Assembly (NCBI RefSeq): GCF_041381155.1
Contig: NC_091140.1
Location: 21,108,864 to 21,172,863 of the forward strand
From: Argopecten irradians
Taxonomy: Eukaryota; Mollusca; Bivalvia; Pectinida; Pectinidae
Reading direction: 5' to 3'
DNA length: 64,000 nt
Part shown: piece after piece, positions 1 to 64,000 of the stretch
Layout of the letters: each line of letters starts with the position of its first letter
Position numbering within the stretch: the first letter of the stretch is position 1
Notes under the pieces: generated by a model
Databases searched by the model: none
Seen by the model: the letters and a program-made list of their open reading frames with translations, nothing else
What the model was told of the DNA's origin: nothing
Position numbers and translations under genes: made by a program

Positions 1-37
1 GTATCGACCAGGAAGGAACAATGCCGATGCGGATGCT

Positions 38-2028
38 TTGTCACGACTTCCGGGATGTAGCATTTCGGCAGAGTCTGTGCAAGCAGTGTGTAAGGGAGCA
101 GTTACCTGTAGTGGACCCTTGGTAGAATGTCTGAGTTTGTCAGCAGAGGCATTGGATACATTTGAAGTTGAAGACGAACATGGTTTCCGCACGATGACAG
201 CACGTGAATGGAGAAAGTTACAGGCAGATGATGATGTCATTGGGGAATGGTTGCCAGTCATAAGGCAGAACCTGAAGCCGTCACGAAAGAGGTTATCCGC
301 TATTCCAGAGAGCGCCACCCTTAAGAGATGCTGGGATAGCTGGAAATTGAAACGTGGTGTGCTGTATAGACACATGTCTGATGAAGAGGGCGAAGTAGAC
401 CAACTTGTACTGCCGGCTTCCATGCGCGAGCAAGTGTTGACGTCGTTACATAATGATACGGGCCACCCAGGACGCGATAGAACGTTATCATTGCTGCGGG
501 ATAGATTTTTTTGGCCTGGCATGACCAAAGACGTGGAGAAGTGGCTAAAGGAATGTCAAAGATGTCTCTTCAGGAAGTCTAAGATTGATGTCAAGGCACC
601 GTTGGTAAGCATTGTCACCACCCAGCCCATGGACTTGGTGTGTATGGATTTCTTGAAATTGGAAGTTTCCAAAGGCGGGTTCCAGGATGGTTGGTAATTA
701 CTGATCACTTCACGCGGTACGCTAAAGCGATACCTACCCGTAGCCAGTCTGCTAAAGCGACTGCTGAGGCGCTTCAAGGATTTATTGAGCATTACGGAAT
801 TCCACGGAGGTTACATTCCGACCAAGGCGCTAACTTTGAGGGGAAGGTAATCGAGAGCTTATGTGACACACTACACATCGCCAAATCAAGGACGACGCCA
901 TACCACCCTAGTGGGAATGGGATGTGTGAGCGATTTAATCGGACCCTTATTGACATGTTGGGAACACTGGAGCCTCATCAAAAAAAGGATTGGAAAAGCT
1001 ACGTAGGATCTTTAACGTTAGCTTATAACTGCACAAGGCACAAGACTACTGGATATTCGCCATTCCATCTAATGTTCGGACGACAACCGCGTTTACCAGT
1101 TGATCTTTTGTGTGGATTTGTTGAGGAACCTACTTCACGTTCTTTACCGGATTATATTAAGAATTTAAGGAACAGGATGTCTCATTCGTTTAGCTTGGCA
1201 AGTAAGAAGGCTCGGGAATCGCAGAGTCGACAGAAGGCAGACTACGATCTTCGTAGTAGGGAAGCCGTTTTGGAACCGGGAGACCGAGTTCTTGTCAAAG
1301 TACTGGCCTTTGAGGGACGACATAAGCTAGCGGATCGATGGGAACCTGACGTGTACATCGTAAAGAGTCAGCCCAATGGAGACATTCCTGTATACACAAT
1401 ACAGAGGGAAGACGGGAAGGGGAAATCAAAAACCCTCCATCGGAACCATCTACTTCCCATTGGAGCGATACCTGTGGAAATAGATAAGGAACCACTTCCT
1501 GAACTTCCACCTCGACCAGTTCCACGTATAAGGAGGTCGAGGCTGGAACGTGAACCACTTCGAAAGGAATCTGTGGCGGAACTCGTCGAACCACTGTCCG
1601 GGAACGATAGTAGCGACAGTTCCGATGAGGATGTTGTGGGCATGGATATTAATTCCGATGTTCAGCGGCCACCCACGCAGGATAGTATCCGGTCGAGCAA
1701 TGACACGGTACATATTCCTGGACCTCGCACTGGTTTCGTTGATGTGGAAACGTCGGAATCTGAACCGGAGAATGCAGCTGCTGATGCAGTACAGGGAAAT
1801 GTTAATTTGCCTGAACCGGAGATTCTAGTGCCAAGGAGATCGACAAGGAACAGACGACCGCCTAATTGGATGACCTCTGGCGAGTTTGTATGTTCACAGC
1901 AACCTGTTGAAACGGTGCCGGACTGGAAAATGAAGGCTTTATTTCTGGTGGACATGGTATCTTCAGCGTCCTTTCGGGATATGCCTTCGGCGGCTCAACA
2001 GGCAATGCTAAAAATTTTAAGCACTTAG
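38..2028 (+). pseudogene. Retroelement pol remnant: integrase region
   Basis: Fossil coding region of the Gypsy element. Domain order by position: H2C2 integrase zinc-binding domain about 430-580 (HNDTGHPGRD, then CQRC), retroviral-type integrase core about 600-1100 (SDQGANFEG and PYHPSGNGMCERFNRTL are visible), then a GPY/F-like module about 1270-1480 and a low-complexity acidic/proline-rich tail to 2028. It appears broken about once; it is a relic of the element and not a host gene. Confidence 0.85.
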
Positions 2029-2261
2029 TTTTTTTTTCTTTTGTCATTGGATACTTGTAACCATGTTGTAATGTTATTTTGGAAACCCTTGCGGAAGATG
2101 AGGGCATCTTCTTTACGAGCGGGGGAGTACGGGATGAATTTTGTGGCTGAAATTAAGATTTTTGTTGTATATTCTTTTATCGTATTGTAATTTCATTTAT
2201 TTTGTTTATAGTTTGTCCTTGACATATAGATGGGGACAGCTTCCATCTAAGGAGGGGAGAA

Positions 2262-3149
2262 TGTAGTAGTGTTATTTTACTACTTTTATTTGGTATACGT
2301 TATATTTTAGTGCGCGTTCGCGTATGGTCCGTGTAGCGATAGTCGCGGGTCGCGGATACGCAATGCGACAAGATCGTTGGCGCGCGCGCGGAAAAGGCAC
2401 GTGTAAGTGAGAGCGATGAGTTATGTGAATGTGACGTAATGTGTATGTCAATCATATTTGTGTCCTTATATGGTATTAGTCTATTGTCTACGTCGAGTGA
2501 ATGTTGGGTAGTTTATCTGGGGTATTGGTCACTTGGGGTTTGGATGACCAAGAGGCAACATCGATCTCTAGTAGATGAACTGATTGCAGACTCATAGGAA
2601 ATTAGCCCAATACATAATTGTAAGTACCTGTATGTAGTTTAAATATTATTATCATAATATAATAATAATATCTATTTAATATATTTGATTATGGTAATCG
2701 TTTATTTAAAAGTAACTTATCATTTTTGGAATTTCGATAAATTTTAATATCGGGCATAATTATTCAGACGGAGAGTGATTTCGATGGTATTCGTATTGTT
2801 TTAATTAATTGTATTGTTTTATTATTTCAACAGTATAAAACGAGTGGTTTGAGCTCGTCGGACGACGGTCCGGTGAAACCCTCTTCACACTGAAGAGGTG
2901 GGTATTTTTATATATGCTATAGTTATGTAATAGTTGCCATCTATACATATAGATGTTGTTAATTGCTATTATATATGTTCTGATAACGAACTGGTTAACT
3001 ATCCGTTAGAACATGTAAAGTAATATTGAACATATGAGTATAGCCGTATAATTGTATGTATATAGATAACTGTATATTAAATGGTAATATGATGTAATTC
3101 ATGTTACAGGGTATTATTTTAATGAATAAATGAAGTGAACCCGACAACA
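2262..3149 (+). repeat. Right LTR of the Gypsy element
   Basis: The segment begins TGTAGTAGTG directly after a purine-rich tract (AAGGAGGGGAGAA) and ends near CCCGACAACA, matching the TG...CA ends and polypurine-tract position expected of a right LTR. It is about 888 bp. A GC-rich stretch lies near 2310-2400 and a TATA-like TATAAAA near 2834. The exact right end is uncertain by a few bases because the left LTR is not present for comparison. Confidence 0.7.
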
Positions 3150-4255
3150 GCATTGGTGTCTTCCTTGAAACCATAGCTACTAAGGAATTTTAATTAGAAG
3201 TTAATTTAACTTAAGTAACGATGCACTTATAAAGAATAATCAGTAAATATTACAATATCTGACTATCTGATCTATTAATTGTGTTATGGTGATCCTCAGA
3301 ACAAAATCCACAAACAGGATAATGAATTATTCAGACTGTCAAGTAGCGATGAGTAATCCAGAAATTGAAGCAGATTACGTCGGAGGTTGCACTGACATAT
3401 ATCAAAGGAAAATCAGTTGTCAGCCCAACATTAGGGCCAGTGCACAAACATGAAAACGCTCGTGGCGTTATCATCCAAAACCCCTGATGACTTATCCTTC
3501 TCAAGAGTATGTACACGTACATACGTACTTGATGGGACTAATCGACAGTCAATAATCTTTTACTTAAATCGTTACGGGAACTTAAAACTCCCATATAAAC
3601 GGCTCTACCAAGTTTCCAAATGAGCAAAAATAATTATGGTCCCGTCAGCTGAGAGACTGCATAGGATCAAACACATTTTACAAAGGGAAATAACTATTGT
3701 CACATCTATATATAGTAGGCCCTATTGGAAACGAAGATTAAAAAGAAAAGACATTATTTAACATATTCTCATTGTAACCAAAATATCATCATGATAAAAT
3801 AGTTAGATAATATCTACTTGTATAGAACGTAGATGAAAACCAACAGATCTGCAACAGTGCAATGCTCATTCGTGAACTGATCAGCTGTGTCAGCAAAGGT
3901 GTTCATTCATGTCATTTCAGGCAGATTTATACCATAATGAAGCATTTTAAATTTTGTTGTAAAACTGCCCACTTCTAATGATACATACCCGTCGCCATAA
4001 TGCTATAGCTTACAAAGTAGACGCATGATACATTATGTCTTGTAATTCAAGGTTTGCGTTAACCGGAAGTGCTTAATTCGGATTACCTCCCTTGTAGTCG
4101 CTCTCAATTTCGCGGGAATGAAGTTGCGAACTGAACGAACTGAACAGCTGCAAATTGACAGACGACGGCAAAATAAACAAAACCGATTGTTTGTTTATTA
4201 TTGGAGTAAGTAAAGTTAAATGCTAAAATAACATTTTGATGATATAGCATTTGTA
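3150..4255. other. Intergenic, no gene seen
   Basis: About 1.1 kb of AT-rich sequence between the LTR element and a tRNA-like repeat. Open frames are short and look random. A slightly GC-richer stretch near 4070-4190 could hold the promoter of the F-box/WD gene downstream, but nothing in it is diagnostic. Confidence 0.5.
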
Positions 4256-4386
4256 GAAGAACAGGGAAAATACACATTCCTGTCGAGTGCCCCGACCAGG
4301 AATCGAACCTGGGTCTCCGGCCTGGAAATCTACTGCTCTACCGACTGAGCCAAAGAAGCATGCTCCGTCAGCTGAGTGACAGAGAC
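4256..4386 (-). repeat. tRNA-derived SINE-like repeat, copy 1
   Basis: On the minus strand there is a Pol III promoter-like pair: box A TGGCTCAGTCGG and box B GGTTCGATTCC, with a good T-arm (CCAGG/CCTGG). The 7-bp acceptor stem does not pair, so this is not a working tRNA. A second copy at about 44150-44290 shares the tRNA-like part and also flanks on both sides (GCATGCTC, GTCAGCTGAGT and CATTCCTGTC-like), showing a dispersed unit larger than a tRNA. Limits are approximate. Confidence 0.6.
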
Positions 4387-5339
4387 CGTATATAACACTA
4401 TGTACAAGTCACACCGACCCGCTTCTTTTACACATTACTGCATTTAATATCAAGTTATGGGACTTTCTTGCACTCAGTCTATATTCCCAGTTGATCGAGA
4501 GTCACTTTGCGCAGCACTCAGCAATTTAATTTCTTCTAAATCTTACATTCTTAAACCAAGTACTAAACGTTGTGAAATTTGATTAGCTTTACATCTGTGT
4601 TTCGTTTGGCTCCTTAAGACAAGTATTTGTTGAGAAAAAATGTTTTTATTCTCGGTTCATAGGTGTCTTTTGTGGTGTTTAGTAGTGTAAAGAGACAGTG
4701 ATGAATCCTTCTCACTTATAAATCCTTGGGAATAGTACATGCAGTTGCCATTAATATAATAAAATTATTAAATAATGAAATATTGTAAAAATTGTCAAAT
4801 CAATGGGGAGGGGGTGCCAGGGCTCTGTCGAATTTTACATTTTTGTCATTTGCTAAAAATAGCAAGTGCCCTAAAATTGTACTTGCTAAAATATCTTTTT
4901 GCTATTTTTTTACGATATTTTTTTGTCAATTGCAGTTTTGTTATATATAAAATAATGTTTGCATGATTATGCCAGGTACATCAACAACATCATAGTAGGA
5001 ACTGAGTCACTAAATTTTCCATCAAAACAAATTTTCACAATCATAATGTTTTTTTACAGTTGTCTCTGATAAAAGCCCCACTTTCTAAAATTCTAAAATA
5101 AGTCTATCTTTTGCTATTCTGGTATATATTCACTTCCAAAATGCAAGTCAAATAGCCTGAAATTCGAGCCCTGGGCGCTTAAAGGCCTATACATTCAACT
5201 CCTTCTTCTTAATAGAAAAGAGCCACTTATATATTAATTATTAGTAGAGCGAATACAGTGTCCAAAATTGTGTTGGACTGTAATAATGCAGTTGAACACA
5301 TCTAACCAATTAAATGGGTTTTTTTTTTTGTATTTGTAG
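4387..5339. other. Region upstream of the F-box/WD gene
   Basis: AT-rich non-coding sequence. A T-rich tract ending TTTGTAG at about 5339 looks like a 3' splice site, so a 5' non-coding exon of the F-box/WD gene may lie somewhere upstream. No convincing exon can be named. Confidence 0.35.
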
Positions 5340-5422
5340 ATTTGAAATGCTTTCCAATGTAGCAACTATTTAAAATAACACTGGACTACTACTGAAGACT
5401 ACACTACTATATAACTAGCAAA

Positions 5423-8400
5423 ATGATGGAGTATAGTGCATTACTTCATGGAGCTACAGGAAACCCAAAAACACAAGATGAAACAAATATTATGATTTTA
5501 GCAAAAGAGATTCATGTATTAATCCTTAGTAAACTGGATGGATTATCACTAGCAAGGGTACAGAAAGTTTGTAGACTTTGGTACGACATAGTGGATGATT
5601 TCGAGAAGTACTTCCATGTCTGGCTACGATGTTGTTTGACTGAAATATCCACCTACGATCTGGCTGAAATCACAGGACTGCTAGAGATCGATGAAAGTGA
5701 AGATTTAGTGGTCACAGCTGATAACCTGAAGAAATTACCCACAATATTTTGGAGAGAGGTGTATGCAGAGTATCACAGAAATGACTTTATTAAAAACAAA
5801 ACGAAAAAAGTGAACAAAATACAATATCCCAAATGCTATGGAATGGTCACAGCTATAAAGTTGAAAGGTAAATGCAAAAAAAAAAAAATAAATAAATAAA
5901 AAAAATTGAATTATTTGAATTGGTGTATAGAAAGACAATACTTTTTGTATTTCTTGAATGTATCATACATAATGTTAAGTACCGCGACTTATACTCCGGA
6001 AAATATGGTATACATTACTAAAAATATTAATAAAATGCTTTCATTTAATAAGGTAGACAAACAATAATCTTTTTACATTCCCATTTTGAAAATTAACAGT
6101 TTCGGTTGGAAATTTTCTTCCATAGTTAGGAGTAGTATATTTGAATATAAAATTGGCATATTGAAACTTGTACATGTATGTACTGTTGCTGTCCTGCACA
6201 CAGTTCATCCATAAAGGTCACGTTTACCTATTACAGATAACATCCTTATAAGTGGACACGAAGATGGCCGAGTGATATCTTGGGAGGACATTGATGTGTG
6301 CATCAGGAACAAAACGTGTCACCAACATCAAAGGATGGTGACAGACCTGGCTGTCACTCGGGCAGGTAAGTTGATACAGCCTGTATACATTTCATCAGAG
6401 GATGGTGACAGACCTGGCTGTCACTCGGACAGGAAAGTAGATACAGCCTGTATACATGTCATCAGAGGATGGTGACTGACCTGGCTGTCACTCAAGCAGG
6501 TAAGTAGATACAGCCTGTATACATGTCATCAGAGGATGGTGACAGACCTGGCTGTCACTCGGGCAGGTAAGTTGATACAGCCTGTATACATGTCATCAGA
6601 GGATGGTGACAGACCTGGCTGTCACTCGGACAGGTAAGTAGATACAGCCTGTATACATGTCATTAGAGGATGGTGACAGACCTGGCTGTCACTCGGACAT
6701 GTAAGTAGATACAGCCTGTATACATGTCATCAGAGGATGGTGACAGACCTGGCTGTCACTCGGACAGGAAAGTAGATACAGCCTGTATACATGTCATCAG
6801 AGGATGGTGACTGACCTGGCTGTCACTCAAGCAGGTAAGTAGATACAGCCTGTATACATGTCATCAGAGGATGGTGACCGACCTGGCTGTCACTCGGACA
6901 GGTAAGTAGATACAGCCTGTATACTTGTCATCAGAGGATGGTGACAGACCTGGCTGTCACTTAAGCAGGTAAGTAGTTACAGCCCGTATACATGTCACTA
7001 ACATTAGAAAATGGTGCCAAATTTTACCTTTTTAACAGCTTTGATAACAGTAAAAATTGGATTTGGCATGTCTTCTAACTCTACTTCTGTTGAGCCATTC
7101 AATGGCTATAGCCGTTTAAATAATTTGTGAATTTTGTTTTATCTGTGAAATATTCCAGGTCTGACAGTAAACCATCTCCTACTGGGCATAAATAACATGT
7201 TTGTCATCTCAACCTCTAAGGATTCATCCCTCATCCTTAACGACATGACAACAGGACAGTCCACAAAGATCTCTTACTTCAGCAAACAAGTCAACTCAGT
7301 CAGGTATATATAGGTCAACTCAGTCAGGTAAATATAGGTCAACTCACTCAGGTAAAATAAGGCAAATATGTTGGGTAAAATAGGTTTTTAGCTCACCTGG
7401 CCGGAAGGGCCGATGAGCTTATGTCATGGCGCGGCGTACGTCGTCCATTAGTCTGTCCGTCATCCGTCCGTCACCATTTCCTTTAAATCGTTACTAGTCA
7501 TAAAGCTCTGCATGGATTGTAACCAAATTTTGCCACAAACATTCTTGGGTAAAGAGGAGAAGAACTTGTATAAATTTTGGCTCTAAATCCCTGGGGGCAG
7601 GAGGAGCGGGGCCCAATAGGGGAAATAAAGAGGTAAATCCTATTAATCGCTACTTGTCCTAGAGTTCTGTATGGATTGTGACCAAATTTGGCCACAAGTA
7701 TCCTTGGGAGAAGGGGAACAGAACTTGTATAAATTTTGGCTCTGACCCCCCGGGGGCAGGAGGGGCAGGGCCCAAAAGGGGAATTTGAGGTAAATCCTAT
7801 AAATCGCTACTTATCCTAGAGTTTGGCATGGATTGTGACCAAATTTGGCCACAAGCATCCTTGGGAGAAGGGGAACAGAACTTGTATAAATTTTGGCTCT
7901 GACCCCCCTGGGGCAGGAGGGGCAGGGCCCAATAGGGGATTTGAGGTAAATCCTATAAATCGCTACTTATCCTAGAGTTCTGCATAGATTGTAACCAAAT
8001 TTGGCCACAAACATCCTTTGAGGAAGGGGAACAGAATTTGTATAAATTTTGGCTCTGTATCCCTGGGGGCAGGAGGAGCGGGGCCCAATAGGGGAAATAG
8101 AGAGGGTAAATCCTATTAATCGCTACTTGTCCTAGAGTTCTGTATGGATTGTGACCAAATTTGGCCGCAAGCATCCTTGGGAGAAGGGGAACAGAACTTT
8201 TAAAATTTTTGGCTCTGACCCCCTGGGGGCAGGAGGGGCAGGGCCCAATAGGGGAATTTGAGGTAAATCCTATAAATCGCTACTTATCCTAGAGTTCTGC
8301 ATGGATTGTGACCAAACTTGGCCACAAACATTCTTGGAGGAAGGTGAACAGAAATTGTATTAATATTGGCGACCCCCTGGGGGCAGGAGGGGCGGGGCCC

Positions 8401-11400
8401 AATAGGGGAATTAGAGGTAAATCCTATAAATCACTACTTGTCTTAGAGTTCTGCATGGATTGTAACCAAATTTAACCAGAAACATCCTTGGGAGAAGGGG
8501 AACAGGAATTGTATAAATTTTGGCTCTGACCCCTCGGGGGCAGGAGGGACGGGGCCAAAAATGGGAATTAAAGGTAAATCTTATAAATCGCTACTTGTCC
8601 AAGTGTTCTGCATGGGCCACAAATATCCTTGGTGGAAGGGGAACAGAACTTGTATAAATTTTGGCTCTGATCCCCTGAGGGCAGGAGGGGCGTGGCCCAA
8701 CAGGGGAATTAGAGGTAAATCTTATAAATCGCTACTTATCCTAGAGTTCTGCATTGATTGTGACCAAACTTGGCCACAAACATTCTAGGGGGAAGGTGAA
8801 CAGAAATTGTATAAATATTGGCTCTGACCCCCTGGGGGCAAGAGGGGTGGGGCCCAATAGGGGAATTAGAGGTAAATCTTATAAATTGCTACTTGTCCTA
8901 GTGTTCTGCATGGATTTTGCCCTTTGGCCACAAACATCCTTTAGGAAGGGAAACAGAACTTGTGTAAATTTTGGCTCTAACCCCCTGGGGATAGGAGGGG
9001 TGGGGCCCAATAGGGGAATCAGAGGTAAATATTCAAATTCCTTCAGAAAAGAAAAAATGAACCTGTATTCAGAACATTGGCATTACAAACCAGGTGAGCG
9101 ATACAGGACCTCTGGGCCTCTTGTTTTTTGTTGCAAAATAAGGCAACTTTGTCAGGTAAAATGAGGCACATGTGTCAGGTAAACTAGGGCAAATCTGTAT
9201 GGTAAAATAGGGCAACTCTGTCAGGTAAATATAGGTCAACTTATATGCCTATCATATACAAATAGGTCAACTCTGTATGATACAAATACAGTAAAACTCA
9301 CTTGGGTGGAACACAGTTGAATCAAATACATCGGATGAGTCTTAATTTTTCCCTTCTTTATATTAGGAACTAAAGCACAAATAAATCAAACATGGTTGAA
9401 TCGAATACTGGGGTTGAATCGAATACATTTTGTGGTCCCTTCCTTTTAAAATATACCAAAATTTACTTTTTTGTGTCAAACATTAAAAGTCAAGTCTCTG
9501 TCCAATTGACCGAACATGACTAATCAACCTTAACAGTGCTAATGAAAGTTATTGTTTGATCAAAACCTAAAGCCTCTTGTTTACACAGGTGCAAAAATAA
9601 GCCAAAATACATACATTGTACATAATATTATTTGATAGCAGTGCTGGAATAAAATGTAGCATCTTCAAACCTTCATGATTTGCGAGTTTATGTACATGGC
9701 AGACGATACATATAGGAGGAAAAAATAAATGATAATCTACGGTAAACACGAGATAAATTCTTATTAAAAATATTTTGCAATAAATTTCCTGTTGAACAAT
9801 TGTAGATTTGTTAACCTTGTCTTTCAAAAATTTGATAGAACATACATTCATTTAAAGCTATATGTATGTATCGTATAGTGCTAATGTGTTTAATAGTTTG
9901 TTGTGATCTGAATCATTCATTATTATTTAATAAATAAGTATAATACTTTCTTAGAAGATTTTCTTGTTAGTTATTGCCTGTCTTAAACCAATATGTGTGT
10001 AAAACGCCAACTTGGAAACAGTCGGTACAGTCAGTACAACAATTAGACATCAATGTCTTCGTGAACAGGAAAACACGAATGAGTCGAACCAACGGATAAG
10101 TCGAATAATTACCTGGTCCCACTGACTTCGACTTATCCGTGTTTTAATGTAGATAAACTGTACACCAATTTTCTTTTATTGACTAAACCTACAATGTAAA
10201 TGTACATCATAAATAACATTATTCAGTTCTTTTAACGGAGTTCATGACCTTGTTTATCCTGAAAATATGTCAACATACGGAGTATGAAACTGACAAGATT
10301 GCATTTTGTAGTTGTAGCGGTCTAACATTTGTGTCGGCGGCCAACTGTAGCTTCCTTCAGGGACATCCTGTGTGGGATATAGACTATTGTAGAGAGCTGA
10401 AAGCTAAACTCCGATGTCGACAGGATCTGGCTGGTCAGGACTCCACCAATATACTCGCTGTCGCTCTCCATAGAAACAAGGTGAATATTCCACCAGTATC
10501 TCTTATTAAAAGATGCTACACCCCTGACAAATGGTTTTTTTTTTCTCTACGACAAACATGAGCAGACTAATTAGTGTTAATCTTCAGTTACAAAAAGTTA
10601 CGTACGGTACTTAACACCATAACCACCATTGAAAAGTTTGAGCTTCTTATATTACTTCTAGGTAAAAATATTAAAAAATAATTAATTGCGTCCACAAAAA
10701 AGTCCATAGCACTATTTCCTATATGGAATGAAGTACTGATTATCGCATCCACCAATTGCAAGAGCAAAACAAGTAAATATCCCCTACAAAATGCATTTTA
10801 GGGGAATATTAAATTGGGCTCTGTCTGTTCGTCCTAGATTCTTTTCTGGGCTATAACTCAAAATAATGTTCAATGTAGCTCTTTGAAACTTTAGGTATTC
10901 ACCAGACAAGTGCCCTAGTTGTGCCTTTTGCTATTGCAGACCTTCAGTTTTGGGAATTTTTTCTGTTACCATGGAAACTTAGTAAAAAATACCAAATAAC
11001 TGTTTCCTTTTGTGTCCCGACTGTTACTCCAAAATCATTTAACACAGCTTTATGAAACTTTCTGAATAGTGCCCTAGTTGTACCTTTTGCTATTTGTGAA
11101 TCTTCTATTTTGGGAATTTTTTCCATTACCATGGAAACATCGTCAAAAATACCAAATTAATATTTCCTTTTGTTTCTTGGACTATATAACTCCAAAACCG
11201 TTCAATGCAGCTCCTTGAAACTTTCTGTATATATCAGACCAGTACCCTAGTTGTGCCTATTGTTATTGTGAACCTTCCATGTTAGGTGTTTAATGAAGCT
11301 TGGTCCGACCCCTAGGGTCAGAGGGGCAGGGCCTTCAAAAGGGCAATTTATTTATCAATTTTACGCTTTAACATTCCTACATCCTCGTCATACTTGGATG

Positions 11401-14400
11401 GATTTCATCCATTATTTTGTTGATGAAATCATTTTTGTTGTTGGTCATTTCATATTTTATGTAAAATGAGCTTTGTCCGACCCCCTAGGGTCAGAGGGGC
11501 AGGGCCTCTAAAGGGAAAATTTTCTCAATTTTAAGCTTTTAAAATCCTACTCCTCCTTATTCTCTGGGCTTGGATTTTCTGCCCTTATTTGGTGGGTGGG
11601 TTAATAAAACAAAAATAATTAATATAATATAAAAAAATTAATAAAATTATACATCATCTTTATTATTTATAGGTAAAAAGAAATAATCAAATTTAATAAA
11701 AAATAAAAACTTCATTAGGGAAGGGACAATCCATATTTTATATTAACTATGAGCATGGTTCTGACCCCTAGGGTCAGAGGGGCGGGGGCCACAAAAGGGC
11801 AATAATTTTTTATATGTTATTAGCACTTTATACATTCCTACTCCTCCCTCATCCTTGCGATCTGGTTTTCATCCTATATTTGGGTTTGAAACCTCATTGG
11901 GTCAATAGATCATCATCATATTTATATAATTGAGCCTGTGGTCCAGACCCCTAGGCGGTGAGGGGTGGGCCCCACAAGGGCAAATTTTCTATATTTTAGC
12001 TTTTCAATAAATCCTAACACTCCTACCTTCATCCTTGGATTGATTTCTTCCGCTTATTTTAAGTGTGATAACATCATTAGGTTACGGACATCTCATTTTT
12101 TATATATATATGAGTTAGGTGTGAACGCACCCAAGGGCTGAGGCGGTGGGGACCCCAACAGGTCTCGTGAAATTTTCCTCTTATTTTTAAGCTTTAATTG
12201 TCCCTAACTCCTCCCTTCATCTCTTGGATCTGGATTTCTCACTCAATATTCTCGGTGTGCGAACATTAAGATTACTGAAGGTACAATCATATTTTATATA
12301 AATGAGCTTGGTCCGACCCCTAGGGGCTTAATGGTGGGGCCTCAAAGGGCAAATTTTCTTAATTTTAGCTTTAAAAACATACTCCTCCTTCATCCTTGGA
12401 TGGATTTCATCCATATTTGGTGTGAAACATCATTTGGGATGGACAATCATAATTTATATAAAATGAGCCTGGTCCGACCCCTAGGGGCTGAGGGGTAGGC
12501 CCCAAAAAAGGCAAATTTTCTTAATTTTAGCTTTAAAATCCTACTCCTCCTTCATCCTTGGATGGATTTCATCTATATTTAGTGTAAAACATTATTGGGG
12601 AAGGATAATCATATTTTGATGTAAATGAGCGTGGTCCAACCCTAGGGGCTGAGGGGTGGGGCCCCAAATGGGCAAATTTTCTTAATTTTAGCTTTAAAAT
12701 CCTACTCCTCCTTCATCCTTGGATGGATTTCATCCACTATTTGATGTGAAACATCATTGGGGCGGACAATCATATTTGATATAAATGAGCCTGGTCCACA
12801 CGCCTAGGGGGCTGAGAGGTGGGGCCCTCAAATGGGGAATTTTCTTAATTTTAGCTTTAAAATCCTTCTCCTCCTTCATCCTTGGATGGATTTCATCCAT
12901 ATTTGTTTAGTGAATCATCATTGGGGAAGGACAATCATATATAACAATTGACCTGGTTCGACCCCTAGGGGCTGAGGGGTGGGGCCCCAAATGGGGAAAT
13001 TTTTCTTAATTTTAAGCTTTAAAGTCCTACTCCTCCTCCATCCTTGGATGAATTTTATCCATATTTGGTGTGTGTAGCATCATTGGGCGAAAACACAACT
13101 TATATTTTATATAAATGAGTCTGGTTCTGAACCCTAGGAACTGAGCGCGGTTGGGGCCCAAAAGGTCCTAATTTTCTTTATTTATAGCTGGCTCATCTTC
13201 CTGATTTAAGTTTTCAGTCTCCGATCGCAAATAAAAATGGTTCTATAGGGGTTTTAATTTGTTGCCGCTACAACATGCAAAACATTTTCGTAAAGATTTT
13301 TGTATTCCAAGAATGGCCACTGGCCCACTTCCTGTTTTAAGGTTTCAGTCTCGATCTCAATCGAATATTGGTCTATAGGGTTTTAAATGATGCGGAAAAC
13401 AACATTGCAAACAATTTTCGTAAAGATTGTTGGTTATTCCAAGATGGCCGCTGGCCCATCTTCCTGTTTTATTAAGGTTTCCAGTCTCCGATCTACAATG
13501 ATAATTGGTCTATAGGGGTTTTAATTGATGCTGAACAACATGCAAACATTTTCGTAAAGATTTTGGTATTCCAAGATGGTCGCTGGACCACTTCCTGTTT
13601 TAAGGTTTCAGTCTCCGATCTCAATGAAAATTGGTCTGTAGGGGTTTTAATTGATGCCGAACAACATGCAAACATTTTCGTAAAGATTTTGGTATTCCAA
13701 GATGGCCGCTGGCCCACTTCCTGTTTTAAGGTTTCAGTCTCCGATCTCAATGAAAATTGGTCTATAGTGGTTTTAATTGATTCAGAAGGGGGAACTTTAG
13801 GTAAGGACAATCATATTTTATAAAAGGACCGAGGTAAGACCCATGGGGGATAGTATGACCGAGGTCCAAAATGGGAGCTTTGCTGGAATGGCTTAAAAAT
13901 CTGACTCCTCCTTATATTAATCCTTGAATGGGTTTCGACCATATTTGGATGAAGGGCTACCAAGTTTGTTCACACACTAATGACATTTACTTTTTCAGAA
14001 ACTTACATATTCAACTAGGGAGTTTCCTTGTATTGTTTATATTAATCGTTAACTCCAAAACCGTTCAATGCAGCTCCTTGAAACTTTCTGTATTCAGACA
14101 AGTACCCTAGTTGTGCCTATTGTTATTGTGAACCTTCCATGTTAGGTGTTTTTTCTGTTACCATGGAAACTTAGTACAATATACCAAATTACTATTTCTT
14201 TTTGATTCTGGGATTTAACTCCAAAACCGTTCTATGCAGCTCCATGAAACTTTCTGTATATATCAGACAGGTGTCCAAGTTTTGCCTTTTGCTGTTGCAG
14301 ACCTTCCATTTTTGGAATTGTTTCTGATACAATCAAAACTCAGTCAAAAATACCAAATTACAGTTTCTTTTTGTTACCTGCTGTTATTGTTTTTTAAGTT

Positions 14401-16404
14401 TTACAATATTTGCATACATAAAAAGTTATACTTGAATAATTGTTATTTTGATCTTGATGTATTTGGGTTTATATACCAACTGTGGGGCGCGGGGGATAAT
14501 GCCACGCTTTATGGCTCCTTGTTTTATATAATTTTTTGTGTTAATTAGACATACACATTCACATGTGTTAACACCAATTATTGTTCAAATGATGAGTACT
14601 GTTTATAATCTGTGGGAAGTGGAGCTTTAAACATTGTGGTAGTTATAATATGAATGGTATAACTGAAAAAGATTGGATCTAGACATGAAAAGAAAGTGAT
14701 TTAGTACTATAATATTTCTGTACTCTCTACAGGTACTGGCTAGTGATGATATTGGAAACTTGTTTCTGTACAAAGGATCATCCGAACAAAACAGGAATAG
14801 CGAACATCGGGATCAACCTGTTCTCCTGAGTATGTTTGGAGCAGCTGTCAAAACGATTCTTTTCCGCGATGATAAAGTTGTATGCTTAACAGGTGAGAGA
14901 AAAATTCAAAGTTTCCTGAACTCAACTGAGTTGACTTATTAACTGTGTCAACACAGGCATTGAAAAGTATAGAACTATATTTGACTTCTAAGAACATTAT
15001 TTCATTTTTAGCTTAAAAATCCTTGAAAATTTGCCCGTTGACTGGAAAAGGTCTCAGTTCTGTCCCCTGGCTGAGACACTGAGTCTACAAAAATTTCTGC
15101 TCCTGCTTAGCACTTGGCAAAAACAGAGTGGGCGAGTGATTTGTCTGTTGTCAATAAAGGGTAGGGTGTCACATGTGTTGTTTATAGTCTTTGACTGCAT
15201 ACTTCATAATCTCAATAAAAAAGAGCAAGAGTACCATGATTACATAGAGTCAAAACATGAATATATCTCAGCCTCCCAAAACATACAGACATTCACACAG
15301 GCAACACTTTACATACAGGCGAGTCTGTCCTTAAATTAGTCTGGCTGTTATTAGGATCATACAGACATTCACAACGGCAACACTTTACATACAGGCGAGT
15401 CTGTCTTTAAATGAGCCTGGCTGTTATTTGGATCATACAGACATTCACACAGGCAAAATTTTATATACAGGCGAGTCTGATTTCCTACTGTATGTTACAG
15501 ATGATGGAATGCTTGGCATCTCTCTGAATCTGAAGGACTTTATACAACACAATGTGTATGAAGCTGTCAATGTTATTCCTGAGTGTATCGCCTGGAGAGT
15601 CAACATATTAGCAATTGGAGCCAAGTCTGGTAAGTTTTCATCCCTTATTTCTTATTTCAATATGTATTGGAATCCTTTATTATGTTTAGTTCATCTGGCT
15701 CAAGGATCATGAAATAATTTTAACTTAAATTAGACTTTATAGCCAATCATTAAAGACAGTTTTGGACTTAAAATGTTGTTTCATGATCCAAAGAACATAG
15801 GTAAGCTTATAACATACCATTGCATTCGGTGACCGTCTTTCAACAATTATTTTCTTCATTTCGGAATATAATCAAATTTGACTGGTAGCATCCTTATAGT
15901 ACAATGATCAGGCTGACCCCCTGGGGACCTGAGGGATGGGACCAAAAGGGGTGGATTGGGCATTTTTAGCCCACCATCATCAGGATCTGGGATCTCTTGT
16001 TCAAGTTAATGACTTCTTCCCTGAAACAAAAAATTGGTTTAGCTCTCATTTACATTGGTAGTATCTCTTTTGACTGGAGATTCAAATTTGTACAAACTGT
16101 TTGTTTGATAAGCCGGGGTCCTAGGAGCGGAGCCAGAATGGTAAAATATTTCCAGATTTTTATGCAACATTTGGAAAGTTCTGTGTAAATGACTTCATTT
16201 TGGATGATTTCAGGTAAAGTTTTCCTTTACTTGGTGAAGGAAGACACTGATCTATTGGACCTAAACCTATCTGAGCCTGTCGCTGTGTACGATACAGACT
16301 CCGAACATGTTAACGCCATCACCATTGGTGATGACGGCAACGGACCAGTGTTAGCTATAGCAACAGACCATAACTTTATCACTTTGGTCAGATGGAGGCG
16401 GTGA
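5423..16404 (+). CDS. F-box / WD-repeat protein, seven coding exons
   Basis: Exons joined by phase-consistent GT-AG junctions: 5423-5867, 6237-6365, 7159-7303, 10318-10480, 14733-14892, 15501-15629, 16214-16404, giving about 453 residues. Residues about 25-75 form an F-box (IHVLILSKLDGLSLARVQKV, then CRLWYDIVDD), the Skp1-binding part of SCF ubiquitin ligases. Exon 2 onward carries WD-like blades (ISGHEDGRVISW; STSKDSSLILND; LASDDIGNLFLYK), expected to form a propeller that selects the substrate. By family knowledge it would be a cytosolic or nuclear SCF receptor; the substrate is unknown and I cannot assign it to a named FBXW subgroup. Start: first ATG of an open run after a likely acceptor near 5339. 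Odd: exons 2, 3 and 7 each seed a tandem array, and introns 3 and 4 hold large mobile elements. Possible polyadenylation signals lie at 17620 and 17815. Confidence 0.85.
6334..6990 (+). repeat. 67-bp minisatellite copying exon 2 end and donor
   Basis: Ten copies spaced exactly 67 bp (GATGGTGAC at 6334, 6401, 6468, 6535, 6602, 6669, 6736, 6803, 6870, 6937). Each unit holds the last ~32 bases of exon 2, the splice donor and about 35 bases of intron. The first copy is the real exon end at 6365. Eight of ten copies keep a GTAAGT donor; two read GGAAAG. Because 67 is not a multiple of three, use of a later donor would shift the frame. Confidence 0.95.
7288..7376 (+). repeat. 24-bp array copying exon 3 end and donor, left part
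   Basis: The end of exon 3 (GTCAACTCAGTCAG at 7303) and its donor are repeated two to three more times as diverging 24-bp units of the form GTCAACTCAGTCAGGTAAAT. The array is cut at 7390 by a 1.7-kb mobile element and resumes at about 9137. Confidence 0.8.
7390..9125 (+). mobile_element. Helentron-like non-autonomous element A (tandem-core)
   Basis: 1736 bp with no coding capacity. Head: hairpin AGCTCACCTGGCC...GATGAGCT (7390-7419), followed by a CGTCCGTC-rich tract. Core: about ten units of ~155 bp (7490-9040), each with a GACCCCCTGGGGGCAGGAG box. Tail: CCAGGTGAGC (inverse of the head arm), then hairpin AGGACC-TCT-GGGCCT and CTTGTT, ending 9125. Family knowledge: Helentron-derived non-autonomous elements carry inner inverted repeats, tandem repeats and a 3' stem-loop. 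It sits inside the 24-bp array of intron 3, which continues on both sides. The autonomous partner is not in the window. Confidence 0.7.
9137..9290 (+). repeat. 24-bp array, right part
   Basis: Continuation of the exon-3-derived array beyond element A: units such as GGCAACTTTGTCAGGTAAAA and GGCAACTCTGTCAGGTAAAT, about six, increasingly diverged to 9290. Confidence 0.7.
9288..10152. mobile_element. Possible pogo/Tigger-like MITE remnant
   Basis: Left end TACAGTAAAACTCAC and right end (reverse complement) TACATTAAAACACG form a weak terminal inverted repeat with TA at each outer edge. Inside, GTTGAATCGAATAC-like and GTCGAACC/GTCGAATAA phrases recur, as in many pogo-class ends. No transposase remains. 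Terminal match is poor, so this is tentative. Confidence 0.35.
10775..14523 (+). mobile_element. Helentron-like non-autonomous element D (composite cores)
   Basis: About 3.7 kb in intron 4 of the F-box/WD gene. Head: hairpin AATATCCCCT...AGGGGAATATT (10775-10810), then GTCTGTTCGTCC. Core is composite: ~170-bp units with TTACCATGGAAAC (about 10850-11290 and again 14040-14350), about eleven ~160-bp units with a GACCCCTAGGGGCTGAGGGG box (11290-13150), and about five 125-bp units with CCAAGATGGCCGCTGG (13190-13790). Tail: GCGGGGGATAAT (inverse of the head), hairpin GCCA-CGCTTTA-TGGC and TCCTTGTT, ending 14523. The stretch 11.5-13.2 kb is rich in single-base indels between units. Confidence 0.65.
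15268..15480 (+). repeat. Dispersed repeat, three ~73-91 bp tandem copies
   Basis: Three units of the form CATACAGACATTCACACAGG, then TTTACATACAGGCGAGTCTG, then CTGGCTGTTATTAGGATCAT. The same module occurs at about 26325-26460 with CCCAAAACATACAAACACTC, CTGGCTGGTCATAGGACG and an AAACCAAACAAAAG tail. It therefore looks like part of a dispersed SINE-type family that has become tandem here, just upstream of exon 6. Confidence 0.55.
15850..16135 (+). mobile_element. Decayed B-type tandem-core fragment
   Basis: Intron 6 of the F-box/WD gene holds about 1.5 core units like those of element B (AAATTTGACTGGTAGCATCC; GGCTGACCCCCTGGGGACCT; TGACTTCTTCCCTGAAAC) without a recognisable B head or tail. It is interrupted by a 34-bp insertion made only of C-family end sequence (15968-16001). 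Confidence 0.6.
15968..16001 (+). mobile_element. 34-bp ends-only C-family element
   Basis: AGCCCACCATCATCAG, the left head arm and loop of element C, is joined directly to GATCTGGGATCTCTTGTT, the end of the C-family tail. It lies between two pieces of a B-type core repeat that are otherwise continuous. It looks like an extreme internal-deletion derivative. Confidence 0.6.
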
Positions 16405-17110
16405 CGTGTGTCGCTGTGTACGATACAGACTCCGAACATGTTAACGCCATCACCATAGGTGACGATGGACCAGTGTTAGCTATAGTTACAGAACATAACT
16501 TCATCACTTTGGTCAGATGGAGGCGGTGACGTGTGTCGCTGTGTACGATACAGACTCAGAACATGTTAACGCCATCACCATAGGTGACGATGGACCAGTG
16601 TTAGCTATAGTTACAGAACATAACTTCATCACTTTGGTCAGATGGAGGCGGTGACGTGTGTCGCTGTGTACGATACAGACTCAGAACATGTTAACGCCAT
16701 CACCATAGGTGACGATGGACCAGTGTTAGCTATAGTTACAGAACATAACTTCATCACTTTGGTCAGATGGAGGCGGTGACGTGTGTCGCTGTGTACGATA
16801 CAGACTCAGAACATGTTAACGCCATCACCGTAGGTGACGATGGACCAGTGTTAGCTATAGTTACAGAACATAACTTCATCACTTTGGTCAGATGGAGGCG
16901 GTGACGTGTGTCGCTGTGTACGATACAGACTCAGAACATGTTAACGCCATCACCGTAGGTGACGATGGACCAGTGTTAGCTATAGTTACAGAACATAACT
17001 TCATCACTTTGGTCAGATGGAGGCGGTGACGTGTGTCGCTGTGTATGATACAGACTCTTAGCATGTTAACACCATCGCCAGTGTTAGCTAGAGTTGCAGA
17101 ATATAACTTC
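16279..17110 (+). repeat. 125-bp minisatellite copying the last exon with its stop codon
   Basis: The last ~125 bp of exon 7 (from GTCGCTGTGTACGATACAGA through TGGAGGCGGTGA) is repeated: GTCGCTG starts at 16279, 16410, 16535, 16660, 16785, 16910 and 17035. The first interval is 131 bp because the true exon has six extra bases (GGCAAC); the rest are exactly 125. Complete downstream copies keep the TGA; the last is truncated and diverged. These copies lie in what would be the 3' UTR. Confidence 0.95.
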
Positions 17111-19480
17111 ATAATTTTACTTTCCTTTCATAAGATTGATTTAAAAATATGATATGATAATCATTCCTTTTAGATACAATCGGTTGATTGAACTGAAGTC
17201 TGGGGCTGCCTTTTAAGGTTTATTTAACTTATCGATCTAGTCATATTGTAGAAGGAAGCATTGTTAGTACATTGGGCTCACTAGGAAAGCCTCAAAAGCT
17301 CACTAAGTAGAAGGCGCCTTACAATATTTTTGAGAAATATCTAGGTAAATGCTAGCCTCAATCACTAAATTAATGTTTTTAAGATATTTGTATACATTGT
17401 TTATTTTGTTACCTATTATATGTTTGTTAACTTTTGATATGTTTTGACAGATACTAGATGTATATATATGATATTTGCCTTTCATTAATTCAACATTAGA
17501 ACCGTTCGTTTTGATAAATCCATGTATCATCTTGTTTATTGTTGATTTATGTGATAAAAACAAGTCAAGAGTCTGAAATTGAAGGTTGGGTTACCTGGTG
17601 ATGCAGTTGTATTTGGGGGAATAAAAAGAATGATGAGCATAGTTGACAAGAAATGTAGTATTAAGCTGGGTTTAGAGAACAAGTGAAATGGCATTTTAAG
17701 CGAAGCATTTTGTTATTTTTTAGTCTTAAATATTTTAGTTGTTTTTAGTTGTGTTTTAAATGGCATTAGAACTTCCCGAGTTGTTCATGGTACTTGTATA
17801 TATATCCTGACTGTAATAAAACAAAAGCATTAACACATTGCTTGGTTAGAAACATTTAATCATTTTGGCTTACCGCTTGATTTTATTTTAGCTGCAGTCT
17901 CTCACTTCTAATGTGAAATTTGGAATCCTCAATTTCTAAGATATAGATGTGATATACTGTGAACAACAAGAATGTGTTAAACCTTTTGGCCTTGGTTTAT
18001 ATTTGTTTTAATTTATGCCAGTTGATATCTTTTATGTTCATTATTCACTGTAATTTGTTGTCTGTAAAATATAACTTACCTACTTATCTCCTTTGACTGT
18101 GTATGTCTCCAATATCTCAATGCAGGGGATCCTGTTTTAGGTCGAGAAAAAGAAATGGACATTGTAAATGAGTTATCCTTCCTTTTAAAATCTTGAGTAA
18201 TTTGCTCATTTGTAGCCATTGAAATTAATTTAAATTAAGCTTTAAATTTTGAAGTATTCAAGAAAAAAAAAGTTCATTTCCTAAACAGAGACACCTTAAT
18301 GCTCAAAAGAAATATTGACTGGTAAGTACTCGGCGAGCCTCTTGCTGATAGCTATGTTATAAATTCCAATTGAGATATATACTACACTTTATGTTGATTT
18401 ATAATTAGCCGCTTTGGTTTACTGTTATCTATGGTGTCCATTGACAGTTTGTGTTGGTCACATTACTTCCATACATCTGGTCCTTCTAGTCACACAAACT
18501 TCATATTCATCATATTTATATAGCTGTTAGTACCAAGAAACAAGCATTTTGTTTTGATTATATTTATGTACATTTTGTTTGATTTTCGGTTTTTGGTTAT
18601 CTTCTTAATCATGATACTGACATATTTAATGATTCATAAAGCTTCTACATGTTATAGAGATTTTATATAAGAGAGAATTGGGAGAGAGTGATAGGATGTG
18701 CCAGCCTAATATCAGTAGACTGGAAATAATCTGGTACTGCTTGTGTTTATGATTGATGCTGATGAGATGACATGAGTTTCTGGATATTCAGGTTTAAATT
18801 TTACAAATTGTATTGAGGGAGTGCAGGTACTGTAAGTAGTATAAAACATCACCTGAACAAGTGTTTTCTGCCAGTATTATACTAGATGGAGAAAGGTGAA
18901 TTCCTTTTAAAGTAATTTCTTAATGGTATAAAGAGAAATTTCAGGCGACTGTAGCAGGTCTTATGGGCCTCTTGTTAAAAGATATATAGACAACTTTTTA
19001 TTCATATTTGCCTTGTAGTTTTATAGATGTATATGTCCACATTATTGACTTGTAATGATATTTTTTTTTATTTTCTCAATTGTTGTATTTCCAGTTTTGG
19101 GAAACTTTGAGGTAATTACATTTGAGATACTATCATTTTGTAAGAAAAGGTATAAAAAATAGTTGGTGCTACTGTATTCTTACTCAAGTGAAAATGATTA
19201 AGGGAAGAGAAAGATAATGTAAAAGTTTGTAATATTATGATAAGTCATGTGATTCATTGTAGTAATATTAAGTTATGTTGACAACAAAATGTTTTTATTT
19301 ATTTACCTGTTTGAGTTTTCTGTTCTATTTTTCGAGACAAGAAAAACAAAAGAATTGACATTGACCCAAATGCATATATCTTTAATGTATATACAAGTAA
19401 TACAAATGATAAAGCATGTATAGTCATATATGGCAGCACTTACAAGGTTGTTTTAATACAGACTAGTGTTGAAAATCAAA
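17111..19480. other. 3' flank and intergenic region
   Basis: No gene seen. AATAAA motifs at 17620 and 17815 could end the F-box/WD transcript. At about 18949-18976 a decayed tail (CTTATGGGCCTCTTGTT) marks a remnant of an A/B-type tandem-core element without head or core. The rest is featureless AT-rich sequence. Confidence 0.5.
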
Positions 19481-19489
19481 TAGTTCACA

Positions 19490-20330
19490 GGTTAACAGGG
19501 TCAAGTAAGTGACTGGGTGAATGTTGAAAGTGACATCATTGACCACTTCACAGGTAAGGGACTGCTGGGTGAATGTCGAAAGTGACATCATTGTCCACTT
19601 CACAGGTAAGTAAGTGACTGGGTGAATGTTGAAAGTGACATCATTGACCACTTCACAGGTAAGGGACTGCTGGGTGAATGTCGAAAGTGACATCATTGTC
19701 CACTTCACAGGTAAGGGACTGGGTGAATGTTGAAAGTGACATCATTGACCACTTCACAGGTAAGGGACTGCTGGGTGAATGTCGAAAGTGACATCATTGA
19801 CCACTTCACAGGTAAGGGACTGCTGGGTGAATGTCGAAAGTGACATCATTGACCACTTCACAGGTAAGGGACTGCTGGGTGAATGTCGAAAGTGACATCA
19901 TTGACCACTTCACAGGTAAGGGACTGCTGGGTGAATGTCGAAAGTGACATCATTGACCACTTCACAGGTAAGGGACTGGGTGAATGTCGAAAGTGACATC
20001 ATTGTCCACTTCACAGTTAAGGGGCTGGGTGAATGTCGAAAGTGACATCATTGACCACTTCACAGTTATTAGGGCCAAGTAAGTGACTGGGTGAATGTTG
20101 AAAGTGACATCATTGTCCACTTCACAGGTAAGGGACTGGGTGAATGTCGAAAGTGACATCATTGACCACTTCAAAGTTATTAGGGTCAAGTAAGTGACTG
20201 GGTGAATGTCGAAAGTCACCTCATTGACCACTTCACAGGTTCACATGTTAACAGGGTCAAGTAAGTGACTGGGTGAATGTCGAAAGTGACATCATTGACC
20301 ACTTTACAAGCTAACAGGGTCATTGACCAC
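19490..20330 (+). repeat. 52-bp minisatellite with a perfect donor-like motif
   Basis: About fifteen units of ~52 bp (GGGTGAATGTCGAAAGTGAC; ATCATTGACCACTTCACAGG; TAAGGGACTGCT), some with longer spacers. Almost every unit has TTCACAG|GTAAG, a near-perfect 5' splice site on the plus strand. The array lies between two genes and its parent exon, if it has one, is not in the window. Long antisense open frames across it are products of the repeat. Confidence 0.85.
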
Positions 20331-20599
20331 TTATAAGTATAGGGCAGTGTTGTGCTTCTCCAGACTTCAAAATGTAAATGTGGTTCAGACAATGTTTTAC
20401 ATACGGCAGCATTAAAAACCATTCATCATGATTATATTACAACGGAAAAATATGACTGAAAAACACCAAATTTTATACCTTACCCATGTCAGAAACAGAA
20501 CATATCAGAAATTCTAAATTAATAAAAAAACATACTGTCAATCTAAACATAAAAGGTACTGTAAATCCTGTCAAAGTTATGTTTAGAAATCATGTTCCA

Positions 20600-21560
20600 G
20601 GCTATACTAAATAGGTTATAAATGCAACTAAAGCAAACACCAAAAAATATAAGAAAAATCACAATTTCAAAAAAATATAAGAAAAATCACAATTTCAAAA
20701 AAATTTTAAGAAAAATTACAATTATTATTTCGTATTTTAAAAGATCCATTTGTCCACAATCCGGATTGATCATTGGTATCGCTATAACATTTGTTGATTG
20801 CCACCTAGACATGTTTACATCAGATACTTTCACGCGAGAACACAAGGATATGATTTTGAAATAGGATTTAAAAATGGACAAATTTAAAATAAAACCTGTT
20901 TTCAAACTAAAAAAAATGCTTCGAATAGATAAAACCAGACTGTTCAAATGACAAATTGTCTTTAGACTAAAAAAGGTCATATTAAACAAACTGTTGCTTA
21001 GACTTACAAGATGATACAGAGGGGATCCTAAATGGGTGTTTCAACTAATAACATACTTAATTTGTTTTCATACTATATCCGACTTTCTGATTGGCAGATC
21101 CTTTTTCTTCATACACCATGAAGAAAAATCCGAGAATGGCGAAAACCCAACGTTATAATGATTTCAGAATAGAGACGTCGACGTTGCGTATTGATTCATA
21201 ATAAATAATCCGTTGTAAAATCAATGGAATCGTAGTTTAAACGTATTTCATATTATCAAATAGTCTGAAAAAATAAATTATAAGCATTGATGTCATTATT
21301 TTTTTACTTCATCGGGTTATGAAATAAAATGTGTTTGCAAACTTTTGTGAGAATCTGCGTATTTGCAAACAAAATTTCTGTCATAACCCGATGACGTTAA
21401 AAATAGTGACATCAATGCTTAAATAACGGATATATGAACGAGAAATCGGTGTTTAAGACTAAATATAATACATTACTATGTTCAGACTAAAAACTTTATG
21501 ATTATTTAGACTAAAAATAAAATACAAAACCATGTTTAAACTAAAAAGTATTTCAAATGA
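20600..21560. other. Diverged simple tandem sequence
   Basis: 20640-20720 has three ~27-bp AT-rich units with AAGAAAAATCACAATTTCAA. From about 20880 to 21560 the phrase TTTAGACTAAAAA recurs irregularly (20953, 21450, 21485, 21508, 21537), suggesting an old eroded array. No gene is evident; the palindrome at 21281-21421 is listed separately. Confidence 0.45.
21281..21421. repeat. Palindrome with ~60-bp arms
   Basis: Left arm TAAGCATTGATGTCATTATT... to ...GTTTGCAAA, loop of about 20 bases, right arm TTTGCAAAC... to ...GTGACATCAATGCTTA. The arms match imperfectly (CATCGGGTTATGA is exact). The loop CTTTTGTGAGAATCTGCGTA lacks the GAGGCG centre of the palindromes further right. A foldback MITE is the simplest reading. 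Confidence 0.8.
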
Positions 21561-22024
21561 AATGGCTAAAAAAAGTTAAAATAAAATTATCATGCTGACT
21601 TGAAAGGTCGTAATGTAATCAATGTTCTGTCTAAAAGATTGATAATGACAAACAAATCTGTATTCAGGTTAAAATGGTTATCGATGTGACACAGAAAGGC
21701 AAAAGAATGTTATATGATTAACGAAAATCGATGTTAAGAATAATATAATGGTGAAATACAGATCCTGACGTTCTATAAAAAACTCCCCAGGCAAATAAAC
21801 CAACTTGTTCAATTTCTGGGAAAGATAAAGGAAAACAGCACAAGGTGGTCACAAATTAATAAATTATGTTAAAAATATATATTATTTTCGAGGATCACAC
21901 ACGTGGCAGGTGTTAGAATATTTTGTCATTTCATGGTTGATGTTGAACCGCAAACATAAAGCAATGGTTTTAAGCACCATAAAACCATATATATTTGCAA
22001 TATACATAATATATACAACCTCTT

Positions 22025-22154
22025 TTCCAAATTTTCGGCTACGTAGCCTTCGTTTACAATAAACGTAATACAAACAGTCTCTTCCAAATTTTCGGCTACG
22101 TAGCCTACGTACAAATGTAAGGCTACGTAGCCGAAAATTTGGAACAGAGACTGT
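22025..22154. repeat. Short palindrome plus direct copy, TACGTAGCC-rich
   Basis: TTCCAAATTTTCGGCTACGT starts at 22025 and again at about 22082, and recurs inverted at about 22122-22146. The second and third copies form a palindrome 22074-22154 with ACAGTCTC/GAGACTGT outer ends and ~32-bp arms. It lies 0.3 kb beyond the 3' end of the HSPA12-like gene. Confidence 0.8.
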
Positions 22155-22488
22155 TTATATCATGTATATTGTAAATCATGTTCCCTTTTGAACACTTATG
22201 AGAAGTCATATATATTTGATATAGAATAGCACTGTTAAGTTTATAGGGTTGTTTTTTCTCAAAACATGTAAATTAATATATTCTGAGGAGGTTCACTGTT
22301 TAGCATCATCTAGTTACTTTAATGAGTCACGACCATTTGTATGCTTGAAGATCTACTGTAGGATCATCAGGTATATAATAAAGCATCAGCATGAAAAAAG
22401 GAGTTGTCCCTTACCCTCAAACTATCATCGGAACATTTAAAGTGATAATCTCCAGACACACCCTCAAATAGTAGCTACACAAGGTACG
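22155..22488. other. 3' flank of the HSPA12-like gene
   Basis: Non-coding; presumably the 3' UTR of the minus-strand gene that stops at 22489. No diagnostic signal seen. Confidence 0.4.
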
Positions 22489-25400
22489 TCACGAACGTAG
22501 GAAGTCAAACTTGTTGACGTACGATGAACCTTGACTAGTATCTGACACTTTCACAGTGAACTCAGTCCCTCCAAATAATATATCTACCTGCAGCGAGGCC
22601 TGTGGGTTCCAGCCTCGGGCAGGGCGCTCCACTTTGATCTTACCGACTTGGGAACATGATAGTTCAGTGGTATAGGTTGGAATCTGGTTTGAGGCATAGA
22701 CGGTGATTTCTATTTGATTCTGTTTGTTTCCTGGGCTGTAGAACTTTGTTACCATGCTTCCATCCTCCACCTCTTCTTCTGCCGTCACAAACGCGTCAAA
22801 GCATTTGGCACAATACCATTGGTTATCGCCCTGGCTCCAAAATCTATATTCAGGTGTGTGTATTTTTGGATCGAAGATACTGTTCACCTCTATCCCATAG
22901 GTGTATTTCATGACTCGTGACTTGATAACGCTTGGATCAAATCCGTACAGCACAGCACCTTTTAGTACCGCCAGTCCAGCATCCTTTGGACAGATGACGG
23001 TCTTATTGGGGAACATATCTTGAAATTGTGTCTGTATGAGCGATGACTCTGAGAAGCCTCCAACCAGTACTACCATATCGATATCGTCCGTCATTATATC
23101 TAAGACGTGACTCAATGTTCCCTGTACTGCCTCGTTGAAAAACTCGGCACATACCTCGAAACCGATGTGTATTTTGTCTCTTTTCATGGTCACGTCCTTA
23201 GGAAGTTTTGTAGACTTTGACATACTGTCAATGAGCTTTTTACCAGTCATTCTCTGGTATAGATCTACTAGCGCCACTGGCATGTGGAACACAATCTTCT
23301 TACCAGACAATGCCCTTTTCTTCACCTCGAAATCCCGGAACAAGTCGATATAGTCCGTCATGGATTCTTTTTTCAATGCCTCCAGGACCTCGTTGCCGAA
23401 CACGTTCTGCAAGAACGTTCGGAAAGCATTGTCAACTGTTGTGCCTCCACATGCCCCTCCTGACGCTCTTCGGATCTCTCGGATGCGTTGACCAGCTGTT
23501 ATTTGGTGAACGGTCATATCAATCGTTCCTCCTAATAAAACAAATACTGTATATAATATATTTTCATTTGTACATGTATATGACAGACGCACGAGATCAC
23601 TTACTGATTAACATAGCAATCTGTTATATGAGCTATCAAAAATCGAAAATGTAAAGATAGTATTGCCTGAGAAAATTACGGTACGCTCAAAACTTAATGG
23701 AAACTGTAAATTTATTTCTATACAACATAACAATTCAATTGAATAAGAAACACCTAAAGTTGAAACCCAAAAATTGATTTCTATACAACAGAACAATCCA
23801 ATCCAATTGATCAGCAATCAACCCAACATGAACTAACCTCCCATGTCTACAACAACAAACTTGGATCCCTCCTTAAACAGTGGAGTCAGCTGACGTCCTG
23901 AAGGTTCCTCCTTCTCACGAACAGTGTGCTCCTTCATGCAGTACAATGAGGCGGCCTCTGGTTCTAGCGCTAGTTTGAGGTGTTCCGTACATATACCAGC
24001 CTTTACAGAATAAAACATGACAAACGTAAACAACGAATCATTTCTTTTTGTCATTATTACAAAGGCGACACATTAAAATAAAATCTGATCTCTTTGACAG
24101 TATTAGGTCGATGGGTATTTCTAAGGCAAGACATATGACAAAATGCAAAGCATCGTTTATGTTTTTACCAAAGTATAGTTGTGATGTTACGACAATAGAA
24201 TATGGCGTTTACATAATCATGCAAAGGCGTTATGATGTTACAATAAAAGCCCTCGACTGTAAATAAAACGTCTCATATCTCAGGAAAACATGCACGCAAC
24301 TTTCACTTTCAATTGGTTCAAAGTATTAAAGATCAGGACTGAACTGTGTTTTGTTTGTTCTAGTCAACAGTTTTGGCCTTTTCATTTGAAAAATGTTTTA
24401 CCGAATTCAGGAATAGCATAAAGATGTATGATGCATGGATGTTTGAAGTGCTGGTGTATAATCGTTTTGTGAAAAAAATGAATCTAGATAAACGGCAATA
24501 CCAAAAGAGGATCAAACACAACTTACAGCTTGCGCAGCTTCCCTCATGAACTGTTTGGCGCCTTCGTCCCAAATGGCTGGTACAGTAATGACCCATCCAA
24601 TCAAATCCTCTGTTACATCTGAGAGTACCTGTTTCTGTGCCATGTCCAGCAGATGTTTCCTGAGGTACCGTATCGCCATGGAGAAGATGACCTTGGCGGG
24701 CATCATTTCGCCGTTAATGTCCTTTATCAGAGTGGACCTTCCTAGGGTCTAAATGGCCAAACAAAAGGAAATCTAGTCCAAAATGAACAAAATCAAACGA
24801 AAGCAAACATATTGTGCTAAGCAGTTACTTGAGTGCAGATGTACTGCAATAAAGCGAGAAGGTCTGCAAAAGGAAGCTACATCAGCGAAAAAATCCATGT
24901 ACAGGAAGACGATGTATTGTATCAGTCTAATTGAGGCGTGGGCTAGAATCCCACCGCTGCCACCAAATGTAAAGTGCAAAGGACACAAGAGAGAAGGTAC
25001 CAATTCAAGAGGTGATCACACATGACGTTGCTCAACAATATGTCAGGTAATGAATGATGCAGCTAAAATATCCATGAATTGTCATATATTCAATAGTGTG
25101 GCTTGATGATGTGTACTAAATGCAATGGAGAGTGTATGCTTATGTATGTATAAGGATGGTTATTCTATTACTATGTCATGGTTATATATTTTGATAGATG
25201 TCAGCATATTATGTAATGGCGATGTCAATAAAGTTTGAATTGAGTTAATATGAAATTGTAGAATGGTAAGACGCAAGGGCGGCGATGGTAGGTAGCATGA
25301 ACAGGGATTCTGGAAAGGAAGGAAGAGCATTGATCAGGCTACCGATGGATGACCTGAACGAAAAAACAATGCCTGGTCATCGTTGAAATTTATACTGATA

Positions 25401-25791
25401 GAATTTATCTAAACAACGAAAAACTGTTATGTTAAATATCAAATTACAATTTGTGTATGAATGCTTATTTTAGTACAAAAGAATAACTTGCCTTATTGTT
25501 ATGCAGAAGCATTTTGAAGTGTTTGAAGTAAAGCCATCCTTTGTGCTGGTTCTCCTCTGTCAGTTCGGAATATTTAGTCTCCGCATCGTAACCAAACGAG
25601 TGGAACTTTTTGTCCGGAGAGAGAAGCACGGACGAGGGAGCTTTCTGAGACATTAGTTTCCCACTGCCGATCCATGAATTCGTGTTGATCTTCAGTGGGT
25701 CCCGTTCGTAGTCGTGCCGCATCTGGAAGGCGTAACCTGAGTAGGTAGTACCGAAGTCTAGGGCGGCGACAATGACCGGACAGAACTCCAT
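22489..25791 (-). CDS. HSPA12: HSP70-12 (HSPA12)-like protein, four coding exons
   Basis: Minus-strand exons 25791-25492, 24748-24527, 24000-23838 and 23531-22489, all in phase, give about 575 residues, slightly shorter than usual for the family. Actin/HSP70-type ATPase motifs: phosphate-1 ALDFGTTYSGYAF at residues 10-21; phosphate-2 VVDMGGGTIDMT near 224-235, rebuilt exactly across the exon 3/4 junction; adenosine motif VVLVGGFSESS near 380-390. HSPA12 proteins keep this ATPase fold but lack the canonical HSP70 peptide-binding domain; large paralogue expansions are known in bivalves and are linked to stress or immune response. Intron 1 uses a GC donor (AAG|GCAAGT). The start ATG follows a likely acceptor at about 25801, and a strong donor on the minus strand at 27535/27534 could close a 5' non-coding exon. 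Family call is firm; A or B type is not resolved. Confidence 0.9.
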
Positions 25792-27869
25792 CGTGTCCTT
25801 AAAACGAAACACACAGTGGTAATATAAAAAAATATATATTGTAACGTTATAATACTTCTCATCGATTAAAAATATTTGTGTGTTTACAGGTAACGAATAA
25901 CCACACAGAAGGATACCCCTTTTGCTGTCTAAGTTGAGATATGAAAGGAAATGTTCTGGACATATTTATGGCCTCAAGTATTCACAACTTCGTTAGTCAG
26001 TCGGGTTAAGCAAAAACATTTCAATGTATCTAATGTATATGGTTCTAGGTTCAGTATCATGCTCTACAGTTCGAACATGCTAAGCTAGCAAAATAAGATC
26101 TGAATATTTGTTTAGCTCTTTAGAGTATCGATCGTTGCTAACCAACAAAACTACTGAGATATCTTTACATGTCACTTAAAAATCACAACCATACTATTTT
26201 TGAAGTTCAAATACTGATTCTCATTCAAAAAGAACTACAGTACTTCCTTTGGGATTTCTGTGACATGAAATAGTACTATCAAAAGGACAATTATTGCGAG
26301 GAAACACAACAGGAACATACCGCAACATCCCAAAACATACAAACACTCACACACCACAACACATTACAAACACTCACACACCACAACACATTACACACAA
26401 GGGAGGCCTCTTTAATGTATCTGGCTGGTCATAGGACGTTTTATAGCATAATAAACCAAACAAAAGAAAACCGAAGTGATATTATCAATAATTGTTCGTT
26501 TTACTGTGCATGGCAAAGTAAATACGTATCGTTGTTAATTTTATTGTTATATTGCTGTCAAATGCTGAACAAGCTCACGTTAAGTCTATTGACCATGAAT
26601 GACTTGTCACTTATCGTTACTAACTGTCAAAATGGAAATCTGAAGAGTAAACAAAACCTATTACGAGGTTCAACAATTTGAGATATTCAGTTGATTATGA
26701 TATTGAATTTCGACGAATCCTCAAGTGTGTAAGTATAATTTTGACAAAGTCGTAATTCTAATAAAATTTTAAAACGTGCCTAACACGGATGTCACTTCTA
26801 GGAAACATTATTGTTGACAATAGGTCATGATGAGCGGTTAATGCCAACTTCTCTTCGCATGGTCACCTCTAGCATCACTATAAAGGACATTGAGCTCTGG
26901 TATGGGGGATATGACAGGTCTTTGGCCGAACATTTATTAGTTGAAACTTGTATGGATGTGGCCTATATACCACAGACTTTTGACTATGTGCATGTATACA
27001 GACCTCTCTCTCTCTCTCTCTCTGTTCACGAACTAAGCCTAAGTCTATACATTATAATGAAGCGCCACAAGTTACTATAATTTCAGAGAAACGTGCTGGT
27101 GACGTTGTTGCTTTTCTGCTATTTTATAGCGGGTAAGGGATAGGTTCACATTACTCTTTCTCAGAACTATGCCCCCATTCCCATCAATTCTGAGTATCAT
27201 AACAATAGGACCAAGGGAGGTAATACGGGTAGTCTAGACAGGGGTATCAGTTTTCGTCTGATGACCTACACAAAAACTAAATGAATAAAAAATAGTAATG
27301 GTTATTGGTACTTGTATATTATTCGTGTTAATCATATTTCCATTTCTCTATCTTAGGTTCGACTTAGTATGAATCATTATAAGTACTTCTTGTAGAAGCG
27401 CACGGTGACAGTCCTCAAAGGCACGGGTACATCATCATTCTCACAAATTCACAAAACAATGAATAGATTGAATACCAGATATGTTAAAAACTTTATAAAT
27501 ATATTAAAACGTAAATAATTTAGGAAATACTTACCTCGCCTGTATAAACTGATAATATCACCTCCACATTGTATGTATGTCTTTACCTGGGTATTCCTGT
27601 CTCAAAACGAAAGTATAATTTACATCCTTGTTAGACTGAGCTCATTATACTACAGTGACCCAGTTCTCAGTAGACCAAGACGTCGGCTGTAATACAGGTA
27701 AGAAGGCTTAGGTAAATATGAATTAACAGTCTTAAAATTTCCAAATGGATATCTATTTGCTATTTTGTTTCCAAAATTAGTTTTAAAAAATCAGCTTTAA
27801 TAAAATCTTTAAAGTATCGATAATTTCATATAATGAAATAAAAATCTCTCTACAATTCTTGTCAAGAAT
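25792..27869. other. 5' flank of the HSPA12-like gene
   Basis: No coding exon recognised. On the minus strand a consensus donor (GGCGAG|GTAAGT at 27535/27534) could end a non-coding first exon of the HSPA12-like gene. A short CT tract lies at about 27003-27022. The dispersed repeat at 26325-26460 is listed separately. Confidence 0.4.
26325..26460 (+). repeat. Dispersed SINE-type repeat, second locus
   Basis: CCCAAAACATACAAACACTC, an internal 33-bp duplication (CACACACCACAACACATTAC), GGGAGGCCTCTTTAATGTAT, CTGGCTGGTCATAGGACG and an AAACCAAACAAAAG tail. It matches the module at 15268-15480 in order and spacing. The A-rich tail suits a SINE 3' end; no Pol III head is visible here. Confidence 0.5.
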
Positions 27870-28310
27870 ATGTAACTAAATTTGGTTCCCAAAAAATACC
27901 ATTTTACTAATAATAGTAACACACTTTCCTAGAAGAGTATTTTGTAGAACAAAACAACAATAAAAATCTCGCCAGTAAACGCGAGGAATATCGCCAGAAT
28001 TATTATTGTTTCTAAATATCAAACATGTAGCTTCATTGAAACCCCAAACCATCAAAGGCGGTATCCCTAAGTTTCCTCAAACAATGAGAACCTCTACCAC
28101 AAAAAAAGGTAAGTAGAAAGTTAACCCAATAATCCTCTATTAGCAGGTCACAAAGAATTATTAGGATCGCCTTAAAATATCTAGGAAGATACGAAAATGC
28201 AAGCAACAATAGCAAAATAATAGACCCAATCAATAAAATTATTCTCAGAACTTAAAATAGTTGTCTTCCACGACTACATTGGTTGATGATTTTGGAATTC
28301 AATTAAGCAC
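27870..28310 (-). repeat. Inverted duplication, left arm
   Basis: This stretch, reverse-complemented, aligns through its length with 28845-29410. Shared phrases include CTCTTCTAGGAAAGT, ATAATTCTGGCGA, TTTGATGGTTTGGG, CTATTGTTGCTTG/C and CCAAAATCATCAACCAA. On the minus strand a 66-codon frame (28233-28033) encodes a hydrophobic stretch (IILLLLLAFSYLPRYFKAIL) and ends RDTAFDGLGFQ then stop. It may be the decayed end of a membrane-protein gene; no family recognised. Confidence 0.7.
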
Positions 28311-28844
28311 AAGCATATCGCTACAATTGTTCACAAAGAAAAAATGTTATAATGTAATATAGCACCATCCTCTACACGTCAATGCCTATGCTACATTAAA
28401 GAGAATATATATATTTTTATTTATTTATATTTGATTGAGTTATATATTTTGGAAATGTTAAGCATACAACTGCTTCAGTAACACGAAATATTTCCTCCCT
28501 CGCTGTGGACGTAAATGTTGGGTGCGTACAGAAGATTAAGGGCTTTTAGCGAGACTGGTAAACTGGTTCGATTCCTTCCACGTCGTTCATTACAGCCCAA
28601 AGGCCCAATACCAGTACACATTTCCCTACAAACCTGTTAGTTAGAAATGTGGCTAGTTGAATAAATATTAGCAGTGTCCTATGAGAACCATTAAAAAGTG
28701 ATTAGATTGTTACTGTCAAATATCTGATAGCTGACAATTCTTCCTTGATAATTTTAGTCGCGAACATCTATCGAAATCTCAGGAATAAAGATTTTCTTTC
28801 TTGACTAATATGTCGAGAAACGTAGGTATATCAGACGATTGCTT

Positions 28845-29410
28845 GTCCATCATTGAAATCCAAAATCATCAACCAAGACACTCTGGGAAGACAAGTATAT
28901 AAGCTATTTACAATTATTTCTCTACTCAACCCGTTTATGAGAAAATTGTAGTTGATTGCGCTTATCAATTTACTATTGTTGCTTCCATTTTCGTGTCTTC
29001 CGTTTTCAATATTTTTGAAAGTGGTCCTTATACAAGTAATTCCCTACTAATAAAGGATTAGTGGTTTGACATTTGGTTTTTTTCTGGTTGAGGTCTTCAT
29101 TGTCTGAATAGAGAGATAGAGCTTTTGTTGTCCTCCAAGTGTATCGCATTTGATGGTTTGGGATTTCAGTGAAGCACCAACATATACGTTGCGATCGTCA
29201 TCGTTACGCGACATGTTGGATATTTAGAGGAATCATAATTCTGGCGACATTCTACGCGTTTATTGGCAAGATTTTGATTGCTGTTTTGTTCACACAAAAC
29301 CCTCTTCTAGGAAAGTTTTCTACAAAATATTTTATTACAAATTTATTCAGCAAGGTATATTTTACCATTATTAGTAAAACTCTATATTTTGTGGGAAATG
29401 TATTTTGAAT
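28845..29410 (+). repeat. Inverted duplication, right arm
   Basis: Partner of 27870-28310, in inverse orientation, about 540 bp of spacer between. It keeps the same FDGLGFQ-stop ending (29152-29175) but the upstream frame differs. After the stop, similarity continues into non-coding sequence (CTCTTCTAGGAAAGT at about 29302), so the duplication is genomic and not a retrocopy. Confidence 0.7.
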
Positions 29411-30770
29411 TTTCGAAAGGTCTTGAAGCAGTTAACAGTACTTCTCAGCGTTTGTGATTGAAAGGTTCCGCAGCAACATAAACACGACCAAAGACCTTAT
29501 ATATTGATATAAAGACCTTACACATAAATGGACTAGGGGGCTGCTGATTTGGTTCTTGAGAAGCGGTTATCCTCTTTGCACCATCGCTCGAAACGGACAA
29601 AGCCAAAGGTCGCCAACTTAAAATTACATAGACTTGAAACTCAACAAAAAAGGATTCTTGGTGGAAGGACTATTCAACTTATTCACCCCAATCCCCCGGC
29701 AATTTTCGGAAAACATATTCCGAATATTGCCGGAAATTTCTCAGAGATGTTCTCGGTATTGCTCGCGTAGATATTGCAATGATTGTGTCGGGAAAAATCA
29801 ATTTAAAGAATTTGCTTTTATAAATTATTTCTGATAAAGAGGATGTCATTCATCTTTAGAATTTTCAATTTTAGACCAGACGTTTAGATACCATAACTCT
29901 TCTTCATCTACGATAGTTTTTTAAATGAAATATTTCTATATTCCCTGTTAGCATATGTCCCATGAGCTAGCTCTTCCCCAAAAGGAAAGAGTCACAATTT
30001 TCCCCAAATTCTGCATCTTCTCTTAAGATGTTTTTGACCATTTGACTAAAATCCATTAAGAATAAAACAGTCAACATAATTATATTCCTCTATTTTTTGA
30101 GATTTCAGATGGTTACCATGGCAACTACATCGGCAATGATACACAGCAATCAACCACAGCCTTGGACTAGGTGAGCAAAAGACGAGTAATATAAAAGTAT
30201 ACTCTCCGATCTTGACAATCAAAACTTACCAAGGATGACATTAAATGTTTTATGAAAATCACTTTTAAATTCATCTTTGCAATTTGTAACCAGGCAGGTA
30301 CAGTTGAAATATCAGTTTCCTTGATTTTTTTTGGATCTTAGTAACACTACATTGTATATCAAAATATGGTAACATGGCAGTTTTATTTAAAACAATAAAT
30401 CCAAAGTCCATAATCAAGAGCATATAATATTTATTTTCCTTTTAATATTTTCTGGCACAGCTACAATTCAATTATAACAACGTGCTCTGAAATAGCATTC
30501 AATAACAATGTTTAGAATAATTTAATACTAGATTTTTCATAATCAACATGTATTGCTTAGTACCATTCCATTAAAATATCTACCTCAGTCAATCAAAGAC
30601 TCCGAGATACTGTAAGTGTCCTTATTTGGATCAAATTAATTGTTAGGTTAAAAGCTATATTGGAACAGGTTATCTCAATAATGAATTCCCTCAATTTCTG
30701 GTGCGAAAATTGTTAAATATGACTAACACAGAAATAGGCCATTTACAGCACAGTGAAACCGAGCTGCTTC
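29411..30770. other. Intergenic, no gene seen
   Basis: AT-rich sequence with only short random frames. A small palindrome-like stretch occurs near 29690-29745 (CCCCCGGCAATTTTCGGAAA; ATTGCCGGAAATTTC). Nothing else supported. Confidence 0.4.
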
Positions 30771-30771
30771 A

Positions 30772-30845
30772 GCATCCAATCTGTATACAGCATCCATCTC
30801 TGTATAAAGCATCCATCTCTGTATACAGCATCCATCTCTGTAAAG
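30772..30845 (+). repeat. ~20-bp tandem repeat
   Basis: Four near-identical units of CATCCATCTCTGTATACAG, the first and last slightly changed. Directly precedes a 43-bp array. Confidence 0.85.
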
Positions 30846-30872
30846 GTTACCTCCTTATCAACATCACTTTTC

Positions 30873-31216
30873 ATGGTCTCAAATGGTCATTTATAGTACA
30901 ATTTGACCTATATACATGGTCTCAAATGGTCATTTATAGTACAATTTGACCTATATACATGGTCTCAAATGGCCATTTATAGTAAAATTTGACCTATATA
31001 CATGGTCTCAAATGGTCATTTATAGTACAATTTGACCTATATACATGGTCTCAAATGGCCATTTATAGTACAATTTGACCTATATACATGGTCTCAAATG
31101 GCCATTTATAGTACAATTTGACCTATATACATGGTCTCAAAAGGCCATTTATAGTACAATTTGACCTATATACATGTTCTCAAATGGCCATTTATAGTAC
31201 AATTTGACCTATATAT
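30873..31216 (+). repeat. 43-bp minisatellite, eight copies
   Basis: ATGGTCTCAAATGGTCATTT begins at 30873, 30916, 30959, 31002, 31045, 31088, 31131 and 31174, an exact 43-bp period with a few substitutions. No exon relation found in the window. Confidence 0.95.
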
Positions 31217-31257
31217 ACATGTAAAGACCACTTGACGATAAAAATAAACTTTTCTTT

Positions 31258-31855
31258 AATTTGTCCCTTGGGTGGTCTTTATAGACATGTTTGACTGTTC
31301 CTTGGGTGGTCTTTATAGACAGGTTTGACTGTTCCTTGGTGGTCTTTATAGACATGTTTGACTGTTCCTTGGGTGGTCTTTATAGACATTTGACTGTTCC
31401 TTGGGTGGTCTTTATAGACAGGTTTGACTGTTCCTTGGGTGGTCTTTATAGACAGGTTTGACTGTTCCTTGGGTGGTCTTTATAGACAGGTTTGACTGTT
31501 CCTTGGGTGGTCTTTATAGACAGGTTTGACTGTTCCTTGGGTGGTCTTTATAGACAGGTTTGATGTCCTGTCCCTTGGGTGGTCTTTATTATAGACAAGG
31601 TTTGACTGTTCCTTGGTGGTCTTTATAGACAGGTTTGACTGTCCCTTGGGTGGTCTTTATAGACAGGTTTGACTGTCCCTTGGGTGGTCTTTATAGACAG
31701 GTTTGACTGTCCCTTGGGTGGTCTTTATAGACAGGTTTGACTGTTCCTTGGGTGGTCTTTATAGACAGGTTTGACTGTTCCTTGGGTGGTCTTTTATAGA
31801 CAGGTTTGACTGTCCCTTGGGTGGTCTTTATAGACAGGTTTGACTGTATATCGCT
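31258..31855 (+). repeat. 34-bp minisatellite, about seventeen copies
   Basis: Units CCTTGGGTGGTCTTTATAGA plus CAGGTTTGACTGTT (34 bp) with small indels. Lies immediately after the 43-bp array but is unrelated in sequence. Confidence 0.95.
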
Positions 31856-32549
31856 TACATTCATGGTTGATCTTCCTGTCTGTTCATAATTTGTGATTTA
31901 CAAATCAATCATACAAGAATCAGATCAGGTGTATCCTTTTAATACCTGGAGCATTTTCGGGTACAGTAGATGTTTCATTAGGAACAAAAGCTTTACAAAT
32001 ATTAAAATAAGACTCATCTATAACTAGCATAACTTGACTACCTATGATCTAAGAAACAGCATGATTCATTTAATTATGATTAAACTGTCTCAAACAAATG
32101 CTATTTTTCTCACTTTTCAGACATATCCATGCACATATGAGTAGGTTTTTTGAGACGTTATAGACGACTTTTTAAACAGATTCTGTCCAGTCACTAAGAA
32201 AACTAAACTGACTGGTAACATCACTAACAACTATCAGTTATTTCCCCTCTTTTCACTCTGTCAGTACTAACAAAGTGGAACAAAGGGAAATAAAGTTGAT
32301 GGATCACTAATGGGTAAAATAATAAATGTCATGGATTTCAGTTTCAAATTGAAAAACATTAATGGGGAACATGGCAGTATGGGAAATGAAGTAAATGTGG
32401 ACGGACAATGACCATTATCTCCAGATCAGCTATCACAATTTGTTGAAAGTCAAGCTCTTCATTGAGATCTATAAGATCATGACATTGACAACATGATTCG
32501 GTTTGAAGCTTATCTCCTTACAGATACCATTAATGTACTCAGGCTTTTG
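31856..32549. other. Non-coding, no gene seen
   Basis: Ordinary AT-rich sequence between the minisatellites and the eroded array behind CCDC138. Nothing supported. Confidence 0.4.
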
Positions 32550-32960
32550 ACATGGAGCTTTGAATTCACTTCACAGAGCACTTAGATTAGAAAAAACCCA
32601 GCTTTAAGTCCAACTCCTCCCTTCAAATCTAATTGGAGCACTACAGATGGGGAAGTTCAGTTGGAAATGTCCACTTCTAGTTTTGGCTAGCCCACCTCGG
32701 TTAGAGAATGACAACGTGAAGATCAGTTGGAAGTCTAACTCTTCAAATTTGGTTGGAGTACTAAAGGTGAGGAATTTTAACTTAAAAGTTCAGTTCTAAG
32801 TTTCAACTCCTTTCAATATGTTTGCAACACTCAGCTTGTTGAAAAAAATAATTCAGGGTACTTTTCAAACTCCTCTCTTTAGCTCTGTTTGGAGCACTCA
32901 GCAGTTAGATAAAGCAGTAGAGATTTGTGAAGCTAGATTTGATTGGAGCACTCCGCGGTG
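32550..32960 (-). repeat. Old eroded array of the CCDC138 last-exon end
   Basis: The true exon has GATTGGAGCACTCCGCGG at about 32941-32958. Related phrases follow at lower coordinates: TTTGGAGCACTCAGCAGTTA (about 32889), GCAACACTCAGC (32825), GGTTGGAGTACTAAAGGTGA (32752), AATTGGAGCACTACAGATGG (32630), CAGAGCACTTAGATTAG (32574). Spacing is irregular (~60-120 bp) and divergence high, so it appears to be an ancient tandem expansion of the stop-codon end of CCDC138. Confidence 0.55.
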
Positions 32961-35900
32961 AGATTAAACAATATAGATTTAAGGTTGAGAGCCAGAAACG
33001 CTTGTTCTGTGGCACAACCTCGTAACAGTTCCTGTATGATGGCAACTATGGTGTAAACTTCAAAGTACTTCCTGTTGGATCTAAAAGGAGGAAAAGTCAA
33101 CATTACACTGGAGAACTTTGAAATGAAGTCATTCAGGCCTGGTTCATCTATTTTTTCCTGTAAATACTACAAATTTTTATTGTATGTTCATCAAAGAGTC
33201 TTTGATGCATTGTGCAAGTGAATGAAAATAAAGTCCATTATTATTATTAATAGTTTAAACTAACATTTCTTGCATAAAATTTGATTGGTCAAATATCAAT
33301 CAAGAATCAATACATTTGTTTTATTATCAACAAACCTTTAATGATACAGTTGCTTGCAACACAGTAAACAAAACGGGAAAGGTACCAGATTCAAAATTCA
33401 CCGAAAAGTTAATTTACAATGAGAGGATGTAAGAATTTCTGGTGACTTACTTCATTTTGGAGAGTTTCTGAAGGATGATGCTGAGTTTTTCTAGTACTTT
33501 GTAATCCTGGCTGGGAGCTCGCAGGACCATGGCAATTGTCCTGAACCAAGTCTCATTACTACAGCCCTCGAGGAAGGTTTGCTGGAAAGGTGAGTCGGAA
33601 GACATCTGGAGGAATATATCCATGGCCGCTCCCATGAAGGCCTGTCATTACATAAAAACAGGTGTTAGAATTGCGCGGGCTGATGTACTGAGGCGTTTTC
33701 ATGTGATAAATGGTACATTCTAAATGGAAATGATTAACTTCATGACAGGTTTGTGGTAAACTGGAGTGAGGACTAAGTTACTTCACTGACTGGTTTGTGT
33801 TAGACTAGAGCGAGGACTGAGTTACTTCACTGACTGGTTTGTGGTAAACTAGAGTGAGGACTGAGTTACTTCACTGACTGGTTTGTGGTAAACTAGATTA
33901 GAGTGACTGGACTGTGGTAAACTAGAGTGAGGACTGAGTTACTTCACTGACTGGTTTGTGGTAAACTAGAGCGAGGACTGAGTTACTTCACTGACTGGTT
34001 TGTGGTAAACTAGAGTGAGGACTGAGTTACTTCACTGACTGTTTGTGGTAAACTAGAGTGAGGACTGAGTTACTTCACTGACTGGTTTGTGGTAAACTAG
34101 AGTGAGGACTGAGTTACTTCCACTGACTGGTTTGTGGTAGACTAGAGTGAGGTGAGGTTATGTCACTGACTGGTTTGTTGAGACTGAGTTACTTCACTGA
34201 CTGGTTTGTGGTAAACTAGAGTGAGGACTGAGTTACTTCACTGACTGGTTTGTGGTAAACTAGAGTGAGGACTGAGTTACTTCACTGACTGGTTTGTGGT
34301 AAACTAGAGTGAGGACTGAGTTACTTCACTGACTGGTTTGTGGTAAACTAGAGTGAGGACTGAGTTACTTCACTGACTGGTTTGTGGTAAAACTAGAGTG
34401 AGGACTGAGTTACTTCACTGACTGGTTTGTGGTAAGGTTAACTAGAGTGAGGACTGAGTTACTTCACTGACTGGTTTGTGGTAAACTAGAGTGAGGACTG
34501 AGTTACTTCACTGACTGGTTTGTGGTAAACTAGAGTGAGGACTGAGTTACTTCACTGACTGGGTTTGTGTAAACTAGAGTGAGGACTGAGTTACTTCACT
34601 GACTGGTTTGTGGTAAACTAGAGTGAGGACTGAGTTCAACTTCACTGACTGGTTTTGTGGTAAACTAGAGTGAGGACTGAGTTACTTCACTGACTGGTTT
34701 GTGGTAAACTAGAGTGAGGACTGAGTTACTTCACTGACTGGTTTGTGGTAAACTAGAGTGAAATGAGACTGGTTACTTCACTGACTGGTTTGTGGTAAAC
34801 TGGAGTGAGTGACTGAGGTACTTCACTGACTGGTTTGTGGTAAACTAGAGTGAGGACTGAGTTACTTCACCTGACTGGTTTGTGGTAAACTGGAGTGAGG
34901 ACTGAGTTACTTCACTGACTGGTTTTGTGGTAAACTGGGAGTGAGGACTGAGTTACTTCACTGACTGGTTTTGTGGTAAACTAGAGTGAGGACTGGGTTA
35001 CTTCCACTGACTGGTTGTGGTAAACTGGGAGGTGGGACTGAGTTACTTCATCACTGAATTTGTGGTAACTAGAGTGAGGACTGAGTTACTTCACTGACTA
35101 GTTTGTGGTTAAACTTAGAGTGAGGACTGAGATACTTCACTGACTGGTTTGTGGTAAACTAGAGTGAGGACTAAGTTACTTCACTGACTGGTTTGTGGTA
35201 AACTAGAGTGAGGACTGAGTTTACTTCACTGACTGGTTTGTGTGGTAAACTAGAGTGAGGGACTGAGAGATTACTTCACTGACTGGTTTGTGGTAAACTA
35301 GAGTGAGGAACTGAGTTACTGTCACTGACTGGTTTGTGAGGTATACTGACTAGAGTGAGGACTGAGTTATGTCCACTGACTGGTTTGTGGTAGACTAGAG
35401 CGAGGACTGAGTTATGTGTGGTAAACTGGTTTGTGGTAACTTGTGGTTACTTCACTGAAAACTAGAGTGAGGACTGAGTTACTTCACTGACTGACTGGTT
35501 TGTGGTAAACTAGAGTGAGGACTGAGTTACTTCACTGACTGGTTTTGTGGTAAACTAGAGTGAGGACTGAGTTACTTCACTGACTGGTTTGTGGTAAACT
35601 AGAGTGAGGACTGAGTTACTTCACTGACTGGTTTGTGGTAAACTAGAGTGAGGACTGAGTTACTTCACTGACTGGTTTGTGGTAAACTAGAGTGAGGACT
35701 GAGTTACTTCACTGACTGGTTTGTGGTAAACTAGAGTGAGGACTGAGTTACTTCACTGACTGGTTTGTGGTAAACTAGAGTGAGGACTGAGTACTTCACT
35801 GACTGGTTTGTGGTAAACTAGAGTGAGGACTGAGTTACTTCACTGACTGGTTTGTGGTAAACTAGAGTGAGGACTGAGTTACTTCACTGACTGGTTTGTG

Positions 35901-38900
35901 GTAAACTAGAGTGAGGACTGAGTTACTTCACTGACTGGTTTGTGGTAAACTAGAGTGAGGACTGAGTTACTTCACTGACTGGTTTGTGGTAAACTAGAGT
36001 GAGGACTGAGTTACTTCACTGACTGGTTTGTGGTAAACTAGAGTGAGGACTGAGTTACTTCACTGACTGGTTTGTGTAAACTAGAGTGAGGACTGAGTAA
36101 CTTCACTGACTGGTTGTGGTAAACTAGAGTGAGGACTGAGTTACTTCACTGACTGGTTTGTGGTAAACTAGAGTGAGGACTGAGTTACTTCACTGACTGG
36201 TTTGTGGTAAACTAGAGTGAGGACTGAGTTACTTCACTGACTGGTTTGTGGTAAACTAGAGTGAGGACTGAGTAACTTCACTGACTGGTTTGTGGTAACT
36301 AGAGTGAGGACTGAGTTACTTCACTGACTGGTTTGAGATACATTGGAATAGTTACAGGGGTGAATGAGGGTGGAGGGATATTGTTTGAGGATGTGGGGTG
36401 GGGCGAGGGTTAGGTTGAGGTACGTAAGGATGACTTGAGGGGGAGGGGGTGATGATGATGGGTGTGTGAATGTTACAATTACCTTATTGACAGGTTTGAG
36501 ATACATCAGTATAACCGGCGTAGCATGGTAGTATAGGTACAACTCCTTGGCTATATCAGACTTTAGGTCATTTCTCAGCACATCGAACACATGGGCTATA
36601 AGGTCAACTGTGTATTGAAACAAATCATAATTAGGTCATGCAATTATTGATTTTTTCATCCATATTTTACAGTGGTAAAGATGTACAAGTGAATCCATTG
36701 TACATACCAATAAACCCTAAAATTAAGATAAACAGCCCTCTGGAGCTGAAGTCCATCTGCTAATATGTTTACATGTGAGCCTCTTTAATTCAAATTTAAA
36801 TAACTTGACCATCCTGCCCAATTTAAAATATGTTCTTGATCCAAAATTTAATTTTCACAAATTACTAAGTATTCAAATAAACTTAATCAAAATTCTTGCT
36901 TACTTGAATTTTTAACGTGGTCCTGAAGACTTAATTTATCTTAATCAAGACTTTGGCCTAATGTTGTATGTTTCTTAGAGAGATAAATTTGAAATCTGCA
37001 GCAAGTGTAGAGTTTATGAATGTAAAGCCTTACCCTGACTGAGAGTCTTTAGTATGATGAGAGAGGACAGCAGACGGACATGAAGATTGGTACTCCTGAA
37101 GTACACTGTGTCCTTACTCTTGTCTGGTTTATTTAGAGGAGGGGGTAGGCTCTCTATCATCTTATCTGTGTCGGAGAATCGTACTGTCTTAGCGCGGTAC
37201 ATCTCCTCTCCTAGTCTTCGTAACGTCGAAGAAAGACTTGACTTCTAGAATGAGATCATAGTGGATTTCACAATATATCTCCTGTGAAATATTCTGTTGA
37301 CAATGAAAACTCATTTCAGGAGGGTGAGACACATTGTCCAATTTTTTGCAGACAAGAAAATAACAAATTAACAATTACTTTGAAATTACAGATATATTTT
37401 AGGATTTCCGCATGAAATCCAGCAAGCCTTACCTGTGAGCCTGGTCCATTTTCTATGTGTACTAGAGACCAGTATATAAACTGTATACATGGCAGACTGA
37501 TACGTAGATTCTGTCCGGGAAACTCCCGCAGTAAATCCACAGAGGAAGGTAAAATCTACAAATAGGTATGAATATATACAACCAATAAAAATGTATCATA
37601 TAATATATACTGTACTAGTTGTTAACAAAATAATGAATAAGTAGCTACATGTTTTTTTAATGGTAGTTTGTGTTTCTCAGAAATCTAAGAAACAGTTCAG
37701 TATGGATGATTGTTCTTGGCCTGAAAGACATGTAAAAATTGCTCTGAATGACTTGTAACAGACATGTTATATGTTGTTTATCAAGATCAATGCTCCAAAA
37801 TTACCTGTTCATGGGTAATATACCAGAAAAAACAAATTTCATATTTTAATGAATATAACCTTATCAATAAGACTGAATCTTATTATTTTCAAATATGTAC
37901 ACTTAAATGTTAATATTGATATCTATCTATTCACCTTCAGCACTTTCTCCTGGACATATTCAGGAGTAAAATGGCGGTCTGTGGGTCGAGCAGACTGGTC
38001 ACCGACTGCATATCGAAGGTGTGCATCACAAATCCAGTCCAACAGTACTCCCATTACATCAAAGGTGTACACTGGTAAAGTTACCTAAACAGAGGAAAAA
38101 TACCAATGATATTACCAAGACGAAATCACACATATCAAACGACAGTTAACTACAACAGGTCAAAAAATACCAATGATATTACCAGAACAAAATCTCACAT
38201 ATCAAACGGCAGTTACCTACAACAGGTCAAAAAATACCAATGATATTACTGGAACCTAAAACTCATGAAAATGAAGAATCTACATTTTTTTATTACATGA
38301 TACAGTAAAACTTAAACAATATCAAGACAAACCTTTGGCTGTTTGACAGATTTAGATTTCTCCTCGGCCTCTTTTTGTGGTTTCTGTTTGGGAACAGCTA
38401 GTGCCAAGTCTTTTTGTCGTTCTGCAAATTCTTGTTTTCTCTGAAACAGTACCGTTACATAATGAGGTTAGAAAGTAATACTCTACTCATCATTGTAACC
38501 CTGGTCAATACTAGTCACAATATATCTCTGAGTTAGAGTGATTTTATCTTTATCAGCTCAATCAGTTGAACGTCAGACTAGTAATCCAGAAGTTCTAAGT
38601 ACTGAAGGCAGTGATTTAAATGTGTATGGTCTGTAATTTGTTGTATTTTTGGCATAGAAAAAGTATTTGAAGTGTTCTACATATTTTTCACTGCCTCTTT
38701 AAGTTTTAAACTTTTGATATTTACCAACTTTTGTAACGTTAGCATTCGCAAAGGTATTAAACAGTTAAATTAAAAAATATTTATTTTTAGTGTGTACGCG
38801 TTTAAAATAGCTAAGAAGTATCCGAACTAGTCCGGCAATCTATTCCAGTCTGTACGTGTATTGCTGATATTGACCACACGATACGTTTCTGGAGGTTCCA

Positions 38901-41900
38901 ATCTATACAGGTATTGCCAATGTCAGTCACGTGATGCAACTCGGTTTTCCAATAGTTTGAAACACAGTGTTGACTGTCATGGTTCTTTCAAAACGTGTGA
39001 TATTTCAAGCGACATTTACCGCTAAGTCAATAGAATATTGGTGTTTTCATGGGTCTGAACCATCATATATATGCATCCATATTCACACATTGTATTATGT
39101 TTTATGAGAGTTTGTGATGGTAAAAATTACAAAAAATACAACTTTAATTCAAATGAAAATCATGCACTCTGTTACACTATTTCTACAATGAAAGGAACTT
39201 TGGTAAAATTTCATTTGATGTCCCATTCCAGTTTTGAAATAGCTGGAATACACGTGAAACATGACCTGATATACTTGTCATTATCATGTGTTTACCTGTA
39301 GATTGGTGAGACGAGACTGGACACTGACGGCCTGCTTTTCTAGCTTCTCATGTTCAGATTGTAAGGTTTCAAGCTGTCAATGGAATAGAAAGTCTCAAAA
39401 TCCCACCTTAATAAGAACTGATATAATGATACAAGCACTTCCAGCTTCCTGGATGTGTTGTATTAATGACACCTGTTACATAATTTGTGTCATTTATCAT
39501 ATCAACATTGGTAAAATAGATAATGATTATTCTAAAATCATTACCATAGAATTGCTATAAGCCCTAAAAAGGTGTAACGATCATGAGCTGATCTTTATAC
39601 TCATTTGGCTAAAGATGATAATGTAATGTAGCAATGTATTGTTGATCATCTCTCGGTCTGGAATACCCTTGTTTTTTTGTACATAATTAGAATAATTCAA
39701 ATTCCCCTAAAAGAAACAAACAAAATTACATGGTTTGGTATATCTTATCTAGTGTGGGTCCCCAACATATCTGACAGTAGTTCCATTACCTCCTTCTTTA
39801 AGGCATCATTGGCCTGTTTAAGAGTCTCAAAGTTGTCCTTAAGACGTTTATGGTCCTTTCCTTTCTCTTTTAGGGCTTGCTCCAGAGCTGCCACCTCGGC
39901 CTTGTGCTTCTGTTCACAACAAAAATGTTATAATGTGTACTTATCATAGAATAAGAACCTGGAAGGGGTATTACTAGATAAGCTAGTTTTTCTTTTCATT
40001 GAAACAATTTCTGGGCAACTTCATCTGAACTATCAAATCAATTTCAATGGCAATTACACCTGAATGTTAGGGATCATGTGTATAAACATATGTAGGTGAA
40101 CCTTTTCAGCCAGCTTATTTTTTGTTGTCATGAAAATAAAAACACTTTTCAAAATCTCAATTGTCGTGATTTTGGAAAAATTTCTGTACTAATTGCATAT
40201 TTTGCCTTTCAGTTCAATTTCTGACACTTTGTACATTGGAATGGATTGAAAAAGAATCAAACAGACAAAAATGGGAGATAACTTTGTATCCAACTCATCT
40301 ATGGCCTGTACTCCACAGACAAGGACAAAAAGGGGAGATAACTCTGTATCCTCCTCCTCTATGGCCTGTACTCCACGGACATATGTGGATAAAAAGGGAG
40401 ATAACTTTTGACATATCACCTCTTCCATAGCCTGCACTTTTTGTCTTATAGCATGGTCTGTGATGGTCTGTACACTGGCTGAGGAGATAGACACCATCCT
40501 CTCTCTTTCCTTCACTTTCTGTTCTCTCTCATACAAAATCTTGTTCTCTTCCTGAAAATACAGACATGTTTTTGATGAGATTACTCAACAATATCTCATG
40601 ATTAATGTCATTTTAAATAGCTATAAGTAGATTCTACACGTACATTTCTCGCACCTCGGACAGGGAAATCTCACATGATACCCGGTGCTAGATTTTTCTA
40701 TCTTGTCAGATCTGTCTGGTACCTTTACGCAAATTTTAGCGGAATTTTACGCCATTCATGTAACAGTCCGCGCATGTGACGTCAAACTCTCGAACCGGTG
40801 ACGTCACAAGCGTCAGATAATCAATATTATTAGAAATATGTGCATTCAGTGATTTACCATGCATTGTTTGGTTGTTGTTTTTAATTATGAAACAGTATAT
40901 ACCGATTGATCATCGTTTGTCATTGATATAACCGAACTATAGTTTTATGCGGAATGACTGAAATCGAAGTGCAGATGTAATGGTTAATCGGCTTTGAACC
41001 AGGAGGCCCATGACGGGATAGTTTTGCACTCCGAACGCGTATAAAGATGGGTTTTGTTATATCTTAGAGGCGCGAGAAAAAAAATCTATTACCTTTAAGT
41101 GATCGAGATCGGGTTATCTCAGTCTCGGGGTAAGATTTTGTTACATCCCAACCTCGGCTAACGCCTCGGTGGGGATTATGTTACAAAATCTTAGCCCTCG
41201 ACTGAGATAACCCGATCTTGTTCACTTACAGGTAACAGATTTTATTAATTCTTCTGCTGAATATATAGATAGCAATCTAAATCTTTTAAGTTGTTATCAT
41301 TCTTTAATAGACCATTTGCGGTTTCCAATAGGTTAGCGATTAGAGTGATCTCCCTTGAAACACAAAAGAGTTCCACCGGACAAAAAGTTGGCCTTTACTC
41401 ATATAATCAAATAAGAAAGTAAGCTCATTTAAAATGCTGTGTGCACTAAAATTAAATTGCTTTTGGTTGTATTTGTTTATTCAGTGCATTAAATCAAACT
41501 GAGAGATATGTGTAAAGGCTGTCAAAATATTCATTTAGCGATAAATCCTAATTTATCGTGCCCACATGCAGCCTATTTTTCGGATTCAGCTTACCTTTAC
41601 AGTACTTAATATACATTTTTATATATATACATTTGTGTGAAATGAAATGGCATATCTCATTATTAAAATATTAACGAATCGCATTTCATAGAAGTAAGCA
41701 CTTCTTATAATATAGCAGCTTCGGTAACTTGTCCGGTTGTTCCGGTTGCCACTTAGGTGTTTGCAAAGAAAATCGCTTACGTCATTGAGAACCTGCAAAT
41801 CGCCTATTAGTGTATGAATAATGAAACCTTCAAACAAATATAAAATAAACCTGAAGTAGCTGACAGGAAACAAAAATACTGGTACCTTCTAATTCATATG

Positions 41901-42930
41901 CATAGAATATTTCAACACATTAAAACAAATCTAATATCTTGTCATAGATTAACTGTGGTATCCTAGACCATTCTCACCTTAAGCTTTTTACTGATTGTCT
42001 GTAATTCTCTGTAGATCTCCTTCATGTTGTCTCTACTCTGACGATCTACAAAAAAATATAATTTAAATATAAGGTAGCTGAAATAACATAATTCAATATT
42101 AACAATTAAAAACATTAAATTTTAAACAGCAGAGCCCTCTCTCACAAAAGGATGGACAATCATAACTTAAATAAACAGTATTGAAATTAGAGTAAATCTA
42201 ACTTAAATGAACAGTACATGTATTAAAATTAAATGATACCTTCATCTGACTGCTCATCATCATAGCTTTGCCGCTTCTTCCTGTGTTTTTTCCGTTTGTC
42301 TTCGTGAGGGTAGAAGTCAGAGAGACTATCAGACTCAATGACTTGTCCATGGCCGCCATCATCAGGAGGGTTAATAGGTGTAACTGTCGACTCTGGACAC
42401 AAAACCAAAACTTTTCATCATTTCATTTATTTGACAATTGATTTAATCTTTACACTCTTAATATTTCAAAAACATGGAAACACCACTTGGCCAGCATTTG
42501 TCAGCCATTACTTCTAGATTAATTAGAAAGTGTACATACTTTACATTCTATATCATTGAATTAACGACAGATTGCAAATCTTATTTCAATGAACAAAATA
42601 CATGTATCACTCAAATACATATGTGATAAGAATTAAGTTTAGCTTGGAACTTGAACAATTACATATGAATATGAAATATTAATTGATCCATCATATCAAT
42701 CCAGGGAGAGGGCTTATATAGGCATAGCCTGCTGCCCAATCCCTATAAGATCGAATGATGTAATAAAATATTTTGAAATGAAAAAGAAGAAAAAAAAATA
42801 CAATCCAGTTGATGATGTGGTATTCATCATCATGACCTTTTTTCCTTTTTCAATATTTCTTACTTCTCATTATACCTAAATCACTGTCTCCTGAAAAGTC
42901 ATGGTGTTTGGACCTCCTTAAATTGCTCAT
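32933..42930 (-). CDS. CCDC138: Coiled-coil domain-containing protein 138
   Basis: Thirteen minus-strand exons in phase: 42930-42876, 42392-42240, 42045-41978, 40551-40420, 39909-39790, 39373-39296, 38440-38333, 38084-37935, 37555-37433, 37244-37034, 36607-36483, 33641-33451, 33080-32933; about 553 residues (human about 665). Residues about 70-240 are heptad-rich coiled coil (EQALKEKGKDHKRLKDNFET); the rest is helical and matches human CCDC138 as I recall it: FIYWSLVHIE, STLRRLGEEM, LLSSLIILKTLSQ, VLEKLSIILQKLSK, AFLALNLKSILFNL. Molecular role is poorly known. The ATG exon starts ten bases after an acceptor-like TTATTTCAG, so a 5' non-coding exon is likely. The first donor is ambiguous (42875 GTATAA, or a later GTAAGA in the same phase). 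Three of its exon ends seed tandem arrays. Confidence 0.92.
33740..36345 (-). repeat. 44-bp minisatellite, ~58 copies, seeded by a CCDC138 exon end
   Basis: Plus-strand unit ACTAGAGTGAGGACTGAGTT, ACTTCACTGACTGGTTTGTG, GTAA (44 bp). On the minus strand each unit reads AAACCAGTCAGTGAAGTAACT, close to the exon end and donor at 36483 (AAACCTGTCAATAAG|GTAATT). The copy nearest the exon (about 36325-36350) matches further, sharing ATGTATCTCAAACC. The AG|GT of the exon has become A|GTAACT in the units. The central part (about 34560-35460) has many single-base indels whereas both ends are clean. Confidence 0.9.
40225..40430 (-). repeat. ~62-bp array, three copies, from a CCDC138 exon end
   Basis: The end of the exon at 40551-40420 plus donor and ~40 intronic bases is repeated twice into the intron. 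On the minus strand the copies read GTGCAGGCTATGGAAGAG (exon), then GTACAGGCCATAGAGGAG and GTACAGGCCATAGATGAG, each followed by AGTTATCTCCC(T/A). The frame stays open through all three, giving VQAMEE, VQAIEE, VQAIDE. Confidence 0.85.
41081..41243 (-). repeat. GAGGCG-centred palindrome H1
   Basis: Arms of about 70 bp (AAAATCTATTACCTTTAAGT... against AAAATCTGTTACCTGTAAGT...), roughly 85% alike by eye, around a centre that reads CACCGAGGCGTTAGCCGAGG on the minus strand. In an intron of CCDC138. Foldback structure without coding content. Confidence 0.9.
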
Positions 42931-44149
42931 GATGAAATATCTGAAATAAAAGAGATGAGCAATAAACATTATATGTTAGATATATATTAGTTATATTAGA
43001 TGTTTTATTGTAATTCAAACAACAAATCTTCATATATATGTTGTGGGATTGGACTTGGCCGATCATCTATGACCAGGTTGCTCAATCGATAGACCATCTG
43101 ACAAATTGCAATATGTTTGGAGGTCTTGGGTTCAAGTCCCATGGTGGTGATATAAGGGTAAAGACTTTGAGAAAGGAAGGAGGAGTGTAGCAGGATTGGA
43201 TTGGGCCAATCACCTTTATATCTATTTCTTTATAAGTACCCTTGAGAGACCAATATTCCTCAGGGTAATCAAATTCTCTCGGTTATCGACAAACCAGCAA
43301 GAAATAAAATGTACCAGTTTTATCAACACAAATATATAATATTTTGTCTTAATTGTACAACAAGTTGTCTATCAACACTTTTTTCATCTATCACAACATG
43401 GAAGATTTCTATCCGCCGGTCACCGGGTGATGGCTAACACATATAGGGACCTATTTTTATCAGGGGGGCTGCTTGGCTTATTACGAAAGTTGAAGTAATT
43501 CCAAATAAATGTTGAGCAGTAGACACTTGTGAAATCTGAAAGCTGAAAATTTCTTGTTGTTTCATCGATTTTAAACCTATTTGGTCATGGAAAGTGGCCA
43601 ACACCTCTGTTTACATAGAATAACGTTATGTTTTCACCAATACTGCACCAAAACTATCGGGTAAGTTGAATCGCCAAAATAATTTGTAATAAATTAACCC
43701 CAAATCTCAGTTAATTTATGAATCACATGATCAGACACGTGAATTCCAGTACTTTGTTGACATACTGCTGATCAGTGCACATGGACAATCAAACACTGAC
43801 AGTAGGGTTTTAAAGTGTCATTCAAAATGGACTTAAGAAAATGCCTCTGTCTTGTGTTAGATTGCTATATAACACACACTCCTTTTTGTGCAATAAAAAT
43901 CTTCCTTGACCAAATCTGCTTTGGCGGACGGCAATTTTTATGAAATCTCGCGATTGTTCATGAGATATAAGCAAAATTGTAAACATGACGAAAACAGGGC
44001 CGTTTTCGATCATGCGGATTGACTGGTTGGACCTAGTTGTTTGTTTATGAATAAAAGATGGACCTGATGATTTTATATTGTTTTCAGACGACGAGCCTTG
44101 TTACTCAAGCTTAATTGAGTAACTATTACCTATTTAGATACACTAAGTA
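42931..44149. other. 5' flank of CCDC138, with a SINE
   Basis: No coding exon seen beyond the ATG exon of CCDC138. A SINE-like copy occupies about 43035-43300. The rest, including 43320-44149, is AT-rich with short random frames; the CCDC138 promoter presumably lies in this part but nothing marks it. Confidence 0.4.
43035..43300 (+). repeat. tRNA-derived SINE-like copy, GTGGGATTG family
   Basis: Starts near GTGGGATTGGACTTGG, box-A-like TTGCTCAATCGATAGACC, box B GGGTTCAAGTCCC, then AAAGACTTTGAGAAAGGAAG and GGAGTGTAGCAGGATTGG. Two related copies lie at 53285-53560 and 53560-53720 with the same order. Confidence 0.6.
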
Positions 44150-44290
44150 AGAACATGGAAAAAGAAATACACACATGATTCCTGTCAAGTGCCCGGACCA
44201 GGATTCGAACCCGGGCCTGTGGTGTGAAAAACTACAGCTATACTGACTGAGCCAAAGAAGCATGCTCTGTCAGCTGAGTTACATAGATCA
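44150..44290 (-). repeat. tRNA-derived SINE-like repeat, copy 2
   Basis: Same unit as 4256-4386. Minus strand: box A TGGCTCAGTCAG, box B GGTTCGAATCC, T-arm intact. Shared upstream flank GCATGCTCTGTCAGCTGAGT and shared AGAACATGGAAAA on the other side. Confidence 0.65.
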
Positions 44291-45099
44291 TCTGATCAAA
44301 TCAAAGCCATAACGACATGACATACATAAATAAACTGCAAATATAATTTTTGATTCGCTTTTGATGAAGTTTTCAATACGCGCGTCTTATGTCAAGATTT
44401 CACACTGAGCAGAGACTGGTTTAGACTTGTAACAGTGACATCGAAATATACTTAAAGGACCCATAAACATGGAACAAAAACGAATTTTTCAACTCCCCAT
44501 GAATGTAAATAATTATGTTTTCAACACGAAAACAGTTTGTTTACCTTTAAAGTTGTTTTATAAGTCAAACAACTTATTTTCATCTGTCAGTGCAGGTTTG
44601 TTGACATTTTATGCGCCATTTTGAATTTGGTGCCGAAAACTCTCGCGAAAGAAGAAAATCTCGCGCGATTTCATTCGGAATTTTTATTTTTTGGCTAAAG
44701 CTAATGGTAAAAGCTAGAGAGCAAACGAACAACACATGAAAAGCAGAAAAATTGTTGTTGTAGTTTGATATTGAGAATCTATCCCAAATTATCAAAATGT
44801 TCACTTTGTCAACTGTATTCGCACATATATTTGGGAAATATAGGGTACCGGCATCAGGTTTGTATATCAAAATGTGATAAAATCTCGTTTGATAATTGTT
44901 ATTTTGTAATCTTGGTACCGTCACCTTGCACATGACAGCTGCTGAAACAAACTGCACACCAAACGTGCTTAGTAACATGTGTTTCCTTAACTGATTTACT
45001 ATTCAAATATAATTCTAAGTGATTTAGGGCCAACATATTTATTAAAGATAATCATTGACAATCATCCAGAATCAAAATAAATTGAATATTATATATAAT
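44291..45099. other. Intergenic, no gene seen
   Basis: A 132-codon minus-strand frame (44978-44580) lacks recognisable motifs and has the base composition of its surroundings; I regard it as chance. No other content supported. Confidence 0.4.
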
Positions 45100-45425
45100 T
45101 ATTGGTCCTCTGTGGACGAATCCCAGTTTAAAACCCCAGGACCATTGAAACGCGTAGTTGGTGAGAAAGTCAAAGGCTGTGTTTACATGTGTAATAAATA
45201 TAAATAAAAAGGGACAAGGGAAAACCAAACGGCTCGCTATGGAAGAAGGTACACCAGCCTCTATACACAAATTTGCCCGTATTCCGACAAACATTTGATA
45301 AATATGTTCATATTTAATATCAAGAAAATCCTAAATAAACTTCTACGGACATGGTAAAACACAAGTTTCTTAATATAGACAACCTTTATACAATTATGGC
45401 CCTCTGTGGAAACTAGGTCAAAAGC
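45100..45425 (-). repeat. Inverted duplication II, left arm
   Basis: Reverse complement aligns with 45890-46224: shared GGAATACGGGC, GAGGC(T/A)GGTGTACCT, GCGAGCCGTT, CCCTTGTCC, ATATTAAATATGAACATATT/ATTAAATATGTACATATT and GTTTTACCATGTC/GTTTTCCATGTC. Spacer about 465 bp. No coding function recognised. Confidence 0.7.
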
Positions 45426-45889
45426 ACTCATATTCCCTTGTAACAAATTTTTGTATGCATTCATTTCACTTTCCGGTGATATTTTCCCATTGCAAATACA
45501 AATAGGCTATCTCTGATAACTTCTTTCATTAATCCAATCCCAACAGCTAAGCGAGGAATCACACTTTTTTTATCCAGCACTCGACTCTTGTTCGTATAAT
45601 CCGCCATATTGTAATTGATGATGGGTACCTTTTGGTGTACTCGCCCTTGCCCGATACTACAGTGAAATTCTGTACTCAGACTCTGTATAAATTAAGTTTC
45701 ACGGTTTAGGTTCTTAGAAGAACCTTTATTTGAGATGCATATATCATTAATTGAAGAATCTAACTTATATGGAGACTCTAATGTTGTACTTGACCGTTAC
45801 CACATTGAATATTGTAGCGTTTAGTGTACAGACACCGGGTATATGGTGTTTCCAGTCCGGGTCCGGGTATGGGGTACACAATATCCACA

Positions 45890-46224
45890 CAAACGTGTTT
45901 AACCTAGATTTCAGTGGACAGGCAAAACGACATCGGTGATATCTGACCGCATTTTCCACGTTCATAGTGAAATAAAGGTATGTTAACATATTATTTCGTG
46001 TTTGAAGTTGTGTTTTCCATGTCGAAAATTTATTTAAGAAATATATTGGTATTAAATATGTACATATTTATCAATGTTTGACGGAATACGGGCGACTTTT
46101 GTAGAGGCAGGTGTACCTCTTCCAAGCGAGCCGTTGGTTCCCTTGTCCTTTTATATAGTAGTATATAGTACACATTTATACACAGCAGACTTTCTCACAC
46201 AACCTACGTTACAAGTCCCTGTGG
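45890..46224 (+). repeat. Inverted duplication II, right arm
   Basis: Partner of 45100-45425. Its outer end is at or beside the insertion site of the 2.6-kb Mutator-like element that starts at 46225. Confidence 0.7.
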
Positions 46225-48799
46225 TTAAAATGGCCCTGCTGTAAAAACGGCCCCAGTCAGAACGGCCCCCACTGCAATAACGGCCCCAGTCAAAACGGCC
46301 CCGTTACAAAAAATGTTTAAAAAGGGAACATATGTTTATTTCAATTTATATTCAGCGTTGATTTTGTTTATTTTATTTATAAGAATTTATATATTGTCTT
46401 GTACATTATCAAGATAGAAAAATACGAAACACGGCACCAAGGACGTATATGAGACATACATGTATAAATCCTTGACGGAACTAATTTGTAACTAATCATT
46501 TCATTATACATGTAGAATTTATGCCTAGATATTCTACAATGCTTGTTACAGTGAAATTGTTTAATATCTTTGATAGTTTTTCTTGCTGTGTTTTTTTTCT
46601 TTCTTTTGTACAACGTATATTTTTTTTCAAATTGGAAACTGTTTATTCTAACAACACTACATTGTAAATTATACACCTCTGTAAAACATTTCTTTGGCAG
46701 AATAAATGTTAAATTATGAATAATTTTGTTTCTGATATTTTTATTGTTAGATCAACGAATGATCAAATTGGACGCAAATAGCTGTGAAATTGGTCACGGT
46801 TCTAGCGATATGTACATTGAGTCTTTTAATATATTCAGTGAAATATACGTGTTTATCACGGAGACTAAGAACGGACTGTGGGTCATAGACACAATCATAT
46901 TTCATTCGAAAGCTTTAATTTTATTTTTCCATAGCCTCGGTAAAAAACAAAAAACTTTAATACAGATGGCTTTTGCTGGAAATACTTTCGAATTAACTTC
47001 ATACAAACATCTTATTATTGCATACATCTCGGTTATCTGCATAAGGTGTAAATATATAAAGAAAGGAGAAGAAATCAGAGAATATTGCATTTTGAAAAAA
47101 ACGATAGTGAGGGTGAATTTTATTTCCTTAAAAGTGCAAAGTGTATGAAGATTTCATATTAGAAAACCATATTTTGTCCGATATTCCAACATGTTTAAGT
47201 TGGTTCAATTACTTAATGCTCAATTACTTAATGCACAAAATATAAAAGAATAAAATAATCTTTGTAACTATATTTCATTAGCCCTAGAAAAGAACATTAC
47301 TGTAATTAAGATTAAGACCAAGTTTTGTGCTCTCTTTCTCTACTACAATACATTTCAATTTTATCAAGAATGTATTTTTTTATCAAAGTTGTGTGAGTGT
47401 GGCGTATATCGTCGCTGTAAACCCAAAAGCAATTAGAGAATCTAAACCCATAACAAGTTATGATTGACAGTTGTCACCACAAGATGAATTAGCCGTGGTC
47501 AGTGTATACCTAATTATATGGTAATTATATAGTGTATACGGTGTAATTGTGAAGGTGCTGATATCCCACAAAATTACGGTAAACTGTACGGGAAAGAACA
47601 AATCCAGTATTGCCAACCTCTGATGAGGTCAAATCGGGTGATCACCCTTGAAAAAAACGGGGTGAAAGGGTCAAAACAAGGGTCATGTGCGGAACCACAT
47701 TTGAGTGTAATTTTTAACACTTTTTTTAAAGCCTAAAATATGCATATGTTTATTATCTTCGTATTGTTACTCAATAATCATAGGATACCGTTCACGTTGA
47801 CTATGTTTTATTCATGTGAGTAAATCTTTGTCTGAAATCATAATTGTTTGTACTTTTGAAGAGTTTTGAAGAGATTATTTCTGAAATCAAATCATGAATA
47901 TCAGTAAAACAATACATGTCTATATATAAAGCATACAATTCAATTCTGCCTCATACATTCTGTTGGTCTCATGCAAAACTCAAGCCGTTCTCTTCGAAAT
48001 TTCAGTGCATGTTATCATAATTAAAACTTATTTTAACGTCTTTCATAACTAAGAACAATACATTTGCTCAAATTCACTAAATTTTTGACACATGTTCATT
48101 TGATTTCTAATAGTTTAACAAAATGTTTCACATACTATTATATGGACGTTTTCTATTTAATTAATGAGAAAGATAATCTATTTCTTGTAATTTCTTAGAT
48201 ACTGATATGTGAGCTACATGTAATTCGTTTTGTAAGATAATGTTACAAGCAAAACTTACCACATATTTTACAGTGAACATTTAGAAGACAAATGTATATA
48301 AATTTGCAATAATTAAAGATTTGAATATATTTATTACTTTCAATATTTTCCGTTTGTCAAAATATCACAAACACCTACAAAAGAAGTACAAGTAATTTCC
48401 GAGTTAAATGCTAGCACTTCCCTTTTCAACAATATCTTCGTCTCAAGCATACATGAATCGATGAGAAATTAATACTAAAAGTATTTTGAAGACATTTCAA
48501 ATTGATTTCTTACTTGAATATAAGATCTATCAAACGCTGCTTGAGATCGTGAACGTAAAAAAAAATCATCATTTGCAACATCATTTACTTGTATATGTAG
48601 GTATAAATTATTAACCTAACCAACCATCATTAATAAGATAGACAACAAATATGTTCATTCATTCAAATTTACTTTTAATTAATCTCAATGTGTTCCGTCA
48701 TAAGCTTTGTCTTATATCTGCCTATATAAAAATGAGGCCGTTTCGACTGGGGCCGTTTTAACTGGGGCCGTTATTGCAGTGGGGCCGTTTTAACCGTAT
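46225..48799. mobile_element. Mutator-like (MULE-type) element with 9-bp flanking repeat
   Basis: Long terminal inverted repeats of about 80 bp made of sub-repeats: left AACGGCCCCAGTCAGAACGG, CCCCCACTGCAATAACGGCC; right, reverse-complemented, GGTTAAAACGGCCCCACTGC, AATAACGGCCCCAGTTAAAA. TCCCTGTGG occurs directly outside both ends (46216-46224 and 48800-48808), a 9-bp target duplication as expected for Mutator-type transposons. Interior is AT-rich with a 140-codon frame (46726-47148) without recognised motifs, so I see no transposase. Superfamily is inference from duplication length and long repeats. Confidence 0.7.
46726..47148 (+). CDS. Hypothetical ORF inside the Mutator-like element
   Basis: 140 codons starting MFLIFLLLDQRMIKLD. 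Sequence such as SSDMYIESFNIFSEIYVFIT and YCILKKTIVRVNF resembles no domain I know. No DDE, zinc-knuckle or MULE signature is visible, and the AT-rich interior makes chance open frames likely. Listed only because it is the longest frame in the element. Confidence 0.2.
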   Translation: MFLIFLLLDQRMIKLDANSCEIGHGSSDMYIESFNIFSEIYVFITETKNGLWVIDTIIFHSKALILFFHSLGKKQKTLIQMAFAGNTFELTSYKHLIIAYISVICIRCKYIKKGEEIREYCILKKTIVRVNFISLKVQSV

Positions 48800-48808
48800 T
48801 CCCTGTGG

Positions 48809-49559
48809 ACAGGTCCGATAGCACTACTCCAACAATGTTAGAGGTATAGCACGACGAGACACTTTTGGAACATTACGTTGTGTCTAACCTCTAACTTACG
48901 ATAGGCCATTTACCCGATGCTGAGGGTAACATTTTCAAAGTTTGGATTGTGACAATATAAAATGTTTAAATCATAATTAAATCGACATCAATGTCAAATA
49001 CCTACCTCTTTTTCATAAATCAACATTTTTTTTGACAAAATCAGCCGTAAAATCCATCTAAAACAAATATTTACATCTCCTAACGTAAACTTTCATGACC
49101 CAGACAAAACTTCATGATGAAAGCGATCCGCCCGGTAAATAGAAAAAACGAATTGCAAAGTCCCCAAAACGCTTGATCTGCCTTTACTTTTACTTGCATT
49201 CTGCCCGCTTGAATTCTCGTTCCGTTTTTTGTAGTAACCAGCCGCCATATTTAAAACTAGGTCAAAATGTTACGGAAGGGATTCATCATATCTAATCCGC
49301 TAAAATACTATTTTATGAGGCCACAAATTATGAGTTTCCTTGATAAATGGGATAATTAATACCTAAACTGTAAGTGCACATCAATGTTATCACTGTTAGA
49401 GCAAGAAATATTGATATTATTGCACTTTTCCTTCCGCCTTCATCTGACGTCGGAAGCTGCATCAAAGAAATAGGCCTTCGGAAATGAGAGTCGACAGTCA
49501 GCAAAGTAACGTCCGATGAAAAAAACGGTTGACCAGTTGACTCTCATGTTATGGGAGTA
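48809..49559. other. Intergenic, possible NAXD promoter side
   Basis: No gene. A GC-richer stretch near 49100-49260 ends with CAGCCGCCATATTT, a YY1-like phrase common near animal promoters. If NAXD starts at 49705 this would be its promoter region. Confidence 0.35.
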
Positions 49560-49704
49560 CGGTAGCACCTACAATTTAAATCGCGTATATCTGGCTATAT
49601 ATTGCTAGATTTGACTATATTGCCAAATCTGACTACACGTATAGTGGACAAATGTAAACAAACAGGTGAGGTCGGGTCACATTTTTCTCTTGCAGTATGA
49701 AAGC

Positions 49705-49720
49705 ATGGATGACGAAACAT
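49705..49720 (+). CDS. NAXD: Putative NAXD first coding exon
   Basis: ATGGATGACGAAACAT followed by a perfect donor GTAAGT. It ends in phase 1, which fits either the exon-like segment at 52419 or the certain exon at 54554. An alternative upstream ATG (49697) in another frame would end in phase 0 and would not fit. Very short, within an inverted repeat block, so uncertain. Confidence 0.3.
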
Positions 49721-49804
49721 GTAAGTCGGTGATATGAACAATGTTTCCCTACTTGTTCATTTGCAGGCGACTTTTTAAGATTCCATCCTTGCAATTATTT
49801 AGTA

Positions 49805-49900
49805 CAGTGGACCCTCGATAATCCGGACACCTTCGTTCCCAGCCTAAACCGTCCGGATTACGAGTTTTCAGGACTGCCGAATTCCGTGTTCTTAGTCAAT
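49805..49900 (+). mobile_element. Pogo/Tigger-like left end, solitary
   Basis: CAGTGGACCCTCGATAATCC follows TA, the typical end of Tigger/pogo-class elements (CAGTGGAACCTCGATAATCC-like). CGTCCGGATTACGAG just inside is an inverted echo. No matching right end found, so the extent is unknown. Confidence 0.5.
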
Positions 49901-50311
49901 TAAATTGTCATGTACGAGTTACTCCCCTTTACATTGTAATCGATGATGAATTATGAAATATACGCATATTATAATTAATACTTCGTTTGTTGTGTTTTAT
50001 AGGTATTTTTATATCATTATGTTAAGAATATTAAATAAATGTATTTCTTTTTCAAAATACGAAACATAAAGCCATCGGTAATTGTGTACTATATGTATGC
50101 ATATAGCTACGTATCCCACTCTTGATCAGTCGTACGACAATTTGCCTAACCAAGGATCAATATAATCTATGTTCTTGGCATAAAAAAAAACTATGATAAC
50201 AAATAGTTGTGAACATTTTATGAACTTGTATATTTGTTATTTTGTATAATATGGGCTTTTAATGACCATTTCCACCAGTCTTTGCTTTCTGACTTACAGA
50301 CGTAAGTAACA

Positions 50312-50780
50312 TAATTGTGTAAGTTAGGAAACGAAGTAAATATTTTTATAACTTTAATATTATGGAATGTAATATTAGAGAAAATAACTTAGTTATAAAA
50401 ATATTTATTTCGTTTCCTAACTTACACAATTATTTTCCAACTAATACTGCATTTCGCAATATCAGAGGTTATACAAAACTCCCCGATTTGCATTTTGTAT
50501 TGCATTTCGCAACACACAAGGGTTATAATAATATTTTTATAAATACTACACAATTATCAACAGTTATTTTCCAAGTATTTGCATTACGCAAATATCTTGG
50601 TTATACAAAATAACTTTATAAATCAATCTATATTTTCCACAGTTATTTTCTCTAATATTACATTCCGTAATATTAAAGTTATAAAAATATTTACTTCGTT
50701 TCCTAACTTACACAATTATTTTCCAACTAATACTGCATTTTGCAATATCAGAGGTTATACAAAAACTCCCCGATTTAAAC
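50312..50780. repeat. Nested palindrome and direct duplication
   Basis: 50312-50354 (AATTGTGTAAGTTAGGAAAC...) is inverted at 50395-50432. The segment 50395-50490 (TTCGTTTCCTAACTTACACA; TATTTTCCAACTAATACTGC) is repeated directly at 50684-50778. One stretch therefore occurs three times, once inverted, suggesting a two-step rearrangement. Confidence 0.8.
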
Positions 50781-50970
50781 CCAACCAAAAACAAGAGTTA
50801 CCTGCCTTGTCCCGTATTCAGCTGACTGTTTGTGTCCCGGCTGCCAAGTCTTTGAAAATACCGGAAACTCCACCTTTTATACGACGAAACTTGTTATTCA
50901 CGTGCTCCGTTGGTAACAACATAGATACAATATTATCTTTATTACAACTATAGAAGTTATATATATCATT

Positions 50971-52348
50971 AGCTCACCTGGTCCGAAGGACCGAGGTGAG
51001 CTTATGGGATACCGCAGCGTCCGTCGTCCGGCGTCCGTTGTCCGTCAACAATCGACTTCTTCTCCATAACCGCTGGTCGGATTTCAACAAAATTTGACTG
51101 GTAGCATCCTTATGGGCTACTTACTGAAAATTGTACAAATGATGGGGCTGATCCCCCCGGGGGCCTGAGGGGCGGGGCCAAAAGGGGTCAATTTGGCTAT
51201 TTCCATATAAACGACTTCTTCTCTGAAACCAAGCATGAGATAGCACCCATAATGCAATGGTAGCATCCTTATAGGGTGGGGATTCAAAATTGTGCAAATG
51301 ATAGGGCTGACCCCCCCGGGGGCTTGAGGGGCAGGGTCAAAAGGGATCAATTTGGTTTTTTCCCATATAAATGACTTCTTCTCTGCAACTAAGCGTGGTA
51401 TAGCACCCATAATGCAATGGTAGTATCCTTATAGGGTGGGGATTCCAATTTGTGCAAATGATGGGGCTGACCCCCAGGGGGCCTGAGGGGCGGGGTCAAA
51501 AGGGACAATTTGGCTATTTCCATATAAACGACTTCTTCTCTGAAACTAAGCATGGTATAGCACCCATAATGCAATGGTAGCATCCTTATAGGGTGGGGAT
51601 TCAAAATTGTGCAAATGATAGGGCTGACCCCCCGGGGGACTGAGGGGCGGGGTCAAAAGGGGTCAATTTGGCTATTTCCATATAAATGACTTCTTCTCTG
51701 CAACTAAGCATGGTATAGCACCCATAATGCAATGGTAGCATCCTTATAGGGTGGGGATTCAAAATTGTACAAATGATGGGGCTGACCCCCCGGGGGCCTG
51801 AGGGGCGGGGTCAAAAGTGGTCAATTTCCATATAAATGACTTTTTCTCTGCAACTTAACATGGGATTACGCTCATAATGCAATGGTTACATCCTTATAGG
51901 GTTTGGATTCAAAATTTTGCAAATGATTGGGCTGACCCCCCGGGGGCCTGAAGGATGGGGTCAAAAGGGGTCAATTTAGCTATTTCCATATAAACGACTT
52001 CTTCTCTGCAACTAAGAATGGAAGAGCACTTATAATGCAATGGTAGCATCCTTATAGGGTTGGGATTTGAAATTGTACAAATGATAGGGCTGACCCCCTG
52101 GGCCTTAGACGGCAATATATGCGAGGTCAAAAAGGTCAATTAGGCTACTACTTTCATATAAATTACTTTGTCTCTGAACCTATGTATTTGATAGCATATT
52201 TGTATGGTATCAAGAGCATCATTGTATGGTTGTGATTCAAAATTAAACTTTGGGAGTCAATTTTGCTTATTTTTCTAATTGTCAAAGTCTTGTGATAATT
52301 ACTAACAAAAAACCAGGTGAGCGATACAGGCCCTCTGGGCCTCTTGTT
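50971..52348 (+). mobile_element. Helentron-like non-autonomous element B (tandem-core)
   Basis: 1378 bp, intact ends. Head hairpin AGCTCACCTGGTCC-GAA-GGACCGAGGTGAGCT (50971-51002 region), CGTCCGTCGTCCGGCGTCCG tract, about eight core units of ~155 bp (51050-52240) with GACCCCCCGGGGGCCTGAGG, tail CCAGGTGAGCGATACAGG, hairpin AGGCCC-TCT-GGGCCT, CTTGTT. Same end family as element A but different core sequence. No coding capacity. Confidence 0.75.
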
Positions 52349-52418
52349 ATTTACCATTTACAATATAAACGTCACTCTCAAAGTTTCAACTCTAAACACT
52401 CACTGTTTCTAAAAATAG

Positions 52419-52532
52419 CCTCCGAGAACATACTGGAAGTTGACGTTTCTATGTCCACAGATACAACTGACAAATTTTGCCGGGAAACAGATACACATCT
52501 TTTCCCTACTATCCGACAATATCTACCACAAG
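52419..52532 (+). CDS. NAXD: Candidate 5' exon of NAXD
   Basis: Acceptor-like TTTCTAAAAATAG, an open 114-base segment, and donor CAAG|GTAATA. Phase 1 at both ends, matching both the putative exon at 49705 and the certain exon at 54554. It would encode ENILEVDVSMSTDTTDKFC and ETDTHLFPTIRQYLPQ, which I cannot match to the family. Could be a lineage-specific N-terminus or chance. Confidence 0.35.
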
Positions 52533-52741
52533 GTAATACAAACATGTAATAAATTATCACCTTTATACAATTAACTATCGATAACTAGGTTTACACAAGT
52601 ATTACTGTGATGAAACACAGTTTCATAACAGTCACTTGTTTACATTTGTCCACTATACGTGTTGTCAGATTTGGCTATACCAGCTGGTATAGTAAAATCT
52701 ATCTTTATAGTCAGATTTAGCGTGCTACCGGACCTGGTGGA

Positions 52742-52844
52742 GGGATACATCTAGAATATTGTCACCCTGGAAAGGGTTATTTTCTCCAAGGCGAAGCTTG
52801 AGAGAAAATTACTCTTTCCAGGGAGACAATTTTAGATGTATCCC
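52742..52844 (+). repeat. GAGGCG-centred palindrome H2
   Basis: Arms of about 43 bp (GGGATACATCTAGAATATTG... against GGGATACATCTAAAATTGTC...), centre TCCAAGGCGAAGCTTGAGA. Arms are unrelated to those of the other three GAGGCG palindromes. Confidence 0.9.
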
Positions 52845-53033
52845 GACACATAAGGACATAATTATTTTATGATACTAAACAAAATTAAAAGATAAAAAGC
52901 AAAAGATGTCATGTAGATATTTTCCAATAATATTGCTAAATTTGTCAAGCTGCAAAAACATAAGCAACAGTGTTGCCATTTTGGTAGACGTTGCAGATGA
53001 TGTCAACTTCCGGTCACAATGAGAGCTTCCAAG

Positions 53034-53105
53034 GGTTATTTCCCTGGGGTTATTTCCCTGGGGTTATTTCCCTGGAGTTATTTCCCTGGGGTTATTTCCC
53101 TCGCC
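53034..53105 (+). repeat. 16-bp tandem repeat
   Basis: About five units of GGGTTATTTCCCTGG, one with GAG in place of GGG. Confidence 0.9.
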
Positions 53106-53284
53106 TTCCAATTCTGGTGAAATATCTAACTTATTCAATGTCATGTGATCAAGTTTAATCCAATCGGAACATTTATATGAAAGTGAGGTATAATAATACT
53201 AATTATAATTGCATTCTGTTATACAGAAAAAAGGTATGTTATACAGAAAAAAAAGTTTCAAACAAACATAATGTATTTGTATGT

Positions 53285-53560
53285 ATATGTAGTGGGATTG
53301 AACTAAGTTGATGATCAGTGACCTGAGGTACATGTGCAGTTCAATGGGTAGATCATCGATATCTGGCTAGTGTTAGGAGGTCCCAGGGTTGAATCCCAGT
53401 TTGCAGCTACATTTTCTTGGAGATCTGTTTCAAAATTGGCGCCCAATTAAAATAAACATGGTGGTATATATTAAGGATCTCAAATATGTCTTTGTGTGTA
53501 AAGAGTTTGAAAAAGTGTATAAAGAGTTTGAAAAAAGGAGGAACGAGTGTAACTAGGGGG
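53285..53560 (+). repeat. SINE-like copy, GTGGGATTG family
   Basis: GTGGGATTGAACTAAG, box-A-like GTTCAATGGGTAGATC, box-B-like GGGTTGAATCCC, AGCTACATTTTCTTGG, then an internally duplicated GTGTATAAAGAGTTTGAAAA and GGAACGAGTGTAACTAGG. Related to copies at 43035 and 53560. Confidence 0.6.
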
Positions 53561-53720
53561 ATTGCATGGACAGGGTCGATCATCAGCAACCAGGTAGTTT
53601 AATTGATAGAGCATCTGGCTAGTGTTTAGGAGGTCCTGGGTTCGAATCTCTGGATAGCTGCTACATTTTCTCCTTTCCTGTTATATATGTGTGACTTGTG
53701 TTTGGTTTTCTTCTATGAAC
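53560..53720 (+). repeat. SINE-like copy adjacent to the previous one
   Basis: GGGTCGATCATCAGCAACC, box-A-like TAGTTTAATTGATAGAGC, ATCTGGCTAGTGTTTAGG, box B GGGTTCGAATC, GCTGCTACATTTTCTCC. Together with 53285-53560 it forms a tandem SINE dimer. Confidence 0.6.
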
Positions 53721-53961
53721 AACTAGGCATCCAAGACTGATGAATTGTGGAGTGCAGTAGCAGTGGCATATTTTATAATTGTATAGCTTCATTTTTTAAT
53801 GATAATGACAAACTAAAATCCATTCTACATCAAAGATGATGTAAACAAAATGCATATATGACCTGACTGGAGTTAACACTATACAATGTATATAGCTTGA
53901 TGCTCTACAAACTTAGATACAGGTAACCCATTTCCTATCCAGTTCACATTCAACTTTATTA

Positions 53962-54103
53962 GTTACACAGTTTGTTAGTGACCTAATACGGTAAAATATT
54001 GGGTCTAAATAAAATTGTATCGGGCGAGGCGAAACCGAGCTTGATACATGTTTATTTTAGACCACAATATTTTCTGTATTAGGTCACTAATAAATTGTGT
54101 AAC
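53962..54103 (+). repeat. GAGGCG-centred palindrome H3
   Basis: Arms of about 60 bp (GTTACACAGTTTGTTAGTGA... against GTTACACAATTTATTAGTGA...), centre GGGCGAGGCGAAACCGAGCTT. Just upstream of the first certain NAXD exon. Confidence 0.9.
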
Positions 54104-54553
54104 AAATTTATCCTGTCGAAGACCCTTTCAATAAAGTAAACTGCAAAATGCATTATGCATGGAAACTAAAATGACTCAAAACTTGAACAAATCTCACCTC
54201 ATTGAAGACTCTAATGCATTGTCATGGCCCTTTTCTGTTAAATAATCCTAAATAAGTGTTGCCGATTTTGGTTTGCCTTGAAAGTGGTCATCAGCGCTAT
54301 CATTGAAACATTTTGTCTCCATCTCTTTTGAGTGCTGTGGTTGCTAATGACGTTAGGGGCAAAGAACGATAACTCTATCATCCAAACCTGATACAATTTC
54401 CACTAACCTGATACGACTATATCTTGGATATCACGTCACATCATTTTAACCAATAGGAATACAAGATTCCTGTCTGAGGCGGGATGATAAACTATAAAGA
54501 ATGTGTTATTATAATTTGTATGGGCTAACTGTTACATTATCATTTTGTTATAG

Positions 54554-57500
54554 TTGTATTTGGATGTCCAAAACATGTGTCGTACCAGAACGCTGGTCAG
54601 CTGATTGAAATGGCTAAGTCTATCATACCTCCGCTATCGCACGACCAACACAAGGGCATGATGGGAAGGATAGGGGTAGTCGGAGGCTGTCCAGAGTAAG
54701 TTTAGTTGAATTAGATACAATCTGATCCAGGTGGCCATTGTGTAAGGCAGGTTTTATGTACTGTATTTTGATATGTATTGTTATTGTCTTTTAAACCAAA
54801 TATGAACGCTAAAGGCATGTATATGTACCATAACGATACAAATGTATAAGATCTTATGACAGAAGCACAATTGTACACTGTACATGTTTGAAAATTTATA
54901 TTTGTACAGATCAGACCATCAAAATCCTTAAAATGTTTGAAAATTTTGTTTTGTACTATATGTCAAGTAAATAAAGCGAAAGGCATTTTATCTCTCATTA
55001 TAGATACACTGGTGCACCATACTTTGCAGCCATTTCTTCACTTAAAATTGTAAGTAACAAACATTTTAATGTAATCCTGTTTTAATTTTTCTCCGAGTTT
55101 GTAATGAATTTAAATGCTTGCATTTACTAAACGAGGCTATGTAGACAATGTATTGCTGATGTTGAAATGTTATTGATGAGATATTTGATGATTTAAAGCT
55201 AAGTTTGATTTTAATAATAAATTTCTTTTTTCTTTTTTTTTTTTTTGCTCTGTGATACAAATTTGTGATTAGAATAGTGATTATGATAAGCTAGTACATT
55301 TTTATTTTGTTGTAGGGTGGTGATTTGTCCCATGTTTTCTGTACCAGAGATAAGCTACATTTTGATTTTGTTGTAGGGTGGTGATTTTTCCCATGTTTTC
55401 TGTACGAGAGATAAGCTACATTTTGATTTTGTTGTAGGGTGGTGATTTGTCCCATGTTTTCTGTACCAGAGATAAGCTACATTTTGATTTTGTTGTAGGG
55501 TGGTGATTTTTCCCATGTTTTCTGTACGAGAGATAAGCTACATTTTGATTTTGTTGTAGGGTGGTGATTTGTCCCATGTTTTCTGTACGAGAGATAAGCT
55601 ACATTTTGATTTTGTTGTAGGGTGGTGATTTGTCCCATGTTTTCTGTACGAGAGATAAGCTACATTTTGATTTTGTTGTAGGGTGGTGATTTGTCCCATG
55701 TTTTCTGCAAGAGAGATTAGCTACATTTTGATTTTGTTGTAGGGTGGTGATTTGTCCCATGTTTTCTGTACGAGAGATAAGCTAGTACATTTTGATTTTG
55801 TTGTAGGGTGGTGATTTGTCTCATGTTTTCTGTACGAGAGATAAGCTACATTTTGATTTTGTTGTAGGGTGGTGATTTGTCCCATGTTTTGTGTACGAGA
55901 GATAAGCTACATTTTGATTTTGTTGTAGGGTGGTGATTTGTCCCATGTTTTCTGTACGAGAGATAAGCTACATTTTGATTTTGTTGTAGGGTGGTGATTT
56001 GTCCCATGTTTTCTGTACGAGAGATAAGCTAGTACATTTTGATTTTGTTGTAGGGTGGTGATTTGTCCCATGTTTTCTGTACGAGAGATAAGCTAGTACA
56101 TTTTTATTTTGTTGTAGGGTGGTGATTTGTCCCATGTTTTCTGTACCAGAGATAAGCTACATTTTGATTTTGTTGTAGGGTGGTGATTTGTCCCATGTTT
56201 TGTGTACGAGAGATAAGCTACATTTTGATTTTGTTGTAGGGTGGTGATTTGTCCCATGTTTTGTGTACGAGAGATAAGCTACATTTTGATTTTGTTGTAG
56301 GGTGGTGATTTGTCCCATGTTTTCTGTACGAGAGATAAGCTACATTTTGATTTTGTTGTAGGGTGGTGATTTGTCCCATGTTTTCTGTACGAGAGATAAG
56401 CTAGTACATTTTGATTTTGTTGTAGGGTGGTGATTTGTCCCATGTTTTCTGTACGAGAGATAAGCTAGTACATTTTGATTTTGTTGTAGGGTGGTGATTT
56501 GTCCCATGTTTTCTGTACGAGAGATAAGCTAGTACATTTTGATTTTGTTGTAGGGTGGTGATTTGTCTCATGTTTTCTGTACGAGAGATAAGCTACATTT
56601 TGATTTTGTTGTAGGGTGGTGATTTGTCCCATGTTTTCTGTACGAGAGATAAGCTACATTTTGATTTTGTTGTAGGGTGGTGATTTGTCCCATGTTTTCT
56701 GTACGAGAGATAAGCTACATTTTGATTTTGTTGTAGGGTGGTGATTTGTCCCATGTTTTCTGTACGAGAGATAAGCTACATTTTGATTTTGTTGTAGGGT
56801 GGTGATTTGTCCCATGTTTTCTGTACGAGAGATAAGCTACATTTTGATTTTGTTGTAGGGTGGTGATTTGTCCCATGTTTTCTGTACGAGAGATAAGCTA
56901 CATTTTGATTTTGTTGTAGGGTGGTGATTTGTCCCATGTTTTCTGTACGAGAGATAAGCTACATTTTGATTTTGTTGTAGGGTGGTGATTTGTCCCATGT
57001 TTTCTGTACGAGAGATAAGCTACATTTTGATTTTGTTGTAGGGTGGTGATTTGTCCCATGTTTTCTGTACGAGAGATAAGCTACATTTTGATTTTGTTGT
57101 AGGGTGGTGATTTGTCCCATGTTTTCTGTACGAGAGATGCAGCCAGTGTAATCAAGTCCTATAGTCCAGAGCTAATTGTTCATCCAATACTGTAAGTATA
57201 CCGTAAAAACTCTGATAGTTTAAAGATTACGTCTTGTTCTTACCCAACTCAACGTTTTGATTTTCTCGTTGACTCATTTAGCCTCTGCTTGAATACTCTT
57301 TGTTGTATCATTAGTCCTGTTAACTTGATATAATGAGGGCTATGCTATTTTTTACTCCAATAATACTTTTAAGTAAATTCACAGCTGGAAGTTTGATTAT
57401 TAACATATCTCACTGTATATCAAGTTTATACATTGAAAAAATGATCATAGAAATATTGAAGTTTTCCCTTGTGGATTTTCTGTGTGAATATTGAGGTGTT

Positions 57501-60500
57501 AAGTTATATAGAATTTTGTTAGTTTCGAATGCTTTTATCTAAAACTTTGAATTTTGTTTTACAGTGATTCTGATAGTTTTAAATCACAAATGGAGGAATG
57601 GTTACCACGGCTACATGCCATTGTCATTGGTCCGGGGTTAGGTAGATCCCAGACATGTATAAAAAATGCCACCGTAAGTGATCTCCAATAATGTCAGAGG
57701 TCAACACTTAATAGGTAGTTAAGTCAAGGGTCAAATGTCATATTGGTAAACAGTTTGGGTTCAAATCATGATATGTTTAAAGCAGGTCAAAGGTCATTTT
57801 CAAGGGCATATTTGTCAACACTCTATATGGTCAATGTGTATTAATATACAGTTAAAGTATGGGGTTGAAGGATATATCAAGTTTCTGGTTTCCTGAGACT
57901 TGTCTATTTCCCGAGGCGGAGCTGTGGGAAATAGGCAAGTTTGAGGGAAACAAAAAACTTGATATATCACTCAATCCCTTACTTTAGCTGTTTCAATATA
58001 TCGATACATACAAAAGCTATGATTAGTCTAATAATATATTTCTCTCATACGCTATATTCCTGTCGCATATGGCCATGGTCATTAGAGATTGAAAGAATTT
58101 TACATTGCAATAGATCTGCATAATCATAGCTTCAAACATTCAAATTATTCCAAGATGATATTTGTGATTCCAAGTCCGTTTTTAGCCCACCATCATCAGA
58201 TGGTGGGCTATTCAAATCGCCTTTCGTCCGTGGTCCGTCGTCCGTCCGTCCTTCCGTCCGTCCGTCCGTCCGTCCTTCCGTCCGTCCGTCCGTCCGTCCG
58301 TTAACAATTCTTGTTACCGCTATTTCTCTAAAAGTACTGAAGGGATCTTTCTCAAATTTCATATGTAGGTTCCCCTAGGACCCTAGTTGTGCATATTGTA
58401 TTTTGGGACTGATCAGTCAACAAGATGGCCGCCAGGCAGCCATCTTGGATTTTGATAGTTAAAGTTTGTTACCGCTATTTCTCAGAAAGTACTTAAGGGA
58501 TCTTTCTCAAATTTCATATGTAGGTTCCTCTAGGACCCTAGTTGTGCATATTGCATTTTGGGACTGATCGGTCAACAAGATGGCCGCCAGGTAGCCATCT
58601 TGTATTTTGATAGTTAAAGTTTGTTACCGCTATTTCTCAGAAAGCACTGAAGGGATCTTTCTCAAATTTTATATGTAGGTTCCCCTAGGACCCTAGTTGT
58701 GCATATTGTATTTTGGGACTGATCGGTCTCAACAAGATGGCCGCCAGGCAGCCATCTTGGATTTTGATAGTTAAAGTTTGTTACCACTATTTCTCATAAA
58801 GTATTGAAGGGATCTTTCTCAAATTTCATATGTAGGTTCCCGTAGGACCCTAGTTGTGCATATTGCATTTTGGGACTGATCGGTCAACAAGATGGCCGAC
58901 CAGCCGCCATCTTGGATTTTGATAGTTAAAGTTTGTTACCGCTAATTCTCAGAAAGTACTTAAGGGATCTTTCTCAAATTTCATATTTAGGTTCCCCTAG
59001 GACCCCAGTTGTGCATATTGCATTTTGGGACTGATCGGTCAACAAGATGGCCGACCAGCAGCCATCTTGGATTTTGATAGTTAAAGTTTGTTACGGCTAT
59101 TTCTCAGAAAGTATTGAAGGGATTGTTCTCAAATTTCATATGTAGGTTCCCGTAGGACCCTAGTAGTGCATATTGCATTTTGGGACTGATCAGTCAACAA
59201 GATGGCCGCCAGGTAGCCATCTTGGATTTTGATAGTTAAAGTTTGTTATCGCTATTTCTCAGAAAGCACTGAAGGGATCATTCTCAAATTTCATATGTAG
59301 GTTCCCCTAGGACCCCAGTTGTGCATATTGCATTTTAGGACTGATCGGTCAACAAGATGGCCGCCAGGTAGCCATCTTGGATTTTGATAGTTAAAGTTTG
59401 TTACCGCTATTTTTCAGAAAGCACTGAAGGGATCTTTCTCAAATTTCATATGTAGGTTCCCCTAGGACCCCAGTTGTGCATATTACATTTTGGGACTGAT
59501 CGGTCAACAAGATGGCCGACTGGTGGCCATCTTGGATTTTGATAGTTAAAGTTTGTTACCGCTATTTCTCAGAAAGTATTGAAGGGATTGTTCTCAAATA
59601 TCATATGTAGGTTCCTCTAGGACCCTAGTTCTGCCTATTGCATTTTGCGACCACCATCTTGGATTTTGATAGTTTAAAGTTTGAAAAGCAGAAAAAAGAA
59701 GTGTAAGTTTGAAAAGCAGAGAAAAGATCCCTCTTTCATTTGTCAGACATAGATCAATCTTTGGTGGGCGCCAAGATCCCTCTGGGATCTCTTGTTTTGC
59801 TTTTATTCAAACCACAGGTTATAATTTGATTCTGGTATGATTTCTCAATATTTCAACATGTAATACCACTAGGCATAATACTAAATTTATATACAGTGGA
59901 ACCTCCCAAAACCGAACCTTCTCAAAACCGATCACCTCTAGAAACCGAACATGGATGTCATGTACGGAATGAATTCCTCTTTATTAATAGTATATAAAAC
60001 TTCCCAAAACCGATCCCTCCCAATTCCGAATACCGGACCGATTTTGAGATCGGAATAGTCAAATGTAACTAAAATACACTTCTGAAAACCGGCCTTACCT
60101 GAGCGACACCAATAGATTGCATTGAGGTCTGATCAACCGACCGTGAAATACACACATACCTGTACCATAGTTGTTGCATGCCATGTCCTTGGGCATGTAT
60201 ACCGATGGGAAGGCTATAGGTACACATTAATTATACCCGAGATGGTGGTGTAATTATTTAATCATGCCTATTGTTTAGATATCTAACGAAGGTCTACCAT
60301 GTGCACGCGGTTTGTTTACTGTAGGAAAACAAGCAGAGCTAGTAATAAAGAGAAAGTTTCGCATTCAAAACACATGTTTTTTTATTTACATATGTAGTTG
60401 TCGGATAACGTAAATTATCTGTATGAAGAAGCCGAAGCCACGTATTGTTTTAGAAAATGACTATGTCAAATAATAACGGGATCGACTGATCATCGTGTAA

Positions 60501-63500
60501 TTAGGCCATATAATTTGATTCTTGACGTAACCAGAAGCGATCGGTCGTATATAGGTTGCAGACGAAAACATCCCAAAGAACATTCACGCAACTAACTAAC
60601 TAAACTATGTTTATAAGCGGTTACAAAGTCAAGTTTGCTGTAATCCATTCCTTTTAAACGTATGATTCTCTCTTTTGTGATAACATTCACATGAACAATC
60701 AATATCAGTCGGTTTTAACACTAGGCATACATGCGGTGCACTAATGTAAAAAAAAAGACTTCCGATCGATTAAATCCGGATCGTGATGATCGGTATTCGG
60801 TTCACTTCTCCAAACCGAACCCTCTCTAAACCGGCCGAAATTATATGCACCGACCATGATCGGTTTCGGGAGGTTCCACTGTACATGTATTGTTAAAAGT
60901 CCGAGATGTTAACCACTTACATGTAGCCTAAAATGTACATAACAACTTTACGTACATTTACATATAAAAGGTATTGTCCTTTGACCCCATTACATTTTTC
61001 ACAATCCTCTCACTTTCAAGATAAATATGCATGACGACGTGTTCGGTAAGAGTTTCTGATCGATACTAACGTTGTTTGATTACATCAACGGAGGTGGCGC
61101 GATAAGAAACTAGCTCCGCCCAATTGTTACGTCGCTTAGCAACTGATGAAGTGATCAGAAACAAGTCCCTCTCACCTCGAATCTGATTGGTTAAATGGAA
61201 ATAGCCGAGTCAGGGTGTGTGCTAGCTTCCAGGGGTGTGTTAGTTCGAAAGACTAACACACAGCTGAGCGAGGGTTTTGGAAAAAAGTAGGGAGCTAGTC
61301 AATTAAACCAAGTAACTTTTTATAGAGTAAATAACGTAGAAGTATATTAATTAGTACTGAGACCATAATGAAATTATTATACGTAGTTATGTACAATATT
61401 GAATAATTAAAATATGTAATCGATGGTTTTAAATGAGTAAAACAATAATTCAGCAGTGATTTCTTCCAGTTGTTTGCCCTATTGATTATAATACCAACAT
61501 CATCAAAACATTAAACAGTGTGTCATACTTTACTTACTCTAGACATATCCTCTGTTTCTGTTGTTTTATTTCAGTCTATCATTGAGATGGCTAAGGAGCG
61601 GAACATTCCACTGATAATAGATGCTGTAAGTTTTCTCTTTATTAGTATTTCTCTGTAAAGATTTTAATAAAGACTACATATTTATATATCTGCTCTACCT
61701 TTGTACCAGAGTTTACTATTCTGTGCGATGTTTCCACATCTAATGATATAGATCATATTTAATTGACAGGACGGCCTTCACCTAGTAAAGGAAAACCCCG
61801 GAGTTATATTTGAGTACACTAAGGCTATCCTCACACCTAATGTAGTGGAATTCAACAGACTCTATGAAAAAGTTGTAAGTATTAAAATATGGTATAGTTT
61901 TAGCTTGTCAACTTTGGTGTTGTCAATTTGTTTTAGCTCAACTGTCTTTAGCCAGTTGGACTTTTGCCATGGTGTGCCCATCCATCCTTAGCCTTTTCTG
62001 TTTAAACAGTTTTTTCTCAAAACCCTTAAAGCAAAGAGACTTGATGTTGAACCTTTTGCAGGTTAGGATGAAGGGCTTCAAATTTTGTTTAAATGTGTAA
62101 CCTTGGCCTTCGATCATTCATGGTGATAAGGTGTCAATTAAATAGTCAAAAATCTTTCAATGACTTCAAATATCAATGAACTTACTGGCAGAGGCCAGGT
62201 GACCTGATATTGGGCCAGTGGTATGTTTGGATAAAGGGCTTCTAAATTTATTCAAATTAATGACCTTGACCATCTTTTATAGTTATCTTAGTTCAGCATA
62301 AAATACTCTATTGAATATTGTATGCACCATGGTCACTAATTAGTAGGTGAGTCATGACTCATGAGGGGGCATTGGGCCCTCATAAGTATGTTTATTACTG
62401 CTTCTGATCTTCCTAATACAGTGGGTGATGTTTAGTCAGGATTCATCATTAGGGAAAAAGGAACAGTGTAATGTTGCATCAATTAATGTCAAATAAAGAT
62501 TGATTATCAATATTACTGCTTGTTTTAAACCTGCCTGAATTGATTATGAGAAGATTTGGTCTAGATTTCTGTATTGCTGGGTTCAGTGATCCTTCAGGCC
62601 AAATTTCTGTTACCATGATATAAAATAAAATGAATGAGGTTTTAAATGATTGTTTAAAATAAAGCTTTGTTTGATAAATTTGAAAAAGTTCAACACGAGT
62701 TTTAACTGTTACAGTTAAAGGGCCATTACCTTTCCGAAACGGCTTTTAATTTTTGAAATAGGAATGTAAAACGAGATCAATAATTTTGTAGAGTCGCAGG
62801 ATTTATTAACTATACGTTTACTAGCACACTTATCATCACCTTCAGAACTGTTTAATTAGAATAAATAAAATGTTTATTTTCATAACGCGGGTCATTTTAT
62901 GTTTCCCGCCGTCGTCCTAAATGCAGCGCGGTAGTTGACTATCACTGCGCTAGACGGCAAGACAGCGAAATGAATCTCCACTGTTATCGTATATTAGACA
63001 GGAAATCTTGCATATGTTTCGTGTTGTAACCTCATCTTAAGCCATCTATATATATTTTCTTTTGTTATTAATGTTTTTAAGAAACCTTTAAATTTTGCTC
63101 CGGAAAGGTAGTGGGCCTTTAATGTAACCGACAGTCCAACACAGCTGGTAGGTTATGGGAACACAGGTCTGATAAGTTAGGTTGAGTGTAGGTCAGTGTT
63201 AGTCAATTTTACTGCATATCACAATGATATTAATATTGTCAAAATGAACAGTTAAGCATGTAGGATTACATGTGTACAATATCAAAGCTGACCAAGTAAA
63301 GACCAACAGTTATTGGATTACCTCCCTTTGTACACAAGATGCAAATTGTCATACAGACTGGAATATTGTAGAAAAATACATTGATTTGCTGTATCATACT
63401 AGCATATGATACAATATACATTTAGTATTCAGTCTTTGTTGTAAATTAAGGAATGATTTCTGGTTATGAAGGGAGGGAAATACATTAAGGTATTACATAA

Positions 63501-64000
63501 GTTATACCAACTGGAAAATAATAATTCAAAAGACATTAAGGTATTACATTAGTTATACCAACTGGAAAATAATAATTCAAAAGACATTAAGGTATTACAT
63601 TAGTTATACCAGCTGGAAAATAATAATTCAAAATACATTAAGGTATTACATTAGTTATACCAACTGGAAAATAATAATTCAAAAGACATTAAGGTATTAC
63701 ATTAGTTATACCAACTGGAAAATAATAATTCAAAAGACATTAAGGTATTACATTAGTTATACCAACTGGAAAATAATAATTCAAAAGCAAATATTGGTAG
63801 TCATCCCAGATCTGAAATGAAAGGAAGCAAATAATGTCATTCATATATATTCATGTCTTTCAGTGTGATCATTTATAATTGTTATTTTATTACTGTAAGT
63901 AGACTTATTTTTCATGTACGATTAAATTTTGTGTAATTTGCTATGAGAAACTGGAAATTAATTGCAGAAAATTCTCTGAGGACAGATACAATAGAAGCAT
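54554..64000 (+). CDS. NAXD: ATP-dependent (S)-NAD(P)H-hydrate dehydratase (partial)
   Basis: Exons 54554-54695, 55004-55049, 57103-57191, 57565-57673, 61575-61625, 61770-61874, all in phase, and probably one beginning at 63981 and leaving the window. The enzyme uses a nucleotide triphosphate or diphosphate to dehydrate damaged hydrated NAD(P)H back to NAD(P)H, working with epimerase NAXE. Family motifs: [86 protein letters not shown]; these follow human NAXD closely. The ribokinase-like catalytic GAGD lies beyond the window. The 5' end is uncertain (candidates at 49705 and 52419); a mitochondrial presequence was not seen. Intron 2 carries a 30-copy array of the following acceptor and exon start. 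Confidence 0.93.
55314..57155 (+). repeat. 61-bp minisatellite, 30 copies, of a NAXD splice acceptor and exon start
   Basis: Each unit has ATTTTGATTTTGTTGTAG, an acceptor with pyrimidine-rich lead, followed by ~36 bases of exon start (GGTGGTGATTTGTCCCATGT; TTTCTGTACGAGAGAT) and AAGCTAC. Period is 61 bp, 65 where GCTAGTAC replaces GCTAC. The thirtieth copy is the true exon (57103), recognisable because GAGAGAT continues into GCAGCCAGTG. Twenty-nine upstream decoy acceptors thus precede the real one. Copies are very similar, implying recent or ongoing homogenisation. Confidence 0.97.
57849..57990 (+). repeat. GAGGCG-centred palindrome H4
   Basis: Arms of about 65 bp (CAGTTAAAGTATGGGGTTGA... 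against CAGCTAAAGTAAGGGATTGA...), inner pair CTATTTCCC/GGGAAATAG, centre GAGGCGGAGCTGT. In a NAXD intron. Confidence 0.9.
58184..59796 (+). mobile_element. Helentron-like non-autonomous element C (tandem-core)
   Basis: 1613 bp. Head hairpin AGCCCACCAT-CATCAG-ATGGTGGGCT (58184-58209), then a GTCCGTCC microsatellite (about 58226-58301). Core: nine ~153-bp units (58310-59680) with GTTACCGCTATTTCTCAGAA, CCCCTAGGACCCTAGTTGTG and, in most, AACAAGATGGCCGCCAGGCA followed by GCCATCTTGG. Tail TTGGTGGGCGCC (inverse of the head arm), hairpin AGATCCC-TCT-GGGATCT, CTTGTT, ending 59796. No coding capacity. Confidence 0.75.
59894..60881. mobile_element. Pogo/Tc1-class MITE with TA duplication
   Basis: 988 bp between TA dinucleotides (59892-59893, 60882-60883). 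Left end CAGTGGAACCTCCCAAAACC; right end, reverse-complemented, CAGTGGAACCTCCCGAAACC; inverted repeats about 25 bp. Many internal AAACCGA phrases. No transposase. Lies in a NAXD intron. Confidence 0.8.
60884..61574. other. NAXD intron segment
   Basis: Non-coding. Contains a short hairpin GTGTGTTAGT-TCGAAAG-ACTAACACAC at about 61235-61262 followed by GAGCGAGGG, reminiscent of but not matching the GAGGCG palindromes. Confidence 0.45.
61875..63481. other. NAXD intron, no feature seen
   Basis: About 1.6 kb of AT-rich intron with no gene, array or mobile-element end that I can support. A GC-richer patch with GCGCGG lies near 62885-62970. Confidence 0.4.
63482..63786 (+). repeat. 51-bp minisatellite, six copies
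   Basis: Six units of ACATTAAGGTATTACATTAG, TTATACCAACTGGAAAATAA, TAATTCAAAAG (51 bp), nearly identical, in a NAXD intron. No relation to any exon in view. Confidence 0.95.
63981..64000 (+). CDS. NAXD: Probable next NAXD exon, cut by window edge
   Basis: Open sequence GACAGATACAATAGAAGCAT after CTCTGAG. The earlier AG (ATTGCAG, 63967) would give an in-frame TGA within four codons, so 63981 is preferred. Only six codons visible. Confidence 0.35.

What the first reader, a model, noticed from the sequence alone, without database searches (positions are those of the whole stretch)
5423..57191. Exon edges repeatedly seed tandem arrays in three unrelated genes
Seven arrays start exactly at an exon edge and copy exon sequence, in most cases with its splice site: F-box/WD exons 2, 3 and 7, CCDC138 exons at 40420, 36483 and 32933, NAXD exon at 57103. 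Unit lengths (24 to 125 bp), copy numbers (3 to ~58) and ages differ, so they arose independently. About 24 certain coding exons are present, so nearly a third have an array at one end. Chance placement seems unlikely because exons are a small part of the window. A process acting at exon boundaries (for example R-loops or replication pausing at splice sites, or repair from partly spliced RNA) is speculation.
Basis: partly seen in the sequence, partly recalled or inferred. Interest (0 to 1): 0.78.

Follow-up and report, generated by a model that had tools for sequence, protein, structure and literature searches.

The report
Exon-edge tandem repeats in scallop genes
In this scallop-like genome the junction between an exon and its intron is sometimes copied several to dozens of times in a row into the intron, a structure called a "mirage" in amphioxus; it looks like the harmless by-product of a genome that duplicates short DNA all over, but it yields natural genes carrying many near-identical decoy splice sites.

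Summary
The arrays are real. Of the seven named, five copy a splice junction (two of them decayed) and two copy the end of the coding sequence, not an exon edge. They straddle the edge: in four measured arrays the unit reaches 14-40 bp into the exon. The host assembly could be sampled: among 152 splice edges chosen only by Pfam matches, 11 (7%) carry such a copy; the same test gives 4 of 35 in the window (6 with the two decayed ones), so the window is not significantly exceptional.

Enrichment depends on the null. Edges are not repeat-covered more often than random noncoding positions (7.2% against 11.6%). Counting each noncoding array once, edges exceed expectation 4-5 fold (bootstrap 95% CIs spanning 1.7-9.7), of which up to twofold could come from the conserved exon copy. 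Simplest explanation: frequent local tandem duplication, plus selection leaving the working junction at one end. A dedicated boundary process is not shown. The structure is a known kind, the amphioxus "mirages". What looks new is its frequency in a mollusc and an array with 29 intact decoy acceptors.

The parts
6326..6997 (+). 67-bp x 10 array of exon 2 3' end plus donor (F-box/WD gene); authentic exon 6237-6365 holds the first copy
   Evidence: edge 32-mer recopied with 0 edits; 7 of 9 decoys keep the GT at the aligned place, 6 of 9 score as high as the real donor
7290..7385 (+). 24-bp array of exon 3 3' end plus donor (exon 7159-7303)
   Evidence: (7 edits)
9131..9245 (+). continuation of the exon 3 array beyond an inserted 157-bp repeat array
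   Evidence: unit found with 2 edits of 24 (random mean 9.0)
15282..15479 (+).
   Evidence: (3 edits); 2 of 2 decoys intact
16278..17080 (+). 125-bp x 6.4 array of the coding end of exon 7 including the stop codon; not a splice edge as far as can be told
55295..57138 (+). 61-bp x 30 array of NAXD acceptor plus first 36 exon bases; authentic exon 57103-57191 holds the last copy
   Evidence: 0 edits; 29 of 29 decoys score as high as the real site; 29 of 29 intact
40264..40441 (-). decayed 60-bp array, about 3 copies, of CCDC138 exon 3' end plus donor (exon 40420-40551)
   Evidence: 20 edits in 60, 0 of 500 shuffles; only 10 edits of 32
33737..36508 (-). 44-bp array, about 58 copies, whose decayed start resembles the donor of CCDC138 exon 36483-36608
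   Evidence: 21 of 59 copies keep a GT at the aligned place; only 10 edits of 32
32870..32980 (-). one or two decayed copies of the CCDC138 coding end (exon 32936-33080) in the sequence after the stop
   Evidence: not a TRF array

Best explanation
These are mirage-type minisatellites: short genomic segments that straddle an exon-intron junction were tandemly duplicated in place and then expanded, as happens to other sequence in this repeat-rich scallop genome. Duplications inside exons are removed by selection; a duplication straddling the junction is tolerated as long as one intact junction stays attached to the full exon. So the surviving array has the working junction as its exon-side end copy and lies otherwise in the intron. 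Shown: the anatomy, the local origin of the three units tested, recurrence at 11 of 152 sampled splice edges, near-absence inside exons. Inferred: neutrality, growth by unequal exchange or slippage, and that splicing keeps using the end copy. A modest excess at edges (about 2-5 fold) remains; it may reflect longer detectability of a copy whose partner is conserved, or a somewhat higher duplication rate there.
For: Edge self-comparison is bimodal: 8 of 152 sampled edges have 2-4 edits to a copy on the intron side, 3 have 8-9, the other 141 have 10-15. Alignment against the whole locus finds further copies of these 11 edges on the intron side at offsets of about 60-220 bp, repeated at near-regular spacing in most, one extra copy only at L057, L058 and L097, weakest at L046; about 4-60 exon bases are carried. 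Exon centres: 0 of 218 tests at <=7 edits, 1 of 218 at <=9. Three units are local to their gene. Arrays are frequent outside edges too: 33 in the myosin loci, 0.34 per kb, two of them counted twice in overlapping loci; tandem repeats are the largest repeat class, 21.7%, in another scallop (PMC10225492, passages). Array units are not GC-richer than noncoding sequence (0.31 against 0.333, P=0.18), so exon-like composition is not what makes an array.
Against: No RNA data were available, so use of the end copy is not shown. Exon edges were inferred from HMM matches and splice scores, without transcripts.
Confidence: 0.72

Rival explanations
1. A process tied to splice junctions (R-loops, replication pausing, chromatin at exon borders) raises the rate of tandem duplication there.
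For: 4.3-5.3 fold excess over the array-counted null, bootstrap lower bounds 1.7-2.5; donors and acceptors both affected (7 of 71 and 4 of 81).
Against: No spike at the edge in the 1/copy-number profile; raw coverage at edges is not above noncoding sequence; in the window two coding ends without a known splice site also seed copies (exon 7 and, weakly, CCDC138).
Confidence: 0.25
2. Repair templated by partly spliced RNA or cDNA copied exon ends into introns.
For: None found; only the fact that exon sequence is copied.
Against: In the units that I read, the copied exon piece adjoins its own intron flank, and I saw no exon-exon join; no systematic search for such joins was made.
Confidence: 0.03
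3. The arrays are copies of dispersed satellite or transposon units that happened to land at exons.
For: Transposon-like arrays of 155-162 bp do occur in the window, and one has a very similar consensus elsewhere (locus L019).
Against: The exon 2, NAXD and exon 7 units match only their own locus in the whole assembly, and the units contain the exon's own coding sequence.
Confidence: 0.02
4. The extra splice sites are kept because they do something, for example slow or regulate splicing, or supply new introns and exons.
For: Decoys are often intact at the aligned place: 29 of 29 (NAXD), 25 of 25 (L062), 7 of 9 (exon 2), 5 of 5 (L093), 4 of 4 (L085); intron gain from such repeats is proposed for amphioxus globins (PMC3087553, section 16) and for a potato gene (PMC4974935, abstract).
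Against: Young arrays would look intact without selection; others have lost decoys (L092 0 of 5, L054 0 of 1, CCDC138 exon 36483 21 of 59); at L062 all 25 decoys score below the real site; unit lengths such as 61 and 67 bp break frame.
Confidence: 0.08

Closest known systems
'Mirage' minisatellites of amphioxus (Adh3, globins BflGb6 and BflGb9, troponin C; similar repeats in PGBD5)
   Same: [quoted passage not shown] PMC3902484, one passage).
   Different: A mollusc, not a cephalochordate; up to about 58 copies and 29 intact decoys; found at 11 of 152 sampled splice edges; splicing and instability not tested here.
[quoted passage not shown] potato RdRp case)
   Same: Tandem duplication of a segment crossing an intron-exon boundary, carrying splice signals (PMC4974935, abstract).
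   Different: Here the duplicates lie in existing introns; no new intron is demonstrated.
Internal tandem repeats that modify human gene structure (PMC2812944) and human introns from tandem arrays (Zhuo 2007)
   Same: Tandem repeats overlapping gene structure.
   Different: The first seen only in search listings, the second only as a reference (not held); no detailed comparison made.

Membership tests
Mirage minisatellite | Tandem repeat unit spans an exon-intron boundary | tested here: met
   4 of 35 window edges and 11 of 152 sampled edges in the 32-bp test, two more decayed window edges with longer queries
Mirage minisatellite | Both acceptor and donor boundaries can be duplicated | tested here: met
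   Sample: 7 of 71 donors, 4 of 81 acceptors; window: 2 donors and 2 acceptors clear, 2 donors decayed
Mirage minisatellite | Many but not all copies keep AG/GT signals | tested here: met
   From 29 of 29 (NAXD) to 0 of 5 (L092)
Mirage minisatellite | Regular splicing is undisturbed (RT-PCR) | not testable with these tools
   no RNA data
Mirage minisatellite | Length and somatic instability | not testable with these tools
   one assembly only, no reads or second haplotype
Mirage minisatellite | End copies excluded from homogenisation | tested here: inconclusive
   Exon 7 (coding end): authentic copy 89-90% like the five full copies while the array has 96% matches; NAXD: a query reaching into the authentic copy is 100% identical to 6 other stretches of the array
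Intron gain by tandem duplication | A new intron is spliced between the duplicates | not testable with these tools
   needs transcripts and a relative without the intron
Dispersed satellite or transposon array | Same unit at many places in the genome | tested here: not met
   Three units searched, each only at its own locus; the DNA search skips very common words and scores only best candidates

The most novel reading that the evidence does not exclude
In this genome splice junctions are true hot spots of tandem duplication (roughly 2-5 times the intron rate), so that a large share of genes carries arrays of near-identical decoy splice sites, making it a standing source of new introns and exons and a natural experiment on how the spliceosome picks one of up to 30 identical sites.
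Probability: 0.25. Interest if true: 0.8.

Novelty: new member of a known kind. Interest (0 to 1): 0.5.

Why it matters
It carries a little-known structure, met in these searches only in amphioxus papers, over to molluscs and gives a first frequency: 11 of 152 sampled splice edges, 10 of 51 sampled gene clusters. Such arrays are test objects for two open questions: how splicing chooses among identical sites (NAXD has 29 decoy acceptors scoring as high as the real one), and whether tandem duplication of junctions feeds intron gain. They also warn that gene prediction and read mapping in scallop genomes may go wrong at such exons.

Tried and rejected
Rejected or left open: (1) exon-like GC content as the reason for arrays: 33 array units have mean GC 0.31 against 0.333 in noncoding sequence, P=0.18. 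(2) The window as a special hot spot: like for like 4 of 35 against 11 of 152, Fisher P=0.49; 4 of 35 against 8 of 152 at <=7 edits, P=0.24, and 6 of 35 with the decayed ones against 11 of 152, P=0.10. (3) ORF 19335-19504 as a proven further exon beside the 19505-20310 array: no Pfam match. (4) Coding ends as a second test set: of 32 sampled, 1 at 6 edits and 2 more at 9, with three offsets tried each; not decisive. (5) A peak at the edge in the distance profile: not seen when weighted by copy number. (6) Papers on such repeats in molluscs: searches (0 papers; 1; 51 hold the terms, 12 listed; 1; 13 hold them, 12 listed; 2) showed none that I recognised as reporting it; beyond passages of PMC10225492 and PMC2206037 I judged by title and abstract start. 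Searches were for the human and intron-gain papers, 44 for the word mirage.

Dropped before the count of 152: of 123 HMM matches, 34 were left out (14 AMP-binding genes of single-exon type, 20 kinase matches with an open frame over 700 bp); of the 89 kept (41 myosin, 37 kinesin or dynein, 11 kinase), 25 edges without a site scoring over 0.5 were left out; of 153 edges one had too little flank. The 37 kinesin and dynein stretches have only 140-170 bp on each side, which can only lower the count at edges. A first mapping left minus-strand loci unflipped, corrected before any edge count; one search stopped with an error and was rerun. One search accepted a GT or AG within 4 bp; its counts of intact decoys were replaced (exon 2: 7 of 9, not 9 of 9; L093: 5 of 5, not 2 of 5; CCDC138 exon 36483: 21 of 59, not 57 of 59).
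Full report
What is there. The window lies in an assembly of 845.8 Mb in 1508 contigs (G000) that can be searched. Parts of two exons of a muscle myosin elsewhere in it (L037, L042) give 167 of 167 residues identical to the myosin chains 1dfk and 1dfl; that these come from bay scallop is recalled, so I take the genome to be of a bay scallop or a close relative. The genes at the arrays are an F-box/WD gene (F-box and weak WD-type matches), CCDC138 (CCDC138_C, E 2.6e-49) and NAXD (NAD(P)H-hydrate dehydratase). A fourth gene, called HSPA12-like from recall, has no copy at its six tested edges.

The arrays. Two CCDC138 donors, at 40420 (60 bp, about 3 copies) and 36483 (44 bp, about 58 copies), are decayed: they fall in the background of the 32-bp test and beat shuffles only with longer queries chosen after looking. 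Exon 7 and the last CCDC138 exon copy the coding end with the stop codon. In four arrays measured, the unit takes 14 (exon 3), 36 (NAXD), 39 (exon 6) and 40 (exon 2) exon bases, so the arrays straddle the edge and do not begin at it. The exon 3 array continues beyond a 157-bp transposon-like array, so it is older than that insertion (inference). The exon 2, NAXD and exon 7 units match nowhere else in the assembly.

Is it a property of the genome? I took exons chosen only by Pfam matches: protein kinase (30 best loci of 142 matches), myosin head (30 best loci of 82 matches), kinesin (20 of 130 rows, about every sixth, fetched) and dynein N1 (17 of 57 rows, picked over the list by hand, fetched). 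Splice edges were inferred from the reading frame and a splice score. For each of 152 edges the 32 bases around it were compared with up to 500 bases on the intron side. Eleven edges have a copy with at most 9 edits, eight of them with at most 4; the other 141 lie at 10-15. Alignment against the whole locus shows further copies on the intron side for these eleven, carrying about 4-60 exon bases, for example 60 bp x 26 at a myosin acceptor (L062) and 59 bp x 3.5 at a kinesin donor (L094); L057, L058 and L097 have a single extra copy and L046 is the weakest. They fall in 10 of 51 gene clusters. Tandem Repeats Finder alone flags 5 edges. In the window the same test gives 4 of 35, not significantly more (P=0.49).

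More than chance? Two nulls answer differently, and both are reported. Plain coverage: a noncoding position in the myosin, kinesin and dynein loci has such a copy in 7.7% (<=4 edits) or 11.6% (<=9) of tests, so 11.7 and 17.6 edges were expected and 8 and 11 seen; edges are not more repeat-covered than noncoding sequence. Array-counted: an array of n copies is taken to be born from one unit, and only that unit can be the exon's, so each noncoding hit is weighted by 1/n. Then 1.0-1.5% of noncoding positions lie in founder units, against 5.3-7.2% of edges: a ratio of 4.3, 5.3 and 5.0 at the three thresholds, bootstrap 95% CI 1.7-8.7, 2.3-9.7 and 2.5-8.4 over gene clusters. It may still overstate the excess, because at an edge one partner is held constant by selection, so a pair stays recognisable up to twice as long (my argument, not a measurement); with that factor Poisson P is 0.025, 0.013 and 0.009. 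The 1/n-weighted profile from exon to intron rises from near zero inside the exon to the intron level without a peak at the junction; in that profile the edge itself is also weighted. So a moderate excess is likely; a dedicated boundary process is possible but not shown.

How it most likely works. Short segments are tandemly duplicated in many places of this genome (33 arrays, 0.34 per kb, in the myosin loci, two counted twice). Inside exons such events are rarely seen: 0 of 218 exon-centre tests at <=7 edits, 1 of 218 at <=9. A segment crossing the junction can be copied without harm, provided the complete exon keeps one junction; that copy is then the exon-side end of the array. This explains why donor arrays lie downstream and acceptor arrays upstream of their exon (the edge test looked only on the intron side, in the whole locus). 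That splicing ignores the decoys is inferred; in amphioxus RT-PCR supports it (PMC3087553, section 16). Decoys are often intact: 29 of 29 in NAXD, 25 of 25 in L062, 7 of 9 at exon 2, but 0 of 5 at L092 and 21 of 59 at CCDC138 exon 36483. In NAXD all 29 score as high as the real site, in L062 all 25 lower. From the sequence, using a NAXD decoy would add 61-bp units that shift frame and soon reach a stop (read by eye).

What is known. 'Mirages' are tandem repeats across exon-intron boundaries in amphioxus Adh3 and globins (PMC3087553, passages and section 16), and, as cited there, in troponin C, with similar repeats in PGBD5 (PMC3902484, one passage). The globin authors propose them as a route to new introns. 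The original Adh3 paper is not held. The search for mirage with minisatellite listed 8 papers; I looked into the two amphioxus ones and judged the other six by the listing. Searches with mollusc, scallop and bivalve terms showed none that I recognised. The present case is therefore a new member of a known kind, in a new phylum as far as these searches go.

Limits. Exon edges rest on homology and splice scores, without RNA; the sample is conserved genes; assembly errors in arrays cannot be checked without reads.

Noticed in passing
window 19505-20310: 52-bp array whose unit holds an AG|GTAAG junction and begins right after an open frame (19335-19504); that frame has no Pfam match, so it may be another exon-edge array or an array of proto-splice sites.
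   Followed up: partly
window 7386-9130: A 157-bp repeat array sits inside the exon 3 array and splits it; a very similar 157-bp consensus occurs in locus L019 3123-3762.
   Followed up: partly
window 589-2028: Long open frame that looks like the integrase part of an LTR retroelement (name from recall).
   Followed up: no
L038 1-437 and L050 1-258: Arrays whose units contain acceptor-like sequence (pyrimidines then AG) in myosin loci; may be mirages of exons not annotated here.
   Followed up: no
L021 2398-3794: Long array with 27-bp (in-frame length) units next to a kinase domain match.
   Followed up: no
window 31262-31847 and 30872-31215: Two adjacent arrays (34 and 43 bp) between genes with partly similar units.
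   Followed up: no
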